Below, piece after piece: positions 1-64,000 of a DNA stretch of 64,000 nucleotides. The DNA is from Tribonema minus (Eukaryota > Sar > Xanthophyceae > Tribonematales > Tribonemataceae). Position 1 is the first letter of the stretch, and each line of letters starts with the position of its first letter. The notes beneath the pieces are model-generated. The model had not been told where the DNA came from, did no database searches, and was given only the letters and a program-made list of their open reading frames with translations. Position numbers and translations under genes: made by a program. The DNA lies in assembly GCA_017506865.1 (NCBI GenBank), contig JAFCMP010000555.1, positions 186,001 through 250,000 on the forward strand, given 5' to 3'.

Positions 1-9
1 TTCAAGTAC

Positions 10-560
10 TATGGGACACACCTCCTCCACAAAACACAAACCCCAGTTTCTACCCCCCCCCCCTCCCTCTCTCTCTCTGATGTACCCAAGCTTCTGTACT
101 CTTAAGAACTGCAGGTGACGCGCCGCCTCCAAACACCCCAGTTTATATCCCCCTGTCTCTCTCTGACGTACTCAGACTTATCTACTTTAAGTACCACAGG
201 TGACGCACCTCCTCCACGATGGCCGCTGCCTGCTCCTCCTCCGTCTCGCTCTCGCTCATGCGCAGCTGCCGCACGGCCCGCCGCGTCGCCACAGCGCTGT
301 TTGAGCCGCGCCACGAGTACAGCGCGACGGGTCACGGGTGAGTCGAGTCGAGTTGCGAGCTGAATGTTGAACTGGGAAAAGGCGTAATCAATGCGACACA
401 TTACCCCGAGTGCAGTGCGACGAGTCACGGGTGAGTGGAGTCGAGTCCAGTCGCGAGCTCAATGTGAGAACTAGAAAAAAGCGATACATCGTCCCGTCTT
501 TGCGTCGCCACAGCGCTGTCGAGCCGTGCCACGAGTACAGCGCTAGCATCAGCAGCGAAA
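10..560. repeat. Tandem copies around the 209-296 exon
   Basis: The exon and its flanks exist in partial copies. The donor side (GTGACGC..CCTCCTCCAC on the plus strand) recurs near 18-36, 110-128 and 200-216, each followed by a pyrimidine-rich CCCAGTTT..CTCTCTCTGA block. The acceptor side (GTCGCCACAGCGCTGT..GAGC..CCACGAGTACAGCG) recurs at about 487-543. The copies have diverged and are not open in the exon's frame, so they are read as decayed exon-end duplications. Confidence 0.6.
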
Positions 561-1881
561 TGATGAAGCAGAATTAGAGCTTCCTGGCGCAATACATGAG
601 CCCCCCTCTGCAAATCAAATGAGAGAACTGGCCCCCGCACTCCATCGCCAAAAGCGTCCAGACCCTTGCGGAATGACTCATTTGTGAACAGTCAGCACCT
701 ACGTGCGATGCAGCTAAGCCAAGAGCTGCAACCAGAAGGACTGGTGAGGGTTAGGGTTAGAAATAAGTTCTGTGGCACGTCTGTCCTTCCTAGTCTCGGG
801 CCGGCGCAGCTACGCACTGGCAAATGCACAATGCAGCGCTCTCCTGCCATGAATCAAGTACAACACTGCACGCATGCCAGTGATGTACGTGTACGCGGTG
901 TGCTGTGGTCATGTTGCGTTTTGAATGGGCACACCTAGCATTGTGTCCAAGAACACTGTGCTATGCCATGTCAGCAACGCACACTCGGTTCAAATGTCGC
1001 TCTAGCGCAGTTGCCGTTGCGGTGTGGTTACTTCAAGCCTGGCGACTAGGGCCAGCGCTAGTAAGGACGCACTACACAGACTACTGTAGAACTTGTCGAG
1101 CGCAGGCACAATCGTTGTGAAACGTCATTGTTACAGTGACTCCATCGCACTTTGAGAAACTTCATGTAATGGCGGTGTGAACCACACGATTGCCATATGC
1201 GTCTGCTTCTCTGTGTGCACGACCTGTGCAGTGTTGTTGCTGCACAATGGCGGGTTCATGGAATGAATGTTATGGATTTTGTGTGCAGACGCCGATAATG
1301 ATTGCAGCTAGGTGACTGCAGCTGACGATACTGGACAACTTGACTAGGTGTGCTGCAAGATACGCGTATCACCAGTAGCTGGCTAATTCCATCACTTCAA
1401 AGCTGCTAATACTGTTCGCTAACAGCTTTCGAAGGGCCGACGCTGAAACTGCGCCGGCAAAGAGGCGTACATATGTGAATGGGCACCGCGCAACGCATGG
1501 TGATGCACGTCCAGCGAGACAGGGTATGGCAAACTTCACGGTCACATTCTACAGCTGCGCTGACCACTCGATCGCTGACGGCAGATACCCACACCTACTG
1601 GAACGGCTCTGCTGTGGTCACTGTGTTCCACATCAAGCGGTGAGCCGATGTGGCATCGGGTCTAGCAGGTACTTCAGCGCTATGCACTGCTAGCAAAGTT
1701 GCACACAGCAGATGAGCGCTAAACTATGGATGCTTTGCGCGCAGCGCCACAAAAGCCAACAGCAATCGTTTACATGGGCAATTTACCTTCTTGCCAGAGA
1801 GCGGCCCGAGCCAACAGGTGCGAATGCGGACACGCACGCCAGGAGGGCCAGCAGAACCACGCACAGCTTCATGGACATCAT
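209..1881 (-). CDS. Plastid-targeted protein, N-terminal exons (partial)
   Basis: Two exons are visible on the minus strand: 1881-1787 (31 codons plus 2 bases, donor GTAAAT) and 296-209 (acceptor CAAACAG, 29 codons, donor GTGCGT). The phases join cleanly (AG+C gives Ser). Exon 1 starts M-M-S-M-K and has a hydrophobic core VVLLALLA followed by CVSAFAP, which matches the signal-peptide cleavage motif with Phe at +1 of nucleus-encoded plastid proteins in stramenopiles and relatives. The next stretch (GSGRSLARSAVATRRAVRQL) is basic and Ser/Ala-rich, as expected of a transit peptide. After it comes an acidic segment, SESETEEEQAAAIVEE, which may be the mature N-terminus. The rest lies beyond the left edge, so the function is unknown. 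The targeting call follows from family knowledge; the exon pairing is inferred from phase and splice sites. Confidence 0.6.
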
Positions 1882-2003
1882 CGTTGGTAGCTGTGTGTAG
1901 AATGCTCCAAGCGTGTATATGTTGCACGCACACGCCTGCTCTCTGACGTCAACAGGCGTGGAAGTTAGCAAAGTTCAAGCCGGACACGCCCTCTGGCGGC
2001 GCC

Positions 2004-2400
2004 TCAAATGCGCCATACTATGCCAGCACGTGTGAGGCGGCTGCACAGGGGGGGGCATTTCGACGCGCTGCAGCGGCTGCGTGCTGTCAGGTGCCCCTTC
2101 CGTGCCGCCGCCTCGCACACACTGGCGTCAAACGGCGCGCCGCACTCGCATCCACTGCGCAGCAACGGCATGTGTCCGTAGTGCACCGCGATGGCGCAAA
2201 TCGCACCCCATGGGACCAAAGCCCCTGCGCGCCAGGTACTGCAGCGCAGGTACCTGCCTACATGGCCGCCGCGGGCCGCGCCCGCGCGCGCTGCGTCGTC
2301 GACCTCGCAGACGTTGCCGAGCGCCCCACTGCAGCATCCTCATGCGGCCGTTGTGCCGGCCGCCGCGGTGGGCACACTGCGTCTGAGGGGTATACTCACT
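2004..2400 (-). pseudogene. Ankyrin-repeat-like relic
   Basis: On the minus strand, short segments in different frames resemble algal ankyrin repeats of the type x-C-G-C-P-W-D-x-x-V-C-x-x-A-A-x-x-G-H-L. They are LQYLARRGF near 2250, then ICAIAVHYGHMPLLR near 2150-2195, then CGAPFDASVCEAAARKGHL near 2085-2140. The first piece is one base out of frame with the second, and after GHL the expected leucine-rich helix is lost. An AARGGH segment in a third frame lies near 2265-2290. The most economical reading is a frameshifted ankyrin gene fragment; very short exons in different phases are a less likely alternative. The family assignment is by eye. Confidence 0.4.
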
Positions 2401-3565
2401 ACCAGGGCTGGGTGCAAGGCAGTCGGCGCGGCGGCGGCGGCAGCGGATGTGGCTGCAGCTGCACCGCTACCTCGCCCCAACCGCCATTTTTTTGCTCCAA
2501 CACGGCCTGGCCCGCTCGCTTAATTGTGGCCATATATGCACTGGCTAGCCGCCACAATTGCTGTCTGGCAGATTGAAACCCCAATGACCCCATGCTCGTT
2601 GCAGTCGCGACACGCGCTCGATGGGGAATTTTCGTCGTCCGGCCGGCTTGGCGCGCGTGCGATTGGTGGCGGGCGCGCGCGCTGCGTGTGCGTATGCACA
2701 GCACTAGCTACTTTTTGCTGCTACATGGTCCAATGCGGATCAATGAATGAGGTGTGAGGCGACGGGGGCTGTTCATCTCTGAGGACGGGCGTATCGTGCT
2801 CTGCAGCTTCAAGTGAAACACTGTCACTGTGGGCACAGAAGTGAGCGGTTGTCAGTGCAGGGCAAACACGAAGAAACACCCGACTCCGCCTCAAACAATT
2901 GGCACCAAGGCGCGCTGTGCATTCACCAATACCGTGGGGTGGGCAGGTGAGTAGCCTTCGCGATGTGCACCACAGGGGGGCCTCGAAAGGGTTTCACCCC
3001 CTCGGAGCACTTGCGTATGGCACTGCCGTCCTCACATAATATGTCACAAGAAACCTCAACGAGTGCTGCAGTAGCGGCGGCGGTGACAGCGCCGCTAGCA
3101 GCAGCAGCAGCAGCGGCAGCAGTCGGGCAGCGCACACCGGAGCAGCAGCGGCGCGGCAGGCCAACACACAAGTGCAAGCGCCGCACTCATAGCCACCTCA
3201 CTTCATGGCACGAGCAACGTCAGCTATGCCTCTTGACTGTGCTGTTGGTGCGGGGGATGCGCCAGAAGCAGCTTTTTGCCGGTCCTGGCCTGATGCTGAG
3301 CACTGCGTGTCCGGCGATCAATTCTACGCGCACATAGCCGCCCCATCATGTGGCCACGCAAGCACCGACATGCTCCTGGCACATGCAAGGCACCCAATGG
3401 CGCCATGCCCTATTGCCGGCACCGCGCACGACTCCCCAGAGCGCTTGTCATCAAGCAAGCTGCCGTACCCAACATACAGGGCCAGCCATCTGACTGCTAG
3501 TTGCGGTGATGCAGGCTGCGTCCCCCGCACATAAACTTCAACATCAAAGTTGTAGCTTCGACGCA
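2401..3565. other. No confident gene
   Basis: The stretch between the ankyrin-like relic and the RraA-like gene has only short open frames. A minus-strand segment around 2950-3070 reads plausibly as protein (DILCEDGSAIRKCSEG) but has no convincing pair of splice sites. A GCAGCAG-type Ala/Gln run lies at about 3095-3125. The 3' untranslated region of the RraA-like gene would fall just left of 3566. Confidence 0.4.
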
Positions 3566-6500
3566 TCACCGCTCAGACGCGTTGGCCGCCGGGTTGTCCG
3601 CGGCGGGCAGGGCGAGCTCAATCGCGCTGACCACAATGCCGTCCTCATCCGCATACACCTGCGCGCACGAATCACGCGCGGAGTAACGCACGCTTCAGCG
3701 GCAGTTGCCGCCACGGCGGGAGCTGCGCTTTGCAGGGCAGCGGTAGACGCTGCGACGCTGGCAGCTACTGCGCGGGGGCAGATGCAGCGGCGCCAGGCGT
3801 GGGTGCGCAGGGCAACAGGGTGGTGCGTGCACGCGTGATGAGATCAGCATCTGATGAGCGGCGTTGCTGCCGTCATCATCAACTGCCGTGAGCCAAGCGG
3901 CCGATGCGCCAGGAAACGCGCACAACAGTCTGCCAAAGTCAGAACGAGTTTGACGCTCCAGAGACGGCACGCAGAGAAAGCTCTTACCCAGTGCCCGGTG
4001 GATCTGAGTGCGCTACCAGCTTACGCCAGGGAATGCACACAGCATTCAACAAGTTTGACACTCTAAAGGCGGGACGCGGAGAGAGCTCTTACCCAGTGCC
4101 CTGGCGTGAAGACAACGCCGGCGAATGTCACGGGCACGTCCGCCTCCCCGGGGTCCGCCTTGCCGCTCTTTGTGGGGTTCGTGCCGATGGCTTTTACGCC
4201 CAGCGGCAGCTGCGCGATGGCGGCGCTGTCGCGGATGCAGCCGTGTACGATGACTCCCTGCGGCGGCGCAGGCGCGCGGCATACATACCGTAAATACATG
4301 CAGATATTTGTTGGTTGGGAAGGCGTTGGTTTGTGTTCATATTTGTTAATTAATTTTTGGTTTACACGTATTCAAGCAACACATCCACAAGGTACTTGTG
4401 ACCATGCGTTGAGAATGGCCGTTACATTACGGTTGCATTTCCCTTCTTCTCCACAAAATACTACTCCCCGTTGTTCTGGTCTGGCGTGGCGCCTGCGGGC
4501 TGCCTGCGGCAGGTCTACCTTGGTCTCCCTCTGCACTGCGTGTGCGTATATCCAATCCCACAAGGGTAAAGTGCCGCGCAGGCGCAGGCGCACGCGCAGT
4601 CGTGATCGTATTGCCTACAGTGGTACCTCTGACGCATGCGGGCACGTAGGCGTTGCTGAGTGGATTGAATCATGAGCTTGCATAAAACGTGAGTCTTGTG
4701 CACTGTGCCGAGCGGTGCTGGCAGCACGCAGCCCCTAACAGCGGGCGCCTTGAGCCCAATTCTAACCCTAACCCTAACCGTACCCCTAACCCTTGGAGCG
4801 CACAACCCTAATACTCGCCGGTTTAGTACATGTCAGTTGATGCATCCCTTGAGAGCGCCGTGAGCTGAACACTAACCGTAACCCTAAGTGCGCACGACCT
4901 CTGACAATCAGCGGCACCAGTACACGTCAGTGATGTGTCAGCATACACCTCTCTCCACTTATCACACCAGTTCATATCGGCTCCACTCCGGCTGCGCCCT
5001 GAGTACTGTGCGATGGAAAGTATCCGGCCATGGCGTGCCGATATGTACCATGTACTGTGCACGTGCTGCCGCAGCCGGTCTCCATTGACGTTCCAATAGA
5101 AGATGCCCAATTCTGTGTGATCAACGGATTGCTCAATGATAAATTATCATCTCACCGCCCGCCCGTTCTGCACCGCGCCCGCCGCCAACATATCCCCCAG
5201 CAATGCGCAGCGCGTGCTGCCGCCGCCGTCCACCACCACTTTTTCTTCAGAAAGCGAATTATGGCCTGGTCAGTTAGTGATGTTCTTGATTTGTGACTTT
5301 CGTCTCGCCACCCATCCATTCTGCACCGCGCCAGCTGCCAGCACGTCCCCCAGCCGCGCACAGCGCGTGCTGCCGCCGCCATCCCCCCGATACTTCTTCA
5401 GAATGCAAACCATGAGTACTTCATAAATACTGCGTAATCATCTCACCGCCCATCCGTTCTGCACCGCGCCGGCCGCCAGCATGTCCCCCAGCAGCGCGCA
5501 GCGCGTGCTGCCGCCGCCGTCCACCACCAGCACGCGCCCGCCGCCCGCCTCCTTGGTCAGCCGCTGCCGCACCAGGGGATTGTTCTCGCGGCAGCGCACC
5601 GTCGCGATACCGCCGCTGAAGCGCCGCACGCCGCCGTAGTCGCGGAAACCGATGCTCGGCGCCACTTGCACCTGCGCGAAACGGCAGCGCACACATGTTT
5701 TCAATGGCTGTCTGTAACAGTGGATGCAAGGGGCGTGTGCTGAAGGAGAATGAACGAGGAAGGAATTTGCAGCGCATCGTCGCGATGCCGCCGCTGCAGC
5801 GCCGCACGCCGCCGTAGTTGCGGAAGCCCGTGCTCGGCGCCACTTGCTCCTGCATGAAACGGGAGTACGCACGTGCGTGCCTGTCACATCGGGCGCGATG
5901 GTCAAGTGCTGCAGAAGTGCCCACGCCGGGTGGCCAGAGCCGCAGTTGCAGCGCCCCCATAAGAGCGCTGATCGCCTGCCTGCAAACTTCAACCGGTGCT
6001 GAAGCGCTACACGCCGCCATAGCCGCGGAAGCCTGCGCTTGGCGCCACTCGCACCTGCGCGATGCGGCGGCACGCGTGTGTGTGTCTGTCGCATCGGGCC
6101 ACAATGGGCGGTGCCAGCAGCGGCAGTGCCGCGGTTGCAGCGCCTCTGTCGCAGCGCTGCCCGCCTGTGCGGTTCCAACGCACTGATGCGGTGCCGCCTA
6201 GACTGTTCCGGGGACCGATGCAAGGCGGCACTTGCACTCAAACCTGCACTTGTGGAAGTGCAGTCACGGACAGGTATTGTTGCTGCGCAACTTTGATGAG
6301 AGGGTGAGCATCAGCATCATGTGGGGGCTGTCTGCACAGCCGGCGGCACGCGCCCGAGGCGTTACGTCAAGTGCAATGACCAGTTCTGCTGTGGTCTAAA
6401 TGCGACTGCCGCCGCTCGCCTCTCGATGCCATGGGCGCCAGCAGTTGATAGCAGTGCCGAATCTGACATGTGGTATATACTTCAAGACCGTTGCTCAGAA

Positions 6501-6828
6501 CTTCAAGACCATTACCTGCCCCTGGAAGTGGTCCATGACTCTGATGAGGATGAGCATCAACATCGCAGCGGAGGCGGTGCACAGCCGGCAGCACACACGC
6601 GTGGGTGTTACATCAAGTGCAATGACCAGTTTCTGCTGTGGCCCAAATGCGACCGCAGCCGCTTGCCTCTCCATGCCATGAGCACGGGTAGTCAATAGCA
6701 GTGCCGACATCTGAGGTATGCAAACTTCAAGATCGTTACTCAGAACTTCAATGCCGCGTTACCTGCCCCTGGAAGTGGTCCATGATGTCCGCAGTTGCGG
6801 GGCTGGGGAGCGCTGCGGACATGCACAT
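3566..6828 (-). CDS. RraA-like / HMG-aldolase-fold protein
   Basis: Four minus-strand exons with matching phases (all phase 0) give 182 residues: 6828-6763, 5671-5447, 4257-4093 and 3658-3566 (TGA at 3568-3566). The protein matches the RraA / 4-hydroxy-4-methyl-2-oxoglutarate aldolase family over its length: PATADIMD at the N-terminus, [40 protein letters not shown], then [11 protein letters not shown] at the C-terminus. Family members trimerise and bind Mg2+ through the Arg-Asp of GCIRD. Here the sequence after RD is S-A-A-I, with Ala where active HMG aldolases usually have Glu or Asp, so it may be a non-aldolase RraA relative (inference). The length fits bacterial RraA (about 160 residues). 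The ATG at 6828 is chosen because it directly precedes the conserved N-terminus; a second ATG lies at 6822. No targeting sequence is evident. Confidence 0.9.
4762..4792. repeat. Interstitial CCCTAA tract
   Basis: CTAACC units, some imperfect, inside the intron between RraA-like exons 3 and 2. A further short copy lies at about 4875-4890. Confidence 0.85.
5150..6245. repeat. Decayed copies of RraA-like exon 2 ends
   Basis: The exon 5671-5447 is flanked by partial copies of itself. Copies of its 3' end with the GTGAG-type donor side lie at about 5150-5250 and 5310-5390 (intron side). Copies of its 5' end with the acceptor lie at about 5766-5855, 6003-6062 and, more degraded, 6180-6245. The first of these still reads [13 protein letters not shown] on the minus strand. 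None is needed for the protein, and the phases fit the single full exon. Confidence 0.75.
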
Positions 6829-7070
6829 TGCTGCTCGCTGCTGCAAGAGGCTGACGCCAGGGAAGCGTGCGCCGTGCCTCGCGCCGCCTGGCAGCATTCA
6901 AGAAGCGATAGCACCGCGCAATATGACATGTTGAGATGATGATGATTTTTGTACTTTCGGAAATGCACATCGCGGCTCGCTGCTGCAAGAGGCTAACGCC
7001 GGGTAAGCGGGCGCCATACCTCGCACCGCCTGGCAGAATCGCCAGCACCGCACAATACGTCATGTTGAGA
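6325..7070. repeat. Tandem duplications upstream of and around RraA-like exon 1
   Basis: The 3' end of the first coding exon with its donor (ACCTGCCCCTGGAAGTGGTC on the plus strand) occurs at 6761-6780 and again at about 6514-6533. A roughly 130-bp block containing TGCTCGCTGCTGCAAGAGGC is present at about 6822-6930 and 6965-7060. A third pair of blocks, about 6330-6450 and 6585-6690, shares AAGTGCAATGACCAGTT. The copies differ by scattered substitutions and small gaps. Confidence 0.65.
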
Positions 7071-8485
7071 TGGTCCGATTTTTATGACATGCCATGTTTT
7101 GAGCCTTTCCTAGTATCTTGACAAGACACAAAATGCTTGCCTTTTAGGCACTTGGACTCCCATTTATATCGGTCGCCTACTGGTGCAATTCAGTATTGAC
7201 GCTGCCAGGCGTCAAGCGCTGCCAGGCGTCAAGCTCATCCTCAGATAACAATTGCCGCATGAAAGTGCGCAGCTACTACAATATGTGTCAGTGACGCTGT
7301 AATGCTTGCGCAAGAAGCGGCCAAAACCTGTCAGGGTGTTGCATATTGAGTTTGATGTTGCAGCGAAAGCGCACCGCATTGGACTACACAGGGCACAAGT
7401 ACATTGCACTACAGATGTGATCATGCAAGGGGAAAACTGGGCCGCGGAACATCATCGACAGATCCAGATAAGCAAAGCCAAAAACCTCTGGCTGCTCGCC
7501 AGCGCTCCAGAAAGCTATGGAGATTCGAGGCAGCTGCAAAACGTCTGCTTTACCTGAATGCTTCACAGGACTTCCGAGGGTCGCCGCGGCCGCAGTCGTC
7601 GCAGCAGCTGCCGTCAGGAACGTCCTGGATCTCAACATGGCGATAGTGGTGCGCAGTGCGTTTTTTGCAGCTGCTCTCGAGCAAGCGGATTCGCGTTTAA
7701 GTTCTCAAGGCTCTCCAGCTCTATGATCTTGCTCCATTGCTCCACTGCTCCCTAAGGAGATTCAGATCTGCCACTAAACTTCAAGTTGAACTTGAGTTTC
7801 ACGCCCTTCGTCTCATGTGTACGACTGACAGCACACATATTCTCCATTGTGCACCACGGTAATAACTTGTGTGCCGCCGTGTCCCTGGTGCTCATGACGC
7901 ACATGACGGCAAGTCGTCAGGCGCCAGCTAGCCCCGCGCAAGCCAACTTCAGGTTCCTCATGTCCGCCGACTGTCGCGCGGCTGCACCACGCGCCGCATG
8001 CGACACCTCCCAATTCGTTAACAAGGCAGCGAGTGGGCGCTGCTGCGCGTGCGCCATCCTTAGACCCCCTGAGCGCGCAGGCCCATCCGCACGGCGCCGT
8101 CGCTGGAGCGCGTCAACGTAGACGCTGTCGTCCATGCACTCACTGTCCATGGAGGCAGGCACTACCTAAGTCGGTACGCCTCGTGGGCCTCGGCGCTTTG
8201 CGATCGCTGCGTGCAGCTGGGCCTGCTCCTGCTGCCGGCGGCGCGCGGGGCCCGCGTCGCCAAGAGCAGTGGCGGCGGCAGCAGCAGCAGCACCAGTGGC
8301 GGTAATTACTGGTTGACAGGCAGCATAAAAAGCATGTTCCTTGAGGGACAGCCAGGCGGACCCGCCCACGATTTCCCGTGCTCAGGACTGATTGTTGTGA
8401 CAAAGGCGCCGGTCAGCATCTTTGGGTCAGGGTGAGGTTAGGGTTGGTGGCTGCAGCAAAAACGGCAGCATCCTGCAGCAGGAGC

Positions 8486-8519
<34 letters not shown>

Positions 8520-10376
8520 GTAGTGTCTGCGGCAAACACCTGGCCATCAGCACCAAGCCAACGTTGCCGCTGGACCACCGCATGCGTGTCGGTGTGGAAA
8601 CCACGGCGGGCCCGCAGATTGCGCCGGCGCGCCTGATCGCTGACTCAGTGACCCTGCGGCCAATGACGCTGAAAACCTGAGCGGCGCCTCTATATCATTG
8701 CTCAGCACGCATGCTGATCAGCGAAGCGAAGGATGCGCGCCGCCGTCGCAACAGCAGCGCCGCACTCTCAAACGCCCGCTGCTCTGCCACACTGCGCGCG
8801 GCGGCCCCGGCATCGCCTTCGTCCAGGTGCTGCCATGACTTGCGATCGAGGGCGCCGGCGGCAGGTTTGTTGCATGTACGGAGCCGCCGCTGGCAGACAC
8901 ACGCCTGGGCAGCTGCGGCCAGGGGCAGCAGCGCTCGAAACGTACACGCGCACGGTGGTTGCGGCATACACGCAGCGGCTCGGCGGCGACGCTGCGGGCG
9001 CGTGCCGCACATGGCCCGCGCCGTGCACGCCACGTTCAGAGTGCTGGGCTCCGCCGCGGGGGCGACGATGGCGGAATGTCGCACTGGTCGGCGACTGCAC
9101 GCGCGTGGGCACTTACTTCACAGGTGTGGACGCAAGGGTAGCGGTGGCGTGCGACGCGCTGGCGGCGTTCCCAAGCCTCTGAGCGTCCGCAGTGGACGAC
9201 ATGGAGTATGTTCACTCGTCCATGCCAGGTCCAGGTTAACAACATGTTCTTGGTTGGATGTGTGACAGCAACCTCACGCAACAGGGGCACTGAGGGACGT
9301 TGTAATACTTTTGTCATGCGTTATCTGTGCTGCAGGAATTCATGCACTTCCTATTGTGACAAGATTAGAACAAGCTTGGCATGCTGCTTGCTAACTCATA
9401 ATCTGGAAGGTGTCGATGCAGACATGCATACACAGCACGCACCAGCATACAGCACGGGTGCACCATATGCAGCAAGACAAAAAACCTGCGAGAGAGTTGC
9501 AAGTCGCAGTCAGTGCATTCAGTGTTGTGTGTGAGAAGGATTGGACCACCACTCAAACCCTCTGGTAGCTGCTGGGCGACGCAGCTGTTTGAAAAAACGG
9601 CATGGCGCTAGACACTGCACTAATGCCAGCAAGCCATGCCAGAACCTGTCGTCGCCAGATTTAGCAGGAAAATGACTCTGATCACAGCCTGAGCAACTTG
9701 CCGATAGTTAAGCAGGGGAGTCACTCTCTTTGGCAATCAGTCCCAAGTGCAAGCAAGCTTGATCCCTGAAAGTGAATGCAGACAGTGGTGTTGATACTGT
9801 GACTGCTCCTGCACTTCCCAGTCACGTCGCCGCAGCGCACCTTGGCACAGCCATCGTAGGCAGGTGTACGCAAGTGTATCAGCGCCTCCAGGAGGTTGAC
9901 CAGCCGCCATCATTGCAAGAGATGGCCCGTGCACAACACTTGCTTCAATGAGCCCCAGGGGCGGGGCACGGGTACGCATGACTGCAGTCATTGATCACGC
10001 CACTTGAAACCGGACAGTGCTCGTGTGGGAACCACAAGCTTTAAGCTACATGTGACACACGCATACACACACCCCTCTCCGCCACACATAATACCGACAC
10101 CACGTCTGTGCCGCATCTGGTGAAAGCCATCACACGAGTTTGTAGATTTAGCTGGCACAGGCCACCAGCGGTGCACATACCTCCAGCGATGCGCCACAAT
10201 TGTTTGTTCCATCAAAAACGATCATTAGCTGAGCATCATCATAATGATTGCTCCAGAATGGTACATGGGCATACCGTCTGCAGCTGCTCTTGCACAGCAC
10301 CGTTGCCAGAAGCCAGGTATCGCAGCTGCGGTGTCACATGATGACACGTCCAGTCACGGCAGTGGGCGCACGAGCC
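6829..10376. other. Intergenic stretch, no confident gene
   Basis: This lies between the RraA-like start and the UBX gene stop, both minus strand. Several segments read like protein but could not be linked by phase. A minus-strand frame ending near 8695 reads AEQRAFESAALLLRRRRAS and stops after MRAEQ. A plus-strand frame ending at 8680 reads GPQIAPARLIADSVTLRP. A possible minus-strand N-terminal exon starts at 7638 with MLRSRTFLTAAAA. A (CAG)n run lies at about 8480-8520 and a TTAGGG-like word at about 8436. None is strong enough for a gene call. Confidence 0.35.
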
Positions 10377-13300
10377 TCATTCTAATGGCTGCACTATCAG
10401 CACCGCATCTGCCAAGCCGAAGTCTTCAATTGTCTGCTGCGACATAGAGTCATCTGACAGCGCCTCCTGCGGATACGAGCGGCGAAGCTCCCACCTGCTG
10501 CGTCAGCACAAACATGGGCGCAAATGTCAGTGTCAAACGAACGTTCTGAGTAGGCGACGGCCATCGATAGCCAAGTGTACGCTGTCATGGATGCAAGGCG
10601 GGGGCACAGGGAGCTGCAAGTTATGGCAAGGTGCGCCACGTATTTGCCAGCAAACTCACAGGAATGGAAAGCTCAGCACCCGTCGTCTTCTACAGCCAGT
10701 GCGCTTGAAGCGCTGATTGCTGCATGAGGCGGATGCTTCATATCGCTTCTCTTGCCCACACATGCTGCTTGTAAGCATGCTGGACAGCACTGTGCGCATA
10801 CTCCATCAAGTCAGCGAGAGCACGGGACGCACCGCATGATACTGATGAGCATACCCGCAGTGTTACTGCCACAATGCTCAGCTGCCCTGTGGCAGACCCG
10901 CGCGCCCGCTTCTCGCTCGATGCACGCAGTACTACTTGGAAGTACATTTGAACATTTGAGTGCACCTGCGCATACATTGGCCAGAAGGCACTGGACGCAT
11001 GATGTGATACCGAAGACTCTCGGAGTACCCGAAGCGCAGGCGCCGTATTTGCTACAACGCTCAACTGCCCTGCGCCACACCCGCCCGCCTCACGCATGCT
11101 GATGGCTGCTCCAGCTGCCTTCTCGCTTGATGCACACCGCACTACGTATCCTCGAAAGCACCTCCTTGTATATTGGCCAGAAGCACTGGACGCGTGACGT
11201 GGTACCAAGAAGCAAATACCTGACAGCGCCATGTGTGCCTCAACGCTCACCTGCCCTGCGCCAAACGCGCGCGCCTCACGTACGCGTACAGGTCGCTGAC
11301 GCGAGAGCTGGCGGCAAAGCGGCGCACGATGCGCGCCCCCCCGCACTTGAAGCAGACCCTAACAACCCCTTCCCCTTCCTGGGGTGGAGCGACGGCGGCG
11401 TGCAACAACGCAATTCTTGCTGTCATGACATGCACGCCACAAGTGGTCAACAGGAGCGAACAAAAGTGGCACAGTAGAGGTTTTGCGTGAAGTGGCGCGT
11501 CAGTCCTGCGGTGGCGCTGGTGAGGGCCGAGAGGCGGATCGCAAGGCCCTGCCGTGCCGCGCCAGTGTGCATACACACAAGTTCACTTCTGAATCCGCTG
11601 CAGTAGATATATGAACACTGGTTGGCGCCTTGCCCTGCAGCTGGTTGAAACCGCCTGCAGAGGCTCGGTAAAGTAGCGCAAGGGACATGTGCTTGAAGTT
11701 GTCATATGCCAGGGCAGGAATTAGGGTTAGGGTTAGAGTAGCGCAAGTGACACCTTGCAGGGGGTTGTTGTGCGCCAGGGCAGCTCGAGGTGTTGACATC
11801 AGTGCCGCGATGTGCCCTCGCTTTGCTGGCTGCGGGCAGTGCTCTGTGTGGAGAGGTAAATGAGAGACTTGGGTCGCCTCTGGCAGTTGATCTGGTTACA
11901 CACAGCTACCTGGGTTGGCTCGATGCGCACGGCCAGTAGTAGATAGATGTGAGACAGGGGCAATCTATCCTGCGATCTGGGTTACACACAGCTACTATGG
12001 GTTGGGCTCACTGCGCGCTGCCAGGGGGCGAGGAGGCGGCGGCAGGCAACAAGCGGCGCACCCTGTTGCATAGGGATGCGCGGCACCGCCAAGCTGTAAG
12101 TGCGGTACATCAGAGGCACCACGTGCTGCTCAGTTGCTGGATCTTCGTGCGCGTCAGGGCCCCCGCAGCGCCACACACCATGCTCAACTGCAACTTCGCC
12201 TGCAAGCGGCGATGATGGCCAGAGCCACTTCAGCAGCGCACGCCTGTACCCGCCGCGGCGCCGCCGTGCGTGTTGTCGAAGTTAGCCTCGGCAAGACGTG
12301 CCGTGGGCGCGCGATCCCAAATGCCGAGCCCGTGTGAAGGGCCGGAAGCGCTTACACATCACACTGGCTGGCAGCTGCATATCACATTGTCTGTGCTCAA
12401 ACCAGAGGGTCGTCTGACACGACCCCAGTTGGTCGCTGCTACTAATACTATCTGGGAGTGCAACATTCGTGTCTTGTTTCCGTCTGCCTTTCCATGGGTA
12501 CTCACCGGTAGCCAAACCTGCCAAGCCTTCTGATGCTCCGCGGTCAGACAAAGCCCACTGGCGCTGTTGTCAATCAGCACTTGGCGCCGTCGCTACGGGG
12601 CCCGCCATTATCTCATTGATGTATACAATTAGACAGCTTCGCGCTTCAAATCTGCTCTCAAGACCCTCACCGGCGGCTCATGCGGCAGCTCCTCTGAAAG
12701 CGTCGGCGCAGGGAGGGCGCTTATTGAAGCAGCGGGACTGTGTAACTGTCCATTGGACGGCGCGCTGTGGCAGCGCTCAGCGTCTTCATTGCAGCGCTCC
12801 GTCGCGCCAGCAGGCGAGCTGAGCGTTGCTGCAGTGTCGCGGTCTCTCTGTCTGCGGGCCGAGGGGAAAGAGAGCAAGAGCGCAGTCATCAGGGTTAACC
12901 TAACCCTATCCCTCGCGCCATCAGGCGAGCTGAGCGTTGCTGCAGTGTCGCGGTCTCTCTGTCTGCGGTTGAATGAGAAGGAGGACGGCGGCGTAATTGT
13001 GATGGCACGGGCCGAATGCATCGCACAATCTGGGCACCAGGCAGCCAAGAGTGGCTGAGGCTCTCCGATGGCTTTCTGCTTGGTGCCATTCGCCTGCACC
13101 ACCTGGAAGGCTGAGCATTGCCGCGTCTGTGCTTCTGCTGTGATATGTATGCGGCGGGTATGCATGTGCGGTGCAAGCAGGTTCGAGCTCATGCCAAAAC
13201 GTGGTGTGGAGCGTGGGGCGCAATCATGGCCCCAATGAGTGTGCTTCCGGATATGCAGTAGCAAAGTTAAATGACAACTGGGAGCGAATCCCTTAATCGA

Positions 13301-14115
13301 GTGCGCTGGACCTATTGAGGAATCATGCACTTCTTAACTTATGCTTTGCACACACAATCTTCGGACTGCAGGTCGCCTCACCTGTCTGCCTCCAGAGACA
13401 CAGCGTATGCGAGGTCCTGCTGCAGCAGCAGCTCCCTCCGCGCCGCCGCAGCGGTCTGCTGAGCATCGCCATCGCCTGCGTCAGTGCTCAAAACACCCCC
13501 CAGCCCCGCTCCGTACTGCAGGGCAGCGGCAATATCCCCATCCAGAGACCACGTTTTCACCGCGGGTGAATCTGGAGGAGAGTTCAACTTGAGGTTCGCA
13601 GGCCCGTCTGGCACAGCAGGGCTCGTAGCGCCAGCTGCGTCAACCCGAGACCCCTGTTGTGAGCGCTGCTGCCCGTTGACGCGCTGGTGATCATCATGCT
13701 CAGTGGGCGTACCACTGCCCATCTCTGCCATGCGCTGCCGCGCATCGGCGCACTGCCGCTCATGGACGGCAAATATGTCGCCTGGCCGTGACGGCGCCGC
13801 CGCTGCGCCAGCCGCCGCTGCCGTTGCCGCTGCCGCCGCTGCCGCTGCCACGTCAGTTTCTGCTGCCGACACTGCCGCGCCTTCCTTCAAGTGTGAGGAG
13901 CTGCTGAGCGCCGTGTGCCTTTCTTGCAGGGCGCTCAACGAGAATGCCTCAAACACGGCCACAGCAGAAGGCGCGGAATTGCGCGGATGCGGCGGCAGCG
14001 GCGGCGGCGGCGGCGGTGCGCGCTGCCTGGCGCGCAGGTCCTGCAGCACCTGCGCCGCCTGCTTGGCCTCGCGGCGGCGACGCGTCACCCAGCGCGCCGC
14101 GTGCGCCGCCAGGCT
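10377..14115 (-). CDS. UBX-domain protein (p97/Cdc48 adaptor type)
   Basis: Minus-strand exons are 14115-13382 (5' limit uncertain), 12851-12671, 11378-11251 and 10494-10377, with phases that join. Exon 1 ends in LLLQQDLAYAVSLEADR, the helix that precedes UBX domains in this family. Exon 2 gives QRDRDTAATL and ends LSEELPHEPP. Exons 3 and 4 form the UBX fold, with VVRVCFKCGGARIVRRFAAS followed by WELRRSYPQEALSDDSM, then TIEDFGLADAVLIVQ and PLE-stop. UBX domains bind the p97/Cdc48 N-domain and recruit it to ubiquitinated substrates. The N-terminal part is rich in Ala and Pro with no visible UBA or UAS domain. The frame stays open to an ATG at 14457; 14115 follows a good acceptor, and the true start is unresolved. 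A GTGAGG inside the UBX exon (11279) was not used because the longer exon ending at GTGAGC fits both phase and domain. Confidence 0.8.
10790..11200. repeat. Copies of the UBX exon 3 tail in its intron
   Basis: The 3' end of exon 11378-11251 plus its donor (plus strand CAACGCTCACCTGCCCTGCGCC) recurs at about 11055-11090 and, more degraded, 10870-10900. Each copy is followed by related sequence containing CATTGGCCAGAAGGCACTGG or TATTGGCCAGAAGCACTGGAC and CTCGCTTGATGCAC. The period is roughly 180 bp. The copies have lost the reading frame. Confidence 0.7.
11721..11737. repeat. Interstitial TTAGGG tract
   Basis: A short run of TTAGGG units inside the large intron of the UBX gene, read on the plus strand. 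Confidence 0.85.
12790..12980. repeat. Near-identical copy of UBX exon 2 acceptor end
   Basis: About 60 bases spanning the acceptor end of exon 12851-12671 (GGCGAGCTGAGCGTTGCTGC through CTGTCTGCGG on the plus strand) are repeated at about 12920-12977 with very few differences. A TTAGGG-like junction (GGGTTAACCTAACCCTA) lies between the copies. The high identity implies a recent event compared with the decayed copies elsewhere. Confidence 0.8.
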
Positions 14116-15105
14116 CTGCAGCAGGCTGCATAGTGCCAAGGTGCGGAGGCAGCAGCAATCAGCGTTAGATGATGGCGCGGCGCGTTGGTAGCAACGCGTC
14201 GCCTGCAGGACGGCCCAGCGGCGCCGCGTCAACGTTCGGCAGGAGGGGACGGCGGTTGAGTACAGCGGAAAGGCGCATGGCAGAGTACGCAGGTGCCTAG
14301 GAACGGAAGCACCGCGGCGGCGAAGTGCATGCACGGAGAACGCAATGCGGCGCGTGCCATGGGGCTGAATGCTAGTCAAAATGACACGACGTTCGTTATG
14401 CTCACAGGTGGTCGCAATCAAGAGAGGAGGTGTCTGAGCTTTGCGTTGCAGTTCCATTGAGGTTGTTGGACCGTTGGTTCATGTCGGCTTTGCTTGCCGA
14501 ATCAGCAGAGATAGCCCTTGCCTCTGCAAGAAGAGATGCTGCAACCATGCCATGTGCATCCATTGACATCCAAAGGAGGATCTTCAGGTGCAGTACAATT
14601 GCTGAACGGTCAGCTGTCTGGCAATAATGCACACCACGATTGGCATCACGCTACAAGTTGCGTCAGTGTCACAACTTTGCGTTACACCGATAACTTCCTT
14701 GTCGAGATTATGCGACACCAGGGCACACCAAGGGCCTCTGCTCGCAGCGCAACAGCTTGGCGGCCTGCAGTAGCTAGGTGATGGGCATGCGGTGCGCTGG
14801 GCATCACAGCAGGTGTGCAAGACTTGCACGGTGGCACTCACAACGCCGCCGCAACAGTCGCCAGGGAGCCCAGCAGCAGCTGTTGCCTGAGCCTCCAGTC
14901 CACTCCGCCTTCGAGTGCCGCATCCACATCTGCAGCGCCCATAGCAGCTTCCGACGCCATTTGCAATTGCCGAGTTGGAGTTCTTCAAGTTGATCTTGAA
15001 GTTTTCAGTTGGAACCTGCCAGGAGAGGCATTGCCAGGTTCTACAGCTTCTGATAGTTTTTCTGATCTGATCCACTTGCAGGCAGCAGCAGCAACGTCGC
15101 GGCCG

Positions 15106-16923
15106 ATGAACCACGGCTTCGGCGACGATGATGCACTCGCGAGAGCAACTTCAAAAAATACCAGTGAAACCTGGCAAGCAAGCTATGGCAATGGCAGCAT
15201 TATACCACCCCGCAGGTATGCAAGCAGTGTCAGCGAAAACTACTATGCGAGCAACGGCGCTACTCTGGGTCAAGCTGCTCATAAGCAGAGCGACACAGAA
15301 ATCAAAGATGGGGGCGGCAGCAGATGTGGGAGCGTCGTCTCTGCCCTCAACAGCGACAAGAGCACTGGAAGCAGTGGGACAGACGGTGCCTGTAGCAACA
15401 ACGGCAGCACTGGTAAATGCCACGCCGATGCCAGTGTCAGCAGCTTCATCACCACTGCTCGGGATATCAATCCTCCGCAACGACAACTGCCTACTGCAAC
15501 TAACAGCAGCCGGCAGCCAGCTGCATCCACTGGTGACACGCCTGTGAACGCGTGGTCGCTGCTGTGTGCGCGCGTGCGCGTCAACGCGGCGACCTTGGTG
15601 CCGCAACAGCCCGAATGCAGCAGCGTCGCGTCCGTCCATCACGGCTTACACCATAAGCAGCAGCAGAGCGCGCACGGCGCTGCGCCAACAGTGGCACCGG
15701 TGCAGTCCGCAGGACTGTACGCAGCAAACGCCACCGTCACCTATACCTACCCTGATGATGATCATACATCCCCCCTGGACAACAACAACTGCCCCCGGGA
15801 CACCTACCACGGTACTCTGCGGCGGCAGTGGCCCCTCACGGGCCCCCTCTTTGCACCGTCACACCGCCTCTACCCCCCCACAGCAGCGCTCCATGCAAAC
15901 CACGTGCCAGCGCTCAGCCGGTCGCACCCCGTACCTGCCTCTCTGATCGGACGCGTGCGAGCGAGTACACCGCTGGACTCGCGGTGTACTGACTCCGTGG
16001 CTGCAGCGCTGAGCGCTGTCGAAGCGGAGTTAAAGTCGTGGGCTCACCAGCGGCGCCACTGCGAGCGTCTCAAGTACGGGAGGCGCAGCAGCTGGGGCGG
16101 CTGCGCCAGCGGCGGCAGCAGCAGCGGCAGCGGTGCCCGCAGCGCCGCCAGCGGCTGCAGCGGAGGCGGCCACGGCGGCGCCAGCGGCACCAGCGGCTGC
16201 AGCCACGGCGACAGCAGCAGCAGCGGCGGCGGCGGCCCTAGAGAGCAACGCGCATCAGCAGCAGCACGTAGTCCGCCGCCGCCGTCGCGGCCGCTGCAGC
16301 CGCGCGCGCGCCTGTTCGCCGCTGTCAAGGCGGCGGCGCTGCGCGAGCACGCGGCGGCGGCGCGCGGCGCCGCGCGCGTCGCGCACGGCCTGGAGCCGAG
16401 CTGCTGCGCATCAGCGCTTGCCGCGGAGATGGTGTCCGAGGTGCGGCACCCGCGCAGCGGCGACGCCGCTGCTGCTGCCGATGCCGCAAGCTGCAGCAGG
16501 GCCGAAGGTGCCGGTGGCAGCGGCGGAGGCGGTGGCGGCAGGGGCGGCGGCAGCAGCGGCGGAGGCGGCAGTGGCGGTGGTCAAGGGCGTGCCGGTGGCG
16601 CTGACGGCAGCAGGGGCTGCGCTGGCGGCGCCCGCGGCAACGTGCGCAGCTGCGGCGACGAGGGCAGCAGCGCACGCGGCAGGGAAGAGCAGCGGTGTAC
16701 AGCGGAGGAGATCAAGCGCCTCCTGAAGGCCTCCAAGCGGCTGCGGGAGCGTGCGTCGAGCGCTGATGATGTTGATACTTCAAGTGGTAGTTGTGCGAGT
16801 GCTGACGAGCGGGAGGAAGTGGCGCGCGAGGATGGGGCAGCAGGGGGTAGGATGGTAGCTAGTGAGGCTCAGCATGTGCTGGAGGCATCGCGCCAGCTGC
16901 GGCAGCGCTTTGGCATTGAATAG
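15106..16923 (+). CDS. Hypothetical Ser/Gly/Ala-rich protein with helical C-terminus
   Basis: A long open frame ends in TAG at 16921-16923. It is open back to 14782, but the first ATG is at 15106, giving 605 residues. Sequence just upstream (14983-15079) looks intronic: it has a CTTCAAG..CTTGAAG hairpin word and a good acceptor, TGATCCACTTGCAG. The first third is Ser/Thr/Asn-rich. Residues around 330-520 are almost pure Gly, Ser, Ala and Arg. The last 80 residues are charged and helical, with two related motifs, EEIKRLLKASKRLRER and HVLEASRQLRQRFG, just before the stop. Neither strand shows a known domain. The charged, non-repetitive tail is the best argument that the frame is real. The function is not recognised. 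Confidence 0.5.
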   Translation: MNHGFGDDDALARATSKNTSETWQASYGNGSIIPPRRYASSVSENYYASNGATLGQAAHKQSDTEIKDGGGSRCGSVVSALNSDKSTGSSGTDGACSNNGSTGKCHADASVSSFITTARDINPPQRQLPTATNSSRQPAASTGDTPVNAWSLLCARVRVNAATLVPQQPECSSVASVHHGLHHKQQQSAHGAAPTVAPVQSAGLYAANATVTYTYPDDDHTSPLDNNNCPRDTYHGTLRRQWPLTGPLFAPSHRLYPPTAALHANHVPALSRSHPVPASLIGRVRASTPLDSRCTDSVAAALSAVEAELKSWAHQRRHCERLKYGRRSSWGGCASGGSSSGSGARSAASGCSGGGHGGASGTSGCSHGDSSSSGGGGPREQRASAAARSPPPPSRPLQPRARLFAAVKAAALREHAAAARGAARVAHGLEPSCCASALAAEMVSEVRHPRSGDAAAAADAASCSRAEGAGGSGGGGGGRGGGSSGGGGSGGGQGRAGGADGSRGCAGGARGNVRSCGDEGSSARGREEQRCTAEEIKRLLKASKRLRERASSADDVDTSSGSCASADEREEVAREDGAAGGRMVASEAQHVLEASRQLRQRFGIE

Positions 16924-17234
16924 CACATCAGCTGGCCTTGCAGTTTGCGCTGTGCAACGTCGGCGCTCCACGATGCGCTTGATAGTTTCACACTAGTTGC
17001 TGATTCCTGCGCAATCGCTGCATTCATTGTGTGTCCCTTGGGTGAACGCTCAGCGTGGGCTGCAAACCTCCAAATGACTAGGTATGCGTATGCTGTTACA
17101 TTTCCAAAGAAAATAGCGTCTAGTCCTGCACAACTTATTTGCTACTTGGCTGGGTGGAGATTAGGGCTTGGAGTTAAAGCTGTAGTTTCTCCTCGGCAAA
17201 ACTCTGTTAGCCTTACCTACAAGCGGACAGCGAC
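16924..17234. other. Short intergenic spacer
   Basis: This spacer separates two plus-strand genes. It holds no recognisable element; the promoter and 5' untranslated region of the secreted cysteine-repeat gene should lie here. Confidence 0.4.
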
Positions 17235-20200
17235 ATGATGGCTCTCACGCGGCGTTTGGGCGTGGCCTTCCTGCTTGCTTGCACGTGGTGCGCTGTGCAC
17301 GCTATCGGCTCCGGACAATTTGCCGAGGTGAGACCGAAATTTATCACGCAGGTTCGGGTGCTGTGCTTTGCTGTGCTTTGGGGACGGGAAAGCCTTCATA
17401 GCAAATGTCAGCACGATGCACGCTGCAGCAGGGCAGACATTCGATGTGCTGACTTCTCAACCTCCGTGACCGTGTGTGTGTTCCCATGGCTTGGGAGTTC
17501 AGCTCATGCAGCAGCGGCAATTGGAAGGTGAGTAGCATGTATGTACGGCTGCTGCGTCTTTGTTAACAGAACGTCTTGCTGTACCGACATGCGTCTGCAT
17601 GTATATAGTCTTTCTTGCCTTGCTTGCAGGACCAAGTCTTGGCCGCAGGCATTGCATCTGTGTGAAGACATGCGAGAATCGGCTGAGCTGTGTGTGTGAG
17701 CCTCCACGCTCAGTATTTTCGCAAGCGCGTGTGCCAGTAGCGCATTTCAGGTACGCACATTGCGTACGATGTTTGATGACGGACGACGGGTTCAAGCGTG
17801 GTGTTCGTGACCAACCAAATCAGGTCATGCGATGATGAAGATGCTAGGCAACCTCACCATCACATGCTGTTTGGTCAACAGTCTATTGCAACTGCTGTTA
17901 CAGCAGCACCTGCAGCCACCGACAGGTGGATTCATGCTCTGAAGCACATTCCTCGCAAGTAGATGTTTTCCTGGACTCATGCCATGAGAAGAGAACAGCG
18001 CAAAGTTCTGTGCAGCGTCCTGCTAACCCTAGCCGGGTGCACACCGCATAGTACGTAATACCTGCGTGCCGTGCTTGCATCCGTTACTGGCTGTGCCTCA
18101 GCGCCGCGCTGCGGCAAGTGCGGCGACAAGACGAAGACGTCAGAGGTGTGCGTTAAGAAGGTCGATGGGCGCTACAAATGCACGTGCAAGGAGTCCAAGC
18201 AGCAGCCCTCGTGTGTGGTGAGTCGAGCAGTGATGGATGAATTCATGGGGTGGTGCACACATGATGATCGTCCAATTTCAGCCTCATTATACTTCGCTGC
18301 TCCTGCACGTGCAAGGAGTCCAAGCAGCAGCCCTCGTGCATGGTGAGTCGAGCGTTGATGCACGAGTGGGGTAGTCTGAGCAAAGATGGTCCAATGTCAA
18401 CCTCCTCATTCTTTGTGGCGTATCTTGGAGAGCCCACACAGCAGCCCTTGTGTGTGGCGAGTGGAGCATTGGTGACTGCTTGAGTGGGGTGGGTATCATG
18501 CAGAGCGCTGACGCAGTGACCGCCTGCTTAATGGCTTGTCACATCTACACACTGAAAATGTTTGTCTTCCACGCGCATTCATCTCAGTGTTGCTTGTGTG
18601 AAGTGAAAATGGCCACTGCCACAGGGACAGTACCACTTTTTTGTGCACTCGGACAGGGGCAGCGTGCTAGCCTTGCTGGCTCGTGAATAGATCGCTTCGG
18701 CACCATTCTGTCGCGCTGGCACCGCTGATCTGCAACGAGCGCAGGTCACGAGTCCAAGTCGATTGGCACGTACATGCATACCTACCTACGTCACAACTCG
18801 CCTTCCCTGTCTGCAGCTGCGAACACCGCGCAGCGTCGCCACTCGGCCCGCATGTCAACTGATGTGAAGTTTTTTCAGCGAATACGTGAGTACTTGGGTA
18901 GCGCTGATCCTGCGGTATTAGCTTGCACCTGTGCAGCTCACCGCAGCTCAGCATCTGTTTTGATGGTTCGTCACAACATTTCAAGTTTGGGATTAAGGGT
19001 ATGGGATCAGTGTAGGGTTCGATTGGGGGTGGGGGATGGCAGAGGCAACACTGGGGGGCTAAGGACTAGGCTGGGGCGGCTTCTTGCTGCTGCAGTGCGG
19101 ACAGAACCTACCTACTGTATTGTAAAAAAGCTACTGAAAACCTGGCCAATGCGCACAACTGCTCGTGCTCAGCGTCATTTGCTGTTCGCCGCTGCACCGC
19201 CACAGGGCCAGACGACGTCAAAGGGGCTGACCTGCGCTGGGTACCAAGCCTGCGCGGTGAGCGGATAACCTGTACTTCAACTTCACTTCACCTTGACTTG
19301 CAGACACTTAACACGTCGGAGCCCTGTGACTGCTTGGCACCAAGTAGCGAACGCCATGTGCTTCAGCTGCTTTCCAAAACTTTCCTTTTCCTTGGCGGTG
19401 ATTCAGCCTGCGTGGTAGTGGATGACCCTCAACCTCAACTTGACGTGTGAGAGCAGGCGTCCTGCGACCACAACATGGCGGTACCTCGTGAACGCTTGAC
19501 ATCAAGTATGTAGTGACCACCATGCGTGTTTAGCCCCGTCGTGAAAATGTTCTGGTTGCCTCTGACGGCTCTCTGATCCCGCCAAGCTCAACATCACCTG
19601 GTGCATGCAAGCCACGTCCTCTGCATTGCGCATGCATCCATGGTGTCCGCCACAACCATGTTCACGTTGCTACAGCAGCCGTGAGGGGCCTGAACAATGA
19701 AAGAACAAAGCAACTGGCGCCTCAGGGTCATGGCGCACCATGTCCAGTTGAACAAACTGCGCCTCTCATTCTTTTGCCACGCGCCTGCACGCCGCCGTCA
19801 GTAGGGCTAGGGTTGGGATTCGGGCTAGAGTGCATTGTGTGCTGAGCTGCGGCTGCGCCATATAATTCCAACTTCACACTTCGAGCCTCACTCATCAACT
19901 TCACGATCTGACAATGTACTAAAGGCCTGGCGTCATCGCTTGCTTGCGGCTGCCGTCTGCCGCTTGCAGCGCGTCACCTTCACGGGGGGTGGTCCCGTGC
20001 CGTGCACATCGCCGTACGCGTGCAGGGTGAGCGTAATTCATGAATCCGTGGACATTCTCGATGAATTTTATGGACACCTGCTCTGCCCATGTAGATTGTT
20101 TTGAAGGTACAGCGAGGGATTTCTGAAGACCAGGACTGCATTTTGAGCTGTGCCGTGCATGACAACGGAGCGGTGTGGCTATACGGCCAGCATCCACTGC

Positions 20201-23200
20201 CCAAAGTTCACGCAAGACGTGCGCACAGTTGTAAACCAATCTCCGCATCAAGTGGTGCAACTCTCTGCGTAGCGAACGTGAACGTGCAGTCAAGTACGCA
20301 AATCTGGTGTGCACACACGCACACGCGTTTGAAATGCATGGCAAGTACACAAATCTGGTGTGTGTACACATGCACGTACGGTCAAACACCGGAAAAGTGC
20401 GCCTGCGCTCGCATATCCCTAGTTTTAACTCACTCTTGCGCACAAGAAGGGCCTGGACGTGTTCTCCAGGTGTACAACACCCTGATAAGCCTTGCAATCA
20501 ATATACTTCTGAAGTAGGCCTTGATAGCAGTTGCGCCAGTGGACTAGAGGTGTACAAGGCCCTGTTCGGCGTTGCAGAACCAATGTAGGCCTTGATAGCA
20601 GTTCTCCAGCTGTTGGGGCTCCATTACTCCGACCCCTCAAGACTGCGGTTGCATTGCTCTTCGACGGTGCGGGTGTTTTCTGTTCTTGCGGTTTTGCAGC
20701 GGTTGACATGCATGACGCGACGGCAGCGTACCGCTTGCGCAAGGGTTGACGCCGCATGAATGTTCCGTGTTGCTGCGCAATACGATGCGCGGTGGCCACA
20801 GCCTTGTCACACGCACATCGGGGCACTTGAAGTCAGTGCACTTGAAGTACGCACGGCATGGCCGCCACAAACCGCGGAGCTCCACACTGCTCAGCAGACA
20901 ACTCTCTCTCGTGCGCCTACATCACACCCTCTCAGGCACCGCGACAAGTGCCTGTTGTACTCCGCGCAGGGTGTGTGCACGCCCGTCCCGTTTGGGCCTA
21001 ACCCTAGCCCTAAGCCTATGACCCGCGGGCATCAGTCAAAGACTGCGCCTGCCTGTGAGTGCGGCTTGCATTCTCCGTGCAAACCCGCCAGGGCACCGCA
21101 GCACGTGCCCACTCCACTGCGGTGCAGGGTCTGTGCATTCCGCTCGCGCCTAACCCTAACCCTAAGCCCCTCTGGCACCATTCGAAACCCTGCGCCTGCC
21201 TGTGAGTGCGACTCACATCATCCGCCAAGTGACGCACACACTCATGACGCGGCGGTGCGGCTGTGTGTCTGATGTTTGGTGACTCAAAACGCGCGTTGGG
21301 ACCACCACGAGGGCTCAGCAGCAAGCGGCACTCCATAGTTAACTGTGTAAAGATAAAGTGCCGTTTTTTGTTTTTGTTTTTTCCCCGCCGCCGCTGCATC
21401 CTCAAAAGGACTCGACCATCAAGGGCACCGCGACCGTGAGGTGCACCAACAACAAGGCCTGCACGGTGCGTACCTGCATACCTATGTACTCCTGCTGAGC
21501 GCTGCTGATAGTGCGCGGTGCGTACCCATGTACGTAACCCTGCTGCATTGTGAACAGAGCGTACCTACCTACACATATAGCCCCGCTGAGCGCTGCTGAT
21601 AGTGCACAGTGCGTACCTACATACCCACCCCTGCTGAGCGTTGCTGATAGCATGGCAGCGGCCGCTGCTAGACGGCCTGACAGGCGCAGGCACACGGCGC
21701 ATGTGCGAGCTGCGCATGGACTGCAGGGTTAGGGTTGGGGTCAGCGCTAGAATTCGACTTGGGTTTAGCTGCTGACGTCGGCGCAGCGGCTTCCGCTGCC
21801 TTAGAGTTAGGGTTAGGGTTAGGGCTAGGGTAGCGCCATGGTCCGCGCAGTATGGTGCAAGGACGGCGAAGCACAAGATACATGAAGTTGTCAGTTGAGG
21901 TCTACACGCGTCAGCGTGGCCCTCATCACCAATCGATGGTCTGCCATGCACCGCCGCATGCGGCCTCCGCCAAGCGATACGACTGTATTGTGCAGGCGCT
22001 GGAGAAACTGCAAACGCTGATCCGTCTGAGTGTGGCTGACGCTTCATGTTTGGAGCAAGCACTTTTTTTAAGAAGCAACGCTTTGTTGAAAATAAGTCGA
22101 GTGTGGATTGCGCACGGATGGGCGGTATGAGCCTGCTCTGCTGACTGTCTGTCAGGCAGGCGCGCGCACGACCCTTACGCCGCTGCCGCGTTAGGGCTGG
22201 GGTCAAGGACAGGGTTATGGTTAGCGTCAGTGGGGGGTTGGGGTTCAGGTTGGCCGACCGGTGCCGCCAGCCGTTTGTTGCTGTGGGTAAGCCCAGACTT
22301 AGTCCTCACGTTTGAAGTTTGTTTGAACTTTGCAAACAGCAAGCACCGTCGGGACGAAGATTTGTTGACTGGCATCGACGCAGCAGGCACGAGTGGCGCC
22401 GCTATAGGCCATTTGAATTCTGCTGAAGCGCTTCAGTGACCACACTGCAGCAGCGGCACTGTCACCGGATACCTCACTCCGAACGAGCACGCTCAGAGCG
22501 CGTTCTGCTGAAGTGCTATCAGAGAATCACATTACAGCAGCGGCATCGTCACCGCATACTTGCGTCAAGCGCGCTCTGTGCAGCACTCACCGGGCTCAGT
22601 TGCTCTGCTTGTAACTGCCGCCTCTCAGGGCTCCAAGGTCAGCGGCTCGGCCGTCGTCTACTGCGACCACGACGCGTCGTGCATGGTGAGTACAGTGCCT
22701 TCGCAAATCAGCATGCTGCACACTTGCGTAGAACGGGACTCTGCGCTTTTTGGGGTGTCTGGCTGGACCTTGCATTGCTGCAGCCCTGCGCGTCTGTGTG
22801 CGAAGGCCGAATCAGTTTAGCCGGGATATTGCTTGAGTCTGCAGCGCTCTGCGGAAATCCGGCCCCGCACATTGCGAGCGTACCCTGCCGTGCTGTAAAG
22901 TGCTGCTGCAATGCATCATCTAGGCGTGTTTTTCCTGGCTGTATACCGCGCCAAGTGTCGATTGCTGCGGCACCGATAGCAAGTCTGGGTCTGCCCCAAC
23001 AGTTGCAAGGGTCGCGCTTCTTGCACTCACAATCGATGCCTCGAGCGCCCCCGCACGTTTGCAGCTGCTGCGTATCGACGCCTTCCTGTCCCGCGGCTGA
23101 CACGGCGCCTCTTGTGTGCGTCGCGTCGGCAGGCGGTCACTTCGTCCGAAAAATCTATTGCACGCTTGCCCTCCCCGTCGACTACTCGAGCGTCTTTTTT

Positions 23201-26200
23201 ATTTTTTTGGTTGCAGCTGCTGCGTATCGACGCCTTCCTGTTCCGCCGCTGACACCGCGCCTGCTGCGTGCTTTGCGTCGGCAGGCGGTCACTTTCTCCG
23301 GGAAGTCCACGGCGCGGTGCAACATTGCCGGCGCGTGCAGTGTGAGTAGCAGACAGCTCGCGCTTGACGTAAAAAAAATGCACCGACGTAAAAAAAATGC
23401 ACCGAGGCGTTTCTGCTAGTCGCACCGATGCATGTATGCTGCGCTTGCTCCCCGCGCCCTTCCCCTTTCCTCATGTTAGCCCCATATGGGGGGCGATGTA
23501 GAGGGGGGTGCAAGGGGTAGGGTTAGGGTTAGGGTACGGGTCACATTGCGCTCGCGCAATCAGTCTGATGGCTCAGCATCAGCGCCGATGCCCGCCAAAA
23601 GTATTGCCATGATATTCGAATATCAACGGACGTTCGGGTCGAGGCCAGGAGAGGGCCAGAGCTGCGCCGACCTTGTCTGCGCGCGCTACATACTGTAGTG
23701 GCATCCTCCAGGTCAATTTGCGTGTGAAGACACCTTGCACAGGGGCTGTGAATTCAACTCGAGTGCAGAACACTGAAGTGTAACAATGCTCAGCAGCCAG
23801 CCGATCAGATCACGGGACCCGCGATCACGTCGTTGCGACGCACTGCAGTGTGTCGTCTTGTCGCCGCCCCCTGCACCGCAAACAGTGCTCAGGCTCAGTG
23901 ACACACTGTGACACTGATGCTCAGTACAGGGCCGTCGACGCTAACCCTAACCCTAACCCTAACCCTTGACTTACCCCCTAAGGGAACGGCACGCATATGA
24001 GGTCTGCAGCTGCCCCTCTGCAGACCGGTCTGCTGCGCTGACTGCGTTTTCGCACGGTTGTTCGTAGCACCGGTTCATGCGCGAGCGGCAGGGGCTTGAA
24101 GTGCGACATGTTGAATCAACCCTCAAAACATGACCCTCAATCCAACCCTAGCCTAATGCTACGCCAACCATAACCCTCACCTGGCCGTCAATCATGACCC
24201 TCACCTAACCGTCAATTCTAGCACAACCCTCACCCTAGTTCAGCCAAACCCTACCTTAACACTGACCTCAACACTCCCCCTGGCCAAACCGTAACCCTAA
24301 CACTCTCACAGGGCCTCAAGTCAGCACGACATGGGCGGACTAGTGATGTATGTATGCTAACCCTAATCCTAACCCTAAGTGTGTGAATTGCGCGGCTCGC
24401 GGGTCTTGGTGACGCCCTAACCTACCCTAGCCCTAATTTACCCCACCCTAACCCTACCCTAACACTGACCTAACAAGCCCTCACCTAGCCCTAACCCTGA
24501 CACTTTCACTGGGCCTGTGGTTGGCGTGACATGGTGGTACGACGGGTGTATTGCGAGCGCACACAAGCGCGGTTTGATTGTGGACATGAGCGGGGATCGC
24601 TCTCGCGGCATTCCTGCGGCACTCATGCCCTGACCCTAACCCTAGGTTGGCGTGGCTATGGAATCGGTCGCGACAGGTCGTTTGTCATGAGTGTGATGAG
24701 ACGTCACACGCTGCAGCTTTGCTCAACTTCCACTTGAAGTAATTTGCACCCGCGTCCCCCGCGCGCGCTGCGCTGATCAAGTCAGCGCGAGCGCTGCCAT
24801 GCGCAAGCGCAAATGTGACATGCATGTTCGCAGCTGCGTACTTGTGCAATTCACGGCGCACCTGTGCTGATGCCTTCCACAGCACCCTTGATATTTTCAG
24901 AGACCGGTGTGACTTTCAGAGTATATCAGTACTCATGGTACTCTGTTCATTATGGCCTTGCATGATACGTGTGCTTAGTCGCCTGAGTTGCACGCAGCGC
25001 TTGTACCAGTACTACGCATTGTGAGCCTTAACCCAGGCGCTGTTGCTCGCTGCTTCGCGACGCAGGGGTCTATATTCAAGGACACTGCGAGCGCGTTCTG
25101 CAACGCGTCGGGCGCCTGCAAAGTGAGTCGTTGGTGTGAGTCTTTGGTGTGAGTCGTTGGTGAGCATGCGCTGGCATATATTCAACACACAATAGTATAG
25201 CCCTAACCCTAACTGAAACCCGTAACCCTTAATCAGTATGCTCCGCAAAGTATTTCAGTATGCCGGCTCGGACCCTGTCGCGTGTTCTTACATTCTGGGT
25301 GTTGTCTGCTTGTGGCAACATAGATGTACGGCGGCGCAGGCACCGTAGCAGCACTTGTCTGACCCTTTTCATGCAACACCATAGCAGCGGCTTCTTGTTG
25401 AAGTCCTCTTGCTCCATGGCGTCTCGCTCTGACAACCTCAACTTCAACAGGGTCGCGCGTGGCGTCGATTGACAACAGCGCTGCTGTTCATGTCGAATGT
25501 CCGCCTTCATGCCGGCCAACATTGTTGCCGCGTGCCCAACTTCAACTTGAACATGGTCGAGCGTATTGTAGTCAATTGACAAGTGTGCTGATTTGCAACC
25601 TCAAGTGTCCGCCTTCATGCCGGCCAACATTGTTGCCGCGTACCGCAACAGCCGAACGGCGCCGTTAATCCGCTGCGACTGCGCTCCCTTCTGCGGTTAG
25701 CCTCGCATTGACGTCAGCGCTAGAGATGGTATACCATCCTCCCTTGCAGCAGCTAGCTCATTCCTTGCTCGCTCTGTGCTGCCGGTTCGGCAGGGCTCCA
25801 CCTTCAAGGACTCAGTCAAGGCCACGTGCTACCTGAAGGGCGCCTGCAATGTAAGTGCGAACTTCTGCGCCGTGTTTTGTCTCCGCCCTGGTGGCGCTGC
25901 AACTTAAACACTCTGGGCGTTGTCTGGTTGTTGCGACAATGACTGCAGCAGCGGCGACCACGGTCATTGGTCGAAGGCACTTGCGGCTCACCACTCCTTG
26001 TCACCTAGAGCTCTACGATGTTTTGCTTCGTTTCCATTGATGCGCAAGAATACTCGCGCGTCCACGCCATTATCGTGCGCCCTGCAGAAACGCATGAAAG
26101 TGCGGTGCCAATCATATCACGACGGCCGCTCTTGTGCCGATGCCATGCCTAATGGTGTCTCTGTTGCAGCATATGCAAGCAGTCCTTTTGTTGACACTGA

Positions 26201-27775
26201 CGTTAGGTGAAGCCGAGCTCGCAGCAATCCCACGCAGCCGCTCGCGGACTCCCTGCCCCCCCCTGAAGTCAGTACAGGATGCTTTCGTCCCGTCGCAAGC
26301 GCCACGTTTTCAGCCATGTGTCTCATGGCGCTACTGCTGCGCTTGGAACGCGACACGCCATCACGAACTTCATGTGGCAGCGCTGCTCAGCAAGATAACT
26401 TCACATCATGAATCACATGTTGACGTCGTGCTTTCCTGCGCGAGTTGAATGTGCCAGCACTGCTTATTCGAGATTCACATCTCACAGTTGATGTTCACGT
26501 GTCACCATCGTGCGTTTCTGTTCCTTCGCATGCAGAACGCCCTCTTCAAGGACAACGTGGTCGCCAAGTGCTCCCAGAAGGGCACATGCAATGTGAGTCA
26601 TGACTCAGTAGGGTTGCACGAAAGCATATTTTGACGTTCTTTGATGAGGTCAAGTGCCCCTTTTGTGGTGGACTGTGTATGCTCGGAATCGAGCAGACGC
26701 ACCACATGCCCCACAAGTACGCCCTTTGCGCAGCATGTTATCATGCTGAGGTTCGCTAATTACGCATTCCTGGTTGCCTGATACGCCCCAAGTACGCCGT
26801 ATTTGTGTGGCTAATTACGTTTTCGTGCAACCCTTGTCATGAGTCAGGAGTCAAGAATCGCATCATAGAGCTCAACACCTTGCAAGATAGATTGCGTGTG
26901 CATATGATGCTGCACCTGCGGAACAAGGCCGTTGCCTTGCGGCACATGCACGTTTGCAATCGGCGTGCTATGGTGTTTGGACGTGGTTTACTGCTGGCAC
27001 TTTCAGCCTCCATTCAGTGCAAGTTAGGTTACCTAAACCTTATTTTAACCCTGATTATTACGTGTCCGCTCCGCCCTGGAGAGCAAGCTGACTTGCAGCG
27101 CTTCGATATTTGCGTGGTTCAGGAAACAGCATGCGCTGTTGCGGCTGCTCCGCCTTCGGCCGAGTCAATACTGGCAGAATATGCTGTGCAGGCTTTGTGT
27201 GGCCCGGGCAGATAGGCTCTTGAAGATGCGTACACAGTTCAAGCCCTGCGTGAACTTGATGGCGCCCCAGTGTGCAACATACACCTGCTGTACTGCCTTG
27301 CGCCTCATTCCACACGGTCGCGCTATGCGAGGGAGCCAGTCTGAAGGCAGCTGCATGTTGCAAATGGCGTCATGTCTGCAGTTGGATCACCTGCAGCACC
27401 TTGATGAGCGCTGCGCTCCGCCAGATTGAACACACTGGTGCAGCCGCGCATGTCTGCCACCCACCTGCATGCCGTGCTGCTTGCTACAAGCGTGAATGGG
27501 TCGAGAGGGGCAGGTTTGTCCTTGCATGTCGCTCAGCATCACGTTCTTGTACTCTCTTTGATGCTCGCTCAGGGCGCAGAAGCCCAGATGGTGGATGTCC
27601 AGCTTGCAATCGGAGTCTTCATGTGTATTGTGAACTTGTACTCATCTGATGCCGCATGCACGCTCATTCACGTGCTGCACTCTGTCCCTCTCACGCGCGT
27701 GTGCAGGGCTCAAAGTTCTCAGGCAAGGCCTGCTGCTCGGGGGCCGGCTGCCCTGGCGGCGCAGCCAAGTGCTAA
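17235..27775 (+). CDS. Secreted protein built of 19-residue two-cysteine repeats
   Basis: Exon 17235-17327 encodes a signal peptide (hydrophobic VAFLLACTWCAVHA, then IGSGQFAE). An exon ending 18217 encodes a Cys-rich segment (VCVKKVDGRYKCTC..PSCV); its acceptor is uncertain (18119 fits phase). Then come short phase-0 exons: 19206-19256, 19969-20025, 21409-21465, 22629-22685, 23285-23341, 25066-25122, 25794-25850 and 26536-26592. All are 57 bases except the first, which is 51. The last exon is 27707-27775, ending KC-stop. Each 57-base exon encodes one unit of pattern [GA]-[SV]-x-[FVI]-x-x-x-x-x-x-x-C-x-x-x-x-x-C-x, for example GSTFKDSVKATCYLKGACN. The model totals about 236 residues. Each acceptor is CAG or AAG and each donor is GTGAGT-like. 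I do not recognise the repeat. A disulphide-rich extracellular or cell-wall protein is likely (inference). A Cys-rich frame at about 17637-17700 could be a further exon but its phase does not fit. Confidence 0.8.
18180..18480 (+). repeat. Three copies of the Cys-gene exon 2 tail
   Basis: The exon tail with its donor (CACGTGCAAGGAGTCCAAGC..CCTCGTG..GTGAGTCGAGC) is at 18181-18225, nearly identical at 18305-18350, and degraded at about 18432-18465. The intervening intron sequence is copied as well. The second copy keeps an intact donor and could compete in splicing. Confidence 0.85.
21466..21655 (+). repeat. Tandem donor-side repeat after the 21409-21465 exon
   Basis: The first bases of the intron (GTGCGTACCTGCATACC..CTGCTGAGCGCTGCTGATAG) recur at about 21519-21605 and 21609-21650 as related GTGCGTACC..GCTGAGCGYTGCTGATAG blocks. 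These are partial copies of the 5' splice-site region only. Confidence 0.6.
21806..21830 (+). repeat. Interstitial TTAGGG tract
   Basis: TTAGGG units in an intron of the Cys-repeat gene. Related shorter words lie at about 21728-21740 and 22215-22225, and the opposite orientation lies at about 21150-21166. Confidence 0.85.
23075..23341 (+). repeat. Decayed copy of a 57-base repeat exon
   Basis: A block containing TGCTGCGTATCGACGCCTTC, the CGTCGGCAG acceptor and the start of the exon is present twice: at about 23064-23160, and at about 23217-23341 where the exon is intact. The upstream copy begins GCGGTCACTTC like the true exon but then loses its cysteines and donor, so it is a pseudo-exon. 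Confidence 0.75.
23516..23535 (+). repeat. Interstitial TTAGGG tract
   Basis: A short run of TTAGGG units in the intron after exon 23285-23341. Confidence 0.85.
23941..24500. repeat. Degenerate CCCTAA-derived block
   Basis: This starts with a clean CCCTAA run (23941-23966), then about 500 bases of degenerate relatives such as AACCCTCACC, CCTAACCGTC and ACCCTACCTTAAC. It lies inside one intron of the Cys-repeat gene. A segment of the form CCCTAACACTCTCACAGGGCC..GACATGG..GACTAGTG occurs in two diverged versions (about 24293-24350 and 24488-24545). This is the longest telomere-like tract in the window. Confidence 0.75.
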
Positions 27776-27852
27776 GCACACACGTCAACACACGCAAGCG
27801 CGGCTGCTGCTGCGCACGCTGATTGCCATCGAGCGGAGCGCTGCTTGACGAC

Positions 27853-27884
<32 letters not shown>

Positions 27885-28046
27885 GATCAGCAGCAGTGGC
27901 TGCATTACACGCCCGCTCCCCCCCCCCGTGTGGGGTCAAAGATGGCTGTCGCTAACAATGCCATTACAGAGTGCATTGCCTGTGGCAGAGGGGGTGCTGA
28001 GCTCTGAAGCTGAAGCAGGCGACGCGGGCGACATGCACTGCGACTC

Positions 28047-28475
28047 GTGATTGTGACTCGTTTTTGCAACCCAGTCGGCGCGCAACTGCACCGCGGGGGT
28101 GCAGCGGATGATGCAAAAGGGTGCAGCACTAGTGCGCTTTCGTGTTGGTTCTGCCGCTTGCACTGCACGCCAATGGCGCGCGCTTCTGCTTACCAGAAAT
28201 TGTGCTCGTTATGCCAGCGAATGAACTCCAACCATGCCCCCCTCAACATGCAAAATGCTGATTGCACCGCCGTTCTCGCTGTGTTGCTGTGGGTCCCATA
28301 TGAGTGTACCACAGCAGTGCTCAAATGTGTCCGTCCAGATGCCTCTTGTGTTGCGGATGTCAGGTCAATAACAAAAGAATGGCACACCTCTTGGGAATCT
28401 TGCTTCGGTAATGGCGTGCATGAAGAATTCAGACACAAATCAAATGGCTCAACGCCACTGGTCAGCGCCCAGTGA
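28047..28475 (+). other. Cys-rich open frame, uncertain
   Basis: A 142-codon frame on the plus strand lies between two convergent genes and has many cysteines (for example FCRLHC and LCSLCQRM). The minus strand is also open over most of it (28627-28190). No splice or family evidence supports either strand, so it is listed only as a candidate. The rest of 27776-29198 shows a Gln/Ala-type CTG run near 27855-27885 and nothing else recognisable. Confidence 0.2.
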
Positions 28476-29198
28476 CCAGCTCGAGAACTGCGAGCAACCA
28501 CGGATGCATGGGACGTGCGGCTGTTCGTCGTGCGCGAGAGGGGCATGCAGACGCAGGTTAGACGAGTATTAAAAAAAAGGACCCAGGCGTAGTTGATTGC
28601 AAATGCGTTTGACTCCTGCAGAGGCACACCAGCTGCTTGTGTGCTGGCATTGTGTGGCAGCTCAGTGCAATGTGGATTTGCAGCTCATCACAACAAGTAT
28701 CAAGCGCAGTAACTGCACATGGGCTTCTTTTCCTTCATGACCTCCATCAGCTCATAGATGCAGTTTTGTAGTGCATTTCCCAGCTCAGATGCTGCCAAGC
28801 AAATACCGCCTCCCTCTGTCATGCCAAGCACAAGCACACACTGCGTTTGCAAAGCAGCAAAAAAAAAGTCAACATCAATGCTCCTTTGTTTAGCACATGA
28901 CACAGGCGCGCCAGGTGCTAGCATAGCACTTGGCACGCAATTCTCCGGCAGCAGCTGCTACTGCTGCTACCCTTGCCGGCTTTATGTGGTTGCCTTCCGC
29001 CCCGCCTGCCCCCCGCACATTGCCCAACAGACAAGCACAGTACACACAACCGAGGCTGTCCTGTTCAGCGATGGTACAGTGCTGCTGCCGTGAACTCGCC
29101 GCCAAACGACACCACGGATCTCAGCGCATGCCGGCCTTCCGGCAAGTGGCGAGACAAAAAACGGGGGGGGGTAGCAGAGAGAGACGCAGCGGGGTAAA

Positions 29199-32100
29199 TC
29201 AGAAGAGGGACCCCCCCCCGCCCATTCCCCCAAAGTTCATACCCCCTTGCGCCTGCTGGTTGGGCATCCCCCCCCCCATCTGCCCCCCCTGCATCCCCCC
29301 CCCGCCCCCCGGCCACTGCTGCTGGGGGTTCATGCCCATGCCCCCACCCATCTGCCCCCCTCCCTGGCCCATCATCATCATCTGCTGCTGCTGCTGCGGC
29401 GTCATTCCGCCGCCGCCGCCGCCGCCATACATGCCGCCCCCCATTGCCATGGGCTGCTGCTGCTGCTGCTGCTGCGAGTAGCCGCCCATGCCGGGCATTC
29501 CGCGCCCGCCGCCGCCACCGCCGCTCATGCCCATCATCATGCCTCCGTGTGCCTGCGCCACGAAACAGGGATGGCAGCGCGTGCGTGTCAAGCGTGTCAA
29601 GCGCTCGCACGGTGGCGCGCGCAAATTGCGGTTGTGTGCAGAACGCTTCATTTTTGCTTGGGGCAAAACAAGGTTCAGATCCTGCGTGGCTGTCAGGACG
29701 CAAGTGACGCAGTAGAGTGCACCCTTGCAACCTATGCCAATCAGAGGGTAGGGTTAGGACTAGGGTTGGACATGATTGAGGTTAGAGTAGCCCTAACCCT
29801 AACCCAGACGTGATTGATGTGCACAAGTGAAGTGCAGCTACAAGGCAATCGATTGGCCTCCCTCCCCGCTTCCCCCCCCCTGGCCCGCACAGCACGTGTT
29901 TTTGACATGACCATACAATGCACCCCTCCAATGTTGAACTTGGGTGTTCGACATCGATCCATGACTGACCGCCCATTGTTCAGTTTTGATGCAAGCCTTC
30001 TCAACATGCACTTGTGAAAAACACTTCATGCGTCAGTCTGGTTCAATGGGATGGCGCCTGTTGGCCTACCTGTGTACAGCCACATACTTCATGTACGAGC
30101 TGACATAGAACTAAGAAAAACTCCAAATCACATAGGTATATACTTCGTGCATGATGCTAATTCAGTGCAGAGCAAGCGTTGCCCCACCTGCATGCCGCCG
30201 CCGCCGCCGTAGCTGTTGCCAAACCCGTCCAGACCCGCAAAGGCGGTTGTGTTCTGGCGGTCCGCAAGGCCCGATGACACATCCTCATCCTGCTTCTTCT
30301 CCATGTTGGTCTTGAGTCCGCCGAGGTCGACCTGAGGCGTGTACGACAGTGCGTTACATGTTAGAAAAATACGATGGGGGAAGGGGGGGGGGATAAGTAT
30401 TGATGTGGTTGGCCCAAGGCTACAGCTACACAACTGTGCCCTGCATCATTTCGGTGTTGGTCTTCAACCCAAGACAACTGAACGCGACACGATATGTAGA
30501 TTATTGCACTCGAGAATAATATGGTGCGACTAAAATGTAAGGGAATCGTATTCTTATAGCTTTATGATGACCAGCACGGCTTTGCCTGGGGAGGGTTAGG
30601 TCAGGGCTAGGCGCGGCTCCGCGCACGCAACCCGCAGAGCGCGCGCGAGAAGAGAGCATTGCAGAGATGCAAGGGACTGCGTACCTGCACGTTTCAAGCG
30701 AAACCACAAACTTCAGCTGGAGCAAGCATGTTCTTCAAGTTGAAGTACACACGCACAACGTGAACACGCCGCCGTCGCAGACACGTGCAGAGCGCGCGCG
30801 CGCAGACACAGGGCCGCATCTATGGCACACCTACAGTAGAGGTCTACTTTACAATGAGGGTTAGGGTTACGGCGAGCCCTGCTGCCGCACCGCTCTCGAC
30901 ACTCACCAGGCTGGTGACGTCGCCCCACTTGCGGGGCACTCCTCCGGCGCCGCCGCCGCCGCCCGCGCCACCGCCGCCAGCCTGCTGCTGATGCTGCTGC
31001 TGCTGCTGCTGTTGGAACTGCTGCTGCTGCTGCTGGTTGCCGCTGCCCCAGCCCTGCTGCCCGCCCTGGAAGTCTCCAAAGTCCGCGTGCGCGCCGCCGC
31101 CGCCGCCGCCGCTGCTGCCGCCGAACGCCGCAAAGCCGCCCTGCTGCTGCTGGTTTGCGCCCGGCGCCGCGCCCATGCCGCTGAATGAGCCGCTGCCGCT
31201 GCCGCCGCCGCCGCCGCCGGCCATGGGCGACGCCTGAGCGAATGCGCCAAAGGATGGCTGCTGCGCAGTCTGCAGCATGCCGCTGTTGCCGAAGCTCTGC
31301 TGCGGCTGCAGCATGCCGCCGCCGCCGCCGTTGCTCGCGCTTCCGCTGCCGCCGAATGCGGGCTGCTGCTGAGGCAGGCTGCCACCGAAAGCGCCCATCA
31401 TGGCGCCCTGCTGCTGCTGCGGCTGCTGCATGAAGCCGCCTCCAAACGCAGGCTGCTGCTGCTGCTGCGGCTGCTGCTGCTGCTGCGGCGCGCCCCCCAT
31501 CATACCGCCAAACAGGTCCTGCGAGGGCCGCCGCTGCTGCTGCTGCTGCTGCTGCTGCGGGGGCGCCGCCATCATGCTGCCGAACAGGTCCTGCGGCTGC
31601 TGCTGCTGCTGCTGCTGCGCGGCGGCGACCACCGACGCGAACCCCTGCTGCACGGGAGCGGCGGGCGGGAATGCCGCGAAACCCCCCCCAGCCGGCGCGG
31701 CGTTAGAGGTGCCGAAGGGGTCGAAGGGCGCGGCGGCGGGAGCCTGCGGCGCAGCGGCGGCGGCGCCGCCGAATGCGTCCCACTCCGCCGCGGGCGCGCC
31801 CGTCTGCAGCTGCGCCTGCGGCGGCAGGAGAGTCACCGCAGCGTCGCGCGTGAGCGGTGAGAGCAGCAGTGCTCAGTAGATCTGGGCAGCGGGGCGGCGC
31901 GCCGTCGGCGCTGCCGCGATGGCGCGCGTGCGGTCTGCCGCTGCGAGCGCGTCAGCGGCATGTGTGCAGGGCGAGCGGCGGCAGGCGCGGCGCTGCGGCA
32001 TGCGCTTTCCCCCTGAGCGCGCCTGTAACCAAGCGCGTGGGTCTGGAGCTCGACAGAATTGTACTTCTATACAGATACAACTCTCGGGTGCATGCCAATG

Positions 32101-33089
32101 GTGAACGCCGGTGATATAGCGCTGCTGATGAAGGCCGGAGTCGCGCATTGTGCGCTGTATACTTCAAGTATCTCCACTTCAACAAGCGTCTCCCACAGGA
32201 CAGGCAGCGCACCACCCTCGCAGCGACAGCCGCTGCTCACACGCAACCTGTAAGGCAAGCTCTGAGCGTAAGCAGTAAGCGCCGCGTGCCTGACCACTGC
32301 CCTCGCATGCGTCGGGCAGCACCCCGCACCGTCAACCGCTTCTCGACCATGAGCAGAGTCGCGTGTTTGCCTTGCTGCGCTGAGCGCTGCGCCTGCGGCA
32401 GCTCTCGGTGCCTGCGCGTGCGGCCGCACCCAAGGCAGGGATCGCAGGTAATGCCAGTCGCATGCCTCAGCCCCCCCCCCCCCCCGCCGCCGCCTCTCCC
32501 AACCCTGCAGGCAAGCCTCGACGGCTACCACTACCACGACGAGCGCTGCAGTCGCTTCTGAGTTTGCACTATGCACTGCCATCACGACCATGCGTACGTG
32601 CGCGCGCGCAGCCCGCCCGAGTGCTGCCATGAGCGCTGAAACCGTTCTTGGATTCGCAGTGCGCGCTGCGTCTAAGAGCACTCAAGCGCACACCGCATCC
32701 CCACCGTCGCTCGCAAGGAGCGCCGCCACGGGCAGCACTGCTGCTGTCCCCGACTTCACAATGCACTGCACGCCGCCACCGCGACCACAAAGGCAACCGC
32801 AACCGCAACCGCGACCACGATCGCGCACCTGCGGCAGCGCCAGCGGCGGCGCGGCGACCCCCCCCCGCGGGTCAAAGTCCCCCCCCTCCCCCAGCAAATC
32901 CCCCCCTCCGCCCCCCTTCGCCCCCTCCCCGCCGCCCGCGGGCTTCGGCGCCTTCTTCCGCGCGGGCTTCTTCACCTTCGCCTCCGGCTCCTCTAGCGCA
33001 GCGGGCTTCGCAGGCGCCGGCGGCGGGTCGTCCGAGTAGTTGTCGTAGGCGGCGCCGCGACCGCCGTTGGAGCGGTACGAGTCGCCGTA

Positions 33090-33120
<31 letters not shown>

Positions 33121-36100
33121 TAGCCGCCGCCGCCGCTGCGGCCGCCGTAGCCCCTACGTGCGCGCGGCGGCGCAGCGCGGTCGCAGCGGTGAACGGTGAG
33201 AGATTGGGTATACGTGGGCGGTGGACAAGACGGATGCGAAGGCGACAGAGCGCATGTGACTACACAGCTTTGATGACGCCGCCGCCACTGCGGCCGCCGT
33301 AGCCGTAGCCCCTGCGCGCGCGCGGCGGCGCAGCGCAGGCGACGTGGTGAACGGTGAGCGATTGGATATATAAGGGAGGTGGACAAAGCGGATGCGAAGG
33401 CAACGAAGCGCGCGTAGCTAGTGTTGTCGACGCAGCAGCCGCTGCTGCTGGCGGCGGCAGCGGTTGCTCCCGCTGCAAGCGTCGCAGCTGCATGATGTGA
33501 TGGTGAGGAGCGCATCGTAGAAATACTCAGGCGCCAATGTTCACACGACATGTGAATGGCTCCGTCACCCGTCACGGTCGCGCCGGTACGTGTCGCTGCC
33601 GATGCCGCCGTAGCGCACGAAGGAGAAAGATGTGCTGCAAAGCCATCTACTGATTAAGCATCAATGATTAACTCAATGTTCATGTGCAAGTACTTCCGCT
33701 TTTGAAGCACATGCATATTGAAATGACCCCGCTCACCCGTCGCGGTCGCGCCCGCCGTACGTGTCGCTGCCGATGCCGTCGTAGCGCACGGAGGATGCGG
33801 CGTAGCTGCCCGTGTTGCTGATGCCCACATACTTGTCGCGCAGCTGCAAGCGACACGCAGCGCAAGCAGGACGGTGCAGAAGGGGGAGATGGGGGGGTAG
33901 TGCTGCTGAGCCCGCATTTCGACATAGCGGCGTAGCTACCTGTGTTGCGCAGCTGCAGGTGGTCAGGCGATGGCACACAGGGGGAGGTGGGGGGGTTATA
34001 GCTGCTTGGTCCGCGTTTCGACTCCTCCAGATTGGGGCTGTGTTGCGAAGAAAAATATGGTGCTGTGCAGCGTTCGCTGTCGCCCGTGATACTGATGTCC
34101 ACACACTTATCACGCAGATGCAGGAAGTGGGTGGCTCAAGGCTGGACCAGCTATGGCGTGCAAGAGGGGAAGGGATGGGCGGTGACCGCTGTCGAAATTG
34201 TGTTAGGAAGTTCTGAAGGCGTGGACAGGCTCGTTGCGGAAGGGAACCGAGGGGGGAAGAAAGGGGGGGGGGGCACACCGATGCACGCCAATGGGATGGC
34301 AGTCGCTGTTGACGTTGACGTGTGTGATGATGAGCACAAGCAACCTCGACACCACCATATGAATTGCCAACACACATGTATCGCCAAAACGCGCAGCACA
34401 TAAGTCGTGGCCATGCACACTGGCCTGCACCGCTGCCCAGCACACATGTACGTCTGGAGTACACTGCACTCATGTGATATCAGCAGCAGTTTACAGTTGG
34501 CTGCGGCATCTCGAAGGCCTGTCCGGCTCTTGGTGAAGTTGATGCGCGGTCGTGTTGAGGTTTGCAAGCACTGAAGCGGTGACGCTGGTGACTCTCCACT
34601 CCCTGCGCCCTCATTCAAGCGGCAAAGATCAAGTTTGAGCTGCGCTTTCTGCGATAACGTTGATGCTGCTCAACGTCCACCTTTTGCGCTCATTCGCTGC
34701 GCAAGACTTGGTTTGCGGCAGAGTTGAAGTAAAAGCTGAAGTTTCTCAAGCTGGTGACGAACCACTGACCTTTTGCGCGCGCTTGCGCTCCTCGCGGATC
34801 GTGTCGTTGCTCTTCAGCAGCTCGATGAGCTGAGGAAAGGCAGACGCAGGCAGGCAGGCGGCGGCAACGACGGCACACACAGCGCAGCAGCAATAAGGGA
34901 GCGGACGGATGCATTGGTTATAACAGTTACACAGGGAGGCAGTGCTCAGCAGCGGAAGACATGGCCGCGTGGCTGTGTGACGTTGCGGTGCGGCGACGGC
35001 AGCAGAGGCGGTGACGACGTCACCGTAGCGGAGTGCTCAGGAGGTGCGGCAGCACTCACCAGTGAGAGACTTCATTGTTGAAGTTTGGACACGGTATTAG
35101 AGGGTTTCCGGATACTCTAGAGCAAAAATTTGAAACTCGCGCGACTAGAAAAGTCCGAGTTTTCGACGAGTCTTTGCTGAAAATTTCGTAGCAAGTTAGA
35201 AAACTCAGTGAAGAGGCCTCAGCGAGCTCCACTACCACGCGCGTAGTGGGCGGGCAAGCAAGCGTCAGGCGCGTGCAGGCGTGAGTAGTACTGATTCTGC
35301 CAGACAACACATGATGCGTGAGCGTACAGAGAAGCCATGTAGCATCAACTACCAGTATGTGGGGTTCACGCGAATTCGGTTGAATGAACAGAGGTCGCCT
35401 GCTGCGCAGCCACTAGACGCGTGTGTCCTATCCACTTATCCGCCAGAGGTCATCGTGAGTATGGCTAGCTCTATCGTGTGCGCAATCGACTGGTACTGTT
35501 AGGCGGCTGCTTCGTGTGACACGCTGTGTTCTCGTCTCTCAAGAAAACCTTCAGGCGGATTGCGTGCAGCCGTGCGCGAGCGGGATGGGAGTCACGGTGC
35601 ACAAGACAGCATGACGTTCCACAATGAAGCTGACAATCGCTTGCTGCATCTCACGCGCAAACAACACGGTGCAGGCCTGCGCGTGGCCCCCATGCGTGAG
35701 TCACGGCATCCAGGGCGGCTGAATGCACACCATGTTCTCACTGCACACGCGCCAACCTCGCGTCAGCCGTACTGGATAGCCTTGCCGACAGTACTACAAC
35801 CTCACCTGTGCTTACATTGTACCAGATTGCGCTCGTGTCACGCGCACAAGGCTTTTCCAGAGTGCACGCCTGGCGCTTGTTTCTAGAGAAGCTCCAGAGT
35901 GTTGCATTACAAAAAAGAGTGCTCGCCCACTCTGAAACCAGAAATGAGACGATTTCTAGAAAAAGCAAGATGAACGGCCGAGTCAAGACTCGCGCTTCTC
36001 TAAAAATCGAATTTCTAGTTCGAAAGTAGAAAACTCGGAAACCCTCTATTGCAAAGAAATACGAGCACCGTTAGTCGCGAGAGCTGCGCCTGCACCCCCT

Positions 36101-39100
36101 GGAAGTCGGCAGAGCTGCGCACGCACCCGCGGTGAAGGTGCTGTAGTCTGACCACCGATAACATAACTGCTGTAACCGTCAGGTGTGCTACGGCAATGAG
36201 CATGAGACCGTCAAGATGCTGCGACATCAGGTCAGGGGCGTTGGCAGGGCTAGGGGCCGGACACATACTTGTTGAGCACTGCCGCCGCAGTTACGCTGGC
36301 TGGTGTGACAGCAACATTACAAATAGGACGCTTGCAGAAGGAACTATGAGCGCTGTTGCTGGTGTTGTAAGAGAGCTGCGCACGCACCTGCTTGGACTTC
36401 TCCCTGACACCCGACCCCTTGTCGGCGTGCCCCTCGTAGTAGTTGAACTGCGACAGCGTGGTAATCCTGGGGTGCGGGAACAGCAGCAGCGCGCCATGTA
36501 TGGGTGAGTTTTTCAGAATTCAACAGCACGGCAAATGGCATTTGACTCTGACCCTGGGAGCCATGATGCGCCCTAATTTGAGGTGCAGTGTGTGCACGTG
36601 ATTCTAATCAATAACACCAAGCCGTGGTGATCGTGTGCCTGATGGACCTCTACTTGTGCCTTCGGTACCCGGGCCACAAGCAGCCAAATGCGCTTTGAGA
36701 CTTAAGTACTTCTGAAGTATGCAAGCTCTCTAGCTTTGCGGATGCAGTGCATTAACTGCTCGTTATGTCATAATTGAGGTCAGGGTGCGCTGCTGTCCCG
36801 TATGTCTCAGAGGCCGCGGTGATGAGAACAACCTACCCCTAACCCTAGCTGAAACCGCTGTGGCAACTCCAGACGTGCTTGGACAGGATCACATGTGCAT
36901 GTAAACTTCACAATCGGAACATTGCAATCACACACAGTTACCAATGGGGTGCGACGCATGACAGGGCGAACAAGCACCACAGGGGTCAGGGGTTGCGGTT
37001 TAATCACTGCAGGACGCGTTAACCTTGCGCTTCTAGGTCTAGCGTGACCCCACCCCCAACCCTAATTTCAGTCCTACATCCACCATGGTACTCGTATGGA
37101 ATGGACATACAAACCAACACGTCTGTAAGGAGCAAAGCTACCAATCGCGAACACGAATGAAGCGACGCATCAATTACTGGATGAATAAGCGCAGCGAATG
37201 AATTCATGCAACATCTCACCTATGCATGCACCTTCTGGCATCTGCCAAATGAACTCACTCAACAAGCACGCGACGCATGAATGGACGCACAACTGATGAA
37301 CTCACCTTTCGGATCATCTCCGGGATGAGTTCATTCACTGGATGAATTCATCGCTCAGATGGAGGTCATTCATGAATGAATTCATCACAACGTCTCACCT
37401 GTGCATGCGATCTCTGGCATCCTCCACCACCCTCTCCGTCCCGTTCTTGATGAGGTGCTCGAGCAGGCTAAGCGCCTGATGCGCAAACGGCAGTTGCATG
37501 GCAGCAGTCGCAGCGGCGGGCAGCAGAAATGTGTCATGCTATTGAATTAAACAAGGGAAAGAAAAAAAATCACCGTAGACGCGATTCAAGTACTTCTATG
37601 CACCTGTATAAAACAGGTTATGCTCCAACAAGTATTGTGATAGACTGCAAAGCATGCGGCCCAGGAGGCAGCTGCGAGGCCGAGGCGTTCATGTTGTCAT
37701 GTCACACGAGCGGTGTCGGCCTTCCGTGTGTGCGAAGCGCTGCTGCTTCAGCGCTGCGAGGTCATGCAGCACGGCACAACATGCTTCTGATGACTCTGGC
37801 GGAATGAACGCTGCTGCAACAAGGCGGAACCTACATGCTGCATGACGGCGCGGACACGACGCACACTTTTCGGGTGGCACGCTCCGCAGGGAAGGCGCCC
37901 CACTCAGCAGACGAGTGTGACGCGATTCACTCCTTCAGGCATGAAACAGTAAAGGCAACAACTCTGCAATACACTCTCTCAGGTCATGAGGCAAATGTCG
38001 ACTTCGATCAGAACTGAGAAACAAAATATTGTGTACTTTCTGAAAAGTATACAAGCAACCGATTTGCGATTTTCAAGCACTATAGCATGCAGGCATTTTT
38101 GGTGCTTGTCCTTGTATGTGCACTTTGGCCTCGAATTGCGGCAACAAAATTGCAGGTCTGTGACTGTTTTGAGAATAGCAGGACCAACTTCAACTTTGTA
38201 CATACATACCTTGAAGACTTTCCGCCACTCCCGCGGTGGTGACTCCAGGGACTGCCACACGATGGTCATGATCATGCCATACTGCAGCAGCGCGTGGCAC
38301 GGCGCACCGGCGGGCAACGCACACTTGTTAGCGATCGAGATCTCAGTTGCAGTTGTGAATGCAGGCTGAAGTTGTAGATACAGTTGAAGTTGCGTGGCAA
38401 GCCAGCGGACGCGAGGTTGCTGTTGAGTGCGCAGTCACAGGCAAGTGCGCTCTTGCCACTTACCATCAGATACTTCGAAGTAGACGATATGACCACTTCT
38501 AGGGTTAGGGTTGGACACACACACAAAACCGCCCAAGAGTGTCCTCTGATGGTGTACAGCAGCTCGGCGGGCTGCCACAACTTCCACAACCGCTGTACTT
38601 GGCACTGCAGTTTCTGCTGCCATGCATACTGGTCGAGGTCGCAAAACGTCGTTGAGCGTTGTCATCAACGCTCCCCGGTTCATGTCGCTCAGTAATCGCA
38701 CACCTGCTGCTGCGCGTGTGCATGTATATATGTACACCCATTGCGCTTCATACTTGGAGAACTTAGAGAGAGGATTACCGCACTTGCCAATGCAGGTTCT
38801 TACATGACGCTCGGCTTATGCATGTGACAAAGGAGTATCGCACTTGCCGCTGCACTGTCTCGCTGCACTGTCTTAAGAGTTTGCGCCTTCAAACAGACAG
38901 AGCCGTCTACATACATGCGCACCTTAACGAAGTCATACAAGTCATCGCACTTGCGACTTCTTCTTTGGTAGCCGCGCCTTCAAACAGCGCCGTATACATA
39001 CACATGCACACACCATGTCAAAGTCGTACGAGTCGCGCGCAATGTCGTTGAGGTTCGTCGACGACGCGCCCCCAGTTCTTGTTGCTCAGCACATCGTACA

Positions 39101-39636
39101 CCTACCATTCGGCGTAGTGGCACATATACACCCATTGCGTTTCGTCCTAAAAAGTCGCTGCAGTGAAAACTTGGCTGAAGTCATGGAAATCGCGCCTTTG
39201 AACAGACCGAGCCGTATACATACATGCACACCTTGTCGAAGTCATGAGTCGCTCGCAATGTCGTTGAGGATCACTGGGAGATCTTGTTGCTCAGCAAGTC
39301 ATACACCTGCCATTTGCTGTATGACTAAGGACATATACACCCATTGCGTCTTCTTGGGAAAATTTTGCTGAAGTCATGGGAGTCGCGCAGTCAAACAAAG
39401 CCGTACACTTCAAAGTACCGTATACTTTGAAGTACATGCATGCATACCTTGTCAAAGTCGTATGAGTCGCGCGCAATGTCGTTGAGGATCGTCGATGAAG
39501 CGCCCCAGTTCTTGTTGCTGAGGACGTCGTACACCTGCCGCTCCGTGTCGTTCTTGGCGACGGCGACCTGGTTCTTCACATCCGCCGCGAGGTTCTTGAG
39601 CTTGTCGATGGTGAGCTTGTCCAGGCCGATGTTCAT
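29199..39636 (-). CDS. Epsin-like ENTH-domain endocytic adaptor
   Basis: Ten minus-strand exons with fully matching phases give 771 residues: 39636-39448, 38281-38210, 37475-37399, 36466-36388, 34829-34770, 33843-33737, 33153-32829, 31815-30907, 30331-30188 and 29552-29199 (TGA). Residues 1-150 are an ENTH domain: ASSTILNDIA, WRKVFKALSLLEHLIKNGTE, VVEDARDRMHRITTLSQF, GVREKSKQLIELLKSN, IREERKRAQKLRDKYVG. It binds phosphoinositides on membranes and bends them. The rest is disordered: Gly/Tyr-rich, then Lys/Pro-rich, then long Gln- and Gly-rich tracts with DPF and DLF-type motifs (FDPFG, QDLFG twice), as in epsins that bind clathrin adaptors. A conserved VDLGGLK segment and a Met/Gly/Gln-rich tail close the protein. 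No NPF motif is seen. The introns hold several decayed exon copies and a transposon-like insertion. Confidence 0.92.
33140..33410. repeat. Duplicated acceptor end of epsin exon 7
   Basis: The 5' end of exon 33153-32829 with upstream intron (plus strand CGGCCGCCGTAGCC..GCGCGGCGGCGCAGCGC..GTGAACGGTGAG) is repeated at about 33288-33410. The copy still encodes GYGYGGRSGGG on the minus strand but then runs into a stop without a clear donor, so it is taken as a pseudo-exon. Confidence 0.7.
33555..34125. repeat. Decayed copies of epsin exon 6
   Basis: The exon 33843-33737 (encoding RDKYVGISNTGSYA) has a partial copy of its 3' end and donor at about 33560-33625. Fragments of its 5' end lie at about 33920-33955 and 34075-34125 (plus strand CCACACACTTATCACGCAG). 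The real exon is distinguished by intact phase and sequence. Confidence 0.7.
35100..36046. mobile_element. TA-flanked terminal-inverted-repeat element (MITE-like)
   Basis: The ends read GAGGGTTTCCG at 35100-35110 and its exact reverse complement CGGAAACCCTC at 36036-36046. Each is flanked by TA (35098-35099 and 36047-36048), as expected for a TA target-site duplication. Inside both ends are related A/T-rich subterminal sequences, including TCTAGA-type words and GAGTTTTC/GAAAACTC, unlike the GC-rich surroundings. At 947 bp with no transposase-like frame it looks non-autonomous. The TA duplication is compatible with the Tc1/mariner superfamily, but the termini alone do not prove it. It sits in the epsin intron between exons 36466-36388 and 34829-34770. 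Confidence 0.65.
37205..37400. repeat. ATGAATTCAT-type repeats with decayed epsin exon 3 donor
   Basis: TGAATGAATTCAT words recur (about 37195-37205, 37340-37350, 37373-37383). They surround a degraded copy of the exon 37475-37399 donor side (ATCTCACCTATGCATGC..CTTCTGGCATCTGCC at about 37214-37250, against the real ..CGTCTCACCTGTGCATGC at 37391). A similar ATGAATGAATTCA array is at 55378-55425. Confidence 0.55.
38815..39330. repeat. Decayed copies of epsin exon 1 donor end
   Basis: The 3' part of the first coding exon (plus strand GTCGCGCGCAATGTCGTTGAGG..TTCTTGTTGCTGAGGACGTC) recurs at about 39015-39110 with moderate divergence and at about 39238-39315 with more. A further trace lies near 38925-38965. 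All are in intron 1, each followed by ACATATACACCCATTGCG-like sequence. The intact copy ends at 39448. Confidence 0.8.
39407..39433. repeat. Perfect hairpin beside the epsin exon 1 donor
   Basis: Two perfect 11-base arms (ACTTCAAAGTA and TACTTTGAAGT) are separated by five bases. The hairpin begins about 15 bases into intron 1 in the gene's direction. It is the best-formed example of the ACTTCAA/TTGAAGT word seen in many introns here. Confidence 0.85.
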
Positions 39637-40410
39637 GGTGAGCGCTGCCGCTGCTGCCGCGACGCGCGCTGCTGCTGCTGCTGCTGCTGCCGCTCACGGC
39701 CCGGGGGTCTGATGGCACGGCAGTGCAATGCGCAAAGTAAGTTTGTGAGCTTCGATGAGGCTGTCGATACGGCTGAGGTCTGATAACACGGCAGCGCAAG
39801 AGGTACGTTCGTGAGGTTGTCGATGGCGAGCTCGTCCAGACCAATGTTCATGGTGAGCGCTGCTGCGTTGAGCGCTGCTGCTGCTGCTGCCGCTCACGGC
39901 TCGGGGGTCTGATGGCGTGGCAGCGCAGTGCACGAGGTACGTTCGCGGATTTCTCGCAGCGCACAAGGTACATTCTCGAGTTTGTCGATGGTGAGCTCGT
40001 CCAGCCGTCTATGGTGAACGCGGAGGCCGCGACCGCGTGCTGCTGCTGCTGCCGCTCACGGCCCGCGTCTGATGGCACGGCAGCGCAACGCACAAAGTAC
40101 CGTTCAATGAGCCGTTCATGAGCTCAATGCACGAAGCACATTGGTAGGCTTTTTGTAGCGCTGCTGCAGCCGCTTGCGGCTCGGGGGTCAGATGGCACGG
40201 CAGCGCAATGCACAAGGTACGTTCGTGAGCCTGGTCTTGCGCTGCTGCTCCCGCTCACAGCCCAAGGGTCTGATCGCACCGCAGCGCAGTGCACAAGGTA
40301 CGTTCGTGAGCCCGTCGATGGCAAGCTTGAGGTGCAACTGCGTGTTGAGCGCTGCTGAGGTGAGCACTGCTGCTGCAGCCGTTCACGGCTCAGGTCTGGC
40401 GACACGCGCG
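39600..40410. repeat. Tandem array over the epsin start codon and upstream region
   Basis: Units of about 110-190 bp share TGAGCGCTGCTG..GCTGCCGCTCACGGC..GGTCTGATGGC..GGCAGCGCA..GCACAAGGTACGTTCG. At least five occur from 39640 to 40400. Some include a copy of the coding start: GATGGCGAGCTCGTCCAG..ATGTTCAT at about 39820-39851 would encode MNIGLDELAIDNL on the minus strand, and a degraded one is near 39988-40015. The array therefore duplicates the start codon and whatever 5' untranslated or promoter sequence lies beside it. Confidence 0.7.
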
Positions 40411-41617
40411 AGCAGACGACACGCAGAGTGCGGTTGGCGGTTCTGTTAATCACACATGTGAGCGAGCATGCCGCGCTTTGATTCATGAATGTGCATTATT
40501 TTTGTGCCCCATTCCATGAATGCACATATGTGAGTGTCCTGTTTCGTGAGTTCACATATGTGAGCGAGGGTGCCGCGCTTCGATTCACGAATTTACAGTT
40601 CATTGTCATGAATTCACAAAATTCAATGTGAGCGTTGATGCCGTCTGATCACGGCCAGGTGGCCAGCTCATTGCTCATCAGGTAATGCTGAGCACTGATG
40701 CTGCTGCTGCTGGTGACCTTGCCTGGCGCTACGGCAGCGTTTGCGCAGCGCCTTTGCCAGTGCTGGTGCGGTGCATCGCACTTCAATGACATCAGGTGCG
40801 CCATTGCTGCCCCACCATTGCTGGCGCTCTCTTGCGGTATCTTCGGGTTAGGGTTAGGGTTAGGGTTAACCTCCTGCTCGATCTGATCCCATTCCTGTCG
40901 ACCAGCCCGGTGCCAGCTATGCTAATCGCCACTGTGATGACCACTGCTTCCGCTGCTCCACTTTCAACACTGAAGCGAGTGCGACAAGCCACTGCTCCGC
41001 GCTCTTTTTGGCAGCACTGACTCGAGCACTTTTTTCATCCCGCCCTGCCTCATGGCTCGGTGCTAGCGTGCCAGTTTGCCACTGTAGCGAGCACTGCAAC
41101 TGCTGCACTCGACAGCTGAGCAGCGCAACGAGCAGTATTGTCATCAGCGCTGGTGCAGCGATTCCGCGCCCTGAACGTACATGCCGGAGAGGCTTTGCTA
41201 ATGAACATTGACAATGAGCTTGTGGGTGCTGGGGCTGTGTACAGCGCTGTTGTGAGCGCTGCTGCAGCGGTTCCAGGTGACTGTGCGCTCATCAGCTTGA
41301 CGAGGTTGCCCTGCGGGCGTGCAGGCCGCGAGCAGGAGAATGCCGCTATGTCCGCGCGAAAGTACAGCCTCGCCACACAAGTGCGGCGCGTCACCGTTTT
41401 GGTACATCATATTCACGCGCGAAATAAGTTGCTTTGAGCGCTGGCGTCGTCGTGCGCTGCAGTTGAAGTTGAGCTTTCCGGAAGCTGTAGGATCGGCGCA
41501 GGCTGATGTGCCAGCCGCGTTGTACAGTGGACTGCGTGCTGCATGTACTCACACTGTGGCAGCGCACACTATGTGTGAGTTTCTGTGCACAGAGTGACAG
41601 CGACAAGGCGCAATCAC
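40411..41617. other. Intergenic, no confident gene
   Basis: This region holds two diverged copies of an ATATGTGAGCGAG..GCCGCGCTT..GATTCA block (about 40450-40490 and 40555-40595) and the TTAGGG tract. A plus-strand frame at 41138-41437 (HAGEALLMNIDNELVGAGAV) is opposed by a minus-strand frame over the same bases. Neither has clear splice sites. Confidence 0.35.
40845..40869 (+). repeat. Interstitial TTAGGG tract
   Basis: Four near-perfect TTAGGG units upstream of the epsin gene. Confidence 0.9.
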
Positions 41618-42273
41618 CTTATGAATTGCTGAGTCTTCGTGAGTAGCAATGAGATTCAATTTTGCGGGTTGCGGCATTCGACCCTGCATTGGAAAGAGCG
41701 CAGCAGCTGTCAAGTACAATCGACATGGTCTGCACGATCTGCAGTCTTGAGATGGGAACATGCCAGGACAGGTTATACATTGATGCAGATATAACTATCT
41801 GTTGTATATTCATGCCGTGTTGACTGCTGAGCGCCTGCTCCATCAGTGGAGCCACTGACTGGATGAAGTTCTGAGAATGCACGTCAAACTCTGCTCCCAA
41901 GAGCAGAATTGGCTGGCCGTTCACTTCCAGTCAAACACATGTTGACAGCGTAGACTGTGTGGCAGTTTCCAGCTAGTGAATACATGAAATTGGAACGCAA
42001 ATTTGTGCCATCACGCAGCCTTCATTGTTCAAGGTCTGTTCTCGCGAGCGGCCGCTCTTTGTGATGGCGGTTCAGCTGGCGACTGTAAATGCTGGGGAGC
42101 AGGATTATCACTGCTTGTCAATATTGCCCACCAATGGCGTCCCTCGATAACATGATGCTGATTCATAGTGCGGTTCATTACCGGTCTGAGAAGCACAGCC
42201 AATGTTCCTTAGGACGACATGAAGAGCATCTCTGCCTGCCTGCCAGCTATCGGCAGCTGCCGACATGTCGTCG
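41618..42273 (-). CDS. Unrecognised protein, three candidate exons
   Basis: Three minus-strand segments join in phase: 42273-42182 (acceptor CTTCTGCAG, reading DDMSAAADSWQAGRDALHVV, donor GTAATG), 41923-41796 (NGQPILLLGAEFDVHSQNF through SSQHGMNIQQI, donor GTTATA, weak) and 41683-41618 (acceptor CCAATGCAG, reading MPQPAKLNLIATHEDSAIHK, donor GTGATT). The amino-acid make-up is ordinary for a folded protein, and this region is less GC-rich than its neighbours. Neither end of the gene was found. A possible further exon, reading ELWSCKAVMVFNRVALLCEL, lies at about 42480-42590. No family is recognised. Confidence 0.35.
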
Positions 42274-42589
42274 CTGCAGAAGGCATGAGTGCTGGAAAGC
42301 CCTGAAGCTCCCAGCAAGCATCAGTAATATCTGCTCATGAGCTCGGGAGTTTCCCGCTCAAGCGTGGGATGCAATCAGCACCTGCTGCTCAGTCGGAGCA
42401 AACGAGAAACTGCTCCTCGTCCCTGCATGCAATGCTGCTGCACATGCAACAGCTCCTCCGAAAGAAAAAATGTCTACATCAGTGTTTGGCGATGTAATGT
42501 TGCCTTCAGCCCCTGGTTGACAGCCAGCTCGCACAGCAAAGCGACGCGATTGAACACCATGACCGCTTTGCAGGACCAGAGTTCCTGAC

Positions 42590-44022
42590 AGCTAGCGGCG
42601 CGCTTTTGGCACCTTTGTGCTGTACGCAGAGTAGAACGGCCGTGCTGTGCCTGAAGCGGCACGCGGCTAAGACGCTCTCGGGACGAACGGCCTCGCGCGA
42701 GTGTGTGTGAGCTGAACTGCTGCAACAGCTAGTACCGAAGATATCGTGGAGAGATCGACTTCCTTGAGAGCCACGCTGAGCATATGCTCACCTGTGTACA
42801 GCGGCGCCAGAAGCAACCTGGAGCAATCGCAGTGACACACGCCTATACGCTCGCCAGCCGCTGCTGCCCCCCACCGCTTGGCGCTTTCAAGGTCGTTACG
42901 TGATATGAGCGAATCTCGTTTTAAAGGAGCTCAGGTATGCGCAAACTTCACTTCAGAACTTGAAGTATCAGTTGATCATTAAAAAAAGTTGTGCCGCCTT
43001 CAGAGCATGGTTGCTCTGCTGCTGTACACATGTACAGTGACGATTGCATGTTTGCATGACCAGCTTTCCAACATGTACGCAACACAACAATCCTGTATGC
43101 GGGGATGCACCACTCCCATAGACGCCATCATGTACGGATATTCAAGCGCGCACATACATACGCCAATATATACGTTATACGGACATACGCCATATGTGTT
43201 TGTCACATCTACGTTTTTTATCGCAACCCTAGTCATGACATGTCAGTGACCCCCCCTACAATAGCTCAAGCTTGTACAGCCTTGAAGTATCCACTTCAAC
43301 TATGGCTCAGTCATGAGAGACCCATCTAATTAGTGCCCACTGCCAGAATCACCACGCAACAACTTCAATTGGTGACCACACATGTGGTGAGCAAATGCAC
43401 ATGGTCATTGCAACATTGTGCTGCGGCCGAAAAAAAATTGAGTGCTCAATGGTCAGTTGCGCACATGATGAGGTGGCAAGCTGCGAGCAAGTTCACACCC
43501 ATGTACGGTGAACACTGTTCTGTCAGCAATAGCGCTGCTGTAACGTACGATGCAACACTCAAGAGCATTTCTACATGTACCTACATGCCGTGCAAACAAT
43601 GTTGTGTAGCTTGTGTCCACTGACTACTCATGCACTGCATGCAGCCCAATCAAGCACTGCACCTAGCACATGAACGTCAGGTATAAAGCGAATCAACTTC
43701 ATGAGCGCTAAAAACTTCACACATCACCCTGCTAGCGTACCCTCAGGCTGCAGCACTGGCAACTACTCCTCAGAAGCTGACACAGTATGAAACCAGTGGG
43801 GTCGGTGACTCCAAGTGCATCGTGTCCCCGTTGCATGAAGATCCGTGCACAGCAACAGATTGGCAACATCACGTCATGTCATCCAACACGCTAATTGCAA
43901 ACAACGGCAACATGCGACAACGGCAGATGGCAAGCGTGAATAAGAAAGGAAAAAACATGCAAGCCAAGCCACACTGTGCAAGCGAATGCATGCATTGACG
44001 GCCGCAACAACTGCCACTGCTC
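42590..44022. other. Intergenic, nothing recognised
   Basis: A relatively A/T-rich stretch between the weak minus-strand exons and the PPR gene stop. It contains CACATAC/GTATAC-type simple sequence around 43130-43200 and one pair of ACTTCAA/TTGAAGT words near 42945-42965. No convincing coding segment was found. Confidence 0.4.
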
Positions 44023-45720
44023 TTATCCCGATGGTTGGCTTGCTGGCACCACAATCCTGTAGAAATAAGCTGCCCCCCGCACCGCAGACATATGCAACCC
44101 TAGAGTACGCATACCCTCATTGAGTTCTGCAACGATAGCATCGCGAGAAGGCGGGCGCGTCCCCATAAAGACATACCTGAATGCTGAGGGCGGCCCGAGG
44201 CGCAGCTCGCGCGCCTCCGCGCGCAGCGCCGCCAGCGCCACCGCGCCGCTGCAGCTGCTGAGGTCGAGCACCGTGCTGGCGGCGTCCCGCGAGCGCGCGG
44301 GCTGATCGCTCGCCATGCGCCACCCCGCGCCCCGGTTGATTCTCCGCATCTCCTTGTATAACCCCATGCCGCCCGCCGCCGCGGCGTCGCGCCAGAGCGC
44401 GTCCGCTGTGTCCGCGTCGCCTGCCTTGTGAGCCGCGTCTATGGCCGCGTTCCATATGCCCGGGGTTAGCTTGCGGCCCGACGCTGACAAGCGCTGCACC
44501 CAGTACAGCATCCGTGATAGGTTGCCTGCCTTGCCGTACTCCCGCAGAAGTGTGACCGCCATGTTTGGCTGAAATATACGCCTCGTGAGGGCTGCCTCCA
44601 GTGCGTCCTCTGCTCGCTGCATGAGCCCGCCTCGCGCGTACCCCTCGATGACCCAGCGGTAATACGCGGGCGGGACCTCCATTCCTGAGGCTCTCATCTG
44701 TGAGACTGCGCTGTCTACTTTGGCTTGGTCACCAAGAGCTGCATGGGCCGCCAGCAGCAGGGAGTGCGTGGCTGCATCAGGCGCGAGGCCGCGCTGCGTC
44801 ATCTCGGCGGCCTTTCCTAGTGCTGACTGTGGATTGCCGCTTGCAACGATTGCAAGCAGCAGCAGATTCCACGTGTGCACATTGACGAAGCTGGGGTCGG
44901 TCGCCTCCATCTCAGCAAAAAGCTCCAGCGCACGTGGCATGTCACGCGAGATGCGGCACATGCGCAGCATCGCTATGTATGTACCGCTGTCCGGGGCCAC
45001 GCCAGCTGTCACCATTTCCTTCAGCAGCGCGTCAGCAGCCTGCAAGGAGACTTGTTGACGCAAAGCCCAGCTGTATGCTGTCGCATCTGGTTGAGTGCCA
45101 GATTGCCTCATGATCGCCAGCACATGCCATGCTTCTTTCCCTCCATGTTTGGAAGCCAGAGCTTTGAGAACGAGGTGGAAGATCGAGATGTGCGGACGAT
45201 GCCCGCCTTTCACCATGCCGCCAAGAAACCCTGTCGCACTTTCGATTTTGCCCTCCTCCAATAACTTTCGCACGATTTCTGATTTGGCTTCGGTAGCGAC
45301 AGGCTGACGCTTCTCAGCGGTGGCTGTGCCCCCCTGGCCCCTGCGGCTGCTAGCTCCTTCGCTGCTGCTGCGGTTTGTTCTGCTGTTAACGCTTTGCTGC
45401 TGGTTGACTGGTGCTGAGATTGTGCTTGACTCATCGGATGGGAGCTTGCCGGAGCCCAGTGCAGGATCCTGACAATTGTCGGCGGCAGCCGTGCCGACCG
45501 CTATGACCTTCGTCGGGGGCACACCCGTAATGGTGCGACGCGTAAAGCCGATGCCGCGGCAACAGGGCATTGCATGGCCATCTCCTGCGAGCAAGAAAGA
45601 AAATTCTCGCTGAAGTACCTCAAATTGCGGTGTGCGCCGCCACTGTCTGGCAGGGAAAGCTCCGTACAGCTGAAGTCCTCTGCCAAAGCGCCAACCTTGC
45701 CGTCCTGCATTCACTAGCAT
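44023..45720 (-). CDS. Pentatricopeptide-repeat protein with Smr-like tail
   Basis: A single uninterrupted frame of 565 codons. Residues about 145-450 are tandem PPR helices: AWHVLAIMRQSGTQPDATAY, ADALLKEMVTAGVAPDSGTY, ALELFAEME, KAAEMTQRGLAPDAATHSLL and AVSQMRASGMEVPPAYYRWV. PPR proteins bind organellar RNA and act in processing, editing or translation. Residues about 483-560 (STVLDLSSCSGAVALAAL..FRYVFMGTRPPS..ELNEGMRTLGLHM) resemble an Smr fold, as in PPR-SMR proteins, though the usual LDLHG and TGRG motifs are altered. The first 140 residues are Ser/Gln-rich and basic, consistent with an organellar presequence. A second Met at residue 51 could be the true start, because a GTACTTCAG..TTGCTCGCAG stretch upstream looks like a small intron. 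The gene being intronless is unusual for this window. Confidence 0.88.
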   Translation of the reverse strand: MLVNAGRQGWRFGRGLQLYGAFPARQWRRTPQFEVLQREFSFLLAGDGHAMPCCRGIGFTRRTITGVPPTKVIAVGTAAADNCQDPALGSGKLPSDESSTISAPVNQQQSVNSRTNRSSSEGASSRRGQGGTATAEKRQPVATEAKSEIVRKLLEEGKIESATGFLGGMVKGGHRPHISIFHLVLKALASKHGGKEAWHVLAIMRQSGTQPDATAYSWALRQQVSLQAADALLKEMVTAGVAPDSGTYIAMLRMCRISRDMPRALELFAEMEATDPSFVNVHTWNLLLLAIVASGNPQSALGKAAEMTQRGLAPDAATHSLLLAAHAALGDQAKVDSAVSQMRASGMEVPPAYYRWVIEGYARGGLMQRAEDALEAALTRRIFQPNMAVTLLREYGKAGNLSRMLYWVQRLSASGRKLTPGIWNAAIDAAHKAGDADTADALWRDAAAAGGMGLYKEMRRINRGAGWRMASDQPARSRDAASTVLDLSSCSGAVALAALRAEARELRLGPPSAFRYVFMGTRPPSRDAIVAELNEGMRTLGLHMSAVRGAAYFYRIVVPASQPSG

Positions 45721-46940
45721 CGGTCACCACCGCGCGCCGCTCCGCTCCGCTCCTCTGTCTTCCTTTTACGCTGAGCAACTTCTGTTCCTTTTACGGATCA
45801 ACTTCAATTGGGATTAACTTGAATGTGAACTCGCCAATTGGAATCATGAACTCACCAATTAGCACGGGCAAGTCAAGTGGGTTAGGTTTGAAAAACAAGA
45901 CCCCTATTCTGGTCACTATAATCTGGGCAGTGCGACGCGCTCACGGCACTGCCAGAGACCATCGGCGGGCTGGCGGCACAGACCGCACGCTCGATCTGAG
46001 CCACTGCGAAGCACTGACACGCTGCCGGACAGCATAGCCGAGCTGACGGTGCTTCAGCGGTCAACCTCGGCAGCTGCGGTGGTCTGCGCAGTGTTTCGCA
46101 CGCGCTCATGCTTGTGCCAGCGGTGAGCATCAGTGAATATGCGATCGCATGGCCGGAGCGGCAGCGCGCATGTGGCAAGCGTGACCTGCGTGCGTGCTTC
46201 GCGCACGAGTGTGATGCGATGAGTCTGGATCAGAGTCGCTGGCAGAGGCGCATGCACCTATTGCGGGCCCATGAATCATTGCAGTTCTGTTAGCGCTCAA
46301 TCAGGCTTTAGCATGGTGCCCACCTGTGAACTGCGCGCCTGGTGCAGACTCTGGCGCATCCCACAACGGCGGCGCGCAGCGCAACGTTTCTCTTTCAATG
46401 TTCTGCGTACTCTACACCCTACATAGCGTTCAGCATACACGATTGCGAGCTCCTGATGCAGCCTGGTCAGCATTGGCATCTTAAACAGGCGACTGTGAAC
46501 TTTGCAGATTTCGTGCATTCTGGTACGTTCTGCGGCAGTGGTGCGGTTGCAATGCCAAACTGGGGTGCTGCTGTGTGGACTAAATGCCCGTCGTGTAGTG
46601 CATACGCCCCAATCTTGTGACATTGACATTCTGCCCGCGATTGTAGGGGGGGGGGCTGTGTATCAAGGCTGCATCAGCGCATTGCAAATTTTAAATGAGT
46701 GCACTGTCAAAAGTCAAATGGAGTGTTGCTGCTACATAAACTTACCTGCTCGCTCGATGTATGCACACAAGAAATGACTGACGTTGAGACAGGGCTTTTC
46801 GAACATTGAAATGCGTGACCTCATTGAAGGCGTTCTGGCTTGCAGCGAGGCGGGGAGCCAAGGATTCTAACAATCGTCTGCGCTGGCACGCACACACAAT
46901 GCGGCATCGAGGAGCATATGCTCACACAGTCACGAGCAGG
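45721..46940. other. Divergent intergenic region
   Basis: This lies between the 5' end of the PPR gene (minus) and the first exon of a secreted protein (plus), so it should hold both promoters. ACTTCAATTG..TTGAATG words occur at 45801-45825. A short homopolymer G run is at about 46647-46655. No other element was recognised. Confidence 0.4.
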
Positions 46941-47102
46941 ATGGGGAGCGTCCAGAGATTGGCGCTGCTGCTGGCGGTGTTGATGTCAAGCCACAACCAG
47001 GCATCCTGCTTTTGTACAACGGGTGGTGCGAGTATGGTGCTGAAGGGAGCTCCGGCTGCGCCCGCTCCAGTGATTCCACCAGTGCCAGCTGCGCAGCCTA
47101 AG
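46941..47102 (+). CDS. Secreted protein, first exon
   Basis: ATG at 46941 opens a signal peptide (VQRLALLLAVLMSS), then Cys/Gly residues and a Pro/Ala stretch (APAPVIPPVPAAQPK). It ends at a GTAAGC donor in phase 0 after 54 codons. The next exon is unknown. A 17-base mini-exon at 47507-47523 followed by the Cys-rich segment from 47670 would keep the frame (..AFGAGA, then YQLRLMLKKQC), but that is speculative. The function is not recognised. Confidence 0.5.
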
Positions 47103-47669
47103 GTAAGCTGCTATCGGAGATGTTCTGTTCATACATCGGTCGTCCCCTTGACGCCGATGTTCCATCTCGCAGGGTGATATCTTTGTAAGACGGTAGCCTT
47201 GCATAGTCTCCAATGTCGCATCAGAAATCGAGGCTGACCTGACGTTCAGCTGCCGCGCATCGAATATTTGGTTTGTGTCGGCTGTGCGCGCATGCTGGCA
47301 AGGTTGAAGGCGCCATCGCAGTGTGATGACTACCAACAGCAACACAATTTTGCATGAAGCAAGGTCAGGCTGCTTCTGAAAGTCAGGCACATAAATGTAA
47401 GTTTTCCCTCTCTCTTTGAAACGGAAGCCGACAGGACGTTTATGGTGCGGTCACTTGCACTTGAACTGTCGGCTCGTAATACTTCAACTTGTTTTTTGCT
47501 TTCAGGCTTTTGGTGCGGGTGCGTGCGTAGTTAGCTACTGCTATCACCGTGCCGTCATTTGAGCACCCATATGCCTTCTTTCAACCATGTAAATCGACGC
47601 CTGCATCTGCTGCAGTAACAAAATCGGGGAAAGCAACTTTGCGTTATATGAAGTCAATACTATATTCAG

Positions 47670-47925
47670 GTATCAACTGAGACTTATGCTGAAAAAACAG
47701 TGTGTATCGTTCGCGTGCAGCACTTTTGTCGGACTGGCAAAAGCTGCACATGCGATTTGTTCACAACAGAATGTACCATGTGAAGCTGTAGCAAGGCTTG
47801 TCTGTGAAAATAATAAATCAGCGATGATAGTACATGGTTTAGAAACACTTAGGTCGCACACGTGCCGGAACACCAACAAGGTTCTCGATGACATCAGCAG
47901 CCATTGTCGCTGTCTCAGTCAATGA
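47670..47925 (+). CDS. Cys-rich exon or small ORF
   Basis: A plus-strand frame follows an acceptor (ATATTCAG) and runs to TGA at 47923-47925. It reads KKQCVSFACSTFVGLAKAAH..ICSQQNVPCEAVARLVC and ends ..SHTCRNT..SSHCRCLSQ, with nine cysteines in about 80 residues and no low complexity. It could be the last exon of the secreted gene starting at 46941. A separate gene starting at its own Met (47686) is also possible. The cysteine spacing does not match the 19-residue repeats of the upstream gene. Confidence 0.4.
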
Positions 47926-48019
47926 GATTTAACATGCAAGTGATGCAGAGACCTTTGGGTCACCAACTTTGTTGTCTTGTGCAGCAATTCACCAACAGAT
48001 CCGGATACCCGTTTATTTG

Positions 48020-48740
48020 ATGTGAAAGAGCCACAGCAAGCCACAACAGCCCCTGCGGCGCGTCACATGCGCAACGGACCTTTATACAACTTCAAACTTG
48101 AGGTGACGTGCTGTCCAGAGCTCTGAATGGCATTGCAGATAGTTGACAATCTGCTGCACTGATTGCAAACTCTGATCGTGGCTGCACCATCGCGCAGTGT
48201 GCTGCCAGAAAAATTCACAGCGGCAGTCGACGGTTCCAAACTTGAGCTGGTAGACTCATATGTAGCGCATTACAAGCGGCTTAGGTACTGCAACTGAGAA
48301 TTTGAACTGGAGTTTTGCAGTCCAGAGCTGTGAGTTCCACGGCATTGCTGATACTGAGGTTTTGCTGCCTCAAATGCGAGTCTTCAACGCGGCTTCACCA
48401 TTGTAGGGCGCGCTGTCACAGAAGCCACAGCAGCCGCCAACTTCAAACCTCAACTTGTAGACTGAAAGTGTTACGAGCGGCTTTATGACGGTCCTACACA
48501 CGCCCAGGTCATCTAAATATGTGTTGGAGGACCCGCAAGTTGAGTTTAACTGCACTATGCGCCCACGCCTTAGCACATAGCTGTCCATGGTGTCAGGACG
48601 GCGCTGGCACGCGCAGGGCGTGCACGTCGACTGCAAATGTGACGTGCCAAAGGAAATGGCTTTTGTGATGTCAGGACGGCGCTGGCACGCGCAGAGCGTG
48701 CACGTCAACTGCAACCGCAACATCTGACGTGCCATAGTAC
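48020..48740. repeat. Two families of local tandem repeats
   Basis: From about 48030 to 48470 three diverged units share GCCACAGCA..CAACTTCAAACTTGAG or a close relative, plus CAGTCCAGAGCT..GGCATTGC. From 48590 to 48725 a 90-base unit (TGTCAGGACGGCGCTGGCAC..GCGTGCACGTC.ACTGCAA) is present twice at high identity, and the plus strand is open across both (SGRRWHAQGVHVDCKCD, then SGRRWHAQSVHVNCNRN-I-stop). Whether these come from an exon is unclear. Confidence 0.55.
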
Positions 48741-49668
48741 ATATGATTTGTGGTTTTAGAAGGCGGCAGCGTGCATGCAAGGCCTGCGTGTTGACTTGAG
48801 CTGCGGTGTGAGGCGCGGCTTGAGAGCTGCCGAGGCTCGATAAACGCTGTGGCGTACGCACAGAGCTCATATGGCCAAAACGCTGTGCCCCAGTGCGCAA
48901 TGTAGAGATGCAGCAGCGCGCGCAAGCACTCCGCAGCAAACGCACAGACCCGACGGTCACCGGGCTGCCCCTTCTGTGACCGCTGCTGCAACTGTGCGCG
49001 TAGTTTGCCGCCCCACTGAGCTGGAACCTGAACTCTTGCTGATTCATGGACGGCAGGACGTGCCTGCGGCCGCAGGTGTGAATGCGCGGCACTCCTCTGG
49101 CAGGATGGCCGCGCATGTGCGCTTTAATGCACGGGCGGCGGCAGCAGCGGGGGGGGGGGCGCGCGCGTGCTGCCCGCGCGCAGCCGCAGCGGAAACGCAC
49201 TCAGTGCCGCAGTCGCCGCCGACAGTGCTCACTGTTTGATGCAGAGATGATGCTCCTGAAATGTACTGTGCCCACTCCGCCCCCCCCGCCGCTTCTGTCC
49301 GCGCAGCAACTGCACGAGCAGGCAGCGCGGCGGCCAGTTGCGCGGAGTTGCGCTATGTAGATGACGTTTCTAACAGCGCAGCACTTGATGATGCACATGT
49401 GAAATCGTGGAGAACAACTGGCCTGACGACTCGCCGTGACACCTGGCTCCCTCGCCCGTCCGCGGGCGGCAACTGCCGCCGCAGCGTGAGGATGGCGGCG
49501 GCGTGTGCATACAGCTCGGCGCCTAGTTGCGCGGAGCCGTTCTAGGATTATTCTCAATGCGACAGCACCCAATGTTGCAAGTGCGAAGCCGCAGAGAACG
49601 CAGTGCCTGGCGACTCACCTCCATTACACCTGGCTCCTCTTGCATGCGTGCAGCAACTGCCGCCGCAG
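48741..49668. other. Possible 5' part of the Sip1-family gene
   Basis: A plus-strand frame around 48980-49075 reads RPTELEPELLLIHGRQDVPA and stops at a GTGTGA donor. It might be an N-terminal exon, since related enzymes have a short hydrophobic LLVHG-like strand there, but its phase does not fit the next exon. Two decayed copies of the next exon's 5' end lie at about 49300-49345 and 49455-49550. Confidence 0.3.
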
Positions 49669-52600
49669 CGCGAGGACGACGGCGGCGTGCGCATACAGCT
49701 CGGCGCGTACCGCGCGGAGCCCTTCCAGGAGACGACGTTTCCTGCGCAGGCGCTGTACGCGCTGCAGCAGCTGCAGTCCGATGAGGAGGTCGCCTTTGGC
49801 GCGGCGTTCATCTCGCTGCGGCGCACAGAGGGGACGGGCGGGACTTGCCGGTGGCGGCTTGGGCGGCTCAACGCGACGCGCGTCGTTGCGCTGCACAGGT
49901 GCGTATGCGGCTGAGCTACTTCAAATTTGAGCTTCTTCTGCAAAGGCTTTTGGTGCGGCGGTCATCTCGCTGCGGCGCACGGAGGGGACGGGGGGGACGT
50001 GCCGCTGGCGCCTCGGGAGGCTCAACGCGACGCGCGTCGTCGCGCTGCACAGGTGTTTATTGACTTCAATTTGAACTTACTTTAGTATCACATTGGGGTA
50101 CTTGCATATGGATGTTAGTGGGCGGCGACGTACCGCTGGTGCCTCGGGGAGCTTAACGCGATGCGCGTCGTCGCGCTGCACAGGTGCGTATGTGGCTCAG
50201 CTACTTCAAATTTGAGTCCCTTCTTCAAAGGCTTTTGGTGCGGCGTTTGTCTCGCTGCGGGGACTGGCGGGACGTGCCGCTGGCGCCTCGGGCAGCTCAA
50301 CGCGACGCGCGTCATTGCGCTGCACAGGTGCGCGGTTTCAGCTACTCTCTACTTCAACATTGACCTAAAGGGGACGGGCGCACAGGTGTGTGGCTGGTTT
50401 GGAATCACTGTACTTCAACATTGAACAGCGGAAACGGGTGGGCTGTGCCGCTGGCGGCTCGGGCGGCTCAACGCGACGCGCGTCGTCGCGCTGCACAGGT
50501 GCGCAGCTGTTGATTTTATTTGTTCACTTGTATGAGAAGTGACTAACTTCAATATTGACCTATTGGAGGCAGGCGGGATGTGCCGCTGGCGGCTTGGGCG
50601 GCTCAACGCGATGCGCGCCGTCGCGCTGCACAGGTGCGCGGACGGTTTGCTTACATTGCTGCACTTCTATACTGAACCAGAAGAAAGGGGTGGGAGGGGC
50701 CGCTGGCGGCTCGGGCGGCTCAAACGCGGCGCTCGTCGTCACGCTGCACAAGTACGCGGCCGGTCTGAATCGCCGTGCTTCTGCAATGCTGAACTACTTC
50801 AACTTTGAACTCTAGGGCACGGGCTGGACGTGCCGCTGGCGGCTGCAGCGGCTCAGTGCGACGCGCGTCGACGCGCTCTGCGCGCCCTGAATTACTTCAA
50901 TGTTGAACTCTAGTGCACGGGCGGCGACATGATGTTGGTGGGGTGGGCGGCGGACGGCTCAGCACAACGCGCGTACACTACACTGCACAGGTGGACGCTG
51001 CACTGAAGTTTGTAGACTCTGAGCCTGCGCGCTGTGTGCGGGGCGAATCGTGTAGCGGCGGGGGGGGGGGGGGGGGGGGGGGAGCAATGCAGCCTGCAGC
51101 TAGCTGGGCGGCTGACGGCGTTACGCAGTGGCCTGTGAGCACCACTCTCACACCTCGAAGCACAGTGTGAAGTTTTAGGTCTGCGAACAGCTGCTGTCGC
51201 GCTTCTTGACATGGCGGTCGCGACGTCAGCCGACGCGACCCGCGCCGCAAGAGCTGGGCAGTGAACGCGCGCCGCATTGGCAGCGCTACGCGCCATATTG
51301 GCAGCACCGCGCGCCCCCGGATTTCAAGTTCCGCAGCGCTGAAGCGCGGCAGCACTGCCCGCAGCGCAGCGGCACTGGCGTAGACAGCGCGCGCACCCAT
51401 TGCGGTTCGCAGCTGCTAGCGCAAGATGTGAGACGCTCTTACTTGAGCGGCAGGGCGCCATGCCCATCAGGCATGCGATTGCTGGGCTGCGACTTGCAAG
51501 GCTGCAGAGCGTGAATCTTGAGAATATATCTGAGCATGGGGCCAGCAGGCGGCGCCGGCGCCAGCTGCGTCTGCGGCGGGCAGCGCCCGGGCGATCATGC
51601 AAGGGTGTTCTGCCTTCTGCAGGCTGTAAAAAAAAGTTCCGCCATTGGCGGCAGCGCCGGCTCATGAACGCTGTGACTGGCGTGCCGCGCTGCGCTGCGC
51701 GCCCCCACTGCGCTGAGCACGCCTGGCGGCGGCACTAGCGCTGCCTCATCACGAGGCGTGTGCGCATGCGCATGCAGGCATGCTACCTGTATTAGCGGGC
51801 TGCCTGAGTCGGCAGCGCAAGCGCCGCGATGGAACAGCACTGCATAGGACCAGCGCTGCCAGCAGCAGTGTGGTCGTTGAGGCGTGTGGCATGGGTATCC
51901 ATGTACGCATGCGCCTTGCCCGAGTGCAAATGGAGAGTCGGTGGATCCACTCTTGCAGAGTGGCAGGTCGCTGAGGCTTGTGGGTACGCACGCTCGTGCC
52001 TTGCCGAGAGGGGGCAAAGAGTCAGTGAAGACACTCTTGCGCAGTGACAGCGGCACTGGACTCCATTCTCAGCCACCACGCGAGAGCGGTCACAGCAGCA
52101 TGCGTACCAAGGGGGGTGGGGGAGGGGGGGGGCGTTGGCGCATCGAGACTGGCAGGTGGTGTGATCGTGCAGCACTCGCGCGCACTGCGGAGCGCTGCTA
52201 CGGCAGCGACGGACGGTGCCAGTGTGCACCAACCGTGTGCATCGTGGGAGCTGGCGCTGACACTGGCGCTGACTGACATGGGCCATGCATCGTGCAGTCA
52301 GCGGCTGCTGCGCCCCCGCCTGTGCCACCAATCGGACTCGGTGGGTCGGACCCGGCGGGTTGAGACGCAGATCGGGGGAGCTTCGCGTGCTGACCCTACG
52401 CGTCTGGTTCAGAGTCGCTATCGCCCGATGACACGTGCCGTCGGCGGCAGCGGCTGCCAGCGCTTGTGCTGGGTATGACGCACGGAAGCGTCGCGATTGG
52501 CAGCCGGAATGGGGCGCGTTGCGGGCGGCATGCGGGAACCCGGCGCACGCACGCACGCTGTGCGATAGACTCTCCAGCGCTGACGCCCAGTTTGATGTAC

Positions 52601-55600
52601 GGGGGCGACAATCCTGCTGCGCGAGAGACTCATCGGTATTGACGCCCAGCTTGATGCTTGCGCGTGAGAGGCAAGCATGGGCTGTTGCGACGTGGTCACT
52701 GGCAGGCGCGCTCGGCGCAGATGCCGGTTCAGCGACTCTCTGAAACTGCTAAACGCACCCTAACCCTAACCCTAACCCTAGGAGCGCCCCGCAAAGTCTC
52801 CTCTCCTCGCTCATGTGCCGGGAGTGCCAGTCTATTACGGCACTGTCGGGCAGAGCCCGCTCGTACGCGCGCCCGCACCAAGAAGTCTGGTTCCTCATCG
52901 CATCAGCTCATGCCGTGGGGTCTGTAACTGACGCACGGAAGGCCTTCCTGGGCCAACACGAGAAGCGCCAAACTGCACCGGTGCATGGAGCCCTTCAGAG
53001 CGCGCAACGCTTCAAGGATCCTGACCCATTTTTCTCATTGTGTCGCTGACGAATGCAGGCGCAAGCTGTGGTTGACGAGCCTGACACGCGGCAGGCTTGC
53101 TGAATTCCATGACATGTACACTGCGCTTATTAGATGAACAATCAGTAGTCTTGCCCTTCTCAATTTATCCGTTTTTGGTGTGGCGCAGGTTCAAGTTGTG
53201 GTGGATGAAACCGACGCACGGCAGGCGCGGCAGCGACGTGCCGCCTGAGACGCAGCTGCTGCTGTCCGAGATGCCACCGGACCCGGAAACAGGCCGGCGC
53301 CTGTACAGCCTGTTCATTCCGCTGCTGGACGGCCCCGCCAAGTGCAGGTATGTAGGTATTCGTTGCTGCTTAGCTAGCTGTTACGGCTAAGACAGCATTG
53401 CTCAACATAATGATGAAGATGGGCCGGCGCCTGTACAGCCTGTTCATTCCGCTGCTGGGCGGGCCCGCCAAGTGCAGATATGTAGGTATGCATTGTCGCT
53501 CAGGCATCATTGCTCAGGACAATGTTATAGAGGGCAGGCGCTGCTGGACGGTCCCGCCAAGTGCAGGTAGTTAGGTATACGTTGTTGCCCAGGCATCATT
53601 GCTCAGGACAATGATATAGAGGGCAGGTGCCTTGACAGCCTGTTTATTCCGCTGTTGAACGGCCCCGCCAAGTGCAGGTATGCATGTAGGCGTGCGCACT
53701 GGTGATGCGCAGGTGCAGGCATGCATGTAGGTATGCGGCCTTACGATACGCTGGTACATGCTTCGGCTCAGGCAGCGTTGCTCAGCAGACTGGAGATGGG
53801 GAGGTGCCTGTACAGCTTGTTTCATGCCACTGCTGGATGGGCCCGGCCGAGTGCGGGTATGTAGGTATGCATTGTCGCTCAGTGCGCTGGTACGCCTCTG
53901 GCATTGTTGCTCCTCAGGAAGATACAGATGTGCACCTGGGGTGCCTGTACAGCCTGGTTATCCTCCCGATGCTGGACGGGCGCGCCAGACGCAGGTAGTG
54001 TAGGTATGCGACCGAGGGGTGCGCCTGAGTATGCAGCCTTGTAGCGCACTGGTACAGCTCAGGCATCATTGCTTACGAGAATAATATAGATAGGCAAGTG
54101 CCTGTACACTGTACAACCTGTTCATTCTCTGCTGCTGGGCGGGCGCGCCAAGTGCAGGTATGTAGGTATACGGCCAAGGCGTGTGCCTGAGAGTCATGCC
54201 ATCATCACCGCGCCTCTGCTCCTTTCCTCCGTATGCGGCAAGAGCAGTTCTCCGCATCAAGCCTACTCTGACTTTCCTCTAAACTCAACGCGGCTCCCCC
54301 TCCTGACTCCCCCGTGTCCATGTGTGCAGCATGAAGGGATTGCCGGATCAGCACCTGCAGCTGCTGGCGGAGACGGGCTGCTCCAAGACCCCCGTTCCCT
54401 CCTCCGACTTTGTGAGTGGCAAACACGTTTGTGTGCTGAGTTACTCGCCAGAAGCGTCGTGTGCTTGCTGACCAGGTTTGCCAATGCTTTTGAGCAGGTT
54501 TGCCAACGCTTCTGACATGAACATTTTATAGGTGATGGGTAGATGCGAGCGGAGCTTTGTGGCCTTGACCAGGGCAGCGAGTTCTCTCCTCCGACTTCGT
54601 GAATTGCAAGCACGGTCGTGTGCTGCGTCGCTCGCCAGAAGTGTGATTACTGAGCGGGTGTGCTGGTGCTTCTGATACGAGTCATGTGCTAGGCGGTTGC
54701 CATGTGCAGAACTGTGTAGCCACACGTAGTGCAGGGAGGCGTCCCCTCCTCCGACTTTGTGCCTTGCAATCACGGTCGCGTGCTGTGCTACTCTCTGGCA
54801 GTGCGCTTGCTGAGCAGGTTTGCCAATGCTTTTGAGACGTGCAACTGATAGATGGTGGGTAGGCGTGAGCAGACCTCTGTAGCCTTGAGCAGGGCAGCAA
54901 GGCGTTTCCTCCTCCGACTTTTTGAGTTGCAAAGACGGTTGCGTGCTGTGCTACTCTTGTCGGAAGTGTGTGCTCACTGAGCAGGAATGCCGCTGCTGTT
55001 GAGCCGTGTCGTTCAGTAGCTGGTAGCCGCGCGCAGGGCTGTGTAGCCATGAGCAGTGAGTGCAGCGGTGTGTTGCGCGGCAAGACGTTAGGGTTGGGTT
55101 AGGGTTAGGGTTAGGGTTACTTGTGCGCACACGACGCGGTCGCTTACGGACTGTTCTGGAATTGGTGATTTCCGCCGACCAGGAGCTTGCGGCCCGCAAG
55201 CGACTTGCTGCTTGACGAAGCGACGAGCGAACTGGCGCACTTGAAAGAGGCTCCCGGTGCTGCAAGCTCCCGCAGCAGACCGTGCAGGGGCTGTGCCGTT
55301 CGATGCTGGTGTGATGCACGTCCATGCGTTTGAAGCATGCATCGTCACCGTGTCCCAATGGCGCCTGACGTGCAGGTTCACGATGAATGAATTCACGGTG
55401 AATGAATTCATGGTGAATGAATGCACGCAGACGTCACGTGCGGCGTCAGATGCGCTGACGGTTGAGCGGCGCTGCGCTGCTGCTCGCTGCTGCACTCACA
55501 CAGTGCATGAATGAATGCACGCAGTGCGGTGGCAGGGAAACCCAGCGTCGCGGTGTCAGACGGCAGGGCGAGGTAGCCTCACATGTGTCGATTGCTGTCC

Positions 55601-58600
55601 TGCCACAATGTCAGGGGGCGAGCCTACGATATATGTAACGGGGTCACAACAGGATGTGTGTCGTGCGGTGCTGGGCTGACGGTTGAGCGCTGCTGCTTTG
55701 CTGCTCGCTGCTGCTGCTGCTGCCGCAGGTGGGTCTCTTTGTCGCCGTGCACGACGACCCGTACGAGCTCCTCGCCAAGAGCTTCAAGCTCGTGCAGAAG
55801 CGCATGGCGAGCCAGGTGAGTCACCAACTTCAACTTGCAGCCCTTCTCAACAAATACTTGAGTCGGACTTTAGAAAGTGTGGCAGCGCTCAACCATCGGG
55901 CGAGCCAGTTGTGTCACCAACTTCAAGCACCCCTTTTCTTCACAAGAGGCCGGTACCCCGAAGCTGGGGTCTCATTTGTCGGTTCCGTGAGTGTGCATTG
56001 TTTTTTTTTTCATACCAAGTGGTAGTGATTTACGCCAACCGCATCAACTCATCACAGCTGAAGATCAGCCCTTGTTATCTGGTGAAAATCATACATCAGT
56101 GTTATGGGGGGGGGGGGGGGTGATTAGGGAGTTGAGCGCTGCTGACCCATTGCCAGTGCACGACATCACCTGGCTATGAGCAGCTTGTTGCAGCTCCTCC
56201 ACGAACCTGACAGCATTTGTGTGTACCAGTTCATCAATTGTTTGCTGAGAGTAGCTGTCTTCATGTGCAAATTGGTATGACAAAAAGGTGTGTCGTCTCA
56301 TACTACACTAGGAGCGCTGCACCGAGAGCAGTATCTTGTTTTGTGCGGATTGCTTGCTCAAGGCCTGCTGTCTCAACTGGCATGCACTTGATGTTCTGAT
56401 GCGCGTCACTCAGGTGAAGGGCGGCGCCCTCGGCGGGCTCATCAGGGACGCGGAGCACGCGCTGTACAAGATGAAGAGGCACGAGGTGGGTTGGTGGCGA
56501 TGAGCGCTGTTGTTGAAGTACTGAAGATGAAGCTCTGAAGTTGGAATGACGGCCTTCAGTGGTCGTCAAGTGCGTCCCGGACCGTAGCCCCCCCGACATG
56601 TGCAAGTACCTCAATGGTGCACGTGCATCTCGTAACACGGCCCATGACTGTTTTGCTCTGGTGTAACTGCCTGTAACCGCCAGGTCGTCAAGCGCGGCCC
56701 GACCGCAGCGCGCCCGACAAATGCAACTGCACTGCAACCACTTCAACTGTTGCACATAAGGCATTCTTTGTATGCCTATGATGGATTCATGCTGTGCGTA
56801 ACTGCCTGTAACCGCCAGGTCGTCAAGCGCGTCCCCGACCGCAGCGCCCCCGACATGTGCAACTACCTCGGCTGGTGCACATGGGACTCTTTCTACACGG
56901 CCGTCGACTCTGACAAGGTTTTCGAGGGGCTCTCGAGCCTGGAGGCGGCGGGCGTGAAGCCGCGCTGGCTGGTGCTGGATGACGGTGAGCGCTACTTCAA
57001 AGTGAACTTGCAGTAAGGGTGAATGTTGTTGCCGATGCGTTCTACACGGCAGTCAATCTGACAAGGTGTTTAAGGGGCTCTCGAGCCTGGAGGCGGCGGG
57101 AGTGAAGCCGCGCTGGCTGGTGCTGGACGACGGTGAGCTGACTATGCTACTTCAAGTTGAACTTATAGTGGAGTGTCTGACTTTCGTAGACGCGTTAAAT
57201 GCGTTCTACACGGCCGTCAGTATGACTGCGTGTAAAGACGCTCTCTCCAGGCGGCGGGCGTGAAGTGATGGACGGCGATGAGCTGAAAGGCTACTTCAAC
57301 ATGAAGTGACAGGGGTATCGTGCGCTGCCGTGTGCCGCCGCGTCTTTGCGGGAGGTGGTAAAATCCGTTTCTCCAGTCGTGTCAGAGGAGTGCAGCGGCT
57401 GGGACTGGCTAGTAGTTCAACGTGATGTTGGTGGATGGCGTGCTGGATGCGTGCTGAGCACTGTTTAGTTGACACTGCCTCGAAACGAAGCGGCCGCATG
57501 GTATCCTCGCGCCACATGAAGCCTATGCGGTGTGTTCGGGCTTCGCTGGAGTGTTATCACGTCAGAGCAGTTTGGCGGCAGCGGTGGCTCCTGCGGGATG
57601 ACGGCGACGCTGCAGCTTTACGTTACTTAATCAGGGTGCGACTGCTTCATTGCTGGCGCGCACCACCGCTAGCAAATCTCAATAAAAACACAGCAGCGTC
57701 GCTGATGTTACGCTGATGTTACGGTGACCTTCTTCCCTGCCTCTGCTCTCAGGCTGGCAGAGCACCAGCAACATCAAGGCCAAGAACGGGGAGCAGTGGA
57801 TGGTAAGTGTGCGCACGCGAAGCTCTGCTTGGCGCGTGGTTCGTGTCACATGCGTGCACTTGTACAAGCGGTCACCCTTGTACGGTTTTCGTTTTCAAAA
57901 GTCCTCCATGCTGAAGAGCTTGCAGCTATTGAATCTGTGTGGCACACAGTCTGCGCGCAGCACTTCACGAAGCGCTCGACCATGGACGCAGCCGCGCTAG
58001 CAGCAGCCGCGTGCAACGTGCCTGCCTGAAACCTCAGGCCGCATTCATGTCAGCAGAGCCGGCAATCATTTCTGGAGCACTGTTCACGGAACGAACCTTC
58101 CAGAGAAATCTCCATTCCCCCTCAAGTGAACCCTCCTCTACCCCTTCTCCGCTGCCCATGCTTGGGACCACCTGACATCAGAGCCTTCCGGAAAAACCTC
58201 AATTCCTCCCAAGTGACCCCCTCCCCCCCCCCCAGCAAGAGGCGCTCCTTGTGATGCCGTCCGTCTGCTCTCAGAGCTCCACGAGGCGCTCGGCCACGGA
58301 TGCAGTCGCGCTCGCAGCAGGCGCGTGCAGCGGGCATGTCCGTAAACTCAGGCCGCATCCATTTGCCAGCCTGTGGTCATTCTTGCGCACTGTGAACCTC
58401 CCAGGATACACTTCAATTCCTCCCAAAGCTCCCCCCCCCCCCCCCCCCTCCCCCCGCCTCACTCTTCAGAGAAATCTCAATTTCCCCCAAAGTGACCTCC
58501 CCTCTCCGCTGCCCCCACGCCTAGGACCACCTGACGTCGCTGGTCGCCAACAGCAAATTCCGCAACGAGAAGCACGGTCTGGACCTGCGCGACACAGTCC

Positions 58601-61600
58601 AGAAGGCCAAGACGGAGCACGACATCAAGTACTTCTTGGTCTGGCACGCGATTGCGGGGTGAGTGCGCGCCATGGTTCATGCGCATCAATCGCGTGCGCG
58701 CGCCGTTCATGTTCATGTAAAGCTTCATAATGAACGGTACAGCATGTTTCAAGGCCAAGACGGAGCACAACATCAAGTACTTCCTGGTCTGGCACGCGAT
58801 TGCGGGGTGAGTGCGCGCCGTGACTTACGCGTGCGAAAGCGTCAGTCGAGTGCATGCATGCAGTGTTCGTTTTCGATTGGATGCATAGATTGTGTTTCAA
58901 GGCGTAGAGTGTGTTTTTTCAAGGCCAGGATGGAGCATGACATCATGTCCTTCTTGGTCTGGCACGCGATCGCGCGGTGAGCGCCCCTTGCGCATGCGCG
59001 TGAACACGTACATCATGTGCATGCGTGTAGAGCTCTTCTTTCTGCTTGCATAAACTGTGTCGTTCCTTGTCTCACAATCACTTCAACACAAAGACCTCAA
59101 TAGACGAATGTGGCGTACGCTCAAGCCCAGACACATTGCAGCACTTCCAAAGTGTACACACCTCGCACAAGGTGAACAAGGAAATGACTGTTGAGCTGTA
59201 ACATACTCCTAATGTGCTCAAGTGCGTACAGCAGCACAGACCGCGTGGTTTTGCCGAGCCCCCTTCCCACCCTCCTCCCTCCCCATCTGCTACTGCTTGT
59301 ACCCCCCCCCAGGTATTGGGCGGGAGTGGGCATGGACTCTCCCGACTTGTTGCAGTACTTGCAGAGCGTGAACACCTCGCACAATGTGAAAAAGGACATT
59401 GGCTGTTGAGTGTAACCAACTTTCGAAGCGCAATGTGCGTTTAGCAGCACACACCATGCTTGTAGCTGACCCCCTTTCTAACCCTTCCCTCCTCATCTGC
59501 TACTGCTTGAACCTATGTGCAGGTACTGGGCGGGGGTGGACATGGATGCTCCCGACTTGTTCAAGTTCCGGCCGCAGCGCGCACGCTTGACGGCGCCGCT
59601 GGACATCGTGGCAGTTGACCCGGATATGAAAATGGTGATTTGCTTGCATGTGGATGGTATTTTGAGTATGATAACGAATCAAAAGATCGTAGAGCTCTAG
59701 GTGACAGGGGATGGTTAGCCGCAAGTGCCTTCCACCAGTAACCGCGGTCGCCGCTGCTGCAGCAATTGGCCACGAGTCAAACAATACCACCGTATCCACC
59801 AGTCAAAATGACTTTCATGTGCAAGCCTTTAGCGTTCGAGGCACGGGTGTTCAGTATTGGAAAGGTCTCACGTGTTCGGTAGGCCAGCTCCAAAATATGT
59901 TCAAAATCCAACCGCAACGCGCACGACTGACATCGCTGCTCGACATTGTGGCAGTTGACCCCGATGTGAACCTGGTAATTGCTTGCATGAGGAGATGTAT
60001 GATGTCAAATTTGCGATGAACAAATTTGTGATGCGGCACAGGGCTTGTGCAGTTGCGCTGTTCGTTCTAGATCGGCAACGTGATTTTCATGCGGCATTTC
60101 AAGCTCAAGCTCCGAACTGCACCGGCACAAGAAGTGACACTGGGAAGTTGAGGGATAGAACGCCATGCAAGTCACCCGATGATGATGACTGCATGCAGAG
60201 GATGTCGTTCACATGCCATCAACCGGCGCTGGTATGAACCATATCTGTACCTCAAACCCTGTTCGCTTGTTACTGCACAATACATCGCTGAATCGCGCTG
60301 TTGTCCAAGGTGCATTTTGTTGAGTGATAGACCAAGAGCTGCACGGCTACAACCCCAGCAACGATCAGCTGCCCACTGCTGCCCTGCCGCTGCTGCTTGT
60401 GTGCGTGAAATTATTATGCATGGTGCAGCCCTGCTGCCCTGTTCTTGCTGATTGTGCCATTGAACTCTTCCTGTTTGCTCACTTTTAAAACTGGTGAATA
60501 TTTGTCCCAGCACATCTGATGCGCACCATGTTGCGCTGCCTCTACTGCCGCCGCCGCCGCCGCAGTTTTTCCGCGTGTGCAAGTTTCTGAACAAGCGCTT
60601 TGGCGTGGTGCCCCCCGAGCACATCAGGGCCTTCTACGATGAGTATCACAGGTGCGTATTGATGTATAAGAGCACCACGATCTTTTGAATCGTTCCCATG
60701 TATGAATAACATGCGCGGCTCACTGCGACATCGAGATTCAATTGGTGCCCTGAGAGCTCAGCGCAGGGAGTTGACGAGCTGTGTCCCAGTCAGTCTGTGT
60801 GAGGCAGAGTCGTGAGTCACGAGTCGTGCCGCGTGCAGCGCTCAGCACGTTGCTGAGACGTGCCACGCACACGTGAAGCCAGTCACCATGTCTTGAGCAC
60901 GGCGCGTTCGCTGCGCAGCAACGCTCAACAGGCTGCGCAGCATCGCTTGCTAGCAGGCGACCGGCGATTGGCGCGCCTGCGCAGGGATCTGCTTGCGTGC
61001 TTACGGCACGCTCGCGACAGCGCGCAGCACGGGCTCGCTTTGATGTTGCATGCAGGGGCCCTTGAATGCGCTTTGAGCGCGGGGCAGATGCGCTGTGCTT
61101 CAGCATGACTCACCTATCCGTGATGATGCTGTAGTGGCGTGCAACGCCTGCCTCATCTGTTGGCTGCCGTACCCCAAACACACCTCATGTTGGATGGCAG
61201 TGCTCAGCACCCCAACACAGCATGGACCAGCGTGGCACAGCCGCTTCGCACATGGCGCCAGATTCGTTGAGTCATCGCTGAGCTCGAGTCTTGCGGCCAG
61301 TCTTGTGTGCTGCTGCGGTCGGTGAGCATCGCCGAGTTGGGGTTCTTGCGCCAATGTCGCATGCGCTGTAATGGGGATCTCACGCGTGCTGCGTGTGCCT
61401 CAGGTATCTGCGGGAGAACGGCGTGGACGGCGTGAAGGTGGATGCTCAGTCGCTCCTCAACTTTGTAGGCTACAACAACGGCGGCAGGTGAGTGAATGCA
61501 CTCACCCGGCTGCACGAATTCACAAGTGATTCGCCGAGTTGGTACGTACCATTGCGGCAGCAGTTCGTGGCGTCGATTATTGGAGGGCCCGTGGCCATCT

Positions 61601-64000
61601 GCAGGGGTGTATCAGCGCTCGAAAGCGGATTGTGCGTGACGGGCCACAGGATTGTGAAGATCGCAGAGCTACTGCAACATTGAGCCGTCACCGCGTGACA
61701 TGCAATCGGGCTTGAGTTACCAGTTTGTACGATGTTCAGCCATTTATTTGGGGAGGTGAGTACTCTGAGCGCTGAAGTAATGCTCAGCGACTTTGATTTC
61801 CGGACTGCTCTTGACCAGAAAACACATCATGACCTGCTGTTGCGTCGTGTTCAGTGCCGACTGAATTTGAAATCGCATCCGCACGTCATCGAATCCTTCG
61901 TGCTCCGCAAAAGCAGAAGCTTGGCAACGCTGCTGTAGTGATGCCACCACTGCTATACCTCACAAGTGCGCACTGGCAGATGACGGTATCGTTGCGTCAG
62001 TCCCACGAAATGCACGTCCACCGATCAACGTTTGAGCATATTCAGGTATGGTGCATGCTTTCACAGCTGACCAATGGCGGTGCAACGCTACAGGAGGAGG
62101 TTGCACAAAACTGCAGAGGTTCCACATTGCTTCGGCGTCGCCATGGAGGAGCTGGTTTGTGGCTCACGGCGCTTGCATGCGCCCACCGTGCAAGTGCCCG
62201 ATGCGCATTGTGTCGGAAATCTCATCAGACACCATTTTTCAAAAGCGAATTGCCATTACGGCGCTATTGCTGTCGCCACGAGCGCTAACACCCCTGTTGC
62301 GCCGCCGTCGCTGCCGCCGTTGCTGCTACTGCTCTTCCGTGCAGCGTGGAGATGTCGCGCGCTTATCACTACGCGCTCAGCAAGAGGTGCGCGCACCGCT
62401 TCATGTATGCTCATGTGAGGGGGGGGGTCACAACCTTCATAATGTTTCACCCGGTTCATGTATGCTGATGGGCTTACAAAAGGGGGGGGTAGGGGGGGGA
62501 GAGAGTCACAACTTTCATACTTGAATGTAGTTCATGTTTCACCTGGTTCGTGTACGCTCATGGGCTGTCAGGGGGGAGTTGGTGGGGGGGGGGGAGAGTC
62601 ACAACGTTTACGCCATGTTTCACCTCACCGAGCAGATGGCAACTGCTGGGCTTTGGAATTGAAAATCACAGATGCGGACACCCGAGCGCCCGCTCGCTGC
62701 GCGATGCATAGGGCTGAGGGTAGTTGTGATAAAGTCCTGTGGGACGCGAGTGGGGTTATGACAGGTTTACCTGCGCCTCAAGTGGCAGGCCGCTGGCATA
62801 GTCACCTGCGCCAACCGCTGATAGGACTTGTTGAAGTTCCGCGTTCCGCGGCACCCCCACGAACATCAACTGCCGTGCCATCGCCAATCGCAACTTGATG
62901 TGCTGCCGCTCTTCTTCCCCCCCCCCCCTCCTCCCCCCCCCCCCCCCCGGGGCGTCAGCCGCAAATCCGCGACACAGCGCACGGCAGGCAACAAACATCA
63001 ACTGCACCATTGCCTGAAACTTCAAGTGCAGACGCTCCGCCCCCGTTCTGTCCGCTGCTGCAGCGTCACGCGGCACTTCCTGGATAGTGACACTACGCGC
63101 GGCAGCCGATAAACGTACACGATATCATCGCCTGTGAAACTTCAAGTGAAACTTCAAGTGCTGACGCCCCCCCTTCTTTCCGCCGCCTGCTGCAGCGTCA
63201 CGCGGCACTTCCCCGACGGCGACACGGCGCGCGGCAGCGGCCGCGGCGGCCGCATCATCCACTGCATGTGCCACGACAACGAGATACTGCTGACGCTGCC
63301 GAGCTGCTACGCGCGACGCCCGCTCATCCGCGGCAGGTGCGCGCGGGCTGCTACTAGTTGAAGTTGAACTCACCTTACCCATGTTGAAGTTTTGTCTACT
63401 TCGCTCCTCCCTTGCGTTGTGGAGGGTGTCCCCCGCACCCACGGCGACATGACGCCAGCGCAGCTCTCGAGGTGGGCACAGGGTTGGTTGAATTCTCTCG
63501 AGGATGCACAGGGTGGCGTCAGCTGAAGCGCTCTCATGCATGCTACCTGCGGCACTCGTGCGCGTATTACTGCAGTGCGTACCAGGCCTGCTACAGCAGA
63601 GGCAGCTGACGCCTCAGCCGCCTTGTGATTCCCTTACGCCTTTGCCGCTGATTCAGCCTGTGCAACATGGCCCTGAAATTGCTCGTGCCAGCTGGACTGC
63701 CTGTGAGTTTTACATACTGAATACGGTGCGTCAGGTGCAACGGCATGGCAATCTGCTACAAGCCTCCGTGTTGCGAAGCGCGCTTGCCTGCTGCGCGCGT
63801 GTAACGCCGATCTCTACCCGAGCGCCGGAGTGCAAAGCGTGACCACGGCCCTGAGACGGCCCAACTGCGTTCGCATGTTGCATACCGATCACTGTGATGT
63901 CGCATGGCAATCGCACGACGCGATTCTGTTGCGACTTCTCTGGTGCCTGCAGCCACGACTTCTATGCGCGTGCCAGAGCGCAGGGCCTGAAGACAGCCTT
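49669..64000 (+). CDS. Raffinose synthase / alkaline alpha-galactosidase (Sip1) family enzyme, partial
   Basis: Fourteen plus-strand exons join in phase: 49669-49898 (acceptor 49654 possible), 53189-53347, 54330-54411, 55729-55815, 56414-56485, 56819-56984, 57753-57802, 58525-58658, 59523-59634, 60566-60651, 61404-61487, 62345-62386, 63196-63336 and 63953 to the window end. About 497 residues are covered. Family hallmarks in order: RFKLWWMKP, LFIPLLDGPAKC, FVAVHDDPYELL, YLGWCTWDSFYTAV, PRWLVLDDGWQSTSN, YFLVWHAIAGYWAGV, GVDGVKVDAQSLLNFVG, SRAYHYAL, RIIHCMCHDN and GSHDFYARA. The KVD aspartate is the expected nucleophile. These enzymes move or hydrolyse galactose on raffinose-type sugars. The usual Ser-Asp-Asp-Phe is Ser-His-Asp-Phe here, so substrate or activity may differ. 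The N-terminus is unresolved and the C-terminal part lies off the window. Exon I uses a weak GTGATT donor. Confidence 0.9.
49950..51000 (+). repeat. Eight-copy array of an exon tail plus splice donor
   Basis: The last 70 or so bases of exon 49669-49898 with its donor (GGGACGGGCGGGAC.TGCCG..GGCGGCTCAACGCGACGCGC..GCGCTGCACAGGTGCG) recur at about 49985, 50125, 50262, 50432, 50568, 50692, 50817 and 50930. The spacing is roughly 120-170 bases. Most copies keep a GTGCG or GTGTT donor. Between copies sits an ACTTCAAnnTTGAAC word. Frame and identity decline from left to right. Confidence 0.9.
51059..51082. repeat. Long homopolymer G run
   Basis: A run of over 20 G. Similar G or C runs occur at about 56104-56120, 58428-58448, 62410-62418 and 62919-62949. 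They could form quadruplex-like structures and are also places where sequencing length errors are likely. Confidence 0.9.
52758..52780 (-). repeat. Interstitial CCCTAA tract
   Basis: Nearly four CCCTAA units in the 3.3-kb intron of the Sip1-family gene. Confidence 0.9.
53410..54175 (+). repeat. Array of copies of exon 53189-53347 tail
   Basis: The exon tail and donor (CTGTACAGCCTGTTCATTCC..GCCAAGTGCAGGTATGTAGG) recur at about 53425-53490, 53535-53575, 53625-53690, 53805-53865, 53940-54005 and 54095-54170. They are separated by CTCAGGCATCATTGCTCA-type intron sequence that is copied too. Confidence 0.88.
54565..54945 (+). repeat. Copies of exon 54330-54411 tail
   Basis: The exon end (CCTCCTCCGACTTTGTGAG) with the following intron (TGGCAAACACGTTTGTGTGC) recurs three times, at about 54585-54640, 54735-54800 and 54905-54965, with a spacing near 155-165 bases. 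Confidence 0.8.
55087..55119 (+). repeat. Interstitial TTAGGG tract
   Basis: Five TTAGGG-type units, one imperfect, in an intron of the Sip1-family gene, opposite in orientation to the tract at 52758. Confidence 0.9.
56555..57285 (+). repeat. Copies of both ends of exon 56819-56984
   Basis: Two degraded copies of the exon's 5' end (GGTCGTCAAG..GTCCC.GACCG.AGC..CCCGACATGTGCAA) lie upstream at about 56561-56620 and 56683-56735. Two copies of the 3' half lie downstream: one good (57036-57138, still reading FKGLSSLEAAGVKPRWLVLD) and one broken (57192-57281). The WCTWD core is found only in the real exon. Confidence 0.85.
58100..58980 (+). repeat. Copies flanking exon 58525-58658
   Basis: Upstream, the pyrimidine-rich acceptor region (CAGAGAAATCTC..TTCCCCC.AAGTGA..CC) is repeated at about 58098-58175, 58188-58230 and 58400-58500. 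Downstream, the exon tail with donor (AAGGCCAAGACGGAGCA..ATCAAGTACTTC.TGGTCTGG) recurs at 58752-58812 and, more diverged, 58921-58981. Confidence 0.8.
59280..59975 (+). repeat. Copies around exon 59523-59634
   Basis: An upstream copy of the acceptor and 5' half lies at about 59300-59395 (CCCCAGGTATTGGGCGGGAG..GGACTCTCCCGACTTGTT). A downstream copy of the 3' part and donor lies at about 59895-59980 (CAACGCGCACGACTGAC..GACATTGTGGCAGTTGACCC). The middle copy was chosen because it alone is open throughout and joins both neighbours in phase. Confidence 0.75.
62400..62625 (+). repeat. G-run tandem repeat
   Basis: Three units of about 80-90 bases read TTCATGTATGCTCATG..GGGGGGG..TCACAAC.TTCAT. They lie in the intron right after the 42-base exon at 62345-62386. 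Confidence 0.75.
63050..63110 (+). repeat. Copy of exon 63196-63336 acceptor end
   Basis: CTGCTGCAGCGTCACGCGGC..TTCC..GACAC.ACGCGCGGCAG matches the 5' end of the real exon 140 bases downstream. AAACTTCAAGTG words precede both copies. Confidence 0.8.

Follow-up and report, generated by a model that had tools for sequence, protein, structure and literature searches.

Local tandem duplications concentrated at exon borders within a 64,000-nt window

In tandem exon duplication, coding sequence is duplicated into the adjoining intron, and in algae introner elements represent a sequence-based form of intron growth or gain. Under a Rogers-type model, intron gain is said to proceed through tandem duplication of an exon segment, and the 'patch-mediated' insertions of rice, reportedly described by Vaughn and Bennetzen in 2014, are said to be small tandem duplications that result from staggered-break fill-in and end joining.

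In mouse cells, complementary 3' overhangs that CST-Pol alpha fills in and that are then end-joined yield small tandem duplications, according to the accessible part of the report (PMC8355091). The duplications described here resemble those products in being head-to-tail, local and short, and in lacking mobile elements and inverted copies; they differ in their focus on exon edges, in their longer units (91-366 bp, compared with overhangs of 43-49 bp in the experiments excerpted from PMC8355091) and in the repeated rounds that build arrays, and the pathway itself is putative in our case. For the Lipomyces stwintrons, the available portion of the source proposes an origin by duplication of a donor element of 4-7 nt, through fill-in repair of an asymmetric break (PMC7138796); both cases have in common a duplicated exon-intron junction and an appeal to break repair, but the 4-7 nt duplicated there are far from the units of 91-366 bp found here. 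Novel introns that arise via sliding or tandem duplication are treated in the accessible text of a further study (PMC2891723). For Haematococcus lacustris the excerpted text gives AACCCT as the telomere motif, a figure of 10.37 exons per gene and a tandem organization of short repeats (PMC7617258); the AACCCT letters, the tandem repeats and the exon number are points of likeness to our window, and the excerpt makes no mention of exon borders. In the accessible parts of the open-licence literature on intron gain and expansion and on break repair, we found no description of border-biased duplications of such size.

The window, by which we mean the whole stretch of 64,000 nt that was analyzed, is eukaryotic and has a G+C content of 51-66% throughout when read in 2-kb steps. 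Gene models were built from the sequence using open frames and splice consensus (Table 1), and five of the six proteins or protein parts submitted to Pfam were matched (Raffinose_syn, ENTH, RraA-like, UBX, PPR); no Pfam match was found for the Cys-repeat protein, and no relative of the epsin ENTH part was found in viral contigs. RraA exon 1 is out of frame with exon 2, the position of the start codon in UBX is not certain, and exons 1 and 2 of the Cys-repeat gene are provisional. The five gene models, together with a lone, plastid-targeted-looking first exon at 220-337 whose gene is unconfirmed and which lies outside the range of 3566-63336 given in the first-pass annotation, define 39 complete introns and 81 splice borders, and all border counts given below rest on these five spliced genes and one exon in a single window.

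Comparison of the window with itself by BLAST yielded 96 matches, 88 of which are direct and within 1200 bp of each other (78-985 bp apart); these 88 group into 38 clusters, all counted over the full length of the window. The remaining matches comprise telomere-like letters, a low-complexity pair and a dispersed inverted 96-bp pair, the three inverted matches being the telomere-like letters (two) and the 96-bp pair (one). Block-shuffled versions of the window gave zero such local direct matches in each of 10 shuffles. As the first-pass annotation had described, every one of the six genes that it named shows the pattern, on both strands and on donor as well as acceptor sides. The young examples that it had singled out are also borne out by alignment: the one near 12920-12977 is the UBX exon 2 pair of Table 1, and near 18305-18350 a copy from 18304 repeats the sequence from 18179 onward with 37 of 39 exon bases identical, as part of a three-unit array at Cys-repeat exon 3 whose identity is 72% overall. 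Arrays reach about nine copies, a number read from the sequence.

Table 1. Gene models and duplications at exon edges in the window. Entries such as 79%/80 give self-BLAST identity over the aligned columns.
Feature	Position	Strand	Evidence or remark
Epsin model, 10 exons		-	ENTH, Pfam 4.6e-35
RraA-like model, 5 exons		-	Pfam RraA-like 4.8e-45
UBX model, 4 exons		-	Pfam UBX 5.3e-10
Cys-repeat secreted-type protein model, 12 exons		+	Without Pfam match
Sip1/raffinose-synthase-like model, 13 exons, single frame, extends past window end		+	Raffinose_syn 1.8e-76
Plastid-targeted-looking first exon (220-337), donor-side copies 404-483, 502-543	220..543	+	79%/80, 93%/43
RraA exon 4 (4093-4257), donor-side copy 3943-3996	3943..4101	-	85%/54
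RraA exon 3 (5447-5671), donor-side array, copies near 5146-5238, 5300-5387	5146..5529	-	92%/93, 74%/242
RraA exon 3, acceptor-side array, copies 5769-5872, 5992-6099	5591..6099	-	87.5%/104, 81%/80
RraA exon 2 (6763-6840), donor-side duplication, 248-bp unit	6290..6785	-	80.5%/257
RraA exon 2, acceptor-side duplication, 142-bp unit	6816..7072	-	80%/123
UBX exon 3 (11251-11378), donor-side duplication	10962..11280	-	76%/133
UBX exon 2 (12671-12851), acceptor-side copy 12909-12968 of 12798-12857	12798..12968	-	96.7%/60; youngest pair
Cys-repeat exon 3 (18102-18217), donor-side array	18179..18492	+	72%/198, 76%/63
Cys-repeat exon 6 (21409-21465), donor-side array, 6 bp exonic only	21460..21650	+	78-83%
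Cys-repeat exon 8 (23285-23341), acceptor-side copy 23059-23148	23059..23300	+	89%/90
Epsin exon 7 (32829-33153), acceptor-side duplication	33125..33448	-	77%/176
Epsin exon 6 (33737-33843), donor-side copy 33555-33624	33555..33795	-	88%/74
Epsin exon 6, acceptor-side copy 34082-34122	33808..34122	-	83%/41
Epsin exon 3 (37399-37475), donor-side copy	37196..37421	-	83%/48
Epsin exon 1 (39448-39636), donor-side array	38645..39539	-	4 matches, <=88%
Array over epsin start codon and upstream DNA; exon edge, non-splice	39592..40394	-	9 matches, <=88%
Sip1 exon 49654-49898, acceptor-side duplication	49323..49730	+	73%/229
Sip1 exon 49654-49898, donor-side array, ~8 decaying copies (read from sequence)	49792..50974	+	14 matches, <=91%
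Sip1 exon 53189-53347, donor-side array	53292..54191	+	14 matches, <=90%
Sip1 exon 54330-54411, donor-side array	54393..55056	+	3 matches, <=77%
Sip1 exon 55729-55815, donor-side copy	55806..55938	+	84%/43
Sip1 exon 56819-56984, acceptor-side array, two copies preceding true exon	56561..56883	+	86%/66
Sip1 exon 56819-56984, donor-side array	56891..57305	+	75%/287
Sip1 exon 58525-58658, acceptor-side long-unit array	57949..58538	+	3 matches, 75-80%
Sip1 exon 58525-58658, donor-side array	58603..59060	+	72%/316, 87.5%/64
Sip1 exon 59523-59634, acceptor-side duplication, 214-bp unit	59136..59561	+	77%/220
Sip1 exon 59523-59634, donor-side copy 59898-59993	59558..59993	+	80%/97
Sip1 exon 63196-63336, acceptor-side copy 63015-63106	63015..63238	+	81%/96

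The pattern within the window is real and statistically strong. A splice border lies inside 27 of the 38 clusters, compared with a mean of 9.8 and a maximum of 18 when the borders were rotated 5000 times, and local jitter of the borders gave a mean of 12.2 border clusters and a maximum of 21. Counted by border, 28 of 81 are covered by clusters (the rotations gave a mean of 14.3 and attained 28 in 0.04% of cases), and among clusters with at least 85% identity 10 of 15 span a border (rotation mean 2.2). When each gene was left out in turn, 16-25 border clusters remained, whereas the 1000 rotations run for each omission peaked at 9-15. By gene, border clusters make up 5/5 of all clusters in rraA, 2/3 in ubx, 3/7 in the Cys-repeat gene, 5/6 in epsin, where the remaining cluster is the start-codon array, largely beyond the gene, and 11/13 in the Sip1-like gene; outside the five models the ratio is 1/4, the one being at the plastid-targeted-looking exon. 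Affected donors (17/41) and acceptors (11/40) do not differ (p = 0.24). With exon-end probes, consisting of the 45 bp of adjoining exon and compared with the intron at a match threshold of p < 1e-3, 18 of 39 introns have a donor-side and/or acceptor-side match (12/39 donor, 9/39 acceptor). Away from borders, the density of clusters is similar, by hand count, in intron interiors (7 per 36.1 kb) and outside genes (4 per 19.3 kb). Of 11 non-splice gene ends (hand count) one is affected, a deficit that falls short of significance (Fisher one-sided p = 0.08).

When an exon measures 100 bp or more, its intron-proximal end recurs in the adjoining intron 18 times out of 32 and its distal end 0 times out of 32; exons of this length are not copied whole, in which these duplications depart from tandem exon duplication. 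The same exon-end probes matched other introns of their own gene in 15/898 comparisons and introns of other genes in the window in 2 of 3282 pairs; for scale, 45-mers drawn from the interior of introns, regions that contain the copies as well, recur elsewhere in their own intron in 23/148. A mobile-element origin within the window was rejected on the strength of the local position of the copies and the few cross-gene matches, dispersed copies being the mark of introners and mobile elements. At the 28 affected borders, the unit measures 91-366 bp (median 152), with an exonic part of 6-107 bp (median 39) and an intronic part with a median of 102 bp; the alignment is at least one unit long at 13 of these borders, so that the copies adjoin each other there, and at the other 15 filler is indistinguishable from decay. 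The exonic share of the unit, scaled to its possible range, has a mean of 0.36, with none of the 28 above 0.7 (none >0.69). Copies had been thought to start or end at splice sites, and the copying of an exon end plus its splice site had been proposed as the mechanism; neither idea holds, because the units straddle the junctions and, at the level of the alignments, the breakpoints are scattered around the junction, inside the exon and inside the intron, with the splice site as a passenger. With Rogers-type intron gain the duplications share the tandem duplication of sequence that carries splice signals, but there an exonic segment is copied and a new intron forms between the copies, whereas here the exon is copied with its own flanking intron and existing introns grow.

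Uniform short tandem duplication could produce an excess at borders through survivorship, if exonic duplications are purged and the conserved exon keeps its copy recognizable for longer; in line with this, BLAST with low complexity masked gave no clusters wholly inside an exon, codon positions 1-2 of the copies differ half as much as their intron parts (7.5% vs 15%), and background duplications exist off borders (11/38 clusters). We simulated uniform tandem duplication over the five gene structures, using the observed unit lengths and matching BLAST detection; duplications inside or across whole exons were purged, introns decayed neutrally while exons were fixed, deletions compensated, and the indel and deletion rates were our own choices. 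For comparison we used the 32 clusters wholly within the five models, 25 of them at borders (for the set of 240 runs, a hand count gives 33 and 26). Border clusters made up 27% at one duplication rate and 29% at another (SD 7%, max 49%, 240 runs) and to 27% in a further set (SD 8%, max 58%, 160 runs), versus 25/32 observed; a short preliminary simulation (6 runs at each of two settings) gave a similar picture and is left out of the counts. The simulated exonic share was 0.54, with 31-34% of units above 0.7, against the observed 0.36 and 0/28. Multi-match arrays make up 12 of the 25 border clusters versus 0 of 7 other clusters, and the simulation means for multi-match arrays were 3.3 of 8.9 border and 6.6 of 24.7 other clusters.

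Once the exons are masked, the conserved copy is no longer easier to detect, because both copies then decay freely, and border-derived clusters were then 19/26, compared with 24% simulated (max 50%). A stricter masked measure, which requires the border to lie within 12 bp, points in a like direction but is much weaker and separates survivorship less well (11/26 vs 24% simulated, max 48%). Fourfold thinning of non-border duplications raised the simulated border clusters to 56% (masked 56%) and eightfold thinning to 65% +/- 7% (masked 67%), versus 78% (25/32) and 73% observed. A junction-centred simulation, run at one setting, gave too few border clusters (57%), too large an exonic share (0.47 vs 0.36 observed) and no exon-length effect of the kind described below, all of which speaks against a simple splice-site process. 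The border excess is beyond chance and beyond simulated survivorship, and we consider survivorship quite unlikely as the explanation. The first-pass claim of a process tied to borders, rather than random segmental duplication, stands up to the rotation, leave-one-gene-out, exon-masked and simulation controls, and loses much of its force under the strict masked measure.

A uniform process might also have left the pattern as a relic of once very short introns, in which duplications of ~150 bp were forced across borders. Growth from introns at 15% of their present length does give 69% border clusters when halted while the introns are short, but the same growth continued to present length gave 25, 36 and 28% at three settings (max 52%). 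Nor does such a relic match the clusters of higher identity: among intragenic clusters with at least 85% identity 11/12 span a border, versus 28-39% in the intron-growth simulation, and with exons masked and identity at least 82% the border fraction is 7/10, versus 25-37%. We regard this explanation as decidedly improbable.

The proportion of affected borders varies with the length of the exon, being 7/46 for exons below 100 bp, 20/29 for those of 100-250 bp and 1/6 for longer ones; without the Cys-repeat gene the corresponding values are 5/26, 19/27 and 1/6. The simulated ratios across the same classes are much flatter (9/17/20% for uniform and 17/25/26% for junction-centred duplication). The process may thus also follow exon length and be tied to exons as objects, e.g. 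exon-sized nucleosomes, rather than to splice sites; the length effect counts against a purely splice-site-linked process, which makes no such prediction. With 28/81 borders and 18/39 introns affected, the window-wide occurrence asserted in the first-pass annotation is frequent but not universal, the pattern being weak at exons below 100 bp and in the Cys-repeat gene, where only 3/22 borders are affected. A related possibility is that nucleosome-sized exons are hotspots by virtue of chromatin or composition, with the splice sites incidental and selection leaving only duplications that overlap one edge. The exon-length classes, the median unit of 152 bp and the array over the epsin start codon are all in keeping with such hotspots, but a uniform version predicts exonic shares up to 1, whereas the maximum of the 28 is 0.69, and exon GC is similar beside affected and unaffected borders (66.8% vs 63.9%). 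We think the hotspot explanation unlikely, if not negligibly so.

As the best explanation we propose staggered breaks near exon edges that are filled in and end-joined, a reading to which we give about an even chance, the source of the breaks being putative. A local mutation process would generate head-to-tail duplications of ~90-370 bp, with units straddling the exon edges of spliced genes on either side of the exon. We infer that the lesion would arise in transcribed genes, close to the edge of an exon, as a staggered break or as a pair of nicks, one on each strand; its complementary overhangs would be filled in and then end-joined, and the overhang would thereby be duplicated. The survivors would be those duplications that leave the exon contiguous, so that at a donor the upstream copy, and at an acceptor the downstream one, would go on functioning in splicing and the spare one would pass to the intron, and some units would then amplify into arrays. 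Candidates for what might focus breaks at the edges of 100-250 bp exons are a positioned nucleosome and a paused polymerase or R-loop. Against staggered breaks of this kind count the array over the start codon of epsin, which spans a non-splice edge, the units of up to 366 bp, which exceed the experimental overhangs of 43-49 bp, and the exon-length effect, which breaks linked to splice sites do not predict. More tentatively, and thinking it somewhat likelier to be wrong than right, we suggest that an exon-edge-directed process, coupled to splicing, transcription or chromatin and producing duplications of 90-370 bp, may have been a main engine of intron growth in the lineage.

If this is true, intron growth follows the sites of DNA breaks in transcribed genes, and not selection or transposons, and the affected borders keep dated, decaying records of DNA repair. 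For the lengthening of introns in the absence of mobile elements, a mutation bias at exon edges would offer a testable route. Gene predictors, in turn, would risk calling spurious exon fragments within such introns.

The copies decay as neutral DNA while the true exon stays constrained. In the exon part, copy and exon mismatch at 7.5, 7.6 and 16.4% of codon positions 1, 2 and 3 (the codon positions of rraA and ubx being fixed by the frame of later exons), and the intron parts of copies have 85% identity (~15% difference). Indels in copies are a multiple of three in 2 of 27 cases and the other 25 break the frame, contrary to the coding constraint that a copy in tandem exon duplication would have. 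The copies could instead be kept for a function, as spare splice sites, decoy exons or a buffer of intron length, and indeed the copied donor GT is intact in 25/32 and the copied acceptor AG in 9/10; this retention, however, is close to the neutral expectation at 85% identity (0.72 for two bases), and the frame-breaking indels also speak against function. In the aligned copies, the copied splice sites show no sign of retention or purging, and we hold functional upkeep to be very improbable. Repeats cover 9134 of 36144 bp of intron, and intron lengthening, as the first-pass annotation put it, is a fair description of the effect, whereas nothing shows selection for that purpose.

Where coding sequence is of low complexity, the masking applied in BLAST conceals tandem repeats within exons, and TRF does report such repeats: a 72-bp in-frame unit in 2.2 copies at 31461-31618, within the glutamine-rich epsin exon 8, and units of 33 and 42 bp, likewise of in-frame length, at 16085-16234, within an open frame of 713 residues. 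Duplication of coding sequence thus occurs and is not absent, and it is tolerated only where frame and composition permit. The intronless PPR gene, adduced earlier as a gene that lacks the pattern, does have a repeat coverage of 0, but this proves little, because selection acts against duplication inside exons.

Short motifs were also considered. Palindrome density after donors is about that of intron interiors (7.7 vs 6.5 per kb). The motif ACTTCAA was set aside as a cause: it occurs within 25 bp of repeat edges in 36% of cases vs 17% at random, a value inflated by copies inside arrays; within 100 bp of borders it is found at 25% of affected (n=28) vs 9% of unaffected ones (n=53), numbers too small to support a conclusion. 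Telomere-like letters were rejected as a scar of the process, AACCCTA lying within 25 bp of a repeat edge in 5.8% of cases vs 16.8% at random. Introns hold 45 of the 52 AACCCTA sites, and among the six pairs aligned it is the UBX exon 2 pair whose spacer carries telomere-like letters.

The 7-mer ACTTCAA/TTGAAGT occurs 64 times in the window against 5.3 expected, and none of the 64 occurrences falls in a modelled exon. In 9 of 41 introns it starts 8-30 nt past the 5' splice site (1.2 expected), a number that was reached in none of 5000 randomisations. Both orientations are present near the donor, in epsin introns 1 and 2, RraA intron 2, Cys-repeat intron 4 and Sip1 introns 1, 4, 5, 6 and 13, and it is possible that the 7-mer is an intron-start motif.

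Telomere-like AACCCTA letters are found 52 times in the window, 45 of them inside modelled introns. Between the copies of the youngest duplicated pair, at the acceptor side of UBX exon 2, telomere-like letters can be read head-to-head, and these could be repair filler. Besides telomere-like letters and one low-complexity match, the sole non-local match in the self-BLAST of the window is an inverted 96-bp pair (87.5% identity), whose members sit in introns of two different genes.

Features discussed, with positions in the window
Feature	Position
AACCCTA letters, examples	4762-4793; 21801-21831; 23941-23966; 52757-52780
Spacer with head-to-head telomere-like letters	12858-12908
Inverted 96-bp pair	25937-26032; 59673-59768
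Intronless open frame	14782-16923
33- and 42-bp repeats	16085-16234
Cys-repeat gene	17235-27775
Epsin array of copies	39592-40394
Epsin exon 8 repeat	31461-31618

Because its seven 57-nt exons are all in one phase and each encodes one repeat of about 19 residues, we suggest that the Cys-repeat gene grew by exon duplication. Pfam searches gave no match for its protein or for the intronless open frame of 713 residues, which is rich in low complexity. Self-BLAST of the window found no tandem duplications in this frame; TRF reported 33- and 42-bp repeats within it.

Self-BLAST hits form an array of copies that spans the start codon of epsin together with DNA upstream of it, overlapping an exon edge other than a splice border. 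Since low complexity was masked, BLAST did not see an in-frame tandem repeat that TRF places in the glutamine-rich epsin exon 8 (72-bp unit, 2.2 copies, 85%).
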